Program-made: the position numbers and the translations under genes | Notes under the pieces: generated by a model | What the model was told of the DNA's origin: nothing | What the model saw: only the letters and a program-made list of their open reading frames with translations | Database searches by the model: none | In this document: in pieces, positions 1-64,000 of the stretch | How positions within the stretch are numbered: the stretch's first letter is position 1 | How the letters are laid out: each line of letters begins with the position of its first letter | Source of the DNA: Crambe crambe | Taxonomy: Eukaryota > Porifera > Demospongiae > Poecilosclerida > Crambeidae | NCBI GenBank assembly: GCA_963924555.1 | Contig: OZ004594.1 | Location: forward strand, 5,983,563-6,047,562 | Direction: 5' to 3' | Length of the DNA: 64,000 nucleotides

Positions 1-480
1 GCCGTGCCTTCGTATATTCTATGAATTTCCTTATCAAGTTTCTTTCAGGTTTCACTCCTAATTTTCAGTGACACATTCGATGTATAATGGGGCTTCATAA
101 AACTGTGTCAACCACCCATTCTATGACTTCTATTGTCTTCAAAATTCATCAATTGCCATGACGCTAAGGGAGAGAGGAGTGGTTTGGGGCTTAGCATTAT
201 AATGATGCTATTAATTGTTGGAAAAAGCCCTCTAATTGACAGTTAAGGCAGCAGAGGAGTCTTGTTTCTTTGATAACTCTCATGCTATTCTTGTTTGTGC
301 AGACATCAATTTATAATAAAAAGGCACTAATAACAAAACGACTAGCTAACATTGACCATAATTATTATGTAGTGTAAACTGACTTTTGTGGCAGAACTGA
401 AGAACAAATCCATTCTATACACTGTCCATGTGATGTGCTCTTCTTCTAATGCAAGGAATATAGCCGATTTCCCTTCATTT
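1..480. other. No gene recognised
   Basis: AT-rich sequence with stops in all frames. I see no domain, RNA gene or clear repeat. Confidence 0.5.
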
Positions 481-1200
481 TCCTGCAGGTGAATTTGAGC
501 ATGCTATCAAGAAGCAAGTTGACCACTCCTGTCTACTGGCAAGCAATATAGCACTCCACCTATCTTTATCCTGCAAGTTGATATTTGATAGCCAGTAGTA
601 TGTCAACCACTTCAGCGTATCCATCATAGCTTGCCGACATCAAAGGAGGGAATCCATATCTGTTAAATAGTTGATCGACCTTAGCATCATTTCCAATAGC
701 TTTGCTCCTATTCTGTATAGCTGCATACTAAACAGTTGATAGGTCTCCTTTTGAGCGCACATCTATCTGAGCACTATTTTCTAGCAGCAAATATTTCGAC
801 ATTCCCATTTGCACTTGCACTCATCAACACTGATGATCCATCGTTCTGCAACCAAGTCGACTGCAGCACCCTTTTCAAGCAACCAACTTGCCATTTCATT
901 CCAATTTTGGAATTATTAGTGCCGAACTTTTTTCTGTAAGTCTATCGTGGCTCCACTCCTTAATGAAAGTTCATTGTGTCCTTCTTTAGTTACGTTCATC
1001 AATGCTGACCACCCAGAATCACCTTGTGCGTCAACCTCTTCCAACAATAGAGTAAGTGATCAATTATCAGACGGATCAATTACTGGACAATTGTACCTAG
1101 AAAACTCTGCTTCCAACTTTGACATTTTTTTGGCATCTGGTATATATGATTTAGGTATCAAAAGATTGAAAACTTGATTCAGAATCCTGACTTTCAGCTG
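480..1200 (-). pseudogene. Ankyrin-repeat gene remnant
   Basis: Read on the minus strand, this stretch gives several pieces with the ankyrin spacing (a G/S-x-x-L-M-x-A core, then small-residue turns). Examples are DSGWSALMNVTKEGHNELS near 1020-960, DGSSVLMSASANGNVE near 840-790, KYLLLENSAQID just after it in another frame, and GFPPLMSASYDGYAEVVD near 650-600. The pieces lie in different frames and stops fall between them (for example after VRH near 925), so at least three frame breaks separate consecutive repeats. Ankyrin repeats are protein-interaction modules; nothing shows what the parent protein did. It runs antisense to the MCMDC2-like gene that follows. It could be an exon series with very small introns, but stops inside repeats favour decay. 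Confidence 0.6.
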
Positions 1201-1788
1201 TGGCTGTTAATTCATGTACATCATTAAAGGAATTATCCAAAAAAAAATATAATAATAATCATATTTCAGACGGCTACCAGTTTGTGGGTTCCATCCTTCC
1301 CCTATCTGGGTCTACATTTATAGAAGTCAAGCTTCAAATACCGCTGCAATACAAACCTTAGGCACTATAGGGTAATCAATATTCAGACGGCTGATTTTTA
1401 ATGGTGGAGGATGGTGGAGGATGTCACACTTAGAACACTAGATGGTACGTTTACATGTATGAAAAAAAAATACATCAACATTACCAAGTCAACTACTGCC
1501 TGTATGTAATTGATCAAGGTGCATATCTAGCTTATCACTTTGCTGTTATCAGATCCTTTCATTCAAAGTGCTTTATTACCGGCTATCCAACTTCGCAGCT
1601 CAGTTTATGTGGACATTCAAGTACCATTTGGTGGAGTCTCTTTATTAAGAAGACGTGACTGCATCTCTTTGTTTCATTCATAGAGTCTGATGCTTACATA
1701 TTAGTGCCGTCTGTTGTGTGATAATGAAATTGACTCTTGATTAAAAATTGTAAGGGAAAAATCCGATTAAAATTTCCTTTCATTTTAG
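1201..1788. other. No supported exon; likely upstream intron
   Basis: Several stop-free stretches exist (for example 1455-1658), but none matches a protein family I know. N-terminal exons of the MCMDC2-like gene should lie here or upstream. I could not place them, and the family's N-terminal half is poorly conserved. Confidence 0.4.
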
Positions 1789-4700
1789 ATAAGCTGTACA
1801 TTATGCTAGTTCCTTGTGATTGGTGTGATACTCATTTCAAACTGCAACGGCTACATAGAGTGTGTGTTGTAAGGAAAGATCTGTGCAGTGGACTCAGACT
1901 TGGGGCAAGGGTCACTGTAATTGGTGCTCCCACTCGTAAACTAGTCACTCACTCTCAGCAGACATTCATCAACTCAATTATAGAGGTATGTTTGTATATG
2001 TTTCATTCAGCCAAATAATATTTCAATGGAATTAAGTCAGAGGCAGAAGCTATTGCCCTCTATGCCAAGAAGCATTCTTTATCTTGAAAGGTGATATAAT
2101 TATAGTTATCATAGTACTTACTTTTGAGGAGCTATCAAATGGTACCCAATTTGGTTCTGCTGCTCTCCTACTTAACTGTCTGTGCTTTGTCTTTCTGTAC
2201 TTAACTGTCTGTGCTTTGTTTGTCTTTCTGTCTGTGTTTTTGTCATTCTGTACTATTGGTTGCTACTTAGTGTGATAGAAGAAAAAATCAAGTCAAGTTG
2301 AACTTCATAGAAATTAAAAAAATTTTTTTCAAGTGGAGCTGCATACCAAGTAGGAATATACTGGAACATGGCAGGATTTCCAACTAGAGTAAGCTAGTTC
2401 ATGCTATGAAGCGCCAACTAAAGCCTAGGGAAGAGCAACAAGGTACTGATGGTAGCATAGAGATAGCTTAGAGTTAGAGAAAGTTGCTCCTCAAAAGTAA
2501 AACGCTATAATATGGTACGAGTTTTTCATAAAATCCCAATTATTTGCTTGCTTTGTTTTATAATTCTGCATAGTTTGTGAATATTCTCATTGGGCGTTTA
2601 GTGCTACACTTGCCTTCAGCTTTGCAGGTTAACTGATTTCCCACGTTTCAATGCTGTACTGTCTAACCAAATTATTTTTTCAGCTGATATTTGCCCCCCT
2701 GGCTCTTATCATCGCCTCAAGATTGTGTCTGCTTTTGAAAAAGAAGACAGCAGAAAAAAAAACATGGTATGTGTACATACACAGGATTGGAAGCAGCTCA
2801 TGTATGGTCATTAAGCTAATGTAGTAAAGTTAAGTTCGATCGATTGTTTATTCTACTTTGTATCAATCATCTGACATGCATGACTTCTACTTTGATGTTT
2901 TTTATTTGCAGCATTAGATCTTCTTGCTTATGGATCAGATACAGTTACTATCCATCAGTTGTTTAAAGTTGCCAGTGCTTTGGATCCTAATCCAGTTCAC
3001 CATACTTCACTAAATGATCTTGTTGCCTCCTTAAGAAGGAATAACATGGACACATTCATTGATGGTATGACTAGGGGCAGTAAAATATGTTTGTTAGCTG
3101 AACCTGTAGACAACTTTTCTCTGTTTAGTAATAGAATTCTAGAACTGAAGTGGGTAAGACAATTTTCTGGCTCCATCTCAATTTGGTGATTTAGCTTATA
3201 GTGTTATACTGCACAGTTCTTATTAAAGATGAACCAAAGAACCAGAATGTCATGAATGGCTTACGTAGCTCTGGATCTGGTGGTATTGTGATCCTTTCCT
3301 TCAGTGATAGAATGTGTATGACAGATTTTACGATTGTTCTGGGGATAGATTATAGCTACAGTATTATGTGGCGCGTGTATGAAATTGGAGCTTTACATAC
3401 CATTATTAGCTGGAAGCCTTTTGTTGGCTCATGATAGAGTGTGTGTTATAGAGAATCTCAGCTCCCTCAAGAAAGATGTTAGAGAAATTCTGGAAAAAAA
3501 AATAGTGCATAATTATGTTTGTATTTATGTAGCCATGGAGAGAGATCGGGTGGTTTTGAATGTGCCTAGACAGAAGCAGAAGGGTAAAACTAAGGCTCAA
3601 GAGTTATCTTGGCCATTGAGCTGTAAGATCTGGACTCTTGTAGATCAGTAAGACAGAAAGAAATCTTTATCTAAAGCCAATAGTGAAGTATTGAGGGATT
3701 GAGGGAGTATTCCCTGCAGGTGTGTGTGACAAATTACTTTGTGTGGATGGTAGGAAGGGATTTATAGAAGCAGCTTGCTTATGATGAGAAATTCTAGCCT
3801 CGTACCTAGGCCCCATGAAAAAAGCAGTGTCTGGGTATCAAGAGCCATAGAAGAAGCCCCTGGAAAAATATATTATATACCAAGGCCCCCATGAAGGGGT
3901 TATAAACTTCAAACATGCAATCTATACATTAATCATTGTATTGACTCTATTAGGACACATCAGTCATCGATAAAGGATTAGTAGAGTGAGTCTGGAAATA
4001 TATAACTGATACACTTTATTCATATTAGTTCACATAACTTTGCAGTCGTTTCGGGCTGGTAGTAGTGAACGATCCCAATGACCTTTCTCCTCAAGTACAC
4101 CTGCATGATGTCATGATGAGTCATATCACGAGCAGTAGCAGAAGTGGAGGCTCTCCTCCCCTCTTGTGGATCTGCATCAATACTCATCAGTGATGGAAGA
4201 GGTAAATGAAGATGCCTCCATTCTATTGCAGGATTTTTATGTTGCTAGTCGTAGAGTACGGATGTCTGCATCACGTGCTATGGACATTCCCATCGGAGCT
4301 CTCAACAGCATGCATGTATTTCGATTGGTAATGTATGTATGGTTTAGTGTAATATGAAGCAAGCTTCACACAGACTCGTCATAGGAAGCATTTTTTTTTT
4401 TTTGCAAGGATCGATCCAAAGATCTTGCCTTACCAGAAGAAAGAAAGTCTTCTGGTGTACACATAATAGTCATACATATATTGTCATACTTTTTCAGTGT
4501 GTGGCTCATTTCACTTGCCTAAGTGACTGATTGTAACTGGATCAGAACAATTTCTGTTCTCTGAACAATTGTATGATACTTAGTACACAATTGATTGTCA
4601 GGAACTAATTGATTCTCATTTTTTTTTTGTGTGTAGGAATGCCGTTGCATCTGCACATGCTAAGCTAAATCTGAAGAAAAAGGTTAGTCACAGATATGTC

Positions 4701-4824
4701 ATATGTCATCAGGTAACAAATTCTCAATGACTATGTCGTATATATGTATGTGTGTTAAGCAGTTGTAGAAGATGCGATTTATTTATATGAAGAATCACTT
4801 ACAAGCCGATTTGGTGAGCTTTAA
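1789..4824 (+). CDS. MCMDC2: MCMDC2-like protein (partial gene model, several exons)
   Basis: MCMDC2 is a divergent MCM-family protein acting in meiotic recombination in animals. Exons match it in collinear order: about 1789-1985 (GARVTVIGAPTRK), 2684-2766 (PPGSYHRLK), 2912-3153 (LDLLAYGSDTVTIHQLF), about 3404-3647 (AGSLLLAHDRVCVIENLSS, ending SCKIWTLVD), about 4047-4332 (FGLVVVNDPND, then LLQDFYVASRRVRMSASR), 4637-4682 (NAVASAHAKLNLKKK) and 4763-4824 (VEDAIYLYEESLTSRFG). Good GT and AG signals flank most of them. Open problems: the exon between 3217 and 3400 and its phase are unclear. Within 4047-4332 the two matching halves lie in different frames, and the same break exists in the right-arm copy. 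The phase into the last exon also does not fit. The N-terminus was not found. The gene converges on the astacin copy at 5436-6688. Identification is from remembered family sequence. Confidence 0.65.
2335..2490 (+). repeat. Dispersed repeat inside MCMDC2 intron
   Basis: This block contains TTTCCAACTAGAGTAAGCTA, then AGCGCCAACTAAAGCCTAGG and GAGCAACAAGGTAC. It recurs in reverse complement at about 63640-63790 and partly in the direct sense at about 29520-29600. No coding content or terminal repeats were seen. Confidence 0.6.
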
Positions 4825-5435
4825 TTTTTTTTGTACCCAAGTACCCAAGTGTTACCCTCTAAATTATGCTAGCTCTTTACACTTATGCTTAATTCCCAGG
4901 TTATTCAGTTCTTGGTTTACACGCTACTGTTCACTTGCTGCAAGAGTTTTTAAAAACAACAAGAAGAAAAAAAACTCTAGCTGCACTCATAGTGGTAGAC
5001 ACTGATTTCATTGAACGCCTGGTCTGAACATGGTATATATGGTATAACCACGGTGTTATGACGTTACTTTTTACGATAGTTTGATGAGAGCTTAAGACTT
5101 CTTCATAAGCAGATTGTAGACTTTTGTAAGTGCCATAGAATGGCTAATATTCATCAGCATGAAGAATAGTTTATCTTTATTTTTATTTCGTCATGACTCC
5201 TAAATCAAAGATATTTTTATAATCATGACCCATGCTATCTGTTGTGTGTATCCAACATTTTAATTTGTGTGTGCAATGGCAATTCATTATGTTTCTTATG
5301 TAAGTACTGTCAAGAAAGAGTGTCAGTGCAGAGTTATAACCGAAAACAGTTAAATGCAATGCTGTATAATTATCATCATATCATCATATCATCATAGGTT
5401 TATAATTACGTTCAAGGTCATATTATATTCTTAGA
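4825..5435. other. Intergenic, no gene
   Basis: AT-rich convergent intergenic space between the MCMDC2 3' end and the astacin pseudogene, mirrored at about 22811-23880. It includes a short ATCATCAT run near 5380. No other feature was seen. Confidence 0.5.
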
Positions 5436-6688
5436 TTAATTGCATCCATAGAGTTTGTTGACTGTTACACAGTCACTCACACTTAAATGTTGAGTTCTTC
5501 TGAGGTATGGGCTTCCTTGAGACCAATACACTAGATAATTAATAATATCGATTGTATTCCTCCCATTTTTACTAAATGCCTTTTCGGTTGTAGTGCATGA
5601 TCAAACCATAATCATATCCCAGTTCATATGTATTCACTTCAGACATGGTACACCTTTTAAATTGACTTAGGTACCCTTGAGGTATATTTTCTTTGTTGTT
5701 CTTGACGTACAAGTCTTGATTGGGTCTGGTACGTTCATGCCATATTCCAATTGCATGGCCTATTTCATGCAGGATAACATGATGAAAATCACATCCAGGT
5801 GTTTGTATATCGATTGTTATCTGATAGTCTTGTGTGTACCCCACTGTATTGGTGTAGCAACCTTTGCCATCTGAACGAAATACCAGGGTATCTTCTCCAG
5901 CATGTTCTGTTTCTTGGAAAGTCAAACAAGTCTTCTCGCTCCACTCTCTGATTGCTAGAGTCATTCATACTCTCATGGATGTGATACACTACTCTTCCTT
6001 CTGGCCAGCGTAGAGACTCTTGTACTGCAGTTGAGGAAATCTAAATGGTTATAAAAAGGTTCCAGTCCTATTATTGTACCTCCTTATGCTTAAAATACCT
6101 TTCTTGCTATACTATGATAATTGTTTACGTAAAGGTGAACGACAAGCGATGTACATGATTAGCCTCGCTCCCAGGCTCTCCGTGAATTCTTCACTGAGAA
6201 CCTGGAAACGAGGCTATGTACATGTTAAGAATAATCACATGTACAATCATAATTATGTAATGAACTTACTTCAGGATTTAGTGGCTCCTCGTAGTATGCT
6301 TTAATCAGCTGTCTGCTGATGGCCAAATCACCCTCAAAGTACTTTCCGTTACTATATATCGAGTCGAGTTTAGGAAGATCATCATCTTCCACTAGAGGAA
6401 ACACATCCTATAGAATTATATCAAGGTTGTCTTAAATTCAAACACACTGGTTACTAAAATGGCATTGGACAAAAACTCCCCATCTTGTTTCAATGAATCC
6501 ACCCATGCAGAAATGGCTCCTTTCCCATTTATTTTAAATGCTGCGATCATGTACTAAATCATTCAAGTCGACTCACTTTCTGATGTGCAATGTGATTTCC
6601 AAATGGTGTATCATGATCCCTTGAGTTCACTCTAATCGTTGGTCTGCACCAGGAACAGCCAGAGAAGCATTACAGCAGTTTGATGCAC
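5436..6688 (-). pseudogene. Astacin metalloprotease, broken left-arm copy
   Basis: This is the mirror copy of the intact gene at 21353-22810, with the same three exons and splice sites. It still shows the zinc motif HEIGHAIGIWHERTRPNQD and the Met-turn HY. It carries several disabling changes relative to the right copy. The start ATG is GTG (6686-6688). An 11-base deletion in the signal-peptide exon leads quickly to a stop. About 20 bases are missing after NDS at the start of the catalytic domain (near 5950). One extra A near 5580 turns HYNQKAFSKNG into HYNRKGI and a stop. The middle exon (about 6270-6408) is still open. A truncated product from an internal start is conceivable, but it would lack secretion and the C-terminal cysteines. 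Confidence 0.85.
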
Positions 6689-6857
6689 GTTAGTGCTAGC
6701 TATGTGGCTACATATGACACTTCTAAATGTCCTGTAGCAACTTGTATGCCGATTATAATGACACATTAAGGGATATAGTTGGTATTGTATGAATATTAGA
6801 GTTACACTATTGGACAATAAAGCCTACCTGCACGGTAATAATGCTGTACCCAGGAAG

Positions 6858-6884
6858 CTGTGTGTGTGTGTGTGTGTGTAGCAG
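6858..6884. repeat. GT microsatellite
   Basis: A run of GT dinucleotides. The mirror position in the right arm (21125-21186) is a much longer CA run, so the locus changed length after the arms were formed. Confidence 0.9.
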
Positions 6885-6889
6885 CTGGC

Positions 6890-7890
6890 TTTCGCTTTCT
6901 CTTTGTAAGTGGGGTGAAGGAGAGAGTTTCTTCCAGTTTGGCCTTCCCATATACCTACGATTAGTTAAGATACTGTAATGGGGGTACAAAGATTACGATG
7001 ACAAGGGTCAGCCTAATGGTAATCTAGATCCCCACACTAGTGACAATGACCTTTCACCTTCGCAAATGTATAAACATTTATATTGTACGTCCATCCTAAC
7101 ATTGTAGTTTCTTTCCGTGATGACCTTGGGTAAACTTAGCACGTGCGCTTGCCCCACAATGCTTTCCTAGTTGATAACTTAATACCTCTGCACCTTTGTC
7201 AAACTGAAATGTCATTGCATGGAGTGTGTTCGAGAGAGGGAGGGTCTGAAGAAAAAGAAGAAGCTAACTTTCAAGGCTAGGGAGAGAAGTTGGATGGCTA
7301 CAGTGTTACAGGTCTGCCCCACCCCCCACCTAAGGTTACCATACAAATAGGTACGTTATGTTCGCCACCACTCCTCTCCCAAGCAGTTATTCATTAAACG
7401 TTATTCCATTGGCTACAAAATATAATTTTGATATCTGGGATCCAATTTCACATAAATAATTTTCAATCACATACAGTGAACAGTGGTACAGAATTCAGAG
7501 GGTCAATTCCAATAATAGTTATAGCATAAAAAAAAAGGAAAATTAATAAACTTGCATTCTTGCATTATAAAAACTTAGCTACTTTGTTGTTTTGTAGCGA
7601 TATTTTCAAAAAGTGCATAATTAATATCCCATACCTACGTAGGTGCATATGTATAAGCAATTAATGAACACAATTTGCTTGTTTAGAACCCACAGGCCTT
7701 TTGCAACTCGAACACTACACACATGCACTCACAAAAGCTCTATTTTTAAACAAAGCCTACTAGGATACCAACTTTCAAGGTGACCTCAGCCTTTGTAGAA
7801 AAGGCTAGCTTTAATAACTACAATAGTAGGTTGTATTGATATTTTCGTGCAGGTCTATGAAATTAACTACCTCCTTTCCCAAATGTTTCT
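6890..7890. other. No gene seen
   Basis: Arm sequence shared with about 19930-21120 on the right. No convincing ORF or RNA was seen. The right arm carries a private insertion of about 175 bases at 20107-20282 that is absent here near 7710. Confidence 0.5.
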
Positions 7891-7896
7891 CTTTAC

Positions 7897-8086
7897 CTGT
7901 GATAGTTGTAGTTTAGTTTGAGCCGTTCCATCATGGCCATATCGAGACACATTGCACTATCCCTGGAGTGGTTTCGCTGGATCCTGTCCAATGCAGACCC
8001 TTTTAAATGTAGCTTAGTAAATAATTGCCTCCATTGAGCAGAAAGGCTTTCAATTGAATTGAACACTTCTCCATAATCCTCAGGTG
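7897..8086 (-). CDS. Death-fold domain exon (left copy)
   Basis: A 190-base exon on the minus strand, bounded by an AG acceptor (CACCTGAGG follows it) and a GT donor (GTAAAG). It encodes a helical segment, APEDYGEVFNSIESL, then W-R-Q-L-F-T-K-L, L-D-R-I-Q and the C-terminal helix. The W..L...L....L..I pattern fits the Death domain superfamily, which mediates homotypic protein interaction in immune and apoptotic signalling. The right copy at 19732-19921 is nearly identical but has WLK where this copy has RLK in the last helix. I could not build the rest of the gene. A sequence at 8691-8940 (minus) may be an upstream exon, but it matches nothing I know. Confidence 0.5.
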
Positions 8087-8146
8087 CTATAACAGAACAA
8101 AATATATGAGGGGGAAAATTATTCTTAGTGGGGGAAAAAATCAGTG

Positions 8147-8708
8147 TTATTAATAAGGAACAACTACTAAAGCCTATTCGCATTCACTTGATCCCTTGAT
8201 CATTTATTATAACTGCTATAACTTTAACCACAAAAAACAAAACAAAAAAAAAAAACAAAAACAAGAGTGGGTGATCAGCTCTCTGCTGGTGTCTTAAACA
8301 TGATAATTGAGAAAGATATAGTAAATGATCAAGGGATCATGCGAATGTAAATAGATGTTAGGTAAAAACGATTGTTTTTGGTAATTTCGCAGGTGCTGTT
8401 AAATGGATAGACTAATTTATATGGGAGTTTCAAGGTCATATTTACATTGCACTCGCTTATCAAACTCTGATCCATAAGTTCCAGCAAGATATTATCTACA
8501 TGAAATGCACAAATTCATTTTACTCTGCACCAACCACATTATAGGAATAATAATGCAAGCTGTATATGTATGTTGCTAATGTGGTATCCTCAAAAAGAGG
8601 AGGAAAAACCAGTTTTACTCTGAATCGAGCATGTTTCCAAGCTTACATCATCAGAATGTATTCTCTTATCTACCGGTATTCCAGAGACATTTAACAATTA
8701 TTATTAAA
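8147..8708. mobile_element. Left-arm private insertion with internal hairpin
   Basis: Sequence between the paired landmarks AAATCAGTGTT (8144) and CGGTGGACAG (8709) is absent from the right arm, where these two join directly near 19670-19690. Inside, TGATCCCTTGATCATTTA at about 8189 faces its inverted partner at about 8322-8338. No coding region was found. It inserted after the arms split, or was deleted precisely from the right arm. Confidence 0.6.
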
Positions 8709-8939
8709 CACTGGCTCGGTGGACAGACAAATTACAAGCCTATTACATAAGCATGGAGCCATAGGATCTATTCCTAAAGTATCCTCTCTTATTATGAACA
8801 TAATGCTATCCTGATAAGTGTTGAGGGAACTGGTGTGTCCCAGAATCGTTGTAAGAAGAAGCAATCCCCTGATCCAGCTCTTGCTTTGGTATCGATACAG
8901 ATACGCCCACATCCTACCGTGTCTGTGGACAATGTGATA

Positions 8940-9030
8940 GTTGATATCCTGGCGGCGACGAAATATCCTAGGAGATAGGTCGCTCACGACAGATTTCTGT
9001 CGCCGCGACAGAATCTCCCAGCGATAAAAT
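8940..9030. repeat. GGCGACAAAATATCC fold-back repeat
   Basis: A copy of a short dispersed hairpin whose halves read GGCGGCGAC...ATATCCTAGGAGAT and the complement ending GTCGCCGCGACAG. Other copies lie near 10395-10505, 16097-16200, 19380-19440 and 25750-25825. Confidence 0.7.
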
Positions 9031-9059
9031 AAACTGTGACACCGGTCCAAAGTTTATAC

Positions 9060-9268
9060 ACACCCTCTACGTAGCGTCTATGGAGTGTATAAGCTATTAA
9101 ACTTTGCTGTCTACGAAGACAGTTAGGATTAGAGCTTTACTTCAATTTGAACGATACCATTCCTTAGATCAGGTGTAGAGTTTCAATATGGTACCAAGAT
9201 CGTAGATATAGGATGAAGCAGTCGGGAGTTATGGCTGTCAAGATTATTATTATTATTATTATTATTAA

Positions 9269-9309
<41 letters not shown>

Positions 9310-9340
9310 TATTATTATTATTATTATTATTAGTAAATTA
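9060..9340 (+). repeat. Dispersed repeat ending in a TTA microsatellite tail
   Basis: The sequence GATATAGGATGAAGCAGTCG, then GGAGTTATGGCTGTCAAGA, runs straight into a TTA run (9242-9340). The same 3' end with a TTA tail occurs at about 53700-53845 (+) and in reverse at 19000-19200. This looks like a retroposon with a microsatellite tail. Two of its copies define the inner edges of the large palindrome. Confidence 0.7.
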
Positions 9341-9562
9341 CTAAAGTCTAAAGTCATTCTTTGAAGAACTTGGGAGAAGGATTAGGGAAAACACTGGGGA
9401 AATAAAGTCTTAATTTCAGGATCCAGAAACATGAATTAAAAAATAAAATGTCAACAAAAAAAAAAAAAAAAAACTATAATAATTATGATTAAATGAGAAT
9501 AAGAAGTCCCCAGCACGGCAGAAGCATTGCCTCTTTGTATTTCAATAGATAATCTCTGCAAT

Positions 9563-11896
9563 ATATGGCGGTCGATAATTGAAAATCTACTCTACTATTG
9601 CAAGCATCAATGGCAATGAGAGAGCTATAGGGTGAAATGAAAATATACTTGAAGGTTCAGTTGAAAGAGTAATTGAATAGTTCAACTTTTTTGATATAAT
9701 TTTATTTAATGGTGTGGTCCTGCTTATAAATAAGTTAATTTTAGTTATGTAATTTTTCATGAGCTGAATGATTGTGATCTGGAAGGGCTAGTGCTGATGG
9801 AGTAAGTATCTGTACAGTTTGTAATACAGCCTTCTAAAATAATTGCAGCGAGCGAGCGCAGCTTGCGAACTGACTCTCAGGTCATGACTCATTGAAATTA
9901 TATATATATATATCCATGTCTACACTCCAAGTCGAATGCAGCACATTGCTATAGTAGTAGTTGTAGAGGCTCTAAGCTTCAGTACTTTGTTATATATAAA
10001 CTCAACAGCAAAATCTTTAAAAGTTAACTTGCTTGCTCGCTCGCTGTCAAAATTAATGTTGCATATTTCCCTAGTATAGCGAGCGATTCATGTACGTGAA
10101 TCGATCGAGTAACAATTTATTGACTAGTACGTACAATAGCGGTAGCGTAAGCTCGAAAATTAACTGTGGAAAAAGGAAGTTGAATAACTTCTTATAATAC
10201 AATACAGCTTAAAAATTTTAAATATCGCGAGATTTGCGAACGTGAAAGCGCGCACATAAAAATCATTGCAGCGAGCGAGCTGACTCTCAGGTCATGACTC
10301 ATTGAAATTGTATATATATTTGGAAGCAAAATCTTCTAAAGAGTTGTAATAATTGCTTGTTCGCTCTCTTTTAACTACTTTATATGCAGCGACAATATAT
10401 CCTGGCGGCGACGAAATATCCTAGGAGATTAGGTCGCTCACGAATAATTTCCTAGGATATTTTGTCGCCGCGACAGAATCATCCAGCGACAAAATAATTT
10501 GTGACACCGGCACCAGGACACTTAAATTTTTTTTCAAAGTCTGAAAAAGAAATCGAACGCGAGACCACACATTCAATATCACGCAGTACCAACCATAAAT
10601 TATAATGACACGTGTAATATATCTATGTACGTACTAACCGGTACAAAATACCATTTAACTTCAAACTCTTAGGGAACCCTTTAAGCCTGCCACAACAATG
10701 CGTGAATAGTATGTCCCATACTTCTATATAGCGGTCCCTGCGTTCGCTCACTTGCAGGAACCATTGTAATACATAGTCCGGGTGTCACAGCTAGTTATAC
10801 AAAGACAATTGCTCACCAACAAATTGCCCTAGCAGTAAAAAAATCTCCTATGTCGTTTCTGCATGACACGTACGTACCGTTCATATACCGTACATACGCC
10901 TGGGGCATTTTGAAATGTAGACATACTTATACAATTTCAATGAGTCATGACCTGAGAGTCAGCTCGCTCGCTGCAATGATTAAGTGCGTGCTTTCACATT
11001 CGCAAATCTCGCGATATTTAAAATTTTAAAGCTGTATTGTATTATAAGAAGTTGTTAAACTTCCTTTTTTCATAGTTAATTTTCAAGCTTACACTCCCGC
11101 TATTATACGCACTAGTTAAAGGATTTTTATTTCATTCTCGATCGATTATTTCCACATGCACACGCAAGCAAGTAAGTTAACTCAAAGATTTTGCTGTTGA
11201 ATTTATTATATGTAACAAAGTACTTAAGCTTAGAGCCTCTACAACTACTACTATAGCAATGTGCTGCATTCGACAGTGAGCAAGTAGAGCAGCTTGTAGG
11301 CTCCAGTGCTTGATATTGCTATCAGAGACGGGAAGCTAAATACATAGAAAGTAGTAAATACTTACCACAAGCACTTAGATGAGCCAAGCGCCTACATAAG
11401 CCTAGCGCCTCAATGACAAAAGGCTGTAGAAAACAATCTAGCTTGATTACAATAGGAACATGCGCATTATGCACGCGCGCAGCGCAACTATTTCGGGACA
11501 CGTACCATACGTACGCGCACGCCTGGGGCATTTTGGAGTGTAGACATGGATATATATATATAATTTCAATGTCATGACCTGAGAGTCAGCTCGCAAGCTG
11601 CGCTCGCTCGCTGCAATTATTTTAGAAGGCTGTATTACAAACTGTACAGATACTTACTCCATCAGCACTAGCCCTTCCAGATCACAATCATTCAGCTCAT
11701 GAAAAATTACATAACTAAAATTAACTTATTTATAAGCAGGACCACACCATTAAATAAAATTATATCAAAAAAGGTGAACTATTCACTCTTTCAACTGAAT
11801 ATATTATTTTCATTTCACCCTATAGCTCTCTCATTGCCATTGATGCTTGCAATAGTAGAGTAGATTTTCAATTATCGACCGCCATATATGAGCGGA
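9563..11896. mobile_element. Fold-back element A
   Basis: A self-complementary block of about 2.3 kb. The left end TATATGGCGGTCGATAATTG (about 9565) is mirrored at about 11870-11890. Paired blocks continue inward: CTGGAAGGGCTAGTGCTGAT at 9780 with 11670, and the GCAGCGAGCGAGC block and TTAAATATCGCGAGATTTGC at 10220 with 11000. The centre holds a GGCGACGAAATATCC hairpin. There is no coding capacity. The left half lacks about 270 bases present in the right half. Element B is a second copy, so this is a family and not a one-off event. The ends resemble no superfamily I can name. Confidence 0.75.
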
Positions 11897-12845
11897 CACA
11901 GAGAGGCTGGACCTTAATAAAATAAAATTCCACGATTTAAAGTTAGGGCAAACGTGCACTAATTAAATATGAAGCGCGATGGATCAATGGAATAATACCG
12001 TGCGGAGAATCCACCACAAAAGAAACGTCCGAAGATCACTCAATCTCATTGATAATCGGATACCCCTAGTAGAAATCACATACCAACTAAGCCTAAGGAC
12101 TAACTAGTAGCCCAAGCTGCTACTACAATCATTCGACAATTCAAAACTCGGGGGATCTTATTTACCACATTTCGCGTACTATAAAAATTAAAGTATGCAT
12201 AACATGCCAAATTGTCGCAATGTTCACACAAAAATGGATTGTGTGAACATTGCGACAATTTGGGTGTGCTATGCACATATTAGTTTTTACAGCGTGTACA
12301 CCATGTGATAGAAACTATCAAGTTAAAAGGTTTGATTATTAATTATGCTGGTAAGGTCAGACTTTAAACATGTCTATATTTTCTTAGAATTATTGAACAA
12401 GATGTATAGGCTGAATTCGTTGATTACTACTTTACGGTACTAATGGAACATTTAAAATGAAATAAAAACAAATTGTATGAATGAATATAATTTAAAGTCA
12501 ATGTTAAGAATACAGTACAATCTTATCAATTGTTAAATTACAATTAACTATTTAAAGCGCAATCGTGAGCGATAATTAAAATCTCATATTATTATTACAT
12601 AGAGCAGGCTCATATAGTTGTGCAAAATTACTCAGAGTGATTTATGACTTTTTCGATTTAATCTGTACGAAGGTTGCTCCTTTCGTTCGTGTGCCCAAAA
12701 ATTGAACAGGCAAAATCGCAACCGCCGCGCCTCGTTGCCTGGCTTCGTCTAATACTCTTATTCTTAAGCCAGTATCGAATTCTTCAGGTCTGTGTATGTT
12801 TGCATAATATGTAGGCTTGACACGCAAACGCCCACGCTCATTAAT
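11897..12845 (+). repeat. Flank block F1, direct copy of 17580-18590
   Basis: From AAAATTCCACGATTTAAAG to ACGCCCACGCTCATTAATAG this matches 17580-18590 in order, ending in both cases at a TAA microsatellite. The first 330 bases also match 14460-14765 in reverse. Near 12205-12260 it has a self-complementary stretch (AAATTGTCGCAATGTTCACA). No gene was seen. The recurrence suggests it is the outer part of the fold-back element. Confidence 0.7.
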
Positions 12846-12847
12846 AG

Positions 12848-12905
<58 letters not shown>

Positions 12906-12929
12906 GTAATAATAATAATAATAATAATA

Positions 12930-12972
<43 letters not shown>
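12846..12972. repeat. TAA microsatellite
   Basis: A long run of TAA units with a few TAG interruptions, following the F1 block. Confidence 0.95.
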
Positions 12973-12974
<2 letters not shown>

Positions 12975-12989
12975 ATAAAAATACTATAT

Positions 12990-13265
12990 GAAATAATAAC
13001 AGGATCCAGAAACATGGAGAATTAAAAAATAAAATGTCAACAAAAAAAGTAAAACAAACTATAATGATAATAATTATGATTAAATGAGAATAAGCATAAA
13101 TAATTATTAAAGTTAATAAGTCCCCAGGACAGCAGAAGCATTGCCTCTTCGTATTTCAATAGATAATCTCTGCAAGAAATAAAAGTAAGACTTTATTTCC
13201 CCAGTGTTTTTCCTAATCCTTCTCCCAAGTTCTTCTAAGAATGACTTTAGACTTTAGTAATTTAC

Positions 13266-13296
<31 letters not shown>

Positions 13297-13297
13297 T
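12990..13297. repeat. Rearranged copy of the 9332-9560 sequence
   Basis: AGGATCCAGAAACATG through AGAAGCATTGCCTCTT matches 9418-9563 in the same sense. The next segment (13186-13270) matches 9332-9412 in reverse. It ends in a short TAA run (13266-13297). Confidence 0.7.
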
Positions 13298-14470
13298 CAA
13301 ACTCTGCTTATTTTTCTCAGCTAACATGATAAAAATTCAATAGAATTAGTTCTCATAAAATTAGCTTATGAAACAAACCACCAACGTTTCGACCAGAATA
13401 TTCTAGCATTCATCAGGGTGATACTAAAAATTCACACAGAAACAACCTTATATATTTACGGTTGTTATCTTGACAACGCACATGCATAAGCCTATGGATA
13501 TTATGTTATAGCGTGCCATTACCCGGAGTTATAAAATACTATTTCCTTAAGGGTGCTTGCAATAGCAACGCCCGTGCTTCTATTTCTAGAGTTTGAAAAG
13601 GTTGTCCTGCACTCATACTGCAGCTAGTTGGATAATTTTATAGTCTTATCTTCAGATAGGATCAATCTACACACTATGTAATAATTATAAAGAGGGGGTG
13701 GGGCATGGTGTGGCTAAAATACCTTAAACCATAAAATTTTGATTACTTCGTATATCTCAGGAACAACTGGTTCGAATCAGCTCATTTTTTGCATGTAGCT
13801 TTCATAAGTTAAGGTGATAAACATAACAGTTAGTTTTTTTCTATATCTAGCTTAGACTTCTCAAATCACAAGGTCGGGCATGAAAAAATAAGAATAAACT
13901 AAAAATTAATATTGAAATTCAGAAAAACTCAATGTTATGTTGTAGTATACAAATAGAAGGTGTCTGAGAGAAAAAAATTATCCAAGTAAGTCCAACAGTT
14001 CCTGAGAATCACAGGCATTAGCAAAGTCGTTCATAGCACCCACGAAAATTAGGCAATATTTAAAATTTTTGGTGTGCGTGGTAGTGATATGGTACTGTAT
14101 AGCTAGGATATTTTGCTTATTGCTGCTGTAAACAGCTCTGGAGTTATACTCCCATAGCAACCATGTGTGGGCGGAGGGTTGCAAGCACCCTTAAGGCTTT
14201 TAAGCGTAGAAATCCAGCAACCTTGAAGTTCTAGACCTACACCCCTATTAAAACGCTGTTCTTCTGAAGTTAAACTAATGTGAAGTGCTTCTTTTAGAAG
14301 CAGCTCCTTCCTAGTCCTAGCTTGATCTACAACTGAAGCTTCCTTCCATAATATAGGATGATGACTACTCCAGGCATGATCAGCAACTGCAGACTTTTTT
14401 ATTCTCCTCTTAGGCAAGCTTCCTTATGCTCCTTCAATCTAGTTTCCAGCCTTCTCACCGTTCCACCAAT
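13298..14470 (-). mobile_element. Penelope-like element, 3' part
   Basis: On the minus strand, 14417-14210 reads KKSAVADHAWSSHHPILW, then VVDQARTRKELLLKEALHI and FNRGVGLELQGCW. This is the C-terminal pattern of the GIY-YIG endonuclease domain of Penelope-like retroelements. The preceding TVRRLETRLKEHKEACLRGE (about 14462-14420) is in another frame, so the ORF is broken. Downstream comes about 700 bases of non-coding sequence, then a conserved block with the hammerhead-like motif (13422-13377), then a TTA tail. The reverse-transcriptase part is missing, so the element is 5' truncated and cut by the fold-back element B edge. Confidence 0.7.
13377..13422 (-). ncRNA. Hammerhead-ribozyme-like motif, copy 1
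   Basis: In order on the minus strand: AUCACC, the core box CUGAUGA, one extra A, UGCUAGA-AUAU-UCUGGUC (helix II with one mismatch at its base), GAAAC, GUU, GGUGGU. AUCACC pairs with GGUGGU as helix I. GAAAC-GUU gives the two-pair helix III seen in minimal Penelope-type hammerheads, with cleavage expected after GUU. The extra A between CUGAUGA and helix II is non-canonical. Confidence 0.5.
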
Positions 14471-17400
14471 TTTTATAGTGCGCGAAATGTGGTAAATAAA
14501 CTCCGCCGAGTTTTGAATTATTGAATGATTGTAGTAGCAGTTTGGGCTACCAGTTAGTCCTTAGGCTTAGTTGGTATGCGATTTCTACTAGGGGTATTCG
14601 ATTATCAATGAGATTGAGTGATCTTCGGACATTTCTTTTGTGGTGGATTCTCCGCACGGTATTATTCCATTGATCCCTCGCGCTTCATATTTAATTAGTG
14701 CACGTTTGCCCTATCTTTACATCGTGGAATTTTATTTTATTAACGTCCAGCCTGTCAGTGTCCGCTCATATATGGCGGTCGATAATTGAAAATCTACTCT
14801 ACTATTGCAAGCATCAATGGCAATGAGAGAGCTATAGGGTGAAATAAAAATATATTTGAAGGTTCAGTTGAAAGAATAATTGAATAATAGTCCACCTTTT
14901 TTGATATAATTTTATTTAATGGCGTGGTCCTACTTATAAACAAGTTAATTTTAGTTATGTATTTTTTATGAGCTGAATGATTGTGATCTGGAAGGGCTAG
15001 TGCTGATGGAGTATCTGTACAGTTTGTAATACAGCCTTCTAAAATAATTGCAGCGAGCGAGCGCAGCTTGCGAGCTGACTCTCAGGTCAAGACTCATTGA
15101 AATTCCAAAATGCCCCAGGCGTGCACGTACGTATGGTACGTGTCCCGAAATAATTGCGCTGCGCGCGTGCATAATGCGCATGCTCCAATTGTAATCAAGC
15201 TAGATTGTTTTCTACAGCCTTTTGTCATTGAGGCGCTAGGCTTATGTAGGCGCTTGGCTCATCTAAGTGCTTGTGATAAGTATTTACAACTTTCTATGTA
15301 TTGAGCTTCCCGTCTCTGATAGCAATATCAAGCACTGGAGCCTACCAGCTGCTCACTTGCTCACTGTCGAATGCAGCACATTTCTATAGTAGTAGTTGTA
15401 GAGGCTCTAAGCTTCAGTACTTTGTTATATATAAACTCAACAGCAAAATCTTTGAGTTAACTTGCTTGCTCGCTCGCTGTCAAAATTAATGTTGCATATT
15501 TCCCTAGTATAGCGAGCGATTCATGTACGTGAATCGATTGAGTAACAATCTATTGACTAGTGCGTACAATTGCGGTAGCGTAAGCTCGAAAATTAACTAT
15601 GGAAAAAGGAAGTTGAACAACTTCTTATAATACAATACAGCTTAAAAATTTTAAATATCGCGAGATTTGCGAACGTGAAAGCGCGCACATAAAAATCATT
15701 GCAGCGAGCGAGCTGACTCTCAGGTCATGACTCATTGAAATTGTATATCTTTGTCTACATTTCAAAATGCCCCAGGCATATATACGGTACGTACGTGTCG
15801 TGAAATGATGTGCATGAAATTGTTTTCTACAGCTTTTTGTCATGGAGGCGCTTGGCTTATCTAAGTGATTGTAGGCGCTTGGTTTATTTAAGTGCTCGTG
15901 GCAAATTCACAGCTTTATATGCGTGGAGCTTCCTGGGTGGTACTCCACTTGCTCACTTGGTCACTTTAAATGCTGTACATTGCTATAGTATTAGTTGCAG
16001 AGGCTCTACAGGCTAATTTAAGTGCTTTGTTACATATATATTTGGAAGCAAAATCTTCTAAAGAGTTGTAATAATTGCTTGTTTGCTCTCTTTTAACGAC
16101 GAAATATCCTAGGAGATTAGGTCGCTCGCGACAGAATTTCCTAGGATATTTTGTCGCCGCGACGGAATCATCCAGCGACAAAATAATTTGTGACACCGGC
16201 ACCAGGACACTTAAATTTTTTTCAAAGACTGAAAAAGAAATCGAACGCGAGACCACACATTCAATATCACGCAGTACCAACCATGGATTATAATGACACG
16301 TGTAATATATCTATGTACTAACCGGTACAAAATACCAAACTCTTAGGGAACCCGTTAGGCCTGCCACAACAATGCGTGAATAGTACGTCCCATACTTCTA
16401 TATAGCGGTCCCTGCGTTCGCTCACTTGCAGGAGCCATTGTAATACATAGTCCGGATGTCACAGCTAGTTATACAATTGCTCACCAACAAATTGCCCTAG
16501 CAGTAAAAAATCTCCTATGTCGTTTCTGGATGACACGTACGTACCGTACATATACCGTACATACGCCTGGGGCATTTTGAAATGTATACATAGATATACA
16601 ATTTCAATGAGTCATGACCTGAGAGTCAGCTCGCTCGCTGCAATGATTAAGTGCGCGCTTTCATATTCGCAAATCTCGCGATATTTAAAATTTTAAAGCT
16701 GTATTGTATTATAAGGAGTTGTTAAACTTCCTTTTTTCATAGTTAATTTTCAAGCTTACACTCCCGCTATTATACGCACTAGTTAAAGAATTTTTATTTC
16801 ATTCTCGATCGATTATTTCCACATTCACACTCACACGTACGTGAATCGCTTGCTAGAGAAATGTGCAAAATTAATTTTGACAGCGAGCGAGCAAGCAAGT
16901 TAACTCAAAGATTTTGCTGTTGAATTTATTATATGTAACAAAGTACTTAAGCTTAGAGCCTCTACAACTACTACTATAGCAATGTGCTGCATTCGACAGT
17001 GAGCGTATTGTTAACTAAACTTCTGAATTTATTGCAGTCATCGAGCCAAGCGCCTACATAAGCCTAGCGCCTCAATGACAAAAGGCTGTAGAAAACAATC
17101 TAGCTTGATTACAATTGGAGTATGCGCATTATGCACGCGCTCAGCGCAACTATTTCGGGACACGTACCATACGTACGCGCACGCCTGGGGCATTTTGGAA
17201 TGTAGACATGGATATATATGTATAATTTCAATGAGTCTTGACCTGAGAGTCAGCTCGCAAGCTGCGCTCGCTCGCTGCAATTATTTTAGAAGGCTGTATA
17301 CGTGCCAGCATTACAAACTGTACAGATACTTACTCCATCAGCACTAGCCCTTCCAGATCACAATCATTCAGCTCGTGAAAAATTACATAACTAAAATTAA

Positions 17401-17870
17401 CTTGCTTATAAGCAGGACCACACCATTTAATAAAATTATATCAAAAAAGGTGAACTATTCACTCTTTCAACTGAATATATTTTCATTTCACCCTATAGCT
17501 CTCTCATTGCCATTGATGCTTGCAATAGTAGAGTAGATTTTCAATTAACGACCGCCATATATGAGCGGACACTGACAGGCTGGACATTAATAAAATAAAA
17601 TTCCACGATTTAAAGATAGGGCAAACGTGCACTAATTAAACATGAAGCGTGAAGGATCAATGGAATAATACCGTGCGGAGAATCCACAACTCAATCTCAT
17701 TGATAATCGGATACCCCTAGTAGAAATCACATACCAACTAAGCCTAAGGACTAACTGGTAGCCCAAGCTGCTACTACAATCATTCAACAATTCAAAACTC
17801 GGCGGAGCTTATTTACCACATTTCGCGTACTATAAAAATTAAAGTATGCATAACACGCCAAATTGTCCCA
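14460..17870. mobile_element. Fold-back element B with flank arms
   Basis: A palindromic block of about 3.4 kb. The left outer part (14460-14765) is the inverse of 17560-17870, then TATATGGCGGTCGATAATTG at 14771 is mirrored near 17560. It contains the roughly 270-base AATGCCCCAGGCGTGCACGT...GTCGAATGCAGCAC segment missing from the left half of A. The centre near 16000-16200 carries the GGCGACAAAATATCC hairpin. The two halves differ by indels. Small ORFs (for example 15110-15304 and its mirror) only reflect repeated sequence. No transposase was seen. Confidence 0.75.
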
Positions 17871-18590
17871 ATGTTCACACTAAAACGGATTTCCTGTGAA
17901 CAATACGACAATTTAGGTGTGCTATGCACACTTTAGTTTTTACAGCGCGTACGCCATGTGATAGAAACTATCTTTAAGTTAAATTTAAATCACTTTAAGG
18001 TTTGATTATTAATTATGCTGGTAAAGTCAGAACTTTAAACACGTCTATATTTTCTTAGAATTATTGAACAAGATCTATAGGCTGAATCCGTTGATTACTA
18101 CTTTACGGTACTAATGGAACATTTAAAAATGAAATAAAAACAAATTGTATGAATGAATATAATTTAAAGTTAATGTTAAGAATACAGTACAATCTTATCC
18201 ATTGTTAAATTACAATTAAGAGGAATTACTGTTTTGTGAAACTAACGGGAACATTTAAAGCGAAATCGCGAGCGATAATTAAAATTTCATCATATTATTG
18301 TTACACAGAGAGCAGGCTCATATAGTTGTGCAAAATTACTCAGAGTGATCATTTAGGATTTATGACTTTTTCTATGTAATCCGTACGAAGGTTGCTCCTT
18401 TCGTTCGTGTGCCTGAAAATTGGATAGGCGAAATCGTCTATACGAAGAACGGTGGCAACCACCGCGCCTCGCTGCCTGCCTTCGTCCAATACTCTTATTC
18501 TTAAGCCAGTATCGAATTCTTCGGTTCTGTGTATGTTTGCATAATATGTAGGCTTGACACGCAAAACGCCCACGCTCATTAATAGTATAA
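17580..18590 (+). repeat. Flank block F2, direct copy of 11897-12845
   Basis: Same content and sense as F1, with small indels (for example an added AACTATCTTTAAGTTAAATT stretch near 17970). It ends at the TAA run 18587-18675. Confidence 0.7.
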
Positions 18591-18613
18591 TAATAATAAT
18601 AATAATAATAATG

Positions 18614-18675
<62 letters not shown>
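18587..18675. repeat. TAA microsatellite
   Basis: An uninterrupted AAT/TAA run with one TGA interruption near 18611. It forms the tail of a minus-strand Penelope-like repeat. Confidence 0.9.
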
Positions 18676-18990
18676 TCAATAGAATTAGTTCTCATAAAAT
18701 TAGCTTATGAAACAAACCACCAACGTTTCGACCAGAATACTCTAGCCTTCATCAGGGTGATACTAAAAATGCACACAGAAACGACCTTATATATTTACGC
18801 TCGTTATCTTGACAACGCACATGCATACGCCTATGGATATTATGTTATAGCGTGCCATTACCCAGAGTTATAAAACACTATTTTCTGGTCGAAACGTTGG
18901 TGGTTTATTTCATGAGCTAATTAAATTTTTATGAGAACTAATTCTATTGAATTTTTATCATGTTAGCTGAGAAAAATAAGCAGAATAATG
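18676..18990. repeat. Penelope-like terminal repeats in inverted pair
   Basis: A minus-strand copy (about 18676-18880, ATTCAATAGAATTAGTTCTC at its 3' end) is followed by a truncated plus-strand copy (about 18883-18990, starting TTCTGGTCGAAACGTTGG). The two 3' segments face away from each other. The minus copy is collinear with 13298-13560. Confidence 0.75.
18716..18761 (-). ncRNA. Hammerhead-ribozyme-like motif, copy 2 (best)
   Basis: AUCACC, CUGAUGA, A, GGCUAGA-GUAU-UCUGGUC, GAAAC, GUU, GGUGGU. Helix II pairs over seven positions (with G-U pairs), helix I over six, and helix III over two. All core residues are present apart from the single extra A after CUGAUGA. Confidence 0.55.
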
Positions 18991-19011
18991 ATGATAACAA
19001 TAATAATCATC

Positions 19012-19380
19012 TTGACAGCCGTAACTCCCGACTGCTTCATCCTATATCTACGATCTTGGTACTTGGCATCGTTCAAATTGAAGTAAAGCTCAAGTCCTAA
19101 CTGTCAATTGCCGTTCGAGTGCCTTCGTGGACGCTTGACAGCCATAAGTCCCGACTGCTTCATCCTATATCTACGATCTTGTACCATCTTGAAGCTCTAC
19201 ACCTTAGGTAAGGATCAAATTGATCAAATTGAACAAGTCCTAACTATCAATTGCCGTTCGAGTGCCTTCGTGGACGACTCAAATTCTCGAACGCTTCGTA
19301 GACAGCAAAGTTTAATAGTTTATACACTCCATAGACGCTACGTAGAGGGTGTGTATAAACTTTGGACCGGTGTCACAGTT
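19012..19380 (-). repeat. Dispersed repeat, internally duplicated
   Basis: AACTCCCGACTGCTTCATCC appears here twice in tandem form (19020 and 19147), followed by AATTGCCGTTCGAGTGCCTT and AACGCTTCGTAGACAGCAAA. Related sequence is at 9060-9241, 52100-52230 and 53640-53800. Confidence 0.65.
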
Positions 19381-19439
19381 TATTTCGTCGCTGAGAGATT
19401 CTGTCGCGAGCGACCTAATCTCCTAGTCGCCGCCAGGAT

Positions 19440-19731
19440 ATCAACTATCACATTGTCCACAGACACGGTGAACTTTGAGGATGTGGGCGTATCTGTATCG
19501 ATACCAAAGCAAGAGCTGGATCAGGGGATTGCTTCTTACAATTCTGGGACACACCAGTTCCCTCAACACTTATCAGGATAACATTATGTTCGTAATAAGA
19601 GAGGATACTTTAGGAATAGATCCCATGGTTCCATGCCTATGTAATAGGCTCATAATTTGTCTGTCCACCGAACACTGATTTTTTCCCCACTAAGGATCAT
19701 TTTTCCCCTCATATATTTTGTTCTGTTATAG
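19440..19731 (+). other. Possible exon upstream of death-domain exon
   Basis: Two frames stay open across this stretch and both are kept open in the left copy. One reads DVGVSVSIPKQELDQG, the other GHTSSLNTYQDNIMFVIRED. An indel of six bases between the arms preserves both frames. I cannot assign a domain; a ZU5/UPA-type segment would be typical next to a Death domain, but the match is not convincing. Confidence 0.25.
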
Positions 19732-19921
19732 CACCTGAGGATTACGGAGAAGTGTTCAATTCAATTGAAAGCCTTTCTGCTCAATGGAGGCAATTATTTA
19801 CTAAGCTACATTTAAAAGGGTCTGCATTGGACAGGATCCAGCGAAACCACTCCAGGGATAGTGCAATGTGTCTCAATATGGCCATGATGGAATGGCTCAA
19901 ACTAAACTACAACTATCACAG
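19732..19921 (+). CDS. Death-fold domain exon (right copy)
   Basis: A 190-base exon between TTATAG and GTAAAG. It encodes APEDYGEVFNSIESLSAQW, then R-Q-L-F-T-K-L and ALDRIQRNHSRDSAMCLNM, ending in MEWLKLNYNY. The helix pattern and the conserved Trp, Leu and Ile positions fit a Death domain. It lies on the same strand as, and 1.4 kb upstream of, the astacin gene. I found no joining exons, so it is probably a separate gene whose remaining exons are unrecognised or lost. The left mirror copy is at 7897-8086. Confidence 0.5.
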
Positions 19922-20106
19922 GTAAAGAGAAACATTTGGGAAAGGAGGTAGTTAATTTCATAGACCTGCACGAAAATATCAATACAACCTACTATTGTAG
20001 TTATTAAAGCTAGCCTTTTCTACAAAGGCTGAGATCACCTTGAAAGTTGGTATCCTAGTAGGCTTTGTTTAAAAAATAGAGCCTTTGTGAGTGCATGTGT
20101 GTAGTG

Positions 20107-20282
20107 TATGGACGATGACCTGAAATAGATTCTTCATGGTTTCTTGTTCAGTTTCTTTATGCTGCTGCAGCATTTAGAAAATGATATCCCTTAGGTGTTT
20201 GGCATTAGGATTATTTCTACGACTAGACATCCAATTACGTATGGTGTCCTTGGGGTTCTGAGGTTAAATCAGTCAGACCAGA
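20107..20282. other. Right-arm private insertion
   Basis: Sequence between GTGTGTAGTGT and CGAGTTGCAAAAGG is absent from the left arm, where those landmarks meet (near 7705). No terminal repeats or coding were recognised. Confidence 0.55.
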
Positions 20283-21121
20283 CTCGAGTTGCAAAAGGCC
20301 TGTGGGTTCCTAGACAAGCAAATTGTGTTCATTAATTGCTTATACATATGCACCTAGGTATGGGATATTAATTATGCACTTTTTGAAAGTATCGCTACAA
20401 AACAACAACGTAAATTTTTATAATGCTTATTAATTTTCCTTTTTTTTTAATACCGATTCTGCTATAACTATTATTGGAATTGACCCTCTGAATTTTGTAC
20501 CACTGTTCACTGTATGTGATTGAAAATTATTTGTTTATGTGAAATTGGACCCCAGATATCAAAATTATATTTTGTAGCCAATGGAATAACCTTTAATAAA
20601 TAGCTGCTTGGGAGAGGAGTGGTGGCGAATATAACGTACCTATTTGTATGGTAACCTTAGGTGGGGGGTGGGGCAGACCTGTTACACTATAGCCATCCAA
20701 CTTCTCTCCCTAGCCTTGAAAGTTAGCTTCTTCTTTTTCTTCAGACCCTCCCTCTCTCAAACACGCTCCATGCGATGACACTTCAGTCTGATAAAGGTGC
20801 AAAAGTATTAAGTTATCAACTAGGAATGCAAAGCATTGTGGGGCAAGCGCACGTGCTAAGTTTACCCAAGTCATCACGGAAAGAAACTACAATGTTAGGA
20901 TGGACGCACAATATAAATATTTATACATTTGCATAATTATGAAGGTGAAAGGTCATCGTCACTAGTGTGGGGATCTAGATTACCATTAGGCTGACCCTTG
21001 TCATCATAATCTTTGTACCCCCATTACAGTATCTTAACTAATCGTAGGTATATGGGAAGGCCAAACTGGAAGAAACTCTCTCCTTCACCCCACTTACAAA
21101 GAGAAAACGAAAGCCAGCTGC

Positions 21122-21124
<3 letters not shown>

Positions 21125-21186
<62 letters not shown>
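21125..21186. repeat. CA microsatellite
   Basis: About thirty CA units, expanded relative to the left-arm mirror at 6858-6884. Confidence 0.95.
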
Positions 21187-21188
<2 letters not shown>

Positions 21189-21352
21189 CTTCCTGGGTAC
21201 AGCATTATCACCGTGCAGATTCCAAATAGGTAGGCTTTATTGTCCAATAGTGTAACTCTAATATTCATACAATACCAACTATATCCCTTAATGTGTCATT
21301 ATAATCGGCATCATTTAGAAGTGTCATATGTAGCCACATAGCTAGCACTAAC

Positions 21353-22810
21353 ATGTATCAAACTGCTGTAATGCTTCTTTGGCTGTTGGCCACTACTTCC
21401 TGGTGCAGACCAACGATTAGAGTGAACTCAGGGGATCATGATACACCATTTGGAAATCGCATTGCACATCAGAAAGTGAGTCGACTTGAATGATGATTTA
21501 GTACATGATTGCAGCATTTAAAATAAATGGGAAAGGAGCCATTTCTGCATGGGTGGATTCATTGAAATGAGATTGGGAGTTTTTGTCCTATGCCATTTTA
21601 GTAACCAGTGTGTTTGAATTTAAGACAACCTTGATATAATTCTATAGGATGTGTTTCCTCTCATGGAAGATGATGATGATCTTCCTAAATTCGACTTGAT
21701 ATATAGTAACAGAAAGTACTTTGAGTGTGAGTTGGCCATCAGCAGACAGCTGATAAAAGCATACTATGAGGAGCCACTAAATGCTGAAGTAAGTTCATTA
21801 CATAATTATGATTGTACATGTGATTATTCTTAACATGTACATAGCCTCGTTTCCAGAAGAATTCACGGAGAGCCTGGGAGCGAGGCTAATCATGTACATC
21901 GCTTGTCGTTCACCTTTACGTACATAATTATCATAGTATAACAAGAAAGGTATTTTAAGCATAAAGAGGTACAATAATAGGGACTGGAACCTTTTTATAA
22001 CCAGTGGCAGAGATACTGGGGGGGGGGGGGGGCAGGGGGGGCTCTAGCCCCCCACTTTTTGACAGTTGATGCCCACTTTTGACAATTGATAATTGAATAA
22101 TATGTACGTATTATTAGTACATTGTGGTATGTGCCACCAGCCCCCCGACTTTTATTGTGGTGTTTCTGCCCCTGATAACCATTTAGATTTCCACAACTGC
22201 AGTACAAGAGTCTCTATGCTGGCCAGAAGGAAGGGTAGTTTATCACATCCATAAGAGTGTGAATGACTCTACAGCAGGAAAGATCAAAGTAGCAATCAGA
22301 GAGTGGAGTGAGAAGACTTGTTTGACTTTCCAAGAAACAGAACATGCTGGAGAAGATACCCTGGTATTTCGTTCAGATGGCAAAGGTTGCTACACCAATA
22401 CAGTGGGGTACACACAAGACTATCAGATAACAATCGATATACAAACACCTGGATGTGATTTTCATCATGTTATCCTGCATGAAATAGGCCATGCAATTGG
22501 AATATGGCATGAACATACCAGACCCAATCAAGACTTGTACATCAAGATCAACAAAGAAAATATACCTCAAGGGTACCTGAGTCAATTTAAAAGGTGTACC
22601 AGGTCTGAAGTGAATACATATGAACTGGGATACGATTATGGTTCGATCATGCACTACAACCAAAAGGCATTTAGTAAAAATGGGAGGAATACAATCGATA
22701 TTATAAATTATTTAGTGTATTGGTCTCAAGGAAGCCCATACCTCGGAAGAACTCAACATTTAAGTGTGAGTGACTGTGTAACAGTCAACAAACTCTATGG
22801 ATGCAATTAA
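21353..22810 (+). CDS. Secreted astacin-family zinc metalloprotease (intact, 3 exons)
   Basis: Astacins (M12A) are secreted zinc endopeptidases that cut extracellular matrix, cuticle or growth-factor precursors. Exons: 21353-21475, 21648-21788 and 22187-22810; junctions are phase 0 with GT-AG ends. The 295-residue product starts MYQTAVMLLWLLATTSWC, a signal peptide of about 18 residues. A propeptide follows (residues about 19-100), then LCWPEGRVVYHI, the usual start of the mature enzyme. The zinc motif HEIGHAIGIWHEHTRPNQD starts at residue 186, with three His ligands, the catalytic Glu and the conserved second HE. The Met-turn SIMHY is at 241-245. Cysteines near residues 133, 156, 178, 215, 285 and 294 could form the usual disulfides. 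No CUB or EGF domain follows, so it is a minimal astacin. The canonical DRD after the third His region is NQD here. The start is supported by the signal peptide and by the in-frame exon. Confidence 0.85.
22002..22174. mobile_element. 173-bp MITE in astacin intron 2
   Basis: Terminal inverted repeats CAGTGGCAGAGATAC and, at the other end, the complement of CAGGGGCAGAAACAC. It is flanked by ATAAC direct repeats (21997-22001 and 22175-22179). The left palindrome arm has the empty site (TTTATAACCATTTAG in reverse near 6045), so the insertion limits are exact. It contains a G homopolymer at 22019-22032. A partial relative is at 56044-56092. Confidence 0.8.
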
Positions 22811-23359
22811 TCTAAGAATATAATATGACCTTGAACATAATTATGAACCTATAATAAAGATGATGATATGATGATAATTATACAGCATTGCATTTAACTG
22901 TTTTCTGAAAAAATAATACCAGGAACAAGGCTAATGGTGATAACTCTGCACTGACACTCTTTCTTGACAGTACTTACATAAGAAACATAATGAATTGCCA
23001 TTGCACACACAAATTAAAATGTTGGATACACACAACAGATAGCATGGGTCATGATTATAAAAATATCTTTGATTTAGGAGTCATGACGAAATAAAAATAA
23101 AGATAAACTATTCTTCATGCTGATGAATATTAGCCATTCTATGGCACTTACAAAAGTCTACAATCTGCTTATGAAGAAGTCTTAAGCTCTCATCAAACTA
23201 TCGTAAAAAGTAAACGTTATAACACCGTGGTTATACCATATACGTATACCATGTTCAGACCAGGCGTTCAATGAAATCAGTGTCTACCACTATGAGTGCA
23301 GCTAGAGTTTGTTTTTTTTTGTTGTTTTTAAAAACTCTTGCAGCAAGTGAACAGTAGTG
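22811..23359. other. Intergenic, no gene
   Basis: Mirror of about 4925-5435. An AATAAAGATG hexamer-like signal at 22852, about 40 bases after the astacin stop, could serve polyadenylation. Confidence 0.45.
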
Positions 23360-23752
23360 TGCAAGCACGATCACCAATGTTCACTCAAAGCATTGAATCA
23401 AGGCATTTTATTCAAGGAAATACGGCATGTATGCATGCATAGAGCTTGTACATACATGAATGCAACTATGCAATACACATAGAGACTTATCTTCACAGGA
23501 GAAGAAGTAGTTACACATACATACATAGCTCCAATAATCTTTCTAAGTACTCGATGACTATACTAACACACCACCATCATTCCTTAGCCCAGGGCAGGAT
23601 TTTATGGGGGGAAGCTTCGAAAATTTGAAATAGCAAAAGACCCCTGGGGATAACGACTGTATGCTTTATGTGACCTTCTCCAGACTTTTAACTTACCTCT
23701 CTACCAATGTATCTGTCAGGATCAGAATTAGTCTTGAAATGTAGACAAGGAG
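23360..23752. other. Right-arm private insertion
   Basis: The left arm reads directly from CAGCAAGTGAACAGTAG to GTAAACCAAGAACTG in reverse near 4910-4940. Here about 390 bases separate these landmarks. They contain short ORFs only, with no recognisable element. Confidence 0.55.
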
Positions 23753-23879
23753 ATAAACCAAGAACTGAATAACCTGGGGATTAAGCAAAAGTGTAAAGAG
23801 CTAGCATAATTTAGAGGGTTTGGTCAAGTAACACTTGGGTACTTGGGTACAAAAAAAAAATTAAAATTCACCAAATCGG

Positions 23880-24650
23880 CTTGTAAGTGATTCTTCATGT
23901 AAATGAATCGAAATTACTGCATCTTCTACAACTGCTTAACACACATACATATATACATAGTCATTGAGAATTTGTTACCTGATGACATATGACATATCTG
24001 TGACTAACCTTTTTCTTCAGATTTAGCTTAGCATGTGCAGATGCAACGGCATTCCTACACACAAAAAAAAATGAGAATCAATTAGTTCCTGACAATCAAT
24101 TGTGTACTAAGTATCATACAATTGTTCAGAGAACAGAAATTGTTCTGATCCAGTTACAATCAGTCACTTAGGCAAGTGAAATGAGCCACACACTGAAAAG
24201 GTATGACAATATATGTATGACTATTATGTGTACACCAGAAGACTTTCTTTCTTCTGGTAAGGCAAGATCTTTGGATCGATCCTTGCAAAAAAAATGCTTC
24301 CTATGATGAGTCTGTGTGAAGCTTGCTTCATATTACACTAAACCATACATACATTACCAATTGAAATACATACATGCTGTTGAGAGCTCCGATGGGAATG
24401 TCCATACCACGTGATGCAGACATCCGTACTCTACGACTAGCAACATAAAAATCCTGCAATAGAATGGAGGCATCTTCATTTACCTCTTCCATCACTGATG
24501 CCATGCATAAGTATTGATGCAGATCCACAAGAGGGGAGGAGAGCCTCCACTTCTGCTACTGCTCGTGATATGACTCATCATGACATCATGCAGGTGTACT
24601 TGAGGAGAAAGGTCATTGGGATCGTTCACTACTACCAGCCCGAAATGACT
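23880..24650 (-). pseudogene. Orphan 3' exons of the MCMDC2-like gene
   Basis: The reverse-strand copy of the last three exons. FGLVVVNDPNDLS, then LLQDFYVASRRVRMSASRGM, lie at 24646-24325; NAVASAHAKLNLKKK at 24056-24011; VEDAVISIHLHEESLTSRFG at about 23935-23870. The palindrome edge cuts the gene between two exons, so everything upstream of FGLV is absent. Compared with the left gene it has 9 more bases in two places (YLCMASVMEE against YSSVMEE, and VISIHLHEES against IYLYEES). Both changes keep the frame. The same frame mismatch inside the long exon is present. Confidence 0.7.
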
Positions 24651-25019
24651 GCAAAGTTATGTGAACTAATATGAATAAAGTATATCAGTTATATATTTCC
24701 AGACTCACTCTACTAATCCTTTATCGATGACTGATGTGTCCTAATAGAGTCAATACAATGATTAATGTATAGATTGCATGTTTGAAGTTTATAATCCCTT
24801 CATGGGGGCCTTGGTATATATTTTTCCAGGGCCTCCTTCTATGGCTCTTGATACCCAGACCCTGCTTTTTTTCATGGGACCTGGGTACGAGGCTAGAATT
24901 TCTCATCATAAGCAAGCTGCTACTATAAATCCCTTCCTACCATGCACACATAAAGTATTTTCTATAATTTGTCACACACTATTATTATTTTATATAATAA
25001 GGACAATATCAATGAGTTC

Positions 25020-25248
25020 TAGATACAAAAATAAGATGGGAATCCAGAAACGGAGAATCAAAATAAAAATATCAACCAAAAACCAAAAAAACAAAAACAA
25101 AAACAAAAAACAACAACAAAACAAAACAAAAAAAATTATCAATATTATTAATCACCCTGATGAAGGCTAGAGCATTCTGGTCGAAACATTGGTGGTTTGT
25201 TTCATAAACTAATTTTTATGAGAACTAATTCTATTGAATTATTATTAC

Positions 25249-25286
<38 letters not shown>

Positions 25287-25300
25287 GATTTACAGCACAA
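25020..25300 (+). repeat. Penelope-like terminal repeat with TTA tail
   Basis: GAATCCAGAAACGGAGAATC and A-rich sequence (also seen near 9418 and 13005) are followed by the ATCACCCTGATGAAGG block. TATGAGAACTAATTCTATTG and a TTA run at 25239-25286 come next. Same layout as 13298-13420 and 18587-18761, on the opposite strand. Confidence 0.7.
25151..25196 (+). ncRNA. Hammerhead-ribozyme-like motif, copy 3 (degenerate)
   Basis: AUCACC, CUGAUGA, A, GGCUAGA-GCAU-UCUGGUC, GAAAC, AUU, GGUGGU. Helix I and helix II are kept. The G after GAAAC is A, which breaks the second pair of helix III, so this copy is probably inactive. Confidence 0.4.
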
Positions 25301-25749
25301 GATGACGTTTAAGAAATGAGATAGCGAAGTTACAACAACAACAAAAAAAGATGGGGCAATTAGAGCAGGCTGAGGATCAACCAAGACTGGCCTGGCGATT
25401 AGGAGAGGATGAAAAAAATAAAATAAAATAAATAAAATAAAAAAAAACCACAACAAACAATCAAACAAAAACAACAGAAAAAATATTGGTGGCTTGAAAT
25501 TTGACATACAGTTTCGGCAAGGGCAGACAAGCTGGAATGTGCAAGTGTTATATTGGCTTCAAAACTTCTGATCAATTGAGTTTGGATTTGATGGTAGGAG
25601 CATATCAAGTGGTGGCAGAGAGTTCCATAATCTAGTCAGCCTGTTGAAATAGAAGTGTCTTTGGGAGTTGAAGATGTGAAGAACACAGATATTGGAGAGC
25701 AACAAAATATCCTATAGGAGACTATCTATGGTATAGCTAGCTGTGACAA

Positions 25750-25830
25750 TCCTGGCGGCGACAAAATATCCTGGGAGATTATGTCCCTCGCGACAGTCGC
25801 CGCGACAAAATAAACTGTGACGTGACACCA
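25750..25830. repeat. GGCGACAAAATATCC fold-back repeat
   Basis: A short copy: CCTGGCGGCGACAAAATATC, a short loop region, then AGTCGCCGCGACAAAATAAA. Confidence 0.7.
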
Positions 25831-28250
<2,420 letters not shown>

Positions 28251-28929
28251 ACTTACGTATGCTGATTTTTGGTGTAACTGTTATTATTGTTGGTACTCAA
28301 GCTATTCTAGAAGAAAAAGATAGGACTCACTAAAAATACTTCTACGTAATAATTAATTATTTCGCTACAATGTGGATTTTCACAAATCCGGTCGCATATG
28401 TGACCGGCTCTGGGAAAACCCTCCGTCCAGCGAAAGTTAATTTTTTTTTATGGTAAAATTTATGATCTATGGCCCTTTGGCTCTTTATTGCGCAAATTTC
28501 AAAGCTATAGCTTTTATGACGCCTGAGGAACAGCTCTTAGAAAGATCGAGGTAGCGTCCATTAGCGTTATTGTTTTTTCGAGAAAAGCTGACTAAGCAAC
28601 GTGAACATTATTTCCGGACATGCCCGTGCACTATAAAAATTGATGGTGGGTTTGGTTTCGAACTACTAAAACCCAGCGAAAACCAACAAGCTAGCGTAAT
28701 TAGCTTAGTTTGTTCATATTTCAAGCGTATAAGCTATTAAACCTACCTGATTTTCCACATGACTCTCTGCTCCGTACACGAAGCTTTAATGGAAACAAAA
28801 TTGAAAACAATTTGAAAACAAAATTGAAAACAAAATTTTTAGAAAAAGATAGGACTCACTGAAAATACTTCTACATAATAATTAATTATTTCGTTACAAT
28901 GTCGGTTTTCGCAAATCTGGTCACATATA

Positions 28930-29250
28930 GACTCTATACTGCGAGCCATTCTGGCACGCAGTTATTAATATAAACTCTACACAGCGAGCCATTCTGGCAC
29001 GCAGTTTTAATAGACTATAATAATAGTGAGCCATTCTGGCACGCAGTTATAATATAGACTCTATACAGCTAACCATCCTGGCACGCAGTTATATTTAGAC
29101 TCTATACAGCGAGCCATTTTTGAACGCATTTATAAATTATAGACGAGCCATTCTGGTACGCAGTATGTAGACTCTATTATAGTGAGCCATACTTGCACGT
29201 AGTTATTATAGACTCTATACAGCGAGCCATTCTGGCACGCAGTTATATGT
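28930..29250 (+). repeat. Degenerate satellite, about 40-bp unit
   Basis: About eight units of GAGCCATTCTGGCACGCAGT separated by TTAT/AGACTCTATACAGC. Unit lengths vary (about 35-48 bases) and units carry point changes. Confidence 0.85.
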
Positions 29251-29867
29251 GACCGGGTACAGGAAAATCGGGCATAACGCTGTACTAAAAATTTGATTTG
29301 CTAATATCCGTTATTTATGGCCATTTGGCTCTCCATCGCGCAAATTTCAAAGCTTCAGGTGCTTTGATGCCCGTGGAACAGCACTTAGAAAACTCCAGTA
29401 GAGAATGAGCAACGTGAACATCATTTTTGTCTACGCCCGTGCACTAATAAATTGAAGTTGGCGGAGCCTCGAACTAGAGTTTGGGAGAAGCTAGTTTCTC
29501 GCCTCCTGACGCTAGTAAGTACCAAATTAAAGCCTAGAAAAGATGAACAAGGTACCGAAGGTAGCGTAGAAAGCTTAGTTAGTTCATATTTCCTAGCGTA
29601 TAAGCTGGAAAGCCTACTTTAATTCTGGTGATTTTCAGCTGCTGGATTTTCCGTGCACGAAGGTTTCATGGCTTACTAGCTAACTTTAGCGCTTCATTTG
29701 AAGCCTTTCTACTTTAGTCTAAGTTCCAAAACTTGGTCAGAAGTTTGTTCTAGGATCATAGTTTTGATCTATACAGAAAAAAATTTTTGTTTAATAATAG
29801 CATGACTCACTAAAACTGCTCCTACGTAGAAAATTGTTCTGCCGCGTTATGTTCGATCGGAGTAGAC

Positions 29868-29985
29868 TCTGAGCCATTCTGGCACGCAGTTATTTATATA
29901 GACTCTATACAGCGAGCCATTCTGGCATGCAGTTATATGTAGAATCTATTATTATAATAAGCCATTCTGGCACGCAGTTATATCA
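29868..29985 (+). repeat. Second block of the same satellite
   Basis: Three more units of the GAGCCATTCTGGCACGCAGT repeat. Confidence 0.85.
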
Positions 29986-30433
29986 ATGGCTTATCGAGTC
30001 GCGAAGCGACGAGAGGGCATGCAACTTCCAATGCTCTGTATATAGACGGTGTAATGTAAAATATTACTATAAATAGCTTAGCACGTTGTAGGCTCCGTCC
30101 GCATATGTCCGGATACTGCAGTAAACTGTGGTTAAATATAGTAACAATTTACATTTTGCCGTCTATACTAGTTGCGTGCCCTCTCGCGGCTCAATATGCC
30201 CTTGGTTATATGTGACAGAAAAATCGGGCATAACGCGGTACTAAATTTTTTTTTGATTTGTTATTTATGGCCCTTTGGCTCTCCATCGCGCAAATTTCAA
30301 AGCTTCAGGTCCTTTGATGCCCGAGAAACAGCTCTTAGAAAACTCCAGTAGCGTCCATTAGCGTTTTAATTTTTTAGAGAAAAAGAATAAGCAACGTAAA
30401 CATCATTTCCGGCCACGCCCGTGCACTAATGCA

Positions 30434-30850
30434 GTGGCTATAATGTCAACTCGGGGCATTTTGGATGTACATATAGCCAAGGGAACCACAAATGGTGATA
30501 CCTTTTATGAATTTATCCTAAAACAACTCATTCCTATATTGCAGCCATTTAACGGAATAAATCCAAATAGTGTGGTGATTATAGACAACTGTTCCATACA
30601 CCACGTACAAGATATAGTTGAGACTATAAGAGAAGTTGGAGCAATGCTACATTTTCTGCCACCGTATTCCCCTGACCTAAATCCTATCGAAATGGCATTT
30701 TCTAAAGTGAAACATGGGATAAAAGACTTAGAACTGTCCATGGGTACTGCTGATATATAGATACGATTATGCTAGCAGCATTTGCATCCATTTCACAGGA
30801 GGATTGCCAGGGTTGGATCTCTCGCAGTTGTATTTACAATGCTGTATAAA
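30434..30850 (+). pseudogene. Tc1/mariner-type DDE transposase, C-terminal fragment
   Basis: An open frame of 108 codons contains DVHIAKGTTNGDTFYEFI, VVIIDNCSIHH (second catalytic Asp) and FLPPYSPDLNPIE (catalytic Glu). The Asp and Glu are separated by 34 residues (DD34E). This is the DDE_3 domain that cuts and joins transposon ends. The first catalytic Asp and the DNA-binding N-terminus are missing. The C-terminal continuation (TIMLAAFASISQEDCQGWIS, 30768-30830) is in another frame after a 2-base AT duplication at about 30756. It starts right at a satellite-unit boundary. Confidence 0.8.
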
Positions 30851-31379
30851 TATTCATCATGTGATACTCTTAGACTAGCTATAGCTAAATTAGGTAAAAT
30901 ATAATTATACTGTTTCTGTGCTATAATAATATGATCCATTTTATGATAACAATAGCTATCTAGAGCTTTCTTAGTGAGGACAGTATGTTCTCTTTTTGTT
31001 CGAGGTATTCCTTTTCTGTTAGTATATTATCGCTATATAGTTGCTGCAAATATCTCAATTGCTCTAAGTTTTTCATACGTAAATTTATAGCCTTTTCTGG
31101 TGATATAGGTCTAGCCACTCCAATCTGTTCTTCACCCACAGCAGTGCCATTATTGGTTAATGCCTTGGCAAAGGCAACTACTGCTCCATTTAGAGAATCT
31201 GAAACTGACTCTCTTCAGGATCTTTTTGAAAGGTTTCCCGTGAATGCTGGAATATTGGGAGGATTTGTCACGCCAAAAGTGGACCCCCGGTCCAATTTTG
31301 GCAGAAAAAAATGGACCGGGGGGTCCACTTTTTTCTGCCAAAAGTGGACCTCCCTTGCCAAAAGTGGACCTGGTCCAAT

Positions 31380-32580
31380 TTTGTCAAGAAAAAAAGTGGA
31401 CCCGGTCCAGTTTCACTGTCAAAATCTAAGCAGGTCCGTTTTTGGCAGGGGAAAAAAGTGGACCCGGTCCAGTTTCACTGTCAAAATCTAAGCAGGTCCT
31501 TTTTTGGCAGGGGAAAAAAGTGGACCCGGTCCAGTTTCACTGTCAAAATCTAAGCAGTTTTTGGCAGGGGAAAAAAGTGGACCCGGTCCAGTTTCACTGT
31601 CAAAATCTAAGCAGGTCCGTTTTTGGCAGGGGAAGAAAAGTGGACCCGGTCCAGTTTCACTATCAAAATCCAGGCAGGTCCATTTTTGGCAGGGGAAAAA
31701 AGTGGACCCGGTCCAGTTTCCCTGCCGAAATCCAGGCAGGTCCATTTTTGGCAGGGGGAAAAAAGTGGACCCGGTCCAGTTTCCCTGCCGAAATCCAGGC
31801 AGGTCCATTTTTGGCAGGGGAAAAAAGTGGACCCGGTCCAGTTTCCCTGCCGAAATCCAGGCAGGTCCATTTTTGGCAGGGGAAAAAAGTGGACCCGGTC
31901 CAGTTTCCCTGCCGAAATCCAGGCAGGTCCATTTTTGGCAGGGGAAAAAAGTGGACCCAGTCCAGTTTCCCTGCCGAAATCCAGGCAGATCCATTTTTGG
32001 CAGGGGAAAAAATGGACCCGGTCCACTTTTGGCAGGAGAAAAAAGTGGACCCAATCCAGTTTTGCTGCCGAAATCCAGGCAGGTCCACTTTTGGCAGGGG
32101 GAAAAAATGGACCCGGTCCACTTTTGGCAGGGGAAAAAAGTGGACCTGGTCCAGTTTCGCTGCCAAAATCCAGACAGGTCCACTTTTGGCAGGGGAAAAA
32201 AGTGGACCCGGTCCAGTTTTGCTGCCGAAATCCAGGCAGGTCCACTTTTGGCAGGGGAAAAAATGGGACCCGGTTCACTTTTGGCAGGGGAAAAAAGTGG
32301 ACCCGGTCCAGTTTCGCTGCCGAAATCCAGGCAGGTCCATTTTTGGCAGGAGAAAAAAGTGGACCTGGTCCAGTTTCGCTGCCGAAATCCTGGTAGGTCC
32401 ATTTTTGGCAGGGGAAAAAAGTGGACCTGGTCCAGTTTCGCTGCTGAATCCAGGCAGGTCCATTTTTGGCAGGGGAAAAAAGTGGACCCGGTCCAGTTTC
32501 GCTGGCAGGTCCATTTTTGGCAAGGGAAAAAAAGTGGACCCGGTCCAGTTTTGCTGCTGAAATTTAGGCAGGTCTAGTGG
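31380..32580. repeat. 62-bp GGTCC minisatellite
   Basis: About 18 tandem units built from GGCAGGGGAAAAAAGTGGAC, then CCGGTCCAGTTT(C/T)(G/C)CTG and CC(G/A)AAATCCAGGCAGGTCC. Unit length is mostly 61-63 bases. Two shorter units sit near 32000-32120 and 32260. Each unit contains palindromic GGACCCGGTCC. Units on the left (31400-31620) carry AATCTAAGCAGG, those on the right AATCCAGGCAGG, so the array expanded in sub-blocks. Stop-poor units make long false ORFs on both strands. Confidence 0.95.
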
Positions 32581-32929
32581 ACCTGGCTTTGAAGATTGAT
32601 TAACCCACCCTCCTCCATAAGTTAATCAATAAATTGCATGGGATAAGTCGATTGAAGTTGTTTTTTCCTTGAAAGGGTACCTACGTAGGAAGGTAGCTAT
32701 ATAACTGCTTGCTATATAAAATTCACTTGTTGATTACCTGGTTATTATTTACATGTAGGACAAGACCACTTTATATCAGATATGTTATTCGTGTAATGTC
32801 ACCAGGCAGCATAATTTTATAATGGTATCGCAAGTGATATTAGACTTTACTTTACTCAAGGGTCACAAAATGAAATCACAATAATAATTACATAACAGTT
32901 AGTTAGTAATGATAAAAGTAATAATTAAT

Positions 32930-33700
32930 GTTACTGTCACACACACCCTCCTCCAGTTAGAGCTCGCCCCGAGCTTACTTTCTTCCATAGTAGAGGGGTG
33001 GTCAGATTTAAGTGTACACGATCTTTTGAAGTGTAGACACATTTTCCTGCAATGCCGGTTGGAGTCACCGAATGACTCAATAGGGTCCATGCCACAGACA
33101 AGATAACTTCCGAAACTTTCCAGATTCTTCCTGAGGGAATCGAATTAGCACTAGACCTCCAATCTTGAACTGCACAGGAGAACATTTGTTTACCTTATTA
33201 TAGTACTTTTTGTAATGCTTCTGGACTTTCTGGATTGACTGAGTATCTCAGTGAGTTCCTGTCGGTAGCCTGTCAGGTTAGCCCCTTCTACCTCATTAGC
33301 AGGAAGAAATGCAGCTTCAATAGGATAGCGACAATCTCTACCATAAGAAGGTAAGATGGCTTCTCGCCTGTTGCCTCATGCCGGTGGGGTGTTTCGATAG
33401 GCAAGCAGGCATCCCATGTAAATACTTGTCCCACTGCTTCCCATAGACATCAACATGCTTGCGTATCATCGTCTTTAGAGTACGATTAAACCTCCATCAC
33501 ACTGAGGATGGTATGCTGTAGTATTCAATTTCGTAATTCCAAGAAGACTGCATACATTGGTCATCAGGTAGGATAGCAGATTGGTTCCCCTGTCCGATAG
33601 TAGACTTTCTGGAACATCACACACAGGTATGATCTCAGCACCAGTATGTCTACCATTAAACCATACAGCCTTTTGGTTAGGGATAGGGAAAACCCATGGT
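32930..33700 (-). pseudogene. Ty3/Gypsy integrase remnant
   Basis: Minus-strand pieces in several frames. From 33650 down: VPESLLSDRGTNLLSYLMTN, LNTTAYHPQCDG (integrase core with Asp), NRTLKTMIRKHVDVYGKQWD, then GYRQELTEILSQS. Near 33130-33050 come VLIRFPQEESGKFRKLS and WHGPYRV, the GPY/F module at the integrase C-terminus. Frameshifts occur in nearly every segment. Reverse transcriptase, protease and LTRs were not found. Confidence 0.75.
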
Positions 33701-34660
33701 CATCAGAATGATATTGATTTGATTATTAATTTTATTTGAAGAGAATAGCTGGGTAACTTGGTACATAGCTAGCTATAAGCTATAGCTACAGGCAAATTTC
33801 ATGAGTTTCTTTTACAGAGGCCAAAAAATCTGGTATCTGGTAGCATTAATACCATAATTAGCTATGCTGTGCAGTAGATATAGTATCTATGCTGGTAGTA
33901 AGGCCATAATTAAGTAGAATCACCATGATTGCATCTAGACTCAACTTTATGTAGCTAGCTATCTAGCTACAAGCACCTATGGAAAATCAGGTCTAAGTTA
34001 CCCCGCTCTTCTTTTTCTTCTTGATGAAAAGAACTCCCTTTCTTACATGGAACATTGCTGCTTTCTTTCGAATAGCTCTCTTTTTGTCTTGACTACAGTC
34101 TGGAGGGTAGCGCTGCTCAGTTATGTACAAGCCATTCAATCAGATATGCCCGGATCACTTTTGGTAAAGGGGGTCCACTTTTTTCATGGAAAAAAGTGGA
34201 CCGCCGGTCCAATTTTTTCCCCGGTCCAAATTTTTCGTGACAGGTCATCCATACTGTCATGTATGCTAGATGAAATCATTCTAGCCCATAATCTCAATTT
34301 TGGTACATCGAATGTATTTTGATATTTTTCCTTTAGTTCTTTGAATATCTGATCCACATCATCTTCTCTTTCAGAATATCTTGAGGGTTTGCTCATCTCT
34401 TTTGCGTTTTTTCCCTGAACACTGATCATCTTCAGTACGACCTTCACACCATAGTGTAATTTCTCCGGTTTTAAATCGTGTATGTATTGCTTTAATATCA
34501 TCAGCTGTCACTATCCACATCCTATTTTTTCCTTCATAATAGCCAACTTTAAATGTCATGCTATCTGGAACATTTTCTTTAAACTTTTCAATTAATTTAG
34601 CCCTCAATGTAAGTACAGATTTGATTGAAAATGGTGTAATTCTCTCATCATTATATCACC

Positions 34661-34985
34661 TTTTTCCTATGGATTAATTATCTTAACTTTGTATGTGTAT
34701 TTACCCTATAGAGTTGATAGAGCATCAGCAGCAAATTATACTCACTACAGTATTATTGTAGGTTTATATTTACCACATTTTATCTTGAGCTAGGAAAGAC
34801 TTGTACAGTAACTTCTCAGTCGCGAACCGCGCACGTATTATTTTTGGAAAATTTAATTTCCAACCGGAAGTGAATAAAAGCCAAGATGGCGAAAAGTGCA
34901 CCTGCTCTCTAACAAGCGTCCCCAGCAGCTTATCTGACCGGTTAGGACTTATACGAGCTCATGCGTAGGTTAAAAAAGGAAACCC
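34661..34985. other. No gene seen
   Basis: AT-rich spacer between the disrupted gene and the LINE 3' end. Confidence 0.4.
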
Positions 34986-36925
34986 CCTTTTTTTTAATGC
35001 TTCACAATACTTTATTACATCATGACTTGCAGAATGAAAAGGAATGAAAATGTTGAGTTGTATTGTCAGTCTGTCAGGGTGTGTGACAGCCGTCCATGCA
35101 GTTAAAAAGGAATAAATGATTTTAGTTAAAGGGAGGTGGTTGTGGAAAGTGGGAACATTTAGCACATGGACAGATGAAGTGGAGAGTGCATGGGTTATTG
35201 GGGTCATAAGTAGATATAAAGTGATCTGTTAATTCCTTGATCATACTTTGTTTTATAGAGGCAAGAGGTCTGTTTATATCCTGTGGGGGCAGCTTGTTCC
35301 AGATCCTAGCGATACGGTTAAAGTAGAAATTCCTACATATATTCTTTTTGGATCTTGTAATATTCATTTTCTTATGCAGGCCCGATCTTGTTTGCTGATC
35401 ACTGAACGAGATGTATTCACGAATGTTGAAGTCTGCAGTTGGCTCTTTCAAACTCTTTACACAAAACATTATGTCTCTCAGGTCTAACATGTACATTAGC
35501 GGTAGCAGGTTCAACTTGGTCAGTCTCTTCTTGTAATCCATCTCATAGTCATTGAGTATAAATTTTGTTGACCGCCTCTGAACCTTTTCAAGTTTCTCGA
35601 TATCCTTTCTATAGCAAGGCTTCCATATTTCTGAGCAGTAAACCAGCTGAGATCTGACCAGGGATATGTATAACATCTTCTTTTCGTGTATAGAGTTTGT
35701 CGAAGAAAAGGTACGTCTCAATAGACCCAAAATCTTGTATGCTCTTGCTGTGATATGTCTTATATGATCACTCCATGTCTGATCAGATGAAATTAGTATT
35801 CCCAGATCCTTATTGTTTGACTGGGTAGGGATAGGAACGCTATTAATTTCGTAAAGAGAGGGGTCTACTGATTCACCACCTATTCTCATATGGATGCATT
35901 TGGATTCTTTAAATTTCAGTTTCCATTGTAGGCTCCAATTGTTCAAGGAATCGAGATCTTCTTGTAGGCGGGTGATGTCCTCCGAGCATGCTATTCTTTT
36001 TAAGCACTTGGCATCGTCTGCAAACAACAGCAGCTTTGAATGGATGACATAGTCTGGTAAATCATTAACATAGACCAAGAAGAACAAAGGACCAAGGATA
36101 CTACCTTGCGGTACCCCTGAGATTACTGGTAGAAGACCTGACTTGACTCCATCTATACTTACACAGTGCACTCTTCCCAGCAGATACTCTTTCAACCAAA
36201 GCCATAGCTTTCCAGTGATTCCTATATTTCGTAACTTCAATAATATTTGGTGATGGGGCATAGTATCAAATGCTTTAGCAAAGTCAAGAAATATTACGTC
36301 TGCCAAGTTACAAGCTCCTTCTTGGCCATATACTTGACTATAGAACATTAGAAGTTGCTGCACCGTAGAGTGATTAACTCTAAATCCAAATTGTGCTGCT
36401 GACAATTTTGTTTCTATGAATCTATAACATTTGTTGTATATGAGGCGTTCCATGACTTTAGATGTAGTACTAAGCAAAGAGATTGGCCTATAATTGTTGA
36501 CCATGGCTCTATCTCCTGATTTGTGTATAGGAGAGATACAATGTATTTTCCGTTCAGTGGGGATTTTATGTTGACGTAGGGAGTTCAGGAACAAGTGGTG
36601 CAGTGGCTGGTATATTGCTAGAGCACAGTGCTTGAGAAAACTTGGCCCAATGCCATCTAGTCCCATGGCTTTTCCTGGATCAAGGCAAGAGAGGATTTCT
36701 AACACATCCTCTTCCAGTATCTCCAAATCTGCACAGTCAGGATCGCCTATTGGGAGATTTTCATCGGGTGGCAAGGTGTAGGAGCTCACTGTAAATACAG
36801 AATTGAAATACTTATTGAAAAGTGAAGCTCTCTCCTCATCATTGGATGCTGTCTCAGAATTCAAGTAGACTGTCTTTGGGATCACTCCTATTGGGATCAC
36901 TCCTATTGGGATCACTCCTCCTTTT
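34985..36925 (-). mobile_element. LINE (non-LTR) retrotransposon, 5' truncated
   Basis: A 597-codon open frame (36915-35122) encodes a full reverse-transcriptase domain. It shows CISPIHKSGDRAMVNNYRPI, LLSTTSKVMERLIYNKC, AAQFGFRVNHSTVQQLL, FLDFAKAFDTMPH (catalytic Asp), ISGVPQGSILGPLFFLVYVN, LLLFADDAKC (FADD catalytic pair) and LGILISSDQTWSDHI, with the C-terminal thumb beyond. The order and spacing fit the Jockey/CR1 group of LINEs. The N-terminal endonuclease and ORF1 are missing. The 3' UTR ends in AATAAAG, then an A-rich tail at about 34990-35000. The uninterrupted frame suggests a young copy. The 5' end abuts three 15-base GGGATCACTCCTATT repeats (36884-36928). Confidence 0.9.
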
Positions 36926-36928
36926 CAT
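36884..36928. repeat. 3 x 15-bp tandem repeat at LINE 5' edge
   Basis: Three copies of GGGATCACTCCTATT (the last ends CTCC). They add Ile-Pro-Ile-Gly-Val repeats to the start of the ORF. Confidence 0.85.
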
Positions 36929-37164
36929 TTATGATGGGCTAAGAGTTTGCAAAAAGCTCTCAAGAGGGAGTAAAAAGAGGTTTTAGAGCTGGACATGCCA
37001 CTGGCTACTACTCTCTGTTTCATATTTTCTCCCTTACAGCGTTCAACAGGTAAGCGTGACAGTTATGATATTCGCTGTGAATAAAGATAAATCATCATGT
37101 TATAATAAGATGCAAGTGAAATGTTTGCAAAAGGTGCAAAACAGAAATGTGCGACTGTTTATTT

Positions 37165-37360
37165 GTTGTCAGTTAACTATGTCACTTTGTGATTCACTGC
37201 CTATTTTGTCTAAACTCTCATCTATTTCATAGTCATTTTCCTTTCTATTTGTTTCATCCATCTTGCGTTCATTCTCCTCTTCATTTGCTTCCAATAGGTC
37301 ATTGTTGCTGTCAACCGGGTTACTGCCATGGTGCTTACTAATTTTGGTAAGTTGATTTGG
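37165..37360 (-). other. Possible acidic C-terminal exon
   Basis: The minus strand is open from about 37350 to a stop at 37165. It encodes a hydrophilic stretch (SNNDLLEANEEENERKMDET, ENDYEIDESLDKIGSESQSD). No homology is known to me. It could be the tail of an otherwise unseen gene or chance. Confidence 0.2.
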
Positions 37361-39640
37361 TGTTGTAGATATTGCATTTTCTCATAATTCAATCTCGGTT
37401 TGAAGTATGGTTGGTAATGTACTACTGGAGTATTGACAAGTGTGCCCTATAACATGACATGCATAGACAATCATTTTCTGTGCTATTTGTGTCAGTGTGA
37501 CCGAGGTAGGTTTGGACTATGGCAAAAGAAATGAGTTCCTTTTTTCGGTTTAGCACCACAACTACTGTGACTTCCCTATAGACGTACTAGTTGATAGTGG
37601 ACAGACACAAAAAAAACTCTCTCTGTACTTTCGGAGGGTAATTTTAAGGCTAACTTTATTCCTTGGCTGATGGTTTTATGACTTTAATCCTGTACGCTGT
37701 ATAGCTACATCGATTGGTGATTGTGGTTTTTTGCCCATTTAGGTATACCCTGGGTCAGATTGGTGGCGCTTGAGATCTAGTGTGGTGGCTTGACAGATAC
37801 AGCTGTCATCAGGAATTGGACTCTTAAAGTGAGTAATGGCTAACAATTTCAAAGAAGCCGACCATGTCCCAAAGTGTGTATAACTTGGGTTCTATATTAT
37901 TGCAGAATGGTGAACAGCACGTCCTTTCAAGAATGGAATGAGCAGCTGCTCTCAAACTCTAACTCTCTCCGATGAATCTACTGCATTGGAAATTAATTAT
38001 TAGCTATAGGTTATACATTATTCTCTTACCAGTGATGATAACAGTAATGAAGTTCAAACTAATTTGCTAGTTCACCACAATGTAAACATCAACCAACAGC
38101 TGCTGCTGCTGCTGCTGCTTAGCTGGGCTATGTAGAATGCATGCATTCAGAGCCTGGAAACAAGCTGGAGATTTAGAGAAGCTATTTAGTTACTTTCCTC
38201 GTAAGTGACACAAAAGATATTTTCCCTGCTGTTACTCTGGGCTATTGTCAGCTAGTATCTAAAGCTATAGTGGCATCAGAAGTCCAAAACGCAAATGTGC
38301 AGACAAATGCCAATTTTTAGCCATGTATGTGAAGTGGGAGAATGGCACAAGCTTCAGATCTCAAACTTGGAGAATTCGAAGAAAGAGTACTCGTAAGCAT
38401 GCTAACCAAATGTATAGTTTATTTGTTGTTTTACTTGGAAGAAACGTGCACAAATAGCGATATACCATGGCCCAGCTCAGCTCCGTAGTTAAGGTTAAGG
38501 GGTGTGGCCAAGTACCGGGAAATTAAAATGAGAAAACCATGCGTTTTTTATTACGTGCGCGGTTCGACTGTTCTTGTCTTGGGACTGAAGGACGAGCAGA
38601 TTCCATTATATCTTCGTTTGCCTAGTAACCAAGTTTTGAGCATGCACGAAAAAATTTTTTTCTCGAATTGCAAATTGCAATTTACTGTACGTAGGTCAAA
38701 AAAGTATCATTGCGCATGCGAACATGAGGCACATCATAAAGACCTGAGACACATCATAAAGACCTGAGACATCTTACAATGTCATAAGATTCATGCTAAA
38801 GTCAGTGAACCGTACTCGCAACAACCACTTGCAAATTCAATTTTCCTCGTGAGCCCTGTGAAAATGCAGCATGAAAGAAAAGCTCAAAAAGCAAAAAAAT
38901 TATCCATGGAAAGAGTCCAAGACAAGAGTCAATTACTATCTCCTTTTTGGCTGTTGTGGAAGGCTAACATTGACATACTGAGTCCTCTCAGCTATGATGT
39001 CACTGCCTATGTATGTTACCAAAGCTGAAAGAAGTACCTTGCAGGAAATATAGAATGAGGTTAGTGATAACAAGAGTGTCTAGAATCATTTGTGGAGCTT
39101 TTGTGTGAGGCCAGCGTGGTGATCACCTTCGTAAAAAATCAACCACTGTGAAGTGGATTTGTGTCAAGAACAAGATGCCTCACAAGAGAAGTCTCATGTT
39201 AAAAAACCATAGTGTGTTGCAACTTGCAGGATAAGGTTTATTTTCTTTCCACAATTTCTTCCTTTTCTTGGTGTACACTGTTTTTTGTCATCCCTACACC
39301 ATCTTTCATTTTCTTAAAAATATTTTTTCCTTGTATCTATTATAAGTTTGCCATTGACCATAATATTTTTAAGGCCTTTATGCATTAGCTTCATTTATCA
39401 CCCACCCATTGAAAATGTATTAGTGTATTATTAACCAGCACCCTACTCAAGCTCAAGTGTCTCCCCCTCACAGAATTTAAAAAATTTTAAACAGTCATAG
39501 ATTCATTAATTTTTAGAAAGTTAGCTATACGATGAATCACAAAAAGATTCAATTCCCCACAATGAGATGATACATGAAATCATACCATACTAGGGCAATG
39601 TGCAATATTTGACAGTGAGCGAGCAAGCAAGTATTTTTTT
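37361..39640. other. Long stretch without a recognised gene
   Basis: Includes a (CTG)7-like run near 38100 and a duplicated GACCTGAGACACATCATAAA at 38740-38770. The 87-codon frame 38504-38767 has no recognisable domain. Nothing else was seen. Confidence 0.4.
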
Positions 39641-39649
39641 AGTGCTTCA

Positions 39650-40125
39650 ACTCGCGATGTAGATGCAGGAACAGATGTAGGTGCAGGGATAGATGGGATG
39701 GATGTAGATGCAGGGCTGAACGGATGGGATAGATGCAGGGACGAATGGATGGGATGTAGATGTGGGGATGGATGTAGATGCAGGAATGATGTAGATGCAG
39801 GGACGGTTGGGATGGATGTAGATGCAGGGACGGATGGGATGGATGTAGATGCTGGAACAGGGACGGATGGGATGGATGTAGATGTGGGATGGATGTAGAT
39901 GCTGAAACAATGTAGCTAGATACAGGGATGGATGGGATGGATATACGTAGATGCAGGGATGGGATGGATGTAGATGCTGGAACAGGGACGGATGGGACAG
40001 ATGTAGATGTGGGATGGATGTAGATGCTGAACAATGTAGCTAGATGCAGGGATGGATGGGATGGATGTAGATGCAGAAATGGATGTAGATCTAAGGATAA
40101 ATGCAAATGCTGAGATGGCTGTAGA
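39650..40125. repeat. GATGGATGTAGATGCAGG minisatellite
   Basis: An irregular array of GGGATGGATGTAGATGCAGG units with GGGACGGAT and GCTGGAACA variants. A higher-order unit of about 120 bases (containing CAATGTAGCTAGAT) occurs twice, near 39900 and 40030. Confidence 0.9.
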
Positions 40126-40139
40126 TGTACTATTTAGTT

Positions 40140-41720
40140 TGACGCTTGCTCTCTTTTTTTTTTGGCCGTTTTTTCTTCCGCTGATGCTCCCACTCTTCTT
40201 TTTTTCTGCTTCATAAGCTCTGCTTTTCTGTTCACGTTCCTAGTTCTAACTCCATTTCTTTCTTCCTCCTCTTCTCTGCTAGTGCTTCCAAACATTCATT
40301 GGTGGTGCACATCCTGTTCGAACAGGTTTTGAACATTCCACATCATTTGATGCATACTAAGAATGGATGCAGGCCTTTCAAAGACCATAGGTTGACTCTC
40401 CTTATCTTGTGCCGATGGATATGATTTTCTAGCTGCAGCAGAATGGTTAATGGAGATAGTGATATAGGATTTAGACTCCAATGGTGTCCTGGTGTCTGAA
40501 GATGCCAAAAGGGGGTTGGGGGAGGATTGAATTGTGAAACTGAGACTGGAGTACAAGCTGGAGTCAACTGAATTGGAGACATTGGAGAAGACATGACCTG
40601 CAATGGAGGTGGAGTCATGGTGAGTGGAGATACTGTATGGGGATCGAGGTTGTAGGAATCACATTGATGGGACAAGTTCCTCCTTCAGGGTGAAACTTTT
40701 GAAGCCATAAACTGTACTGTTCATCAACCAGATTCTGTCTTCTTCATATCTTGTGGTATAGAGCTCATGTTGCACTTCTGTAAAGGTTGGTGCACAACTC
40801 TTGTTTCATCATTCTTGCTTCCTTTTCTGCGCCTGTGTAAAAAAATGATCTTTCGACCAGCCAAGAAAAAAAAAGCATCCACTCAATATCGCTAGGCCAT
40901 ATTTGGTACTGGTGATTTCTCCTTGGGTCCAGAGATGGTCTTGCATCAAATATCAAAAGGTAGGAGGGCCTGACCTGTAGCACTGCCACAACCCAAGACC
41001 ATGATTTGACCTTTTTTCCCAGACATGCGATAGGGTCTCTCTTATCCATGTTGTACACTCGCTCTGGATGTGCTGCAAAGTCATTTGTATCGAACAGGCA
41101 TTACCAGAACGTAGAGCTATATTACCATGCCTCTGTAGAAAACGTTTCCATCATCCATCAGAGATACTTTCAGAGTGCAGAATACCTTTCAGAGTTAAAA
41201 AAATTTTTTTTTGATCCCTGGCCATGTGGCCAACCACTTCATGATTTGATTGGCCGTATGACTAAGTTGGGTGGCCAGCAGGGAAATATATACCATGCAA
41301 CAAACAATACAGTGCTTTGCAAATTGGTTGGAACTCCCAGCTCTCTACAGTACTTAGAACAGAAAGACCATCAGACCATCTTACAAAGCACTGTAGCTAA
41401 CTGATGAGTTGGTTTGGTTGGCCGGAATGGCCAACCAAAGTGAGAAATGGTTGGCCATTTGGCAATTTTGCATGGAAAACGGCCAATGGCCAGCAGTAAT
41501 TTTTAACTCTGCCTTTGGTAGTAGCTATTCTGTCTTCTAGTCTTCATGTACTAGCCTTCAGAAGGTAGCTACCCAATCAATTCATCCTCTTGTTCTGGAG
41601 CTAAGTACGGAACTGGTCCAGGCTTGCTGCCATGAAGCACTCGTCCAAACATTCTGTCTTTAATAGCACACCATGAATAAGAGCTGTCCGGTTCATGGAA
41701 GTTCCATTTGACACTGCTTC
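40140..41720 (-). pseudogene. Pogo/jerky-like transposase remnant
   Basis: Minus-strand pieces in the order of a pogo-type protein. MFGRVLHGSKPGPVPYLAPE near 41650-41580 is the helix-turn-helix end typical of this group. GWWKRFLQRHGNIALRSGNA near 41150-41090 fits the CENP-B-type DNA-binding domain. VYNMD near 41055 matches the start of the DDE domain. DEQYSLWLQKFHPEGG is near 40710. A Ser/Pro-rich stretch follows, and a Lys/Glu-rich tail (CLEALAEKRRRKKEME; EQKSRAYEAEKKK) near 40300-40150. Many frame changes occur and most of the catalytic core is missing. Confidence 0.6.
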
Positions 41721-42040
41721 CATGGCGTAAATCGTTTGATGATCAGTCCATTGCTTTCAATTGATTTTTTGCTGACTTCGTAACGCATCCAGAAAAATAG
41801 CACCAACTAGCTTTGTAGAAATCTTGTTACAGCTCCCAAAGGGCTCCAACTCAGTATCCTTTGATAAGCCTGATAAATTTCTAATTTTGAGATATTTTCC
41901 GTTCTGTTCCGTAGATTATAGTGAGGCCCGACAATATGTGCATGATAATATAATCCAATACTAAGATTTCTCAGGATCTTAGTAAGGCCTGTTTGAATGG
42001 TGTTCTGTAGTACAAAATGAGCCTGATTGGTAATTGCAGT

Positions 42041-42226
42041 GGTGGATCCAGGGGGTTTCTAAGCAGTTGTGCCTGAGACTTGGCTACATCAAGTGGGCCC
42101 AAAAAGGATGTAGTTAGGCAAAAGTGAGTATGGTCAGCCAAAATTAGCACACAGATATTTTTTTATAGCCTATATACAGGCCTGAGAAACTAGTCACTAA
42201 CTTTCCTGGATCTGCTCCTGTCACTG
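42041..42226. mobile_element. hAT-like MITE
   Basis: Ends CAGTGGTGGATCCAGG and the complement of CAGTGACAGGAGCAGATCC. A diverged copy at 56551-56738 sits at the same place relative to ODC copy 3, so the element predates that duplication. Confidence 0.6.
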
Positions 42227-42515
42227 AGTCTTCCTTTATATCATGGGATCATAGACTATAGAGGCCCCCATACATTCCTACCGGTAAGTGCATGTCCTAA
42301 CCCCTGGGATCGTCCTTAGTATCAACAAACCTGCCCTTTCTTCCTCCCCTTTACAAGCCTCTAGACCAATAATGTCTTCTTTGAGGTAGGCGAAGTCCTT
42401 GTGAGCGTGCGCAAAACTGTACTGCCCATGCGCAGTGCCGCATGAGCAGTCAGCGGACTTACGAGGCTATCGCTATTCGGTCCAGGCAGCCTTCTACCAG
42501 ACGTGCAGTCTAGAC

Positions 42516-45500
42516 ATGTCTTCTACAGTTAAATCCCAAACAAGCTTACATGTTAATGGAAATGGAGATACAAGGGAAATAGATGTGGTATCAGATTCTA
42601 CAGATACTAAGGAGTACATCCAGCACATAATAAACTCTCCTAACAACACTGTAAGTTGGGGTAATCAGTTATGAGGTATGAGGAATGGTGTCATTTTAAT
42701 GAGTGCTGGATCATATAGACATGTAAAGCTAATTCCAAACCTGTAAAGAATGATGAATGAGTGGAATTGCAGCTAGACTGAATTTTTTTTTATCAAAATA
42801 GCTAGCTACCAGACTTGAAGGTCTGCTGTCATACATTTCAAGTGGGGGATGAAATGATTAAACCCTTGCTGTAGATGCCAGTGAGTGAATGTATAATACA
42901 GACACTTTAAAGAGGTAGCTATATCCTTATTTCTGAGGAATGCTTTGTTTCAGGGATTTCTACATAATTGTCATGGAGCCCAGTGGTTCCACTCAATCTC
43001 CTGAGATGGTGTTATATTTCTGCCTCCTCCCCCCACAAAAAAAAGAAAATTCCCACATTAGATAGCAGACAATGACGAAGAACTGCACCCTAATTTCATT
43101 ACATGATTAGCATCAGAAGAATAGCAAGTGTCAAAATTTCTCTAGGTCTCTAAAGAGAGGGACCTTTGCTTAATACCTATGACTTTTCTCTGAAACCCAC
43201 ACACAGCCAATTATACAGCCATTGCATAGATTTCAGTTGGATTGCCTATCCTGCTGCTGGAATCCATCTATTCTAAGCTCAAGTGACAATTACCTGACTA
43301 GCCATCTTAACTTCTTGGAATAAGTCTACTCTGCACCCTAATATAATACTGCAATATTTAAAATACAAGCTGCAGTTCTCAATCTAAGCTTAATATACAT
43401 AACTAGCTGTCTCATATTAAATCAATAGGATGATGACTCATTCTGTGTGATAAATATTGGTGAGTTGCAGCGTGTATATGAGGAGTGGAATAAAGCTCTT
43501 CCCCGAGTTCATCCTTTCTATGCCATGAAGTCCAATGATGACCCAGTAATTCTGAAAGTCTTTGCAACACTGGGAACAGGATTCGATTGTGCTAGCATGG
43601 TAATTTATCTAAGTCTAACAACTTTCACTGCATTTATCAAGAGGATAATCATTATGTGGTAGTTAGAACAGAGTAATCTGACTAATTGGTTATGATTTGA
43701 CTTAGTAAGCCCCTTACAGGTTTACAGTATGTTACAATGGATGTGTTCTAAATTAGACATCCTCAATGGGAAACCCTCAGACCCTTACTTGTATCATGGG
43801 TTACTACAACCCAGGGCACTCAGTTTTCTACAATAGATAAGAGTCTTATAGTTTCAGTGCTAAGTTAACTAACAGTCTATTATAGAATGCATTATTTCAC
43901 CTCAATAGAATGAGCTGAAAGCAGTCCTTGATATTGGAGTAAATCCTGATAAAATAATCTATGCAAATCCGTGTAAGCAAATCTCACATTTGAAATATGC
44001 TGCAGAAAAGGGAGTCAAATTGCAAACATTTGACAGTGTAGAGGAACTCAACAAAGTAAAGCAATTTTTTCCATCTGCTAGGTGAGAAAACAACCCACTG
44101 CCACTATAATAATAGTTAGTTAAACTTGCTGTTGCTCAAGGTTGATGCTAAGACTTCGTGTGGATGATGTAACTGCAGAATTACCACTGGGAGATAAATT
44201 TGGTTGCAGTGTACAAGTTGGAAAAAAACTTCTTAATAAGGCTATGTCAATGGGCTTGGAAGTCATTGGTTTATGGTAATAGCTATTAGTTATTGGCAGC
44301 TACAAACTATAGATGCTAAATATTTTCACTAGAGATGTAGTGTTTGTCATTGCTATAACATAAGAATTTTAAGGGTACTTCTGATAGCAATACATAGCAT
44401 CTGTATTTTGGAATGTTGTGAATCCTACTTACATTAGGTCACAAAAATCAAATGTGTGTTGACTATTGTAAATCACCACTGTAGTGCAGCCTAGTTGATT
44501 GATAAGTGGCATGTAAGTGTTACACAAGTCCCCCAAATATTATGTGGGGAAAATTCTGTGCATGGGAGGGATTCAACTCTATTTAACTCTATTATTGTTT
44601 TCAGTTTTCATATTGGAAGTGGAAGTCACAATCCATCAATATACAGAGATGGAATAGAAACATGTTCACAAATGTTTGAATATGCTGCCACTATTGGTTA
44701 CAAGTTTCATATATTGGATGTTGGAGGCGGGTTTTCTGATGGAAATTCACCCGATCTCTTCAGCATTCAGGCCAAATACATTAATGAAGGTCTGGATCAC
44801 TACTTCAATGAAAAAACTTACTCTGACCTTAAGATTACAGCCGAACCAGGTATAGTGATGATAAGTTCTTGTTTTAAACCAACCTTTTTAGTGCAATGCT
44901 GCACATGCTGATCACATGACATAGAGCCTTTGCAAAAATAACTCCTGTGCTGTATCAATTATGTCCACATCATCCTAACTAATCTGATGGTCACCTTCTA
45001 ACCATGCATCCTCAGCCACTGGTTGGAAGGTGAGCATCAGATTAGTGGGATGATGTGGACATAATCGATACAGCACAGAATATTATCACATTTATATTCA
45101 TTCCATTTATAGCTATACAGATGGCTCCTACTAACATGACCTTAAACAGAGACATTGGCTTAGAACTGTCACCAAGCATCCTTAGAGCTGTTAAAAAGAA
45201 TTTAAAAATTAAAATAGTTTATCAGCTGTCTATAGGTATATTGTAACCTGACTGGAAAGAATACCACCTTTGATTCATCACATCTTACATTTACCACTAA
45301 TTACCTGCCAGCATTACTAATAATAATACTTGCCTACCTACATCCAAACCTTAGTATCTGAACACAATGGATGAATGACATTGAGGAACTGTAGCTATTC
45401 TACCAATTCTCGTTGCCAAGCCTGGGAATGAGGCTCCCTTAGCAAATTAGCTAGCTATGCTGTTCTTTAACTGCTTTAGCTTAACCCCACTATCTAAGTT

Positions 45501-45784
45501 AATTGCGAGCAAAGCGAGCCCCTCTCTATGGTGTACAAACTATATTCGCGAGTGTACATACGTCAAGCCCTGAGGGTGAAATACTGTGCACGCACAAAAT
45601 ACCAAACAATTACAAAAATTTTAGCTAATAATGGCAAATGAACACTGCTCCAAAACTGTGCAGCAAAAAGAGCAAGGTTAGACCGAAGAAATGTGAAGAA
45701 TAGAGCCAGAAAAAGCTCTGAGAAAGGGATAGAGAAAGAAGAAAATGACAAGCAGAGTCTGAGGATGCCAAATCCAGAAGAAAT

Positions 45785-45825
<41 letters not shown>

Positions 45826-47412
45826 AAGAAGAACAGAGTCTGAAAGTGACAGGGAAATAAGGCTGGATAATAAAAGTCAGAGATTAGATCAAGGGCTCAT
45901 AGACTCTATGAGAAGAGGGCATGGAACTCCAAAGTATCATAATGCAACATTTAAAATTTTCGCAGTGTTATTTTGCTTGCCCTTCTGCACATAACTAGTA
46001 ATACCGGTTTTCGTTGTTGTTGTTGTTGTATTGTTCAGTTATTTAAAGCTCTCCTCACCTTTCCTCCCAGAATGTCTTGTTTATATGGGTTTACATTAGA
46101 GTGCTAAAATTTATGAAAATTTTTTTGGTAGGACGATACATGTGCAATACAGTTGTGACAGTTGTAACAAATATCATCAGTGTAAAAACCATTGAAGAGG
46201 ATGAAACTGGCTTGAGAATGTATTACCTCAATGATGGCTATTACGGATCATTCTTTGTTGCTGTTGAAGAGGGTATTAAGTACCCACCATCATTTTTAAA
46301 GGTAGTTACAGTAATAGTTATAAGGTACACAATCCAGTTCAGTTCATCCAACATATTTTATCAAACCGCATCCTTGCAGTTGGAGTCCAACATACTGTGC
46401 TTTTACATACTGTAAATCCAATTACGAATTGTGAAGCGCGTTTCATGTAGCTGACCCATTACCAACTGCAAGGAAGGAGGGGCATGTAATTACTAGATAT
46501 GAACTGGCTGGCTGGATGAAAAGGAATAGCTTGTCCATAATGAACTGGCTGGCTGGATGAAAAGGAATAGCTTGTTCATAATGAACTGGGTGGCTGGATG
46601 AAAAGGAATAGCTTGTCCAGCAGCTAGCTACATGCTGTATGCTCCTCCACCATAAAAGAGCTGAGGCAACCTGTATACAAGGGTAGCTATATTGACTGGA
46701 TATAGCAACCCGTAGTATTAACATGTGATAAAGGAAGTAGGGATGGCTGTGTGTGGTTCAGTCAAGTAACCCCTTACCCATCACCAAACTATATGAGCTA
46801 ACTATTCCCAAGATGAGATATAAAGGGAGTGAAGTAGGAATAGTTAGCTCATACTTTGGTAATATTGGTGATGGGTAAGGGGTTACTGGTTGCTGAACTT
46901 TTTTGAACCGCACACAGCCATCTTTTTGAATAAATATTTTTCCTGTACTTATTCATCACCTTTTTTGATGTAATGTCAACTGAATGCTGTGATCCTGCTA
47001 TTCAAGTTAAAGTTCATGCTATGTAGTTCATTAAAGCTTTCATCATATTGTATGAGCCGATCTGATCTGGAAGGACTAATGCTATCTATACGGTTGATAA
47101 TAAGATTGCCATTGACTATTGTTTATAAGGCCTTTACTGATATGTACCTGATATACTGTTACATTAAGGCTTGATTCATAACCAGACTAGTGCCTAGGGC
47201 TAGGTAATGACAGATACACTAATCAGCAGTTGTGAGGTCAAGGTCCAAGAATCATGTGTACAGGGTGGGGCATAAAAATGTCCGACAAAGCTAGCAAGTT
47301 GGATTTTGAACATGTTGAGTTAAAGGTAAAGGATCATAGCGCAGTCAATTCTGAGTAGTGTGGTATAAGAATTAGCTATAGCATTTGAACGAACCATTTC
47401 TGAAATAAGTTA

Positions 47413-47457
<45 letters not shown>

Positions 47458-47948
47458 TGACCAGATGAAAATGGCGTTGCTGTAAAATGATACTGCTTTG
47501 TTTTCTGCTCTTCATACTTAAGTCCTAGCACATTGAAGGGGTTCTGTCTTCAAGGTAGGAGTTGCTGACTGTAAGAGGGAAAGTATTAGTCCAATGGGGC
47601 GATCCGTGCCATCCCTACTTAGACAGTATGTGAAATTTGGGACGAATATCACTTGTGTTATAGTGAAAATGGCAAATTGTGGTTGCACCCTATGTAATTT
47701 TTACCATTTTCACTATAACAATGCAGGAGAAGTCTCCGACATTCAAGAGCATATTGTGGGGACCAACTCTTGATCCTACTGATAAGATATGTGAAATAGA
47801 TTTGCCAAAATTGGATGTAGGAGACTGGATATACTTTGAACACATGGGTGCATACTCAATTAATGTTGCTACAAAGTTTAATAAATTTCTTCCACCTAAA
47901 CGTTACTACTATGTGCACAGCTCTGAACGGTCAGTCACAAGTATATAA
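42516..47948 (+). CDS. Ornithine-decarboxylase-like protein, copy 1 (7 exons, complete)
   Basis: Group IV (alanine-racemase-fold) PLP decarboxylase family. Exons 42516-42650, 43429-43599, 43909-44081, 44141-44275, 44605-44849, 46132-46301 and 47727-47948 give 416 residues, all with GT-AG junctions and matching phases. PLP-site residues are present: Lys79 in PFYAMK (human ODC Lys69), [20 protein letters not shown] (243-248), AEPGRY (284-289), FEHMGAY. Two substrate and catalytic positions differ. WGPTLD stands where ODC has WGPTCD (catalytic Cys360 becomes Leu). GSFFVAVEEG stands where human ODC has GSFNCILYDH (Tyr331-Asp332 become Glu-Glu). The C-terminal PEST tail of mammalian ODC is absent. 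It heads a three-copy tandem array. By family it would make or regulate polyamines in the cytosol, but the missing Cys makes ordinary ODC activity doubtful. The start is the first ATG in a conserved context shared with copy 3. Confidence 0.85.
44944..45076. mobile_element. Hairpin element in ODC copy 1 intron 5
   Basis: CTGTGCTGTATCAATTATGT at 44946 faces its near-perfect complement ending at 45075, with inner words CACATCATCC and AATCTGATGGTCACCTTC also paired. Copies or fragments lie at 49422-49500 and 50180-50300 in copy 2. Confidence 0.75.
45787..45823. repeat. GA microsatellite
   Basis: About 18 GA units inside ODC copy 1 intron 5, within a purine-rich strand stretch (45650-45870). Confidence 0.95.
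46499..46618. repeat. 3 x 42-bp tandem repeat
   Basis: Three near-identical units of ATGAACTGGCTGGCTGGATG plus AAAAGGAATAGCTTGTCCATA in ODC copy 1 intron 6. Confidence 0.9.
46742..46925. mobile_element. Hairpin MITE in ODC copy 1 intron 6
   Basis: ATGGCTGTGTGTGGTTCA at 46743 and its complement near 46905-46924 enclose paired inner words (GTAACCCCTTACCCATCACC). A second copy at 53890-54107 sits in the matching intron of copy 2, and a fragment is at about 50880-51040. Confidence 0.8.
47412..47455. repeat. GAT microsatellite
   Basis: About 14 GAT units in ODC copy 1 intron 6. Confidence 0.95.
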
Positions 47949-48123
47949 ATATTTTCACAGCTAGCAGCACATGCATACACTGTAACTTACTTGTAGCTAC
48001 AAAATATAACATGTTAATATTTTATATTATAATCCTTAGGAAAAAGCAAATCTTTGAAGCCTAACTTCTGGAGAACCATAATGGATCATTAAAATTACTC
48101 ATGACATTGTTATTGATTATTTC

Positions 48124-48296
48124 AAATTTGAAGCATTAGTAATATAATTATGACCTGTACGCTTAAACAAATTAAAGTTCAAGCAAGCATTAGTAATATA
48201 ATTATGACCTGTATGCTTAAACAAATTAAAGTTCAAGCAAGCATTAGTAATATAATTATGACCTGTACGCTTAAACAAATTAAAGTTCAAGCAGGA
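48124..48296. repeat. 3 x 58-bp tandem repeat downstream of ODC copy 1
   Basis: Three units starting GCATTAGTAATATAATTATG and ending AATTAAAGTTCAAGCA. The corresponding place after copy 2 (about 55030) has only the last part, so the expansion is specific to copy 1. Confidence 0.85.
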
Positions 48297-48834
48297 TAGC
48301 TATAACCACTCATAATAATTGTTGCAGCTGCATACTTAGAGCCATTTATTACGATCATTGTAGCTGTACTAGCAGCTGTGGTTATCGTCTCCAGATTTCC
48401 ATGAGATCTAGTGTGATCATCAACTTTTCAAGGTGGGTGGGGCTGAAACCACTAGTAGAATTTCACATAGCTAACATGCACAAGTATTCCTGTGTATAGT
48501 GATTAGAACACTCCTACTTCAGCTTCAATGATGTATAGACCATACCTGATAGACACTTCTGAAAAGGAGCACACCAGAACAAAAGGCAATTGCAAGACTG
48601 CAATTTCTGATCTGGTAGCACAGAGAGTATATGCAAAGCTATACAGGTAGAGATCTAGAATTGCATCTCCAGGTCACTCAAGCTGGACTAATAGCTGAGT
48701 ATCAAAAGGCAGTTGAGAAATCCATGGTGTAGTTGTCAGCAGTTACATTAATGCAGAAACATAACCAAAGTTAATTTCTCAAAAGAATTGGGAAACACTG
48801 TGTGGCCTGCACTGAAACAGTTTATGTGACACAT

Positions 48835-48921
48835 TTCTGTAAATCTGGTGGTAAAATGCCACCACGTTGTGTGCTCAATGGTTTAGAGGTGATTCCCATG
48901 CCAGAAGAGCTGCCAAGTTTT
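48835..48921 (+). pseudogene. Helitron-associated (DUF6570-like) fragment
   Basis: CKSGGKMPPRCVLNGLEVIP, then MPEELPSFE, matches the zinc-binding and following segment of the DUF6570 domain found upstream of the helicase in many Helitron proteins. It is a short remnant with stops around it. A sister fragment lies at 55535-56030 after ODC copy 2. Confidence 0.45.
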
Positions 48922-50399
48922 GAGGTATTTTCGCTTGGCTCAAACCAATAGCTTCACTTTGGTAAACTGCAAGTCTGCATCATAGGCTTTTGTACGACTG
49001 GGCTCACAAGAACATCACACTACAATCATAGACAATTGTAACGGGCTGATTAATCATGCATAGCAATTCCTGAGCATGCGCGTGGCGCTTTCGCCGTGAT
49101 CTATGATGCAAACCGCAATAATAATCACTATTCGGTCCAGGCAGACAGGCAGTTTATGTTAAATCTTACATGTTAATGGGGATACAAGGGAAATAGATGT
49201 GGTGTAAGGAGTACATCCAGCACATAATAGACTCTCCTAACAACACTGTAAGTTGGGGTAGTCAGTCATAAGCAGAGGAATGGTTAATGTTTCTCTGGAT
49301 TGAGTGCTGGATCATATAGCTAGACATGTAAAGCTGATTCCAATGTCTCTGTTTAAAGTCACGTTAGTAGGAGGCCAAGCCATCTGAATGTAAATAGCTT
49401 CCTTGACTCTTCTTTCGATAAGATTCTGTGCTGTATCAATTATCTCCACATCATCCCAGCTAATTTGATGGTCACATTCCAACCATGCATGCTCAGCCAC
49501 CCACTATAATAACAGTTAGTTAAACTTGCTATTGCTCAAGGTTGATGCTAAGACTTCGTGTGGATGATGTAACTGTAGATTTACCACTGGGAGATAAATT
49601 TGGTTGCAGTGTACAAGTTGGAAAAAAAACTTCTCAATAAGGCCATGTCAATGTAATAGCTATTATCAAATGTGTGTCGACTACCACTGTACTGCAGCCT
49701 AGTTGATTGATAAGTGGCATGTAAGTGTTACGCATGTCCCTCAAATATTATCCAGGTGGGCCAGGGAAAATTCTGTGCATGTATAGCCCAAGGGAGGGGT
49801 TCAACTCTATTTAATACTGTTATGTTTTCAGTTTTCATATTGGAAGTGGAAGTTGCAATCCATCAATATACAGAGATGGAATAGAAACCTGTTCACAAAT
49901 GTTTGAATATGCTGCCACTATTGGTTACAAGTTTCATATATTGGATGTTGGAGGTGGGTTTTCTGATGGAAATTCACCTGATCTCTTCAGCATTCAGGCC
50001 AAATACATTAACGAAGGTTTGGATCGCTACTTCAATGAAAAAACTTACTCCGACCTTAAGATTACAGGTATAGTGATGATAGCTAAATGCTTGTTTTAAA
50101 CCAACCCTTTTGGTGGCTTTTTTTCATAGTGCAATGCTGCACATGCTGATCACATGACATCGAGCCTTTGCAAAAATAACTTCTGTGCTGTATCAATCAT
50201 GTCCACATCATCCTAGCTAATCTGATGGTCACCTTCTAACCATGCATCCTCGGCCACTGGTTGGAAGGTGAGCATCAGATTAGTGGGATGATGTATAAAC
50301 AGACATTCATCAAGTACCCTTAGAGCTGTTAAAAAGAATTTAAAAATTAAAATAGTTTATCAGCCGTCTACCTGACTGGAAAGAATAACAGCTTTGATT

Positions 50400-51280
50400 T
50401 CCCATACATTCACCACTAATTACCTACCAGTAGCGGCGTTAAGATGGTGCAAATGGGTTCATTTGCACCCAGTACACTTAATCTTTGCATCCATACACAC
50501 ACTTACCTTGCGTCAGTACTGAGGTGCTGTAGCCGCATAAGAAGTAATAGTATTACCATAATCATGCACCGATCAAAGATCAAAGAGAGGTTCAAAGTTC
50601 AAAGTTCGAGTTTTGAAGATGAAGCGGACTAGGTTACAGATACATGGCCAGGGTAGATTCTTGGCCAAGAGGTTATGTAGCTAATCTTTTGCTTTCTCGG
50701 GAATGATCTACTTTAACTCCACAGACCATCTGTGTCCTGATCCTGGCTCCATTGATACAAGAGCTAGCTCCAGTGATCTGACAGATCATGATCTACCATG
50801 TTCCAATGGGGAGGATGAAGATAATTTTGGGGATGATGAATGTACAGATGGAAAGGATAGCAATGGAAGATCATCCAGTGAAAATAAAAAGTGAAGTAGG
50901 GATAGCCATAAAATTCAGCTGCATTCCTATCACTCCTAGCCCTCCTAATTTCAATAATCACGCCTCCCAACTTAAATCCCTACTCTTCACTCCCCCTTCA
51001 GCAGTAAGTGAGTCAAGTAACCCCTTACCTGTACCCATCACAGCATTACAAAACTACTTCACTCCTAGGAGGCCTTGTCACTGTGCTCATAAAATTGACA
51101 TAAACCCTACATCACTGCTGCCATATTATCCTTTTTGGCTACACCTTGCAGTGATGTAGGATTTTATGACAGCAGAGCAGTGACAAATGCAGTCCATGCA
51201 GCGATGTAGGGTTTGTCAATTCTGTGACAGTTAGCAGAGCAAATGCAGTTCATAGCCAGCACCTTGTTTCCGTACTTTTT
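50400..51280. other. No gene; scattered repeat fragments
   Basis: An acidic 63-codon frame (50703-50894) has no known domain. AGTCAAGTAACCCCTTAC at 51010 is a fragment of the hairpin MITE. AGCGATGTAGGGTTT near 51200 mirrors AAACCCTACATCACTG near 51105. Confidence 0.4.
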
Positions 51281-51290
51281 ATAGTAGCCT

Positions 51291-51961
51291 AGTCTCGCGT
51301 GGCCAGACCCTTTACCAACTGCAGCACGGATGTATTACATCATCCGCACGCAGAAGGAAGGGTCTGGTGTCAGCTTGTACTGGCTCTCGTTGCAGTGGAA
51401 TGCAATTTACACCCACGTTCACACCACAAAACCATAAGAGTAAACTGCGCGCTATTATTATTGCATCTGGCTGCTTAGCTATGAGAGAATTGTTTTTGCT
51501 GTGGAAAGTCTGTGGCCAGTGCCAATGAGAAGAAGAGAAGGAGACCCTTGCCAAGTCCTGGCATGTCAAGTGCACTGGAATGCCTTACTGCTCTGATCTC
51601 CAGGTTTCCTGAAGTGGACTGCACCAAGTTGCACACTGGATACGTTTGCAGTGACCGCCTGCAAACGCTGACCAACAATTTGCAGAGTGCACTGGCGTTT
51701 CAGTCAGCACAAATGGAACCAGGCATTGTAGTCCAGCCGTGGAATTGCCCATGTGTCTACGGTTATCGGTGCGCGTGAATATTATTAATGAGATAAAAAA
51801 AACCACACTCCCATAAGCAATACACACAAAGTATTGAAGTTCACATTCCTGGGGAATGCAACGAAAGCCAGTACACGCTGACACCAGACCCTTCCTTCTG
51901 CGTGCGGATGATGTAATACATCCGTGCTGCAGTTGGTAAAGGGTCTGGCCACGCGAGACTA
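51291..51961. mobile_element. 671-bp TIR element with 10-bp target duplication
   Basis: Near-perfect terminal inverted repeats of about 105 bases beginning AGTCTCGCGTGGCCAGACCC. They are flanked by ATAGTAGCCT direct repeats (51281-51290 and 51962-51971). The long TIRs and the 9-11-bp target duplication point to a Mutator-like element. The centre carries an 88-codon frame (51512-51778, plus) with two CxxC-like cysteines (VDCTKLHTGYVC). This could be the N-terminus of a captured or ancestral transposase protein. It is non-autonomous. Confidence 0.75.
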
Positions 51962-51971
51962 ATAGTAGCCT

Positions 51972-53560
51972 ACATCGCTCTTTCATTTAGAAGAAATATT
52001 TTTACTCGCACTTGTTTGCATAGGATGTCAAGAACGACCCTTTACCAAATAATCTTACCACGCCCACCGCAACTCAGCAAGACAGTTTTTTCTCTGTGTA
52101 ATAAACTAACTGTGTCTACAAAGCGTTCTAGCATTCTAGTGTTATCTACGTAGCGTCTAAGAAGTGTATAAACTAACTGTGCTGTCTACGAAGCGTTCGA
52201 GAATTTGAGTCGTCCACGAACAGTCTAATCGCCAGCGTGCATCCGGTTGTATTTACGCAATACAATTTCATTTACATGCTCATCACACGGAATATACGGA
52301 CACTAGGATACTAGGAAATTTTTATGACCTTGTATCTCTGGATTCTGTCAACATAATTCAACAAGACTTGGGCGGCAGTTTTAGGCCGCACAGATGACCT
52401 TTAGTATGAATTTGGTACACGTAGCTATTACCACTAGAGAGTTGTCAAGCCATGTCTCAATTTCAAGTGTATTGTTGGATTATAGGGCCATTTCCTGTAA
52501 ACAAGTTATTTCATTTTGATACCAGGTACATTCTATAGAGGAATACTTACTGCATGTATAAATCCAACAATCATTTCTGTTCAAACATAATAACACAGTA
52601 TAAATGACACCACATCTTTGCCACAAATAAATCACAATACACACTACAATGACTACAGTCTTGACAGCTTTGTTTCTTGAATTTCTACATCAGTGCCTGC
52701 AGTGATCAATGACAAGTAAAGTACATCAGAGTAAACGTGGCCCCTGCTACATTTGTGTCATAAGGAGAGCGTGCAGTATACACATCCAGAGAATATGGAA
52801 CAAATATTAATTTTGGACCCAATGTCAAGCTTGCTATAACCGAGTAGCAGGAAATGTAAATTTTCACCCAGGACCGAAGGCCTAAACCAGTAACTACTGG
52901 TATAGCTATTAAACTGCAATGCAAAACAGGGTCTACAGGCATACTAACATAGCCACACCTTCTAACAGGGAAATAACTGGTGGTGTTCACTGTGAATAAC
53001 ACAGTAAACACACTTTCAAGGAACACTACATTCAGGTTTACAGTACCGTGCAACTTGCAAGCTCATAGGGAGTGAATGTGTATCAGATCCAACACAGAGA
53101 ACAGTACTCTAAATATTGCCCATCACCCGACATATCAACCCTTATTTGAGCCAGATCAGTAATGAACAGTCTACCCTATCAAAGTAGACATGAAAATTAT
53201 TTGAGACAGATGAAAAATTCTAACTTGAGAATGATTCTAACACTGCTATGATTATATTAAACATACACTTATATATACAAACATGGGCCATTTGCTGTAA
53301 AATGTAAGTATCAACCTAAAGTATGGACATACATGTTAGAATACATACTGACTATATGTTTGTAGTAAGATAACTTCTGTTCATCTCTCTGAAGGGCCCT
53401 TAAAAGCCATCTAAACTTCCATGACTCAACCACCATGGCTATTCTATGCTAAAAAGAGTTACTGTTTACTTACATAGCGGATGGTAAGGTAGAATAAGCC
53501 TATCACCATCTGTTGAGAACAAACCTACCACCTATAAGGTATCTAGTCTGATGAAAAGCC
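51972..53560. other. No gene; repeat fragments
   Basis: CTACGAAGCGTTCGAGAATT and GTCTAAGAAGTGTATAAACT (52100-52230) match the repeat at 19260-19350. The rest is AT-rich with no recognisable coding. The 115-codon minus frame 52706-53053 has no known domain. Confidence 0.4.
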
Positions 53561-53639
53561 GAGCTCAAGAGATGTACCTCAGCGGCCATTTTCTCAAAAA
53601 TTATGACGTCATCATGTAATATAAAAAGTATTGTAAATG

Positions 53640-53870
53640 TACGCTGGCGTGTAGACTGCGAAGGCACTCGAACGGCAATTGACAGTTTAGGATTTGAGCT
53701 GTACTTCAATTTGAACAATACCATTCCTTGCCTGAGGTGTAGAACTTCAAGATGGTACCAAGATTGTAGATATAGGATGAAGCAATCGGGAGTTATGGCT
53801 GTCAAGAAGATTATTATTATTATAATTATTATTATTATTAATGAGCTCGAGCGTGGGCGTTTTGCGTAAA
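53640..53870 (+). repeat. Dispersed repeat with TTA tail
   Basis: GGCACTCGAACGGCAATTGA, then GATATAGGATGAAGCAATCG and a TTA run, then GAGCGTGGGCGTTTTGCG. Same family as 9060-9340 and 19012-19380. The 3' GAGCGTGGGCG word also follows the microsatellites of blocks F1 and F2. Confidence 0.7.
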
Positions 53871-53889
53871 GGAAAAATATTTATTCTAA

Positions 53890-54107
53890 ATAACTGTGTA
53901 CGGTTCAAAAAAGTTCAGCAACAAGAGGGTGAAGTAGCTCCTTAACTAGAGCCAACTATTCCTACTTCACTCCCTTGATGAGATATAAAGGGAGTGAAGT
54001 AGGAATAGTTACCTCGTAGTTGGTGATGGGTAAGGGGTTACTTCACACTCTTCTCTTGTTGCTGAACTTTTTTTGAACCGTACACAGCCATCCCTACTTC
54101 TCTTAAT
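53890..54107. mobile_element. Hairpin MITE in ODC copy 2 last intron
   Basis: CTGTGTACGGTTCAAAAAAG at 53893 faces its complement near 54068-54088. Inner arms ACTATTCCTACTTCACTCCC are also paired. Confidence 0.8.
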
Positions 54108-55534
54108 AAATATTTTTTCCTTCACTTTTCAATCTTTTTTGCTCTATTATTTTATTATAGGCAACTGGATGCTATCAAAAGTTAAAGTTCATGCATTGTA
54201 GCTATGTAGTTCATTGGAGATTTCATCATAATATTGTATGAGCCGAAATGAATCTGATCTGGAAGATCTATACAGCTTATAATAAGATTGCTATTGACAT
54301 AATTTTGTATATAATTTTTAAGGCCTTTACTGACATGTACCTGATATCTGCTAATGACAGATTCACTAGAATCACGTATACGGGGCGGGGCATAAAAATG
54401 TTTGCCTCGTTGTAGGTTGAAAGCTAACAAGTTGGAAAATGACGTGCTATTTTTGAACATGTCGATTTAAAGGTAAAGGATTATAGCGTCCTGAAACTTG
54501 GTCTGCACATTGTAGTAGGCTCTAGTAGGCTGGATTAGCTTTTGTTAGGTCTAAGTGGGTGAACTAGAATTTCACTTTTGTAGCACGGCCATCCGAGTCA
54601 TCCCTACATAGAGAGTGCTACTGCACTCTCTGATAGTGAACCTTATTAATGCAGGAGAAGTCTCCAACATTCAAGAGCATATTGTGGCTTGATCCTACTG
54701 ATAATAATGAAATAGATTTGCCAAAATTGGGTGTAGGAAACTGGATATACTTTGAACACATGGGTGCATACTCAATCGATGTTGCCACAAAGTTTAATAA
54801 ATTTCCTCCACCTAAACGTTACTACTATGTGCACAGTTCTGAATGGTCAGTCACAAGCATATAGCTATACATTGTTTGGATTTTTCACAGCTAGCAGCAC
54901 ATCCATGCACTGTAACTTACTGATAGCTCAGTAGTACAAAATCTAACATGTTGATGTTTTATATTATAATCCTTAGGAAAATGAAGCCTAACTTCTGGAG
55001 AACCATTAAATTACTCATGACATTGTTATTGGTTATTTATAATTAAAGTTCAAGCAGGATTGCTATAACCATTCATAATACATTATTGCAGCTACATACT
55101 TAGAGAGTCATCATTGTAGCTGACTATATCATCTTCAGGTTTCCATGAGATCTAGATGATTTCAAGGTGGGTGGGGCTGAAATACCACTAGTAGAATTTC
55201 ACATAGCTGTAAATTTTAACATGCAGAAGTACGAGGTTTAGTAGGCTTAGATTCTATCATGTCCTGTGTATAGCGATTGGAACACTCCACTTCAGCCTCA
55301 ATACCATACTTTTGAAAAGGAGCACACCAGTGCATGCAATAAGATGTCAAAAGGCAATCGCAAGACTGCAAAAAGCACAGGGAGTAGGTAGTATGCAAAG
55401 CTGTCCAGCAATATGTTGGTACCTTACTCAAAGCTATCAGATGACTTAAGATCAAAGAAATGGCAGACTTTGGTGAGGGTGCACTTGGCTCACAGCGAAC
55501 CTTCTATGATTCTGCTACCTCTTTGTAAATTTTT

Positions 55535-56030
55535 TTGACTATAGACCAAAGTGGGACATGTAGGCAGAAGATTGAGTCAGAAGTGAGTAGTATTCTTGAT
55601 TTTAAGTCAGAATTTGAGAAACTGATTCATGAGCGGTCACATGTAAGTGGTCAATCTAGAGAACTTAAAGCTGTGTTACATGCAAAAGCAGACTTAGGAT
55701 TAAGAGATCATGAGCTAACTGAAATAGTACACTCAGTCCTCAGAAGAAGAGATTTAGAATTGTATCACTCAAGCTAGGCTAAAAGCTGAGTATCAAAAGG
55801 CAGTTGAGAATTATCCTCAAAATCCATGCTGTAGCTAGTTGTTAGCAGAATGTAGATAAATTGGGACACTGTTGTGGCCTGCACTGAAACAGTTTATGCT
55901 AAGAGATAACAAGCATGCTACAGATGAGACACATTTCACGTGCAACTACTGTAAATCTAGTGGTAAAATGCCACTATGTTGTGTGCTCAATGGTGATCCC
56001 CATGCCAAAAGAGCTGGATTGCAGTTCTAC
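55535..56030 (+). pseudogene. Helitron-associated remnant after ODC copy 2
   Basis: An 80-codon frame (SEVSSILDFKSEFEKLIHER, AKADLGLRDHELTEIVHSVL) is followed in another frame by ALKQFMLRDNKHATDE, FTCNYCKSSGKMPLCCVLNG. The CxxC and KMP-CVLNG pattern is shared with 48835-48921. This suggests a duplicated Helitron-type protein fragment travelling with the ODC unit. Confidence 0.4.
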
Positions 56031-56043
56031 ATGTATATTATTA

Positions 56044-56092
56044 ATGTCAAAAGTGGGGGGCTTGTGCCCCCCCGAGTATCTCTGCCACTGAA
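56044..56092 (-). mobile_element. Partial MITE related to 22002-22174
   Basis: In reverse it reads CAGTGGCAGAGATACTCGGG followed by a G-rich run and CCCCCCACTTTTGACA, like the left end of the astacin-intron MITE. The other end is missing. Confidence 0.55.
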
Positions 56093-56099
56093 AGTTAGC

Positions 56100-57090
56100 T
56101 ACCAACTGAAACTGTTGTTAGGTTAGGAACTTGCACAAATAAAGTACCCATATACAACTCACTAGGGTACAATGTTCTTCCTTCCTTCCAGTCCTACACT
56201 CTATATCATAGTCAATGGTAAGCCTACCAACAAAACGGTGTGGTGCAGCCTTGTAAATATTAAAGATGTCAAAGGAGCTGTAGAGCTGTGAATTCCACTT
56301 TCCAGTTGCCTTTCATTTCCTATGTGACAGTGTGCAGCTGCTCACCAACATTCTGGAGGTCTGAGATGGTAGTTTGTACATCACCAATCACTCCCATTAG
56401 CTACCACTCATCAGAGAGTCACCTACAAGCTGTGGCAACAGATATTATATGTGCATGATAATATCCAATCCAAAGTATAAGATCTGATAAGGCCTGTTTG
56501 AATGGTGTTCTGTAGTATAACAGTTCGATGAGCCTGTGGTAATTCACAGCAGTGGAGGATCCAGGGGGTTTTGATAGCCCTAGCTAGCCACATCAAGTGG
56601 GTCCAAAGAGGATGTAGTTAGGCAAAGGTGGGTGTGGTCAGCCAAAATTAGCACAGAGATAATTTTTTATAGCCTACAAGCCTGAGAAACAAGTCACTGA
56701 TTTTCCTGGATCTGCTCCTATCATTGAGTCTTCCTTTATATCAGATTACTTCATGGGATCATAGACTACAGAGGCCCCCATACATTCTTACCAAGTGCAT
56801 GTCCTAATCCCTGGGATCATCCTCAGTATCAACAAACCTGCCCTTGCTTTCTCCCTTTGCAAGATCTGGGAGAAGAGAGTGCTATTGGTATGATATCTTG
56901 GTAGCTAACACCGATAAACTTGTGCGCGTGCGCAAAACTACTGTACTGTCCATGCGCAGTGCATGCAGTGCCGGCATGCAGCGCAGTTAATTCATAGATA
57001 CTGTACATACAGTATCTATGGTTAATTGCAGCGGACTTACGAGGCTATCGCTATTCGGTCCAGGCAGCCTTCTCTCAGACGTGCAGTCTA
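56100..57090 (+). repeat. Upstream region of ODC copy 3, duplicated from 41930-42510
   Basis: AAGGCCTGTTTGAATGGTGT, the hAT-like MITE, GAGGCCCCCATACATTC and GCTATCGCTATTCGGTCCAG occur in the same order as upstream of copy 1. An added hairpin (TACTGTACATACAGTA) is at about 56999-57018. This shared block probably includes the promoter; no TATA box is evident. Confidence 0.65.
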
Positions 57091-57093
57091 GAC

Positions 57094-60000
57094 ATGTCTT
57101 CTACGGTTAAATCCCAAACAAGCTTACATGTTAATGGCGATACAAGGGAAATAGATGTGGTGTCAGATTCTACAGATACTAAGGAGTACATCCAGCACAT
57201 AATTGACTCTCCTAACAATACTGTAAGTTGGGGTAGTCAATCATACGCAGAGGAATGGTAATATTTCTCTGGATTGAGTGCTGGATCAATAGAGACAAGT
57301 CTACATTTAAAAGTGCTAATTCCAAACCTAAGGTATAACTGTCTGTGCAAAAATAGCTAATCGTAAAACTGAAGGTAGTGAATTTTTTTTGTCGAAACAG
57401 CTAGCTACTAGACTTGAAAGTCTGCAACTGTGCATGTAGGCCAATTATAATGCGGACACCTCTTGGACAAGATTAAAGAGTTACTTATTTCTGGGAAGTA
57501 GCTACAATGCTTGATGTCTACATGATTGTCATGTAGTGGTTCCACACAATCTACATAACTACAATTCTCCAAGGGTATTTTCCCCCCTTTTTTCCCTCTC
57601 TGATATGATTGTGATGTTATTGTTAACTTATTGTCTTCTATGAAACCATAAACACAATGCCTTTCCTACACCTTGGGTTATATATTTGTAAATGTCTAAA
57701 TAGATATCCTCCAGCTACTTAAAGCTACCTGTAACTAGGTGTCCACTATGGGTTGGTGAACTTGCACATACCATACCTTGTGCTGTAACAATAAAAACAA
57801 TATTCTTAATTTTATTGCGAGTGAAGCAAGTCACTATATAGGGGGTCAAATGAGAGAGTGTTATTATTATATTATAGTACAATAATAACAAAAAGGATGC
57901 ACTGAGAAAAATCCCCCCCCCCCTTCCTGCTCCACTGAGAATATAGCCCCACACACAATCAGACAAGATTGGCATGTGAATAAAATCTCTAATTGTGGAC
58001 AACCTTTGTACAGTACAGTCCATAGACAAATGACAGAAGAGGATACCTCTCTCAACCCCAGATAATGCATGACATTGATAGCAGGCAAGTGCCTTTAGTT
58101 TCTCTAGCTAGCTAGCTAGCTACATAAGTTTTGCTCAATATCTATATGTGAATGCACACATGGTCGATTATCGATGATATGGGATAATTGCATGGATTTC
58201 ACTTGGAGGTTGTTGGAGTCCATCTATTCATGTATAGTTAAACTCAAGTGGCAGTTACCTGACTAGTCATCTTGACTTCATAGAATAAGTCTACTCTTGC
58301 AGCAAGCACACTAATAAAAGATCACTAAGTTAGTGATAAGATAAATATCAATTGCTTTATTATACATCAACGCCTTCACTTTCCATAACTAGCTATCTCC
58401 TGTTACTAATTAATAGGATGATGACTCATTCTGTACGATGAATATTGGTGAGTTGCAGCGTGTGTATGAGGAGTGGAAGAAAGCTCTTCCCCGAGTTCAT
58501 CCTTTCTATGCCATGAAGTGCAATGATGACCCAGTAATTCTGAAAGTGTTAGCAACACTGGGAACAGGATTCGATTGTGCTAGCATGGTAATTTACAATG
58601 TTAAATCTAATAACTTTATCAAGAGAATCATCATTATGCAGTCATAATTATGATCGATAGTCAGAATATAATAACAGTCAACTTTTTATTATAGAATGTA
58701 TTGTTATAACTCTTTCACCTTTATAGTATGAGCTGGAAGCAGTCCTTGATATTGGAGTAAATCCTGATAAAATAATCTATGCAAATCCGTGTAAGCAAAT
58801 TTCACACTTGAAATATGCTGCAGAAAAGGGAGTCAAATTGCAAACATTTGACAGTGTAGAGGAACTCAACAAAATAAAGCAATTTTTTCCATCTGCTAGG
58901 TGAGAAAACAAAACTATAATAATAGTTAGTTAAACTTGCTGTTGCTCAAGGTTGATGCTAAGACTTCGTGTGGATGATGTAACTGCAGAATTACCACTGG
59001 GAGATAAATTTGGTTGCAGTGTACAAGTTGGAAAAAAACTTCTCAATAAGTCTATATCAATGGGCTTGGAAGTCGTTGGTGTATGGTAATAGCTATTACC
59101 CTAAATTGGGAGATTTTAAAATTAATGTTGATTAATTTTCTTGGTCATGAAAATTAATCACATGTCACCTTGTACAAAATAGTGTAAAAGCTAATTGTAA
59201 CAACCAAAATAAATATTGTAAACATGACTAAAGAAGCAGCTACAGGTTATGCATGGTACCTCACATTAATTTTCTTTACTAGAGATGCTACAATTATTAG
59301 TGTGCTGAAAATTCTTGTCATGGCAATTAGAATCCTGACTAGTCTCTCAGATAATAGAACAATGAGCAGAGGTGATGTTTTTTTTTCCTTTTCAGGAAAG
59401 AGCTCAACACTAGTTATAAGAATACACAAAATGCATTTTAAAAGTTTAAGGGTACTGATACATAGCATCTGCTACTTTCAGTATTAGAATGTTGTGAATC
59501 CTACTTACTGTGCATGCATCTGGACATTCGAGGCCATGTGTGCTGACTATTATAGAAGTTTTTGCCATCACCATTGTACTGAGGTGGCCACTGTCTTACA
59601 GCCTAGTTGATCAAATAGCTCACCATTGTTATATTGAAACTAGCACTGCAGTGGCATGTGAGTATTAAGGCAGTCCCCAAATATTATGCAGGTTGCATGC
59701 ATAGCCCAAGGGAGGGGTTCAACTCTATTTAATTATTGTTTTCAGTTTTCATATTGGAAGTGGAAGTCACAATCCATCAATATACAGAGATGGAATAGAA
59801 ACCTGTTCACAAATGTTTGAATATGCTGCCACTATTGGTTACAAGTTTCACATATTGGATGTTGGAGGCGGGTTTTCTGATGGAAATTCACCCGATCTCT
59901 TCAGCATTCAGGCAAAATACATTAACGAAGGTTTGGATCGCTACTTCAATGAAAAAACTTACTCTGACCTTGAGATTATGGCTGAACCAGGTATAGTGAT

Positions 60001-63000
60001 AAGTTCTAGCTGACCCTTTTTTTCTCAGTGCAGTGTTATCTATGTTGCATGTCTTATAACATGCTGGTCACATGACATCAGCCTTTGCCCTATAGCCAAG
60101 TAGTATATGGGGATATCATATAGCTCATTAGGTATTTCCATGGAAATCTATAGGTACCTTTGATTTCATTGTAACCTGACTGGAAAGAATAGCAGCTTTG
60201 ATTCATCACATCTTAACTTCCATACATTCACCACTAATTACCTGCCAGCATTACTAATAATAATAATACTTGCCTACCTACATACATCTAAACATTAGTA
60301 CCTGAATGAGTGGTATAGGGTCTGCTCTAGCTTCATGGCCTTGTTCCCAAGCCTGCTAGGTCACAAAAGCTAGTAGCCTCTAGCCAAATAGCTAGCAAAC
60401 TATAATTGGATTGATGTTGATGTACTGCTTTATCTTGCATGAATAGCTAGTACAGCCTCACACCTTCAGCCCGAATTTTTTTCCTGACTCCTGGATAAGT
60501 GAAATAGTTATGTGCTCCATTCCCACAGTCTAGACATGCCAATCCTGTGGAAAAACATTTCAAATTAATATCCCACTACTAATATAAACCTGTTTCTGCT
60601 GTTGTGGTTATCTCTCCCTTGTTCAGTTTTTTGAGCCTTCCCTTATCTGGGTTTACACTAGATAGCTATTGAGTGCAATTACATGTGCGATACAGCTCTG
60701 ACAATATTATCAGTGTAAAGTGTTGAAATAATTCTTATGAAAATTTTTTTCTAGGACAATACATGTGCAATACAGCTCTGACAGTTGTAACAAATATCAT
60801 CAGTGTAAAAACCATTGAAGAGGATGAAACTAACTTGAGAATGTATTACCTCAATGATGGCTTTTATGGATCATTCTCCCTTGTTGTTCTTGAGGGTGTT
60901 AAATACCCACCATCAATTTTTAAGGTATAGCTATAAGGTTCACAATCCAGTTTGGTTCATCCAATTTTATCAAAGATTTGGCATTTTAAGATGTTGGACA
61001 GTAATGGTTCAAAAGTCCAACATACAGTTTACTTATTATTTACAGCTTAACACTATTTACACACACAGTTACCATTTAACATGACACACATACCAAGTAG
61101 TAGTAGAATAGGATAGGAAAAAAAAAATGTAGCTAATGTAATGTAAATAAGCGCCTTTCTTCCCTGAGTACCTCAATACTTCGCATTGCTATCAAAGCAA
61201 CTTCGTCATGCTATTGCACCTAACTCCAGGGTTCTCCCCAAAGGGTGTTAGAGGTGCAGCTCTAATGGGACCCATTTTTCTTTCATGTGGTTAAAACAAT
61301 GTATTTTAATAGCCATAAGAATATTAAAAGCACCGCTCTGATCAGTTTCACTGGGGAGCTCTGATCAGTTTCACTGGGGAGAACCCTGCAACTCTACTTC
61401 ATTTCGGACTGCACATCTACCAACCCTTTACCTCCTTGGGGGGAGGGAAAGGGTCTGGTTGTCATTACATGACAGATTAGCTATATCATCACAAATATTT
61501 TCGTGCACGTATTGCAATTGATGGGTGGGGCTTACTGCTAGTCCTTATGCGTGCTATGGCTACTGTTGGTCAGTGTCTTGCCTGTGGTGGTCCTGCAGTA
61601 TCTGGAGACAGGAGGTTGATAGATGAAGAGGGAAGGGATGGCAAGTTTGCAGAAGAGCATAGCAGCTAAGGAACTAGAGAAGAAGGGAGAGGGCCTGGAT
61701 CTTGAGGCTGTTATCAGAATAATTACCCCTGCAGCTGTTCAGGCTTTGTAAGTCGAATCCCAGCTTTGAAAATGCTTCTTGAAGCGCTCCATCATACACA
61801 GGGGAACTCACATGATGTATAATAATGAACGCACAAACTTAGCCTTTTCTATGGTGAGCTTCATGCAGAGAAGAATTATTTCCGACTCCACAGACATTCT
61901 TTCTTTGTGTGAGCACTGAAGATAAGGGCCAAGAAGCTGTTAAGCAGAAAATACTATGTCAAAGTCAAGAAAAAACTAGTCAAAGTTTTAATGTAGCTAG
62001 TTATATTTAATACTACAGGTCATCTACCTAAAATTAATTTGCTCAAGCTGCTGAGGTTACTAGGAAACAATATCATCTTAGTGCAGACTATTCTCAATCT
62101 CCCCCAAAGAGACCTCCACCAACCTCCACATCTGATTCCTCAATTCTTCCTTTGATATGCGCAAAATTATGATTATACTATGGACGTGATCATCTGGAAT
62201 TCCAAAGTGTTGAGTTTGATGCTAATATCTTTCCCTTATGCTTGAAAAAGAAGTTACATAGCTTACCAAGAAAAAAAAATTAAGTTACATATCAAGTAGA
62301 AAAAGAAAAAAAAAGAGAAATACGTAATGTAATGTGTAATGTTAGTCTTGCGAGCCAGGAGGGGGGAGGAGAAATACGTCTGGTGAAAGACGGAATGTTG
62401 ACTACATCATATTACATATTTTCCATGTGACTTTGACCGCAAATTCCAATCAAATACGTGGGCGTGATAGACCATGTGGCAATTGAAGTTCGTGCATGTT
62501 TGCGATTGCCTTCTTCATTTCTTGGATGATGCTTGATAGCTAGTTCTTGGTCTGGCCTCAGATCATAGTCCAGTTGCACACTTGCTGTAGACAGTGCTTC
62601 ATAACACATCCAAAGCCATTGCATTATAATAGTACGTGGAACTAATTCTGACACGATGATGTCATGCACATGTGATCTATAGTGTGTGGCAATTTGTAAA
62701 TTGACAATCTCATTGGTTCTGCCGACATTCTGGCAGAGGTTCATGCGTCTTTCACTAAATGTATTTTCTCCTTCCCCCTCCCTTCTTCCACAATATGTCT
62801 GGCTCATGAGACTAATGTCTAAATAAAATAATCAAACCACGTTTCTTCCCTGAGTACCTCAGCGCTTCACTATCATCAAAGATCTCTACAGTACCTTCGT
62901 CATTCTCCATGCTATTAACTTAGAGCTTGTGGCCATCACAGTCACTTCAATTGTAAGGTTTGCACATCTCCCCTTCAGTAAGAAAACTGAAGTAGTAAGA

Positions 63001-64000
63001 ATACAATGTGGGCTGTTCTTGAGGTAGGCCCAGGCATGGTTCCACTCTGGAGGGGGTCCAGGGGCACTGGTGCCAGTAGGCAATTCTCCAAGTGCCAGTG
63101 AGGGTTACTCCGTAGGCTGTTCTGGAGGGCACTGGGTAATAAATTGTTACTGTGATAAACCTAGTTCCTTCTTCCAGGCCATTCATCTGAACCAAGTAAA
63201 TTTTGTGCAGGTTGAATCATACCATACCACTTGACTTCCCCCTGCCACCACATGTTATCATTATGTTTTATTTATTTTTCTACTTGGTAGCTAGCTATGT
63301 AATTTTTTTCAAGCGTAACTGACATACCAAGAGCAGCAGCATGCAGCGCACGTATTTATACATTATGGTGTGAAAGTATCTTTGGTCTTGTGGTGCTAGT
63401 GGAGGGGGCAGTGGTGGAAGTGAATGTTTTGAGTTCATGGAAGGTCCTGGAGCTCTGATTTTTTGCATGCTGGCTAGCTACTGACCATCACAGGATAGTA
63501 GGAGATTAACTTTTGTAGCTTCTAGTCAACCCAGCCAACCTCTTCATTTCTGCTGCGTGACTTGTGCCCTACCAACTCAATTGCAGTACACAGCAGAGTG
63601 AAGCCAGATAGAGCCATAGCTAGCATTATCTATGATAGAGCTTAGAAAGGCTTCAAATATAGTGGTAGGCTTTCCAGCCTATATGCTTGCAAGGCTTTCC
63701 AGCTTATATGCTTGCAAATATAACCCAAGTACCTTGTTGCTCTTCCCTAGGCGCTTCATAGCATGAACTAGCCACTCTCCTAGTTGGAAACCCCACCCCT
63801 TGCGTGGCATGGTATTATTTTTCTACTTGTTATGTGGTTGCACTTGAAGAAGGAAGAAAAAGAAAAAAAAAGTAAAATAGGACAATGGTTAACTATTTGC
63901 TGTCAGTTTAATAATCATTTGGCCACTTTCTAGCCCTGCTTTAAATAGTGAACATTATTAATGCAGGAGAAGTCTCCGACATTCAAGAGCATATTGTGGG
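57094..64000 (+). CDS. Ornithine-decarboxylase-like protein, copy 3 (last exon runs off window)
   Basis: Exons 57094-57222, 58417-58587, 58727-58899, 58951-59085, 59746-59990 and 60755-60924, then exon 7 starting at 63967 ([11 protein letters not shown]) and cut by the window end. Junction phases equal copy 1. The product keeps PFYAMKCND with the PLP lysine, [14 protein letters not shown] and DVGGGF. Differences: AEPGQY, so Arg277 of human ODC (PLP-phosphate contact) is Gln; [10 protein letters not shown] at the Tyr331-Asp332 site. The residue at the Cys360 position lies just beyond the window. Exon sequences are more alike between copies than introns, but intron 6 here is 3 kb and contains unrelated repeats. 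It is likely expressed if the last exon is intact. Confidence 0.75.
61325..61385. repeat. 24-bp tandem duplication
   Basis: CTCTGATCAGTTTCACTGGG occurs twice in succession inside copy 3 intron 6. Confidence 0.85.
61480..62400. other. Degraded sequence, possible zinc-finger-type transposon fragment
   Basis: A plus-strand frame near 61560-61668 reads [20 protein letters not shown] and stops. Later pieces ([11 protein letters not shown]) are in other frames. AAGGGTCTGGT near 61448 resembles the TIR word of the 51291 element. Nothing further is assignable. Confidence 0.3.
62400..62830 (-). pseudogene. Possible RecQ-type helicase fragment
   Basis: A 131-codon minus frame contains [21 protein letters not shown], which resembles the Q-motif region just before the Walker A of RecQ-like helicases carried by some transposons. 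No Walker A follows, so it is a short fragment at best. Confidence 0.25.
62831..63640. other. No gene recognised
   Basis: Short minus frames (62886-63195) overlap each other and have no domain I know. Confidence 0.35.
63640..63795 (-). repeat. Dispersed repeat, reverse copy of 2335-2490
   Basis: GTACCTTGTTGCTCTTCCCTA, AGGCGCTTCATAGCATGAAC and TAGTTGGAAA run in reverse order to 2335-2490. A short internal duplication, GGCTTTCCAGC(C/T)TATATGCTTG, is at 63668-63716. Confidence 0.65.

Follow-up and report, generated by a model that had tools for sequence, protein, structure and literature searches.

A large diverged palindrome in the sponge Crambe crambe belongs to a duplicon family found in one internal region of every chromosome, a candidate marker of centromere regions

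Introduction

What is a large palindrome with diverged arms doing in the chromosome of a demosponge? The stretch analysed here (the window, 64,000 bases of the Crambe crambe assembly odCraCram1.1, which has 18 chromosomes) contains such a structure, and a preliminary description treated it as a solitary oddity, notable for retaining one good copy of each gene. We find many copies of it, placed in one region per chromosome, and the genes in and next to the arms are fragments of a multi-copy duplicon.

A literature search on centromeres of Porifera and Demospongiae found no description of sponge centromere DNA; passages of two papers from it mention only the centriole gene CENPJ and, in one case, a split placed "likely at the centromere". 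The words "centromer" and "repeat" are absent from the genome note of C. crambe.

Results

The palindrome and its edges

The palindrome and the sequence next to it are laid out as follows.

1..3721, + strand: outer segment of the duplicon unit, missing from the right arm (alignment search, collinearity)
3722..9242, + strand: palindrome left arm, 5,521 b (BLAST and arm-to-arm alignment)
9243..19133, no strand: spacer made up of repeat modules, some inverted and some direct, with (ATT)n/(ATA)n tracts at its borders
19134..24979, - strand: palindrome right arm, 5,846 b (BLAST and arm-to-arm alignment)

Alignment of the left arm with the reverse complement of the right arm gave 150 substitutions in 4,854 aligned columns (96.91% ungapped identity), and BLAST segments between the arms were 80-98% identical including gaps. 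The similarity is not due to chance, because the E-values of these segments range from 1.6e-156 to 0. We confirmed that the large imperfect mirror repeat is genuine, with diverged arms as first described. The arms lie where they had been placed, except that the inner edge of the right arm is at about 19134, not 19012. The left edge at 3722 stands for the palindrome, but in other copies the homology of the unit continues outward and takes in window positions 1-3720. This outer segment has at least 98 genome matches, and those listed sit in the family regions of 15 chromosomes; it is collinear with the arm in the copies on chromosomes C9, C12 and C21.

The palindromic elements reported inside the spacer are there too, as inverted module pairs (9561-9930/11533-11889 and 10886-12189/14468-15789 by BLAST), together with direct pairs (10312-11281/16034-17004 and 11381-12937/17043-18675). 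Relatives of the spacer modules occur in the family regions, those of C5 and C16 included, and are also dispersed elsewhere in the genome.

Differences between the arms

Three right-private insertions and one left-private insertion had been proposed. Their sizes and positions hold, but judged against the copies on C9, C12 and C21, most of them change polarity. The copies on C9 and C12 have both the 392-b (23364-23754) and the 176-b (20107-20284) right-only segments, and those on C9 and C21 have the left-only segment, so that all three are better read as deletions from the opposite arm. The remaining one, of 178 b, looks like a true insertion. The arm alignment contains further right-only segments of 30, 44 and 38 b.

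8148..8715, + strand: left-only segment, 568 b, absent from the right arm
22003..22182, no strand: private insertion of the right arm, 178 b, with no counterpart in the left arm or in C9, C12 and C21

Genes and gene fragments

The claim of one good copy per gene is not supported by the frames. The left astacin copy has two in-frame stops, the death-domain match scores under the Pfam cut-off of 22.6 bits, and the leucyl-tRNA-synthetase piece next to the palindrome is frameshifted.

5436..6040, - strand: broken astacin (M12A) copy of the left arm, two in-frame stops
7896..8183, - strand: open frame whose match to the death domain is weak (20.1 bits, E 0.0007)
22187..22810, + strand: open astacin frame of the right arm, 207 codons (translated frame)
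26450..28333, + strand: leucyl-tRNA-synthetase fragment, multi-exon and frameshifted, part of the duplicon family

One internal region on every chromosome

The genome was scanned with two 40-base probes, allowing up to 3 mismatches; reversed-pattern controls gave 0 matches. A repeat from the same window served as a control for dispersal.

3954..3993, + strand: arm probe, 40 b (21 genome matches on 11 chromosomes)
28051..28090, + strand: leucyl-tRNA-synthetase probe, 40 b (37 genome matches on 16 chromosomes)
28390..29800, no strand: dispersal control, a MITE-like composite of dispersed repeats with tandem units of ~40-43 b

All 58 probe sites (21 + 37) are accounted for by a single internal region on each of the 18 chromosomes. 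The regions are 11-612 kb wide, and on C1, C9, C15 and C17 the sites spread over 183-612 kb. Their spans sum to 2.04 Mb of 141 Mb; 20,000 random placements averaged 69 Mb and never fell below 41 Mb. The regions lie at relative positions 0.19-0.88, mostly 0.37-0.63, and because they are internal we rejected the reading of the family as a subtelomeric repeat. Telomere-like repeats were seen at 11 of the 13 chromosome starts examined. The control repeat, in contrast, was scattered over 15 chromosomes, and the restriction to one region is therefore specific. GC content of window positions 1-29800 (37.4%) is slightly low compared with that of the chromosomes (39.5-41.5%).

Longer queries gave the same picture. 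Alignment searches, in each of which the best 38-40 candidates were scored, returned at least 74, at least 96 and at least 98 matches for queries of 2-3.7 kb, and only five short matches (about 136 b), all among the 96, lay outside the regions. For the leucyl-tRNA-synthetase fragment, none of the matches listed (of at least 195) was outside them. Of the 74 + 96 + 98 + 195 reported matches, a map was drawn from the 253 that measure roughly 250 b and upwards (59, 62, 65 and 67 by query); it leaves aside shorter matches and the unlisted remainder for the leucyl-tRNA-synthetase fragment. The palindrome thus belongs to a duplicon family with members across the genome.

Palindromes in the other regions

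Palindromes are common but not universal in the family regions. They were present at four of five other sites examined, with ungapped arm identities of 98.4-99.99%; the fifth site, a stretch fetched from C9, contained only two short inverted pairs. Among the mapped matches, 12 of 18 chromosomes have a module in two inverted copies no more than 150 kb apart, and five chromosomes (C5, C8, C9, C19 and C20) have matches of a single orientation. Palindrome axes differ between chromosomes, and C14 is of opposite polarity. Shared palindrome axes were seen on 11 chromosomes, close to the 9.7 expected from a shuffle control.

In a tree of 10 rows, left and right arms were sisters in all four palindromes for which both arms were included, and parsimony sites grouped the window's arms against C9 and C21 by 22 to 4 and 1. 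Arms from different chromosomes are 89-97% identical. C17 has two arm subfamilies, one of them 97.4% identical to C14 and about 91% to the window's arms, so that homogenisation appears to act per palindrome, not per chromosome; this C17 second site/C14 pair comes near the window's own arm-to-arm value of 97.7%. Divergence between arms is continuous among palindromes, from 0.01% to 3%. A search for conversion tracts between the window's arms found none that was significant (471 of 5,000 shuffles were as extreme).

Discussion

A single common internal region on every chromosome is the behaviour expected of centromeric DNA. Since the family occupies such a region on all 18 chromosomes, its blocks are a strong candidate for markers of the centromere regions of C. 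crambe, and from this distribution we infer that the regions are centromeres. We think it probable that the palindrome is a copy of a duplicon family specific to centromere regions, the similarity of its copies being kept by recombination. The spread of probe sites on C1, C9, C15 and C17 counts against this, as it is wider than one compact site. Tandem arrays in the window and in one further scanned stretch were only short, and no site resembling a CENP-B box was found.

We suspect that, on all 18 chromosomes, centromeric or pericentromeric regions have received and exchanged duplicates of ordinary genomic blocks (the astacin gene, the leucyl-tRNA-synthetase fragment with its introns, and further modules). 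Inside each region blocks would often have been placed in inverted orientation, giving palindromes, and recombination between arms and between chromosomes (gene conversion) would then keep the copies alike. Physical clustering of centromeres could help gene conversion between chromosomes. Homogenisation would have proceeded to varying degrees, reaching 99.99% on one chromosome and 97% in this window. As the cause of arm similarity, we infer gene conversion over repeated fresh inverted duplication.

A single internal region per chromosome would also suit a heterochromatic block of another kind, such as a meiotic pairing site, a piRNA-type cluster or an organising region, that occurs once per chromosome and collects duplicons, and the broad regions on C1, C9, C15 and C17 favour it. 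However, such alternatives are generally less common and call for additional assumptions, and Rfam gave no match in the window; we consider this reading unlikely. Less likely still is a giant terminal-inverted-repeat mobile element, a gene-capturing transposon targeting one region per chromosome. Long inverted arms, gene fragments and many copies would suit it, as would a TNP-like RNase H frame and an AAA_11 (helicase-like) frame on C12 and a DDE_3 frame on C17, but each of these transposase-like frames occurs in a single cluster among the six regions compared. Fixed shared termini are missing: the copies on C9, C12, C14, C17 and C21 (all five of the other regions) match the window to the left as well as to the right of position 3722, and because copies run across the supposed terminus we reject a transposon as the main reading. 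The different axes on other chromosomes also argue against it, and inspection of the outer edges by eye revealed no target-site duplication.

Assembly error, by fold-back joins or by haplotypes merged head to head, could produce palindromes, and HiFi reads average ~6.9 kb (67.94 Gb in 9.82 million reads), a length that cannot cover the near-identical C12 and C14 palindromes, which may be artefacts. For the window we reject a fold-back artefact, as the preliminary description did, because its arms differ by 3% substitutions and by indels of up to 568 b. In addition, arm divergence is graded between palindromes, neither the window nor the five other regions examined contain any N, and the regions occur on all 18 curated chromosomes. 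An artefact as the general explanation is thus highly improbable. We give just as little credence to a selected palindromic array that preserves the astacin protease, in the manner of mammalian Y ampliconic genes. Astacin frames are intact in several clusters, and dN/dS of the right-arm copy against nine others is 0.32-0.86. However, many copies are broken (among them that of the left arm and the two on C21), dN/dS across all pairs, calculated on few substitutions, ranges between 0.25 and 3.27, and the leucyl-tRNA-synthetase fragment behaves alike without astacin.

The family provides a sequence tag for one region on all 18 chromosomes, which would open a direct route to locating and testing centromeres in a non-bilaterian animal. 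It also lets one ask whether inverted-repeat centromeres arose outside fungi, and its palindromes, at 0.01% to 3% arm divergence, form a natural series for the study of gene conversion. More tentatively, and with the balance somewhat against it, the duplicons themselves might be functional, satellite-poor centromeres of the yeast kind, with inverted repeats, that originated independently in an early-branching animal. In that case symmetry and recombination, not tandem satellites, would keep centromere DNA uniform among chromosomes.

Comparison with known systems

In primate pericentromeric segmental duplications, segments with exons and introns have been copied among the pericentromeres of many chromosomes. 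The sponge family likewise consists of genomic segments with exons and introns spread among chromosomes, but it has a strong palindromic layout, and no satellite array was present in the stretches read. Ampliconic palindromes of Y chromosomes are large, with near-identical arms plausibly held by gene conversion. The sponge palindromes are similarly large, with nearly identical arms; they are not limited to a sex chromosome, as those of the Y are, but occur on many chromosomes and in a single region of each.

Fission yeast centromeres have inverted imr/otr repeats flanking a central core. At its sites with palindromes the sponge likewise has inverted arms around a core. It differs in tRNA barriers, for which a tRNA gene finder on bacterial settings found no tRNA gene in the window and a single one in a set of 20 genomic pieces, and in arms that bear gene fragments. 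Fission yeast centromeres also serve as a comparison in PMC4741521, on the inverted-repeat regional centromeres of Candida tropicalis. As described in that paper and in PMC7292649, arms at these centromeres are 93% identical within a site and 82% between sites. The sponge regions differ from those so described in extending over tens to hundreds of kb, in their gene fragments and nested repeats, and in belonging to an animal; palindromes are missing from the C9 stretch examined and apparently from others, and the regions are candidate centromeres. Like the C. tropicalis centromeres in these accounts (PMC4741521, PMC7292649), they occupy one site per chromosome, consist of sequences common to the chromosomes and, at sites having palindromes, place inverted repeats around a core. 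In both organisms the arms within a site resemble each other more closely than do arms from separate sites, in the sponge 97.7-100% compared with 89-97%.

A region on every chromosome

The window lies at C17:5983563-6047562 (C17 is chromosome 14). The genome searched comprises 143,139,886 bases in 119 contigs, 18 of them of 5.7-9.7 Mb, and is slightly smaller than the 124 scaffolds and 143.20 Mb counted in the genome note for odCraCram1.1. The window features discussed here are:

1-3721, outer unit
3722-9242 and 19134-24979, left and right palindrome arms
9243-19133, spacer
about 25-28.4 kb, leucyl-tRNA-synthetase module

Alignment searches with the arm (two queries), the outer unit and the 25-28.4-kb module gave 74, 96, 98 and 195 matches. 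Among the matches listed, all but five (about 136 bases each, from one arm query) fell within a single region of each chromosome. These searches each scored only the best 38-40 candidates, and for that reason the whole genome was also scanned with two 40-base probes, allowing up to three mismatches. The arm probe (window 3954-3993) matched 21 times on 11 chromosomes and the leucyl-tRNA-synthetase probe (28051-28090) 37 times on 16, together marking all 18 chromosomes; reversed control patterns of both probes had no match in the same scan. Probe sites spanned 11-612 kb per chromosome (widest on C1, C9, C17 and C15), and the summed spans came to 2.04 Mb; 20,000 random placements averaged 69 Mb and never gave less than 41 Mb. 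The regions lie at relative positions 0.19-0.88 along the chromosomes. As a control for dispersal, the 28.4-29.8-kb stretch of the window matched scattered sites on 15 chromosomes. Against such a restriction, modules of the spacer have dispersed relatives, and other kinds of astacin genes occur elsewhere in the genome.

The right arm carries an open astacin frame of 207 codons, and the left-arm copy has two in-frame stops. With few substitutions to count, dN/dS was 0.25-3.27 among the copies compared and 0.32-0.86 for the right copy. The best NCBIfam name for the frame was that of a bacterial protease, at 103.9 bits against a cut-off of 300, which reflects the common astacin fold only, and a death-domain match in the window fell below cut-off. 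The module at 26.4-28.3 kb holds several leucyl-tRNA synthetase exons, frameshifted in the window; the introns between them indicate genomic duplication and not a processed copy.

Other sequences were noted in the window and at chromosome ends:

28390-29800, composite of dispersed repeats with copies on 15 chromosomes, including a MITE-like repeat with short inverted end matches and another repeat with tandem units of about 40-43 bases
31264-32574, tandem array of a 62-base unit (about 15 + 5 copies)
35125-36924, minus strand, reverse transcriptase domain (RVT_1, E 6.9e-29) in an open frame of 600 codons
41934-60974, several directly repeated segments
44495-44908 and 46047-46412, frames within that repeated stretch similar to ornithine/diaminopimelate/arginine decarboxylases, which suggests duplicated genes
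first 60 bases of C3, C5, C6, C8, C10, C11, C13, C16, C18, C19 and C20, (CCCTAG)n, which reads (CTAGGG)n on the opposite strand; 13 chromosome starts were inspected and 11 have the repeat, while C1 and C15 start without it

The usual animal telomere repeat is (TTAGGG)n.

Palindromes in the window and elsewhere

The large inverted repeat of the preliminary description is real, its arms being 96.91% identical over 4,854 ungapped columns. The homologous unit reaches leftward at least to window position 1, and additional repeats, both inverted and direct, occur in the spacer. The right arm alone has segments of 392, 178 and 176 bases and smaller ones of 30, 44 and 38 bases; one of 568 bases is found only in the left. 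These private segments had been taken as insertions, which comparison with other copies of the unit bears out only in part: most simply, the 392-, 176- and 568-base differences would reflect deletion from the arm that lacks them, and the 178-base difference insertion into the right arm. The window and the five other regions read (200 kb in all, on C9, C12, C14, C21 and at a second C17 site) contain no N bases. The HiFi reads, with a mean length of about 6.9 kb, are long enough to resolve arms 3% apart and too short to reach across the palindromes of C12 and C14.

Four of the five regions contain palindromes, and the C9 stretch has two short inverted pairs only:

C12, 9.5-kb arms, 1 substitution
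C14, 17.5-kb arms, 8 substitutions, 2.3-kb spacer
second C17 site, 7.4-kb arms, 6 substitutions, plus an outer 4.7-kb pair (98.9%)
C21, palindromic pairs of 98.4% and 98.8% identity

The arm end facing the centre is near window 9242 in the window, C12 and C21 and near window 2739 in C14; since the axes differ, palindromes have arisen on more than one occasion. In the set of 253 typed matches, 13 of the 18 chromosomes show both orientations and five a single one; on 12 chromosomes, copies of one module form an inverted pair within 150 kb. A shared axis was observed on 11 chromosomes versus 9.7 expected from shuffling, which, because blocks were moved whole, could not separate signal from chance.

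Inverted matches between C17:5958486-5965223 and 5978989-5984876, just left of and then into the window, point to another palindrome, with its centre near C17:5.972 Mb, that would adjoin the one in the window. Leucyl-tRNA-synthetase probe sites are roughly mirror-symmetric at C13:1408674-1455544 and C18:3502476-3556248, positions hinting at candidate palindromes of about 50 kb.

Relationships among arms

In a maximum-likelihood tree of 10 homologues of window 3782-6060, the two arms of a palindrome always group together (window 99/98, C21 100/99, C12 100/100); the C14 arms are identical over this region. In agreement, 22 parsimony sites unite the window arms, versus 4 and 1 for the alternatives. 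Copies on different chromosomes are 89-97% identical. The second C17 site groups with C14 (97.4%) and away from the window arms (about 91%), so likeness goes by palindrome and not by chromosome. Gene conversion between arms is a plausible cause, and no significant conversion tract was detected between the window arms (471 of 5,000 shuffles were as extreme). The alternative is recent inverted duplication, above all for C12 and C14.

Within the nucleus, centromeric and pericentromeric regions are often near one another. We propose that the duplicons are exchanged among regions of this kind, for which those described here are candidates, and that inverted copies arise within them; the palindromes may either carry the kinetochore or flank it. 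Arm-to-arm recombination may hold some palindromes near-identical while others, that of the window included, diverge. Yeasts are known to have inverted-repeat centromeres, and primates to have pericentromeric duplicons. The open-licence literature searched (including PMC7385117, PMC10280926 and PMC10232365) yielded no description of a sponge centromere sequence. In C. tropicalis, arms of one centromere are 93% identical and those of different centromeres 82%, which was attributed to recombination within and between chromosomes (PMC4741521). The sponge palindromes with both arms in the tree have the same pattern, with arms more alike within one site than between sites.
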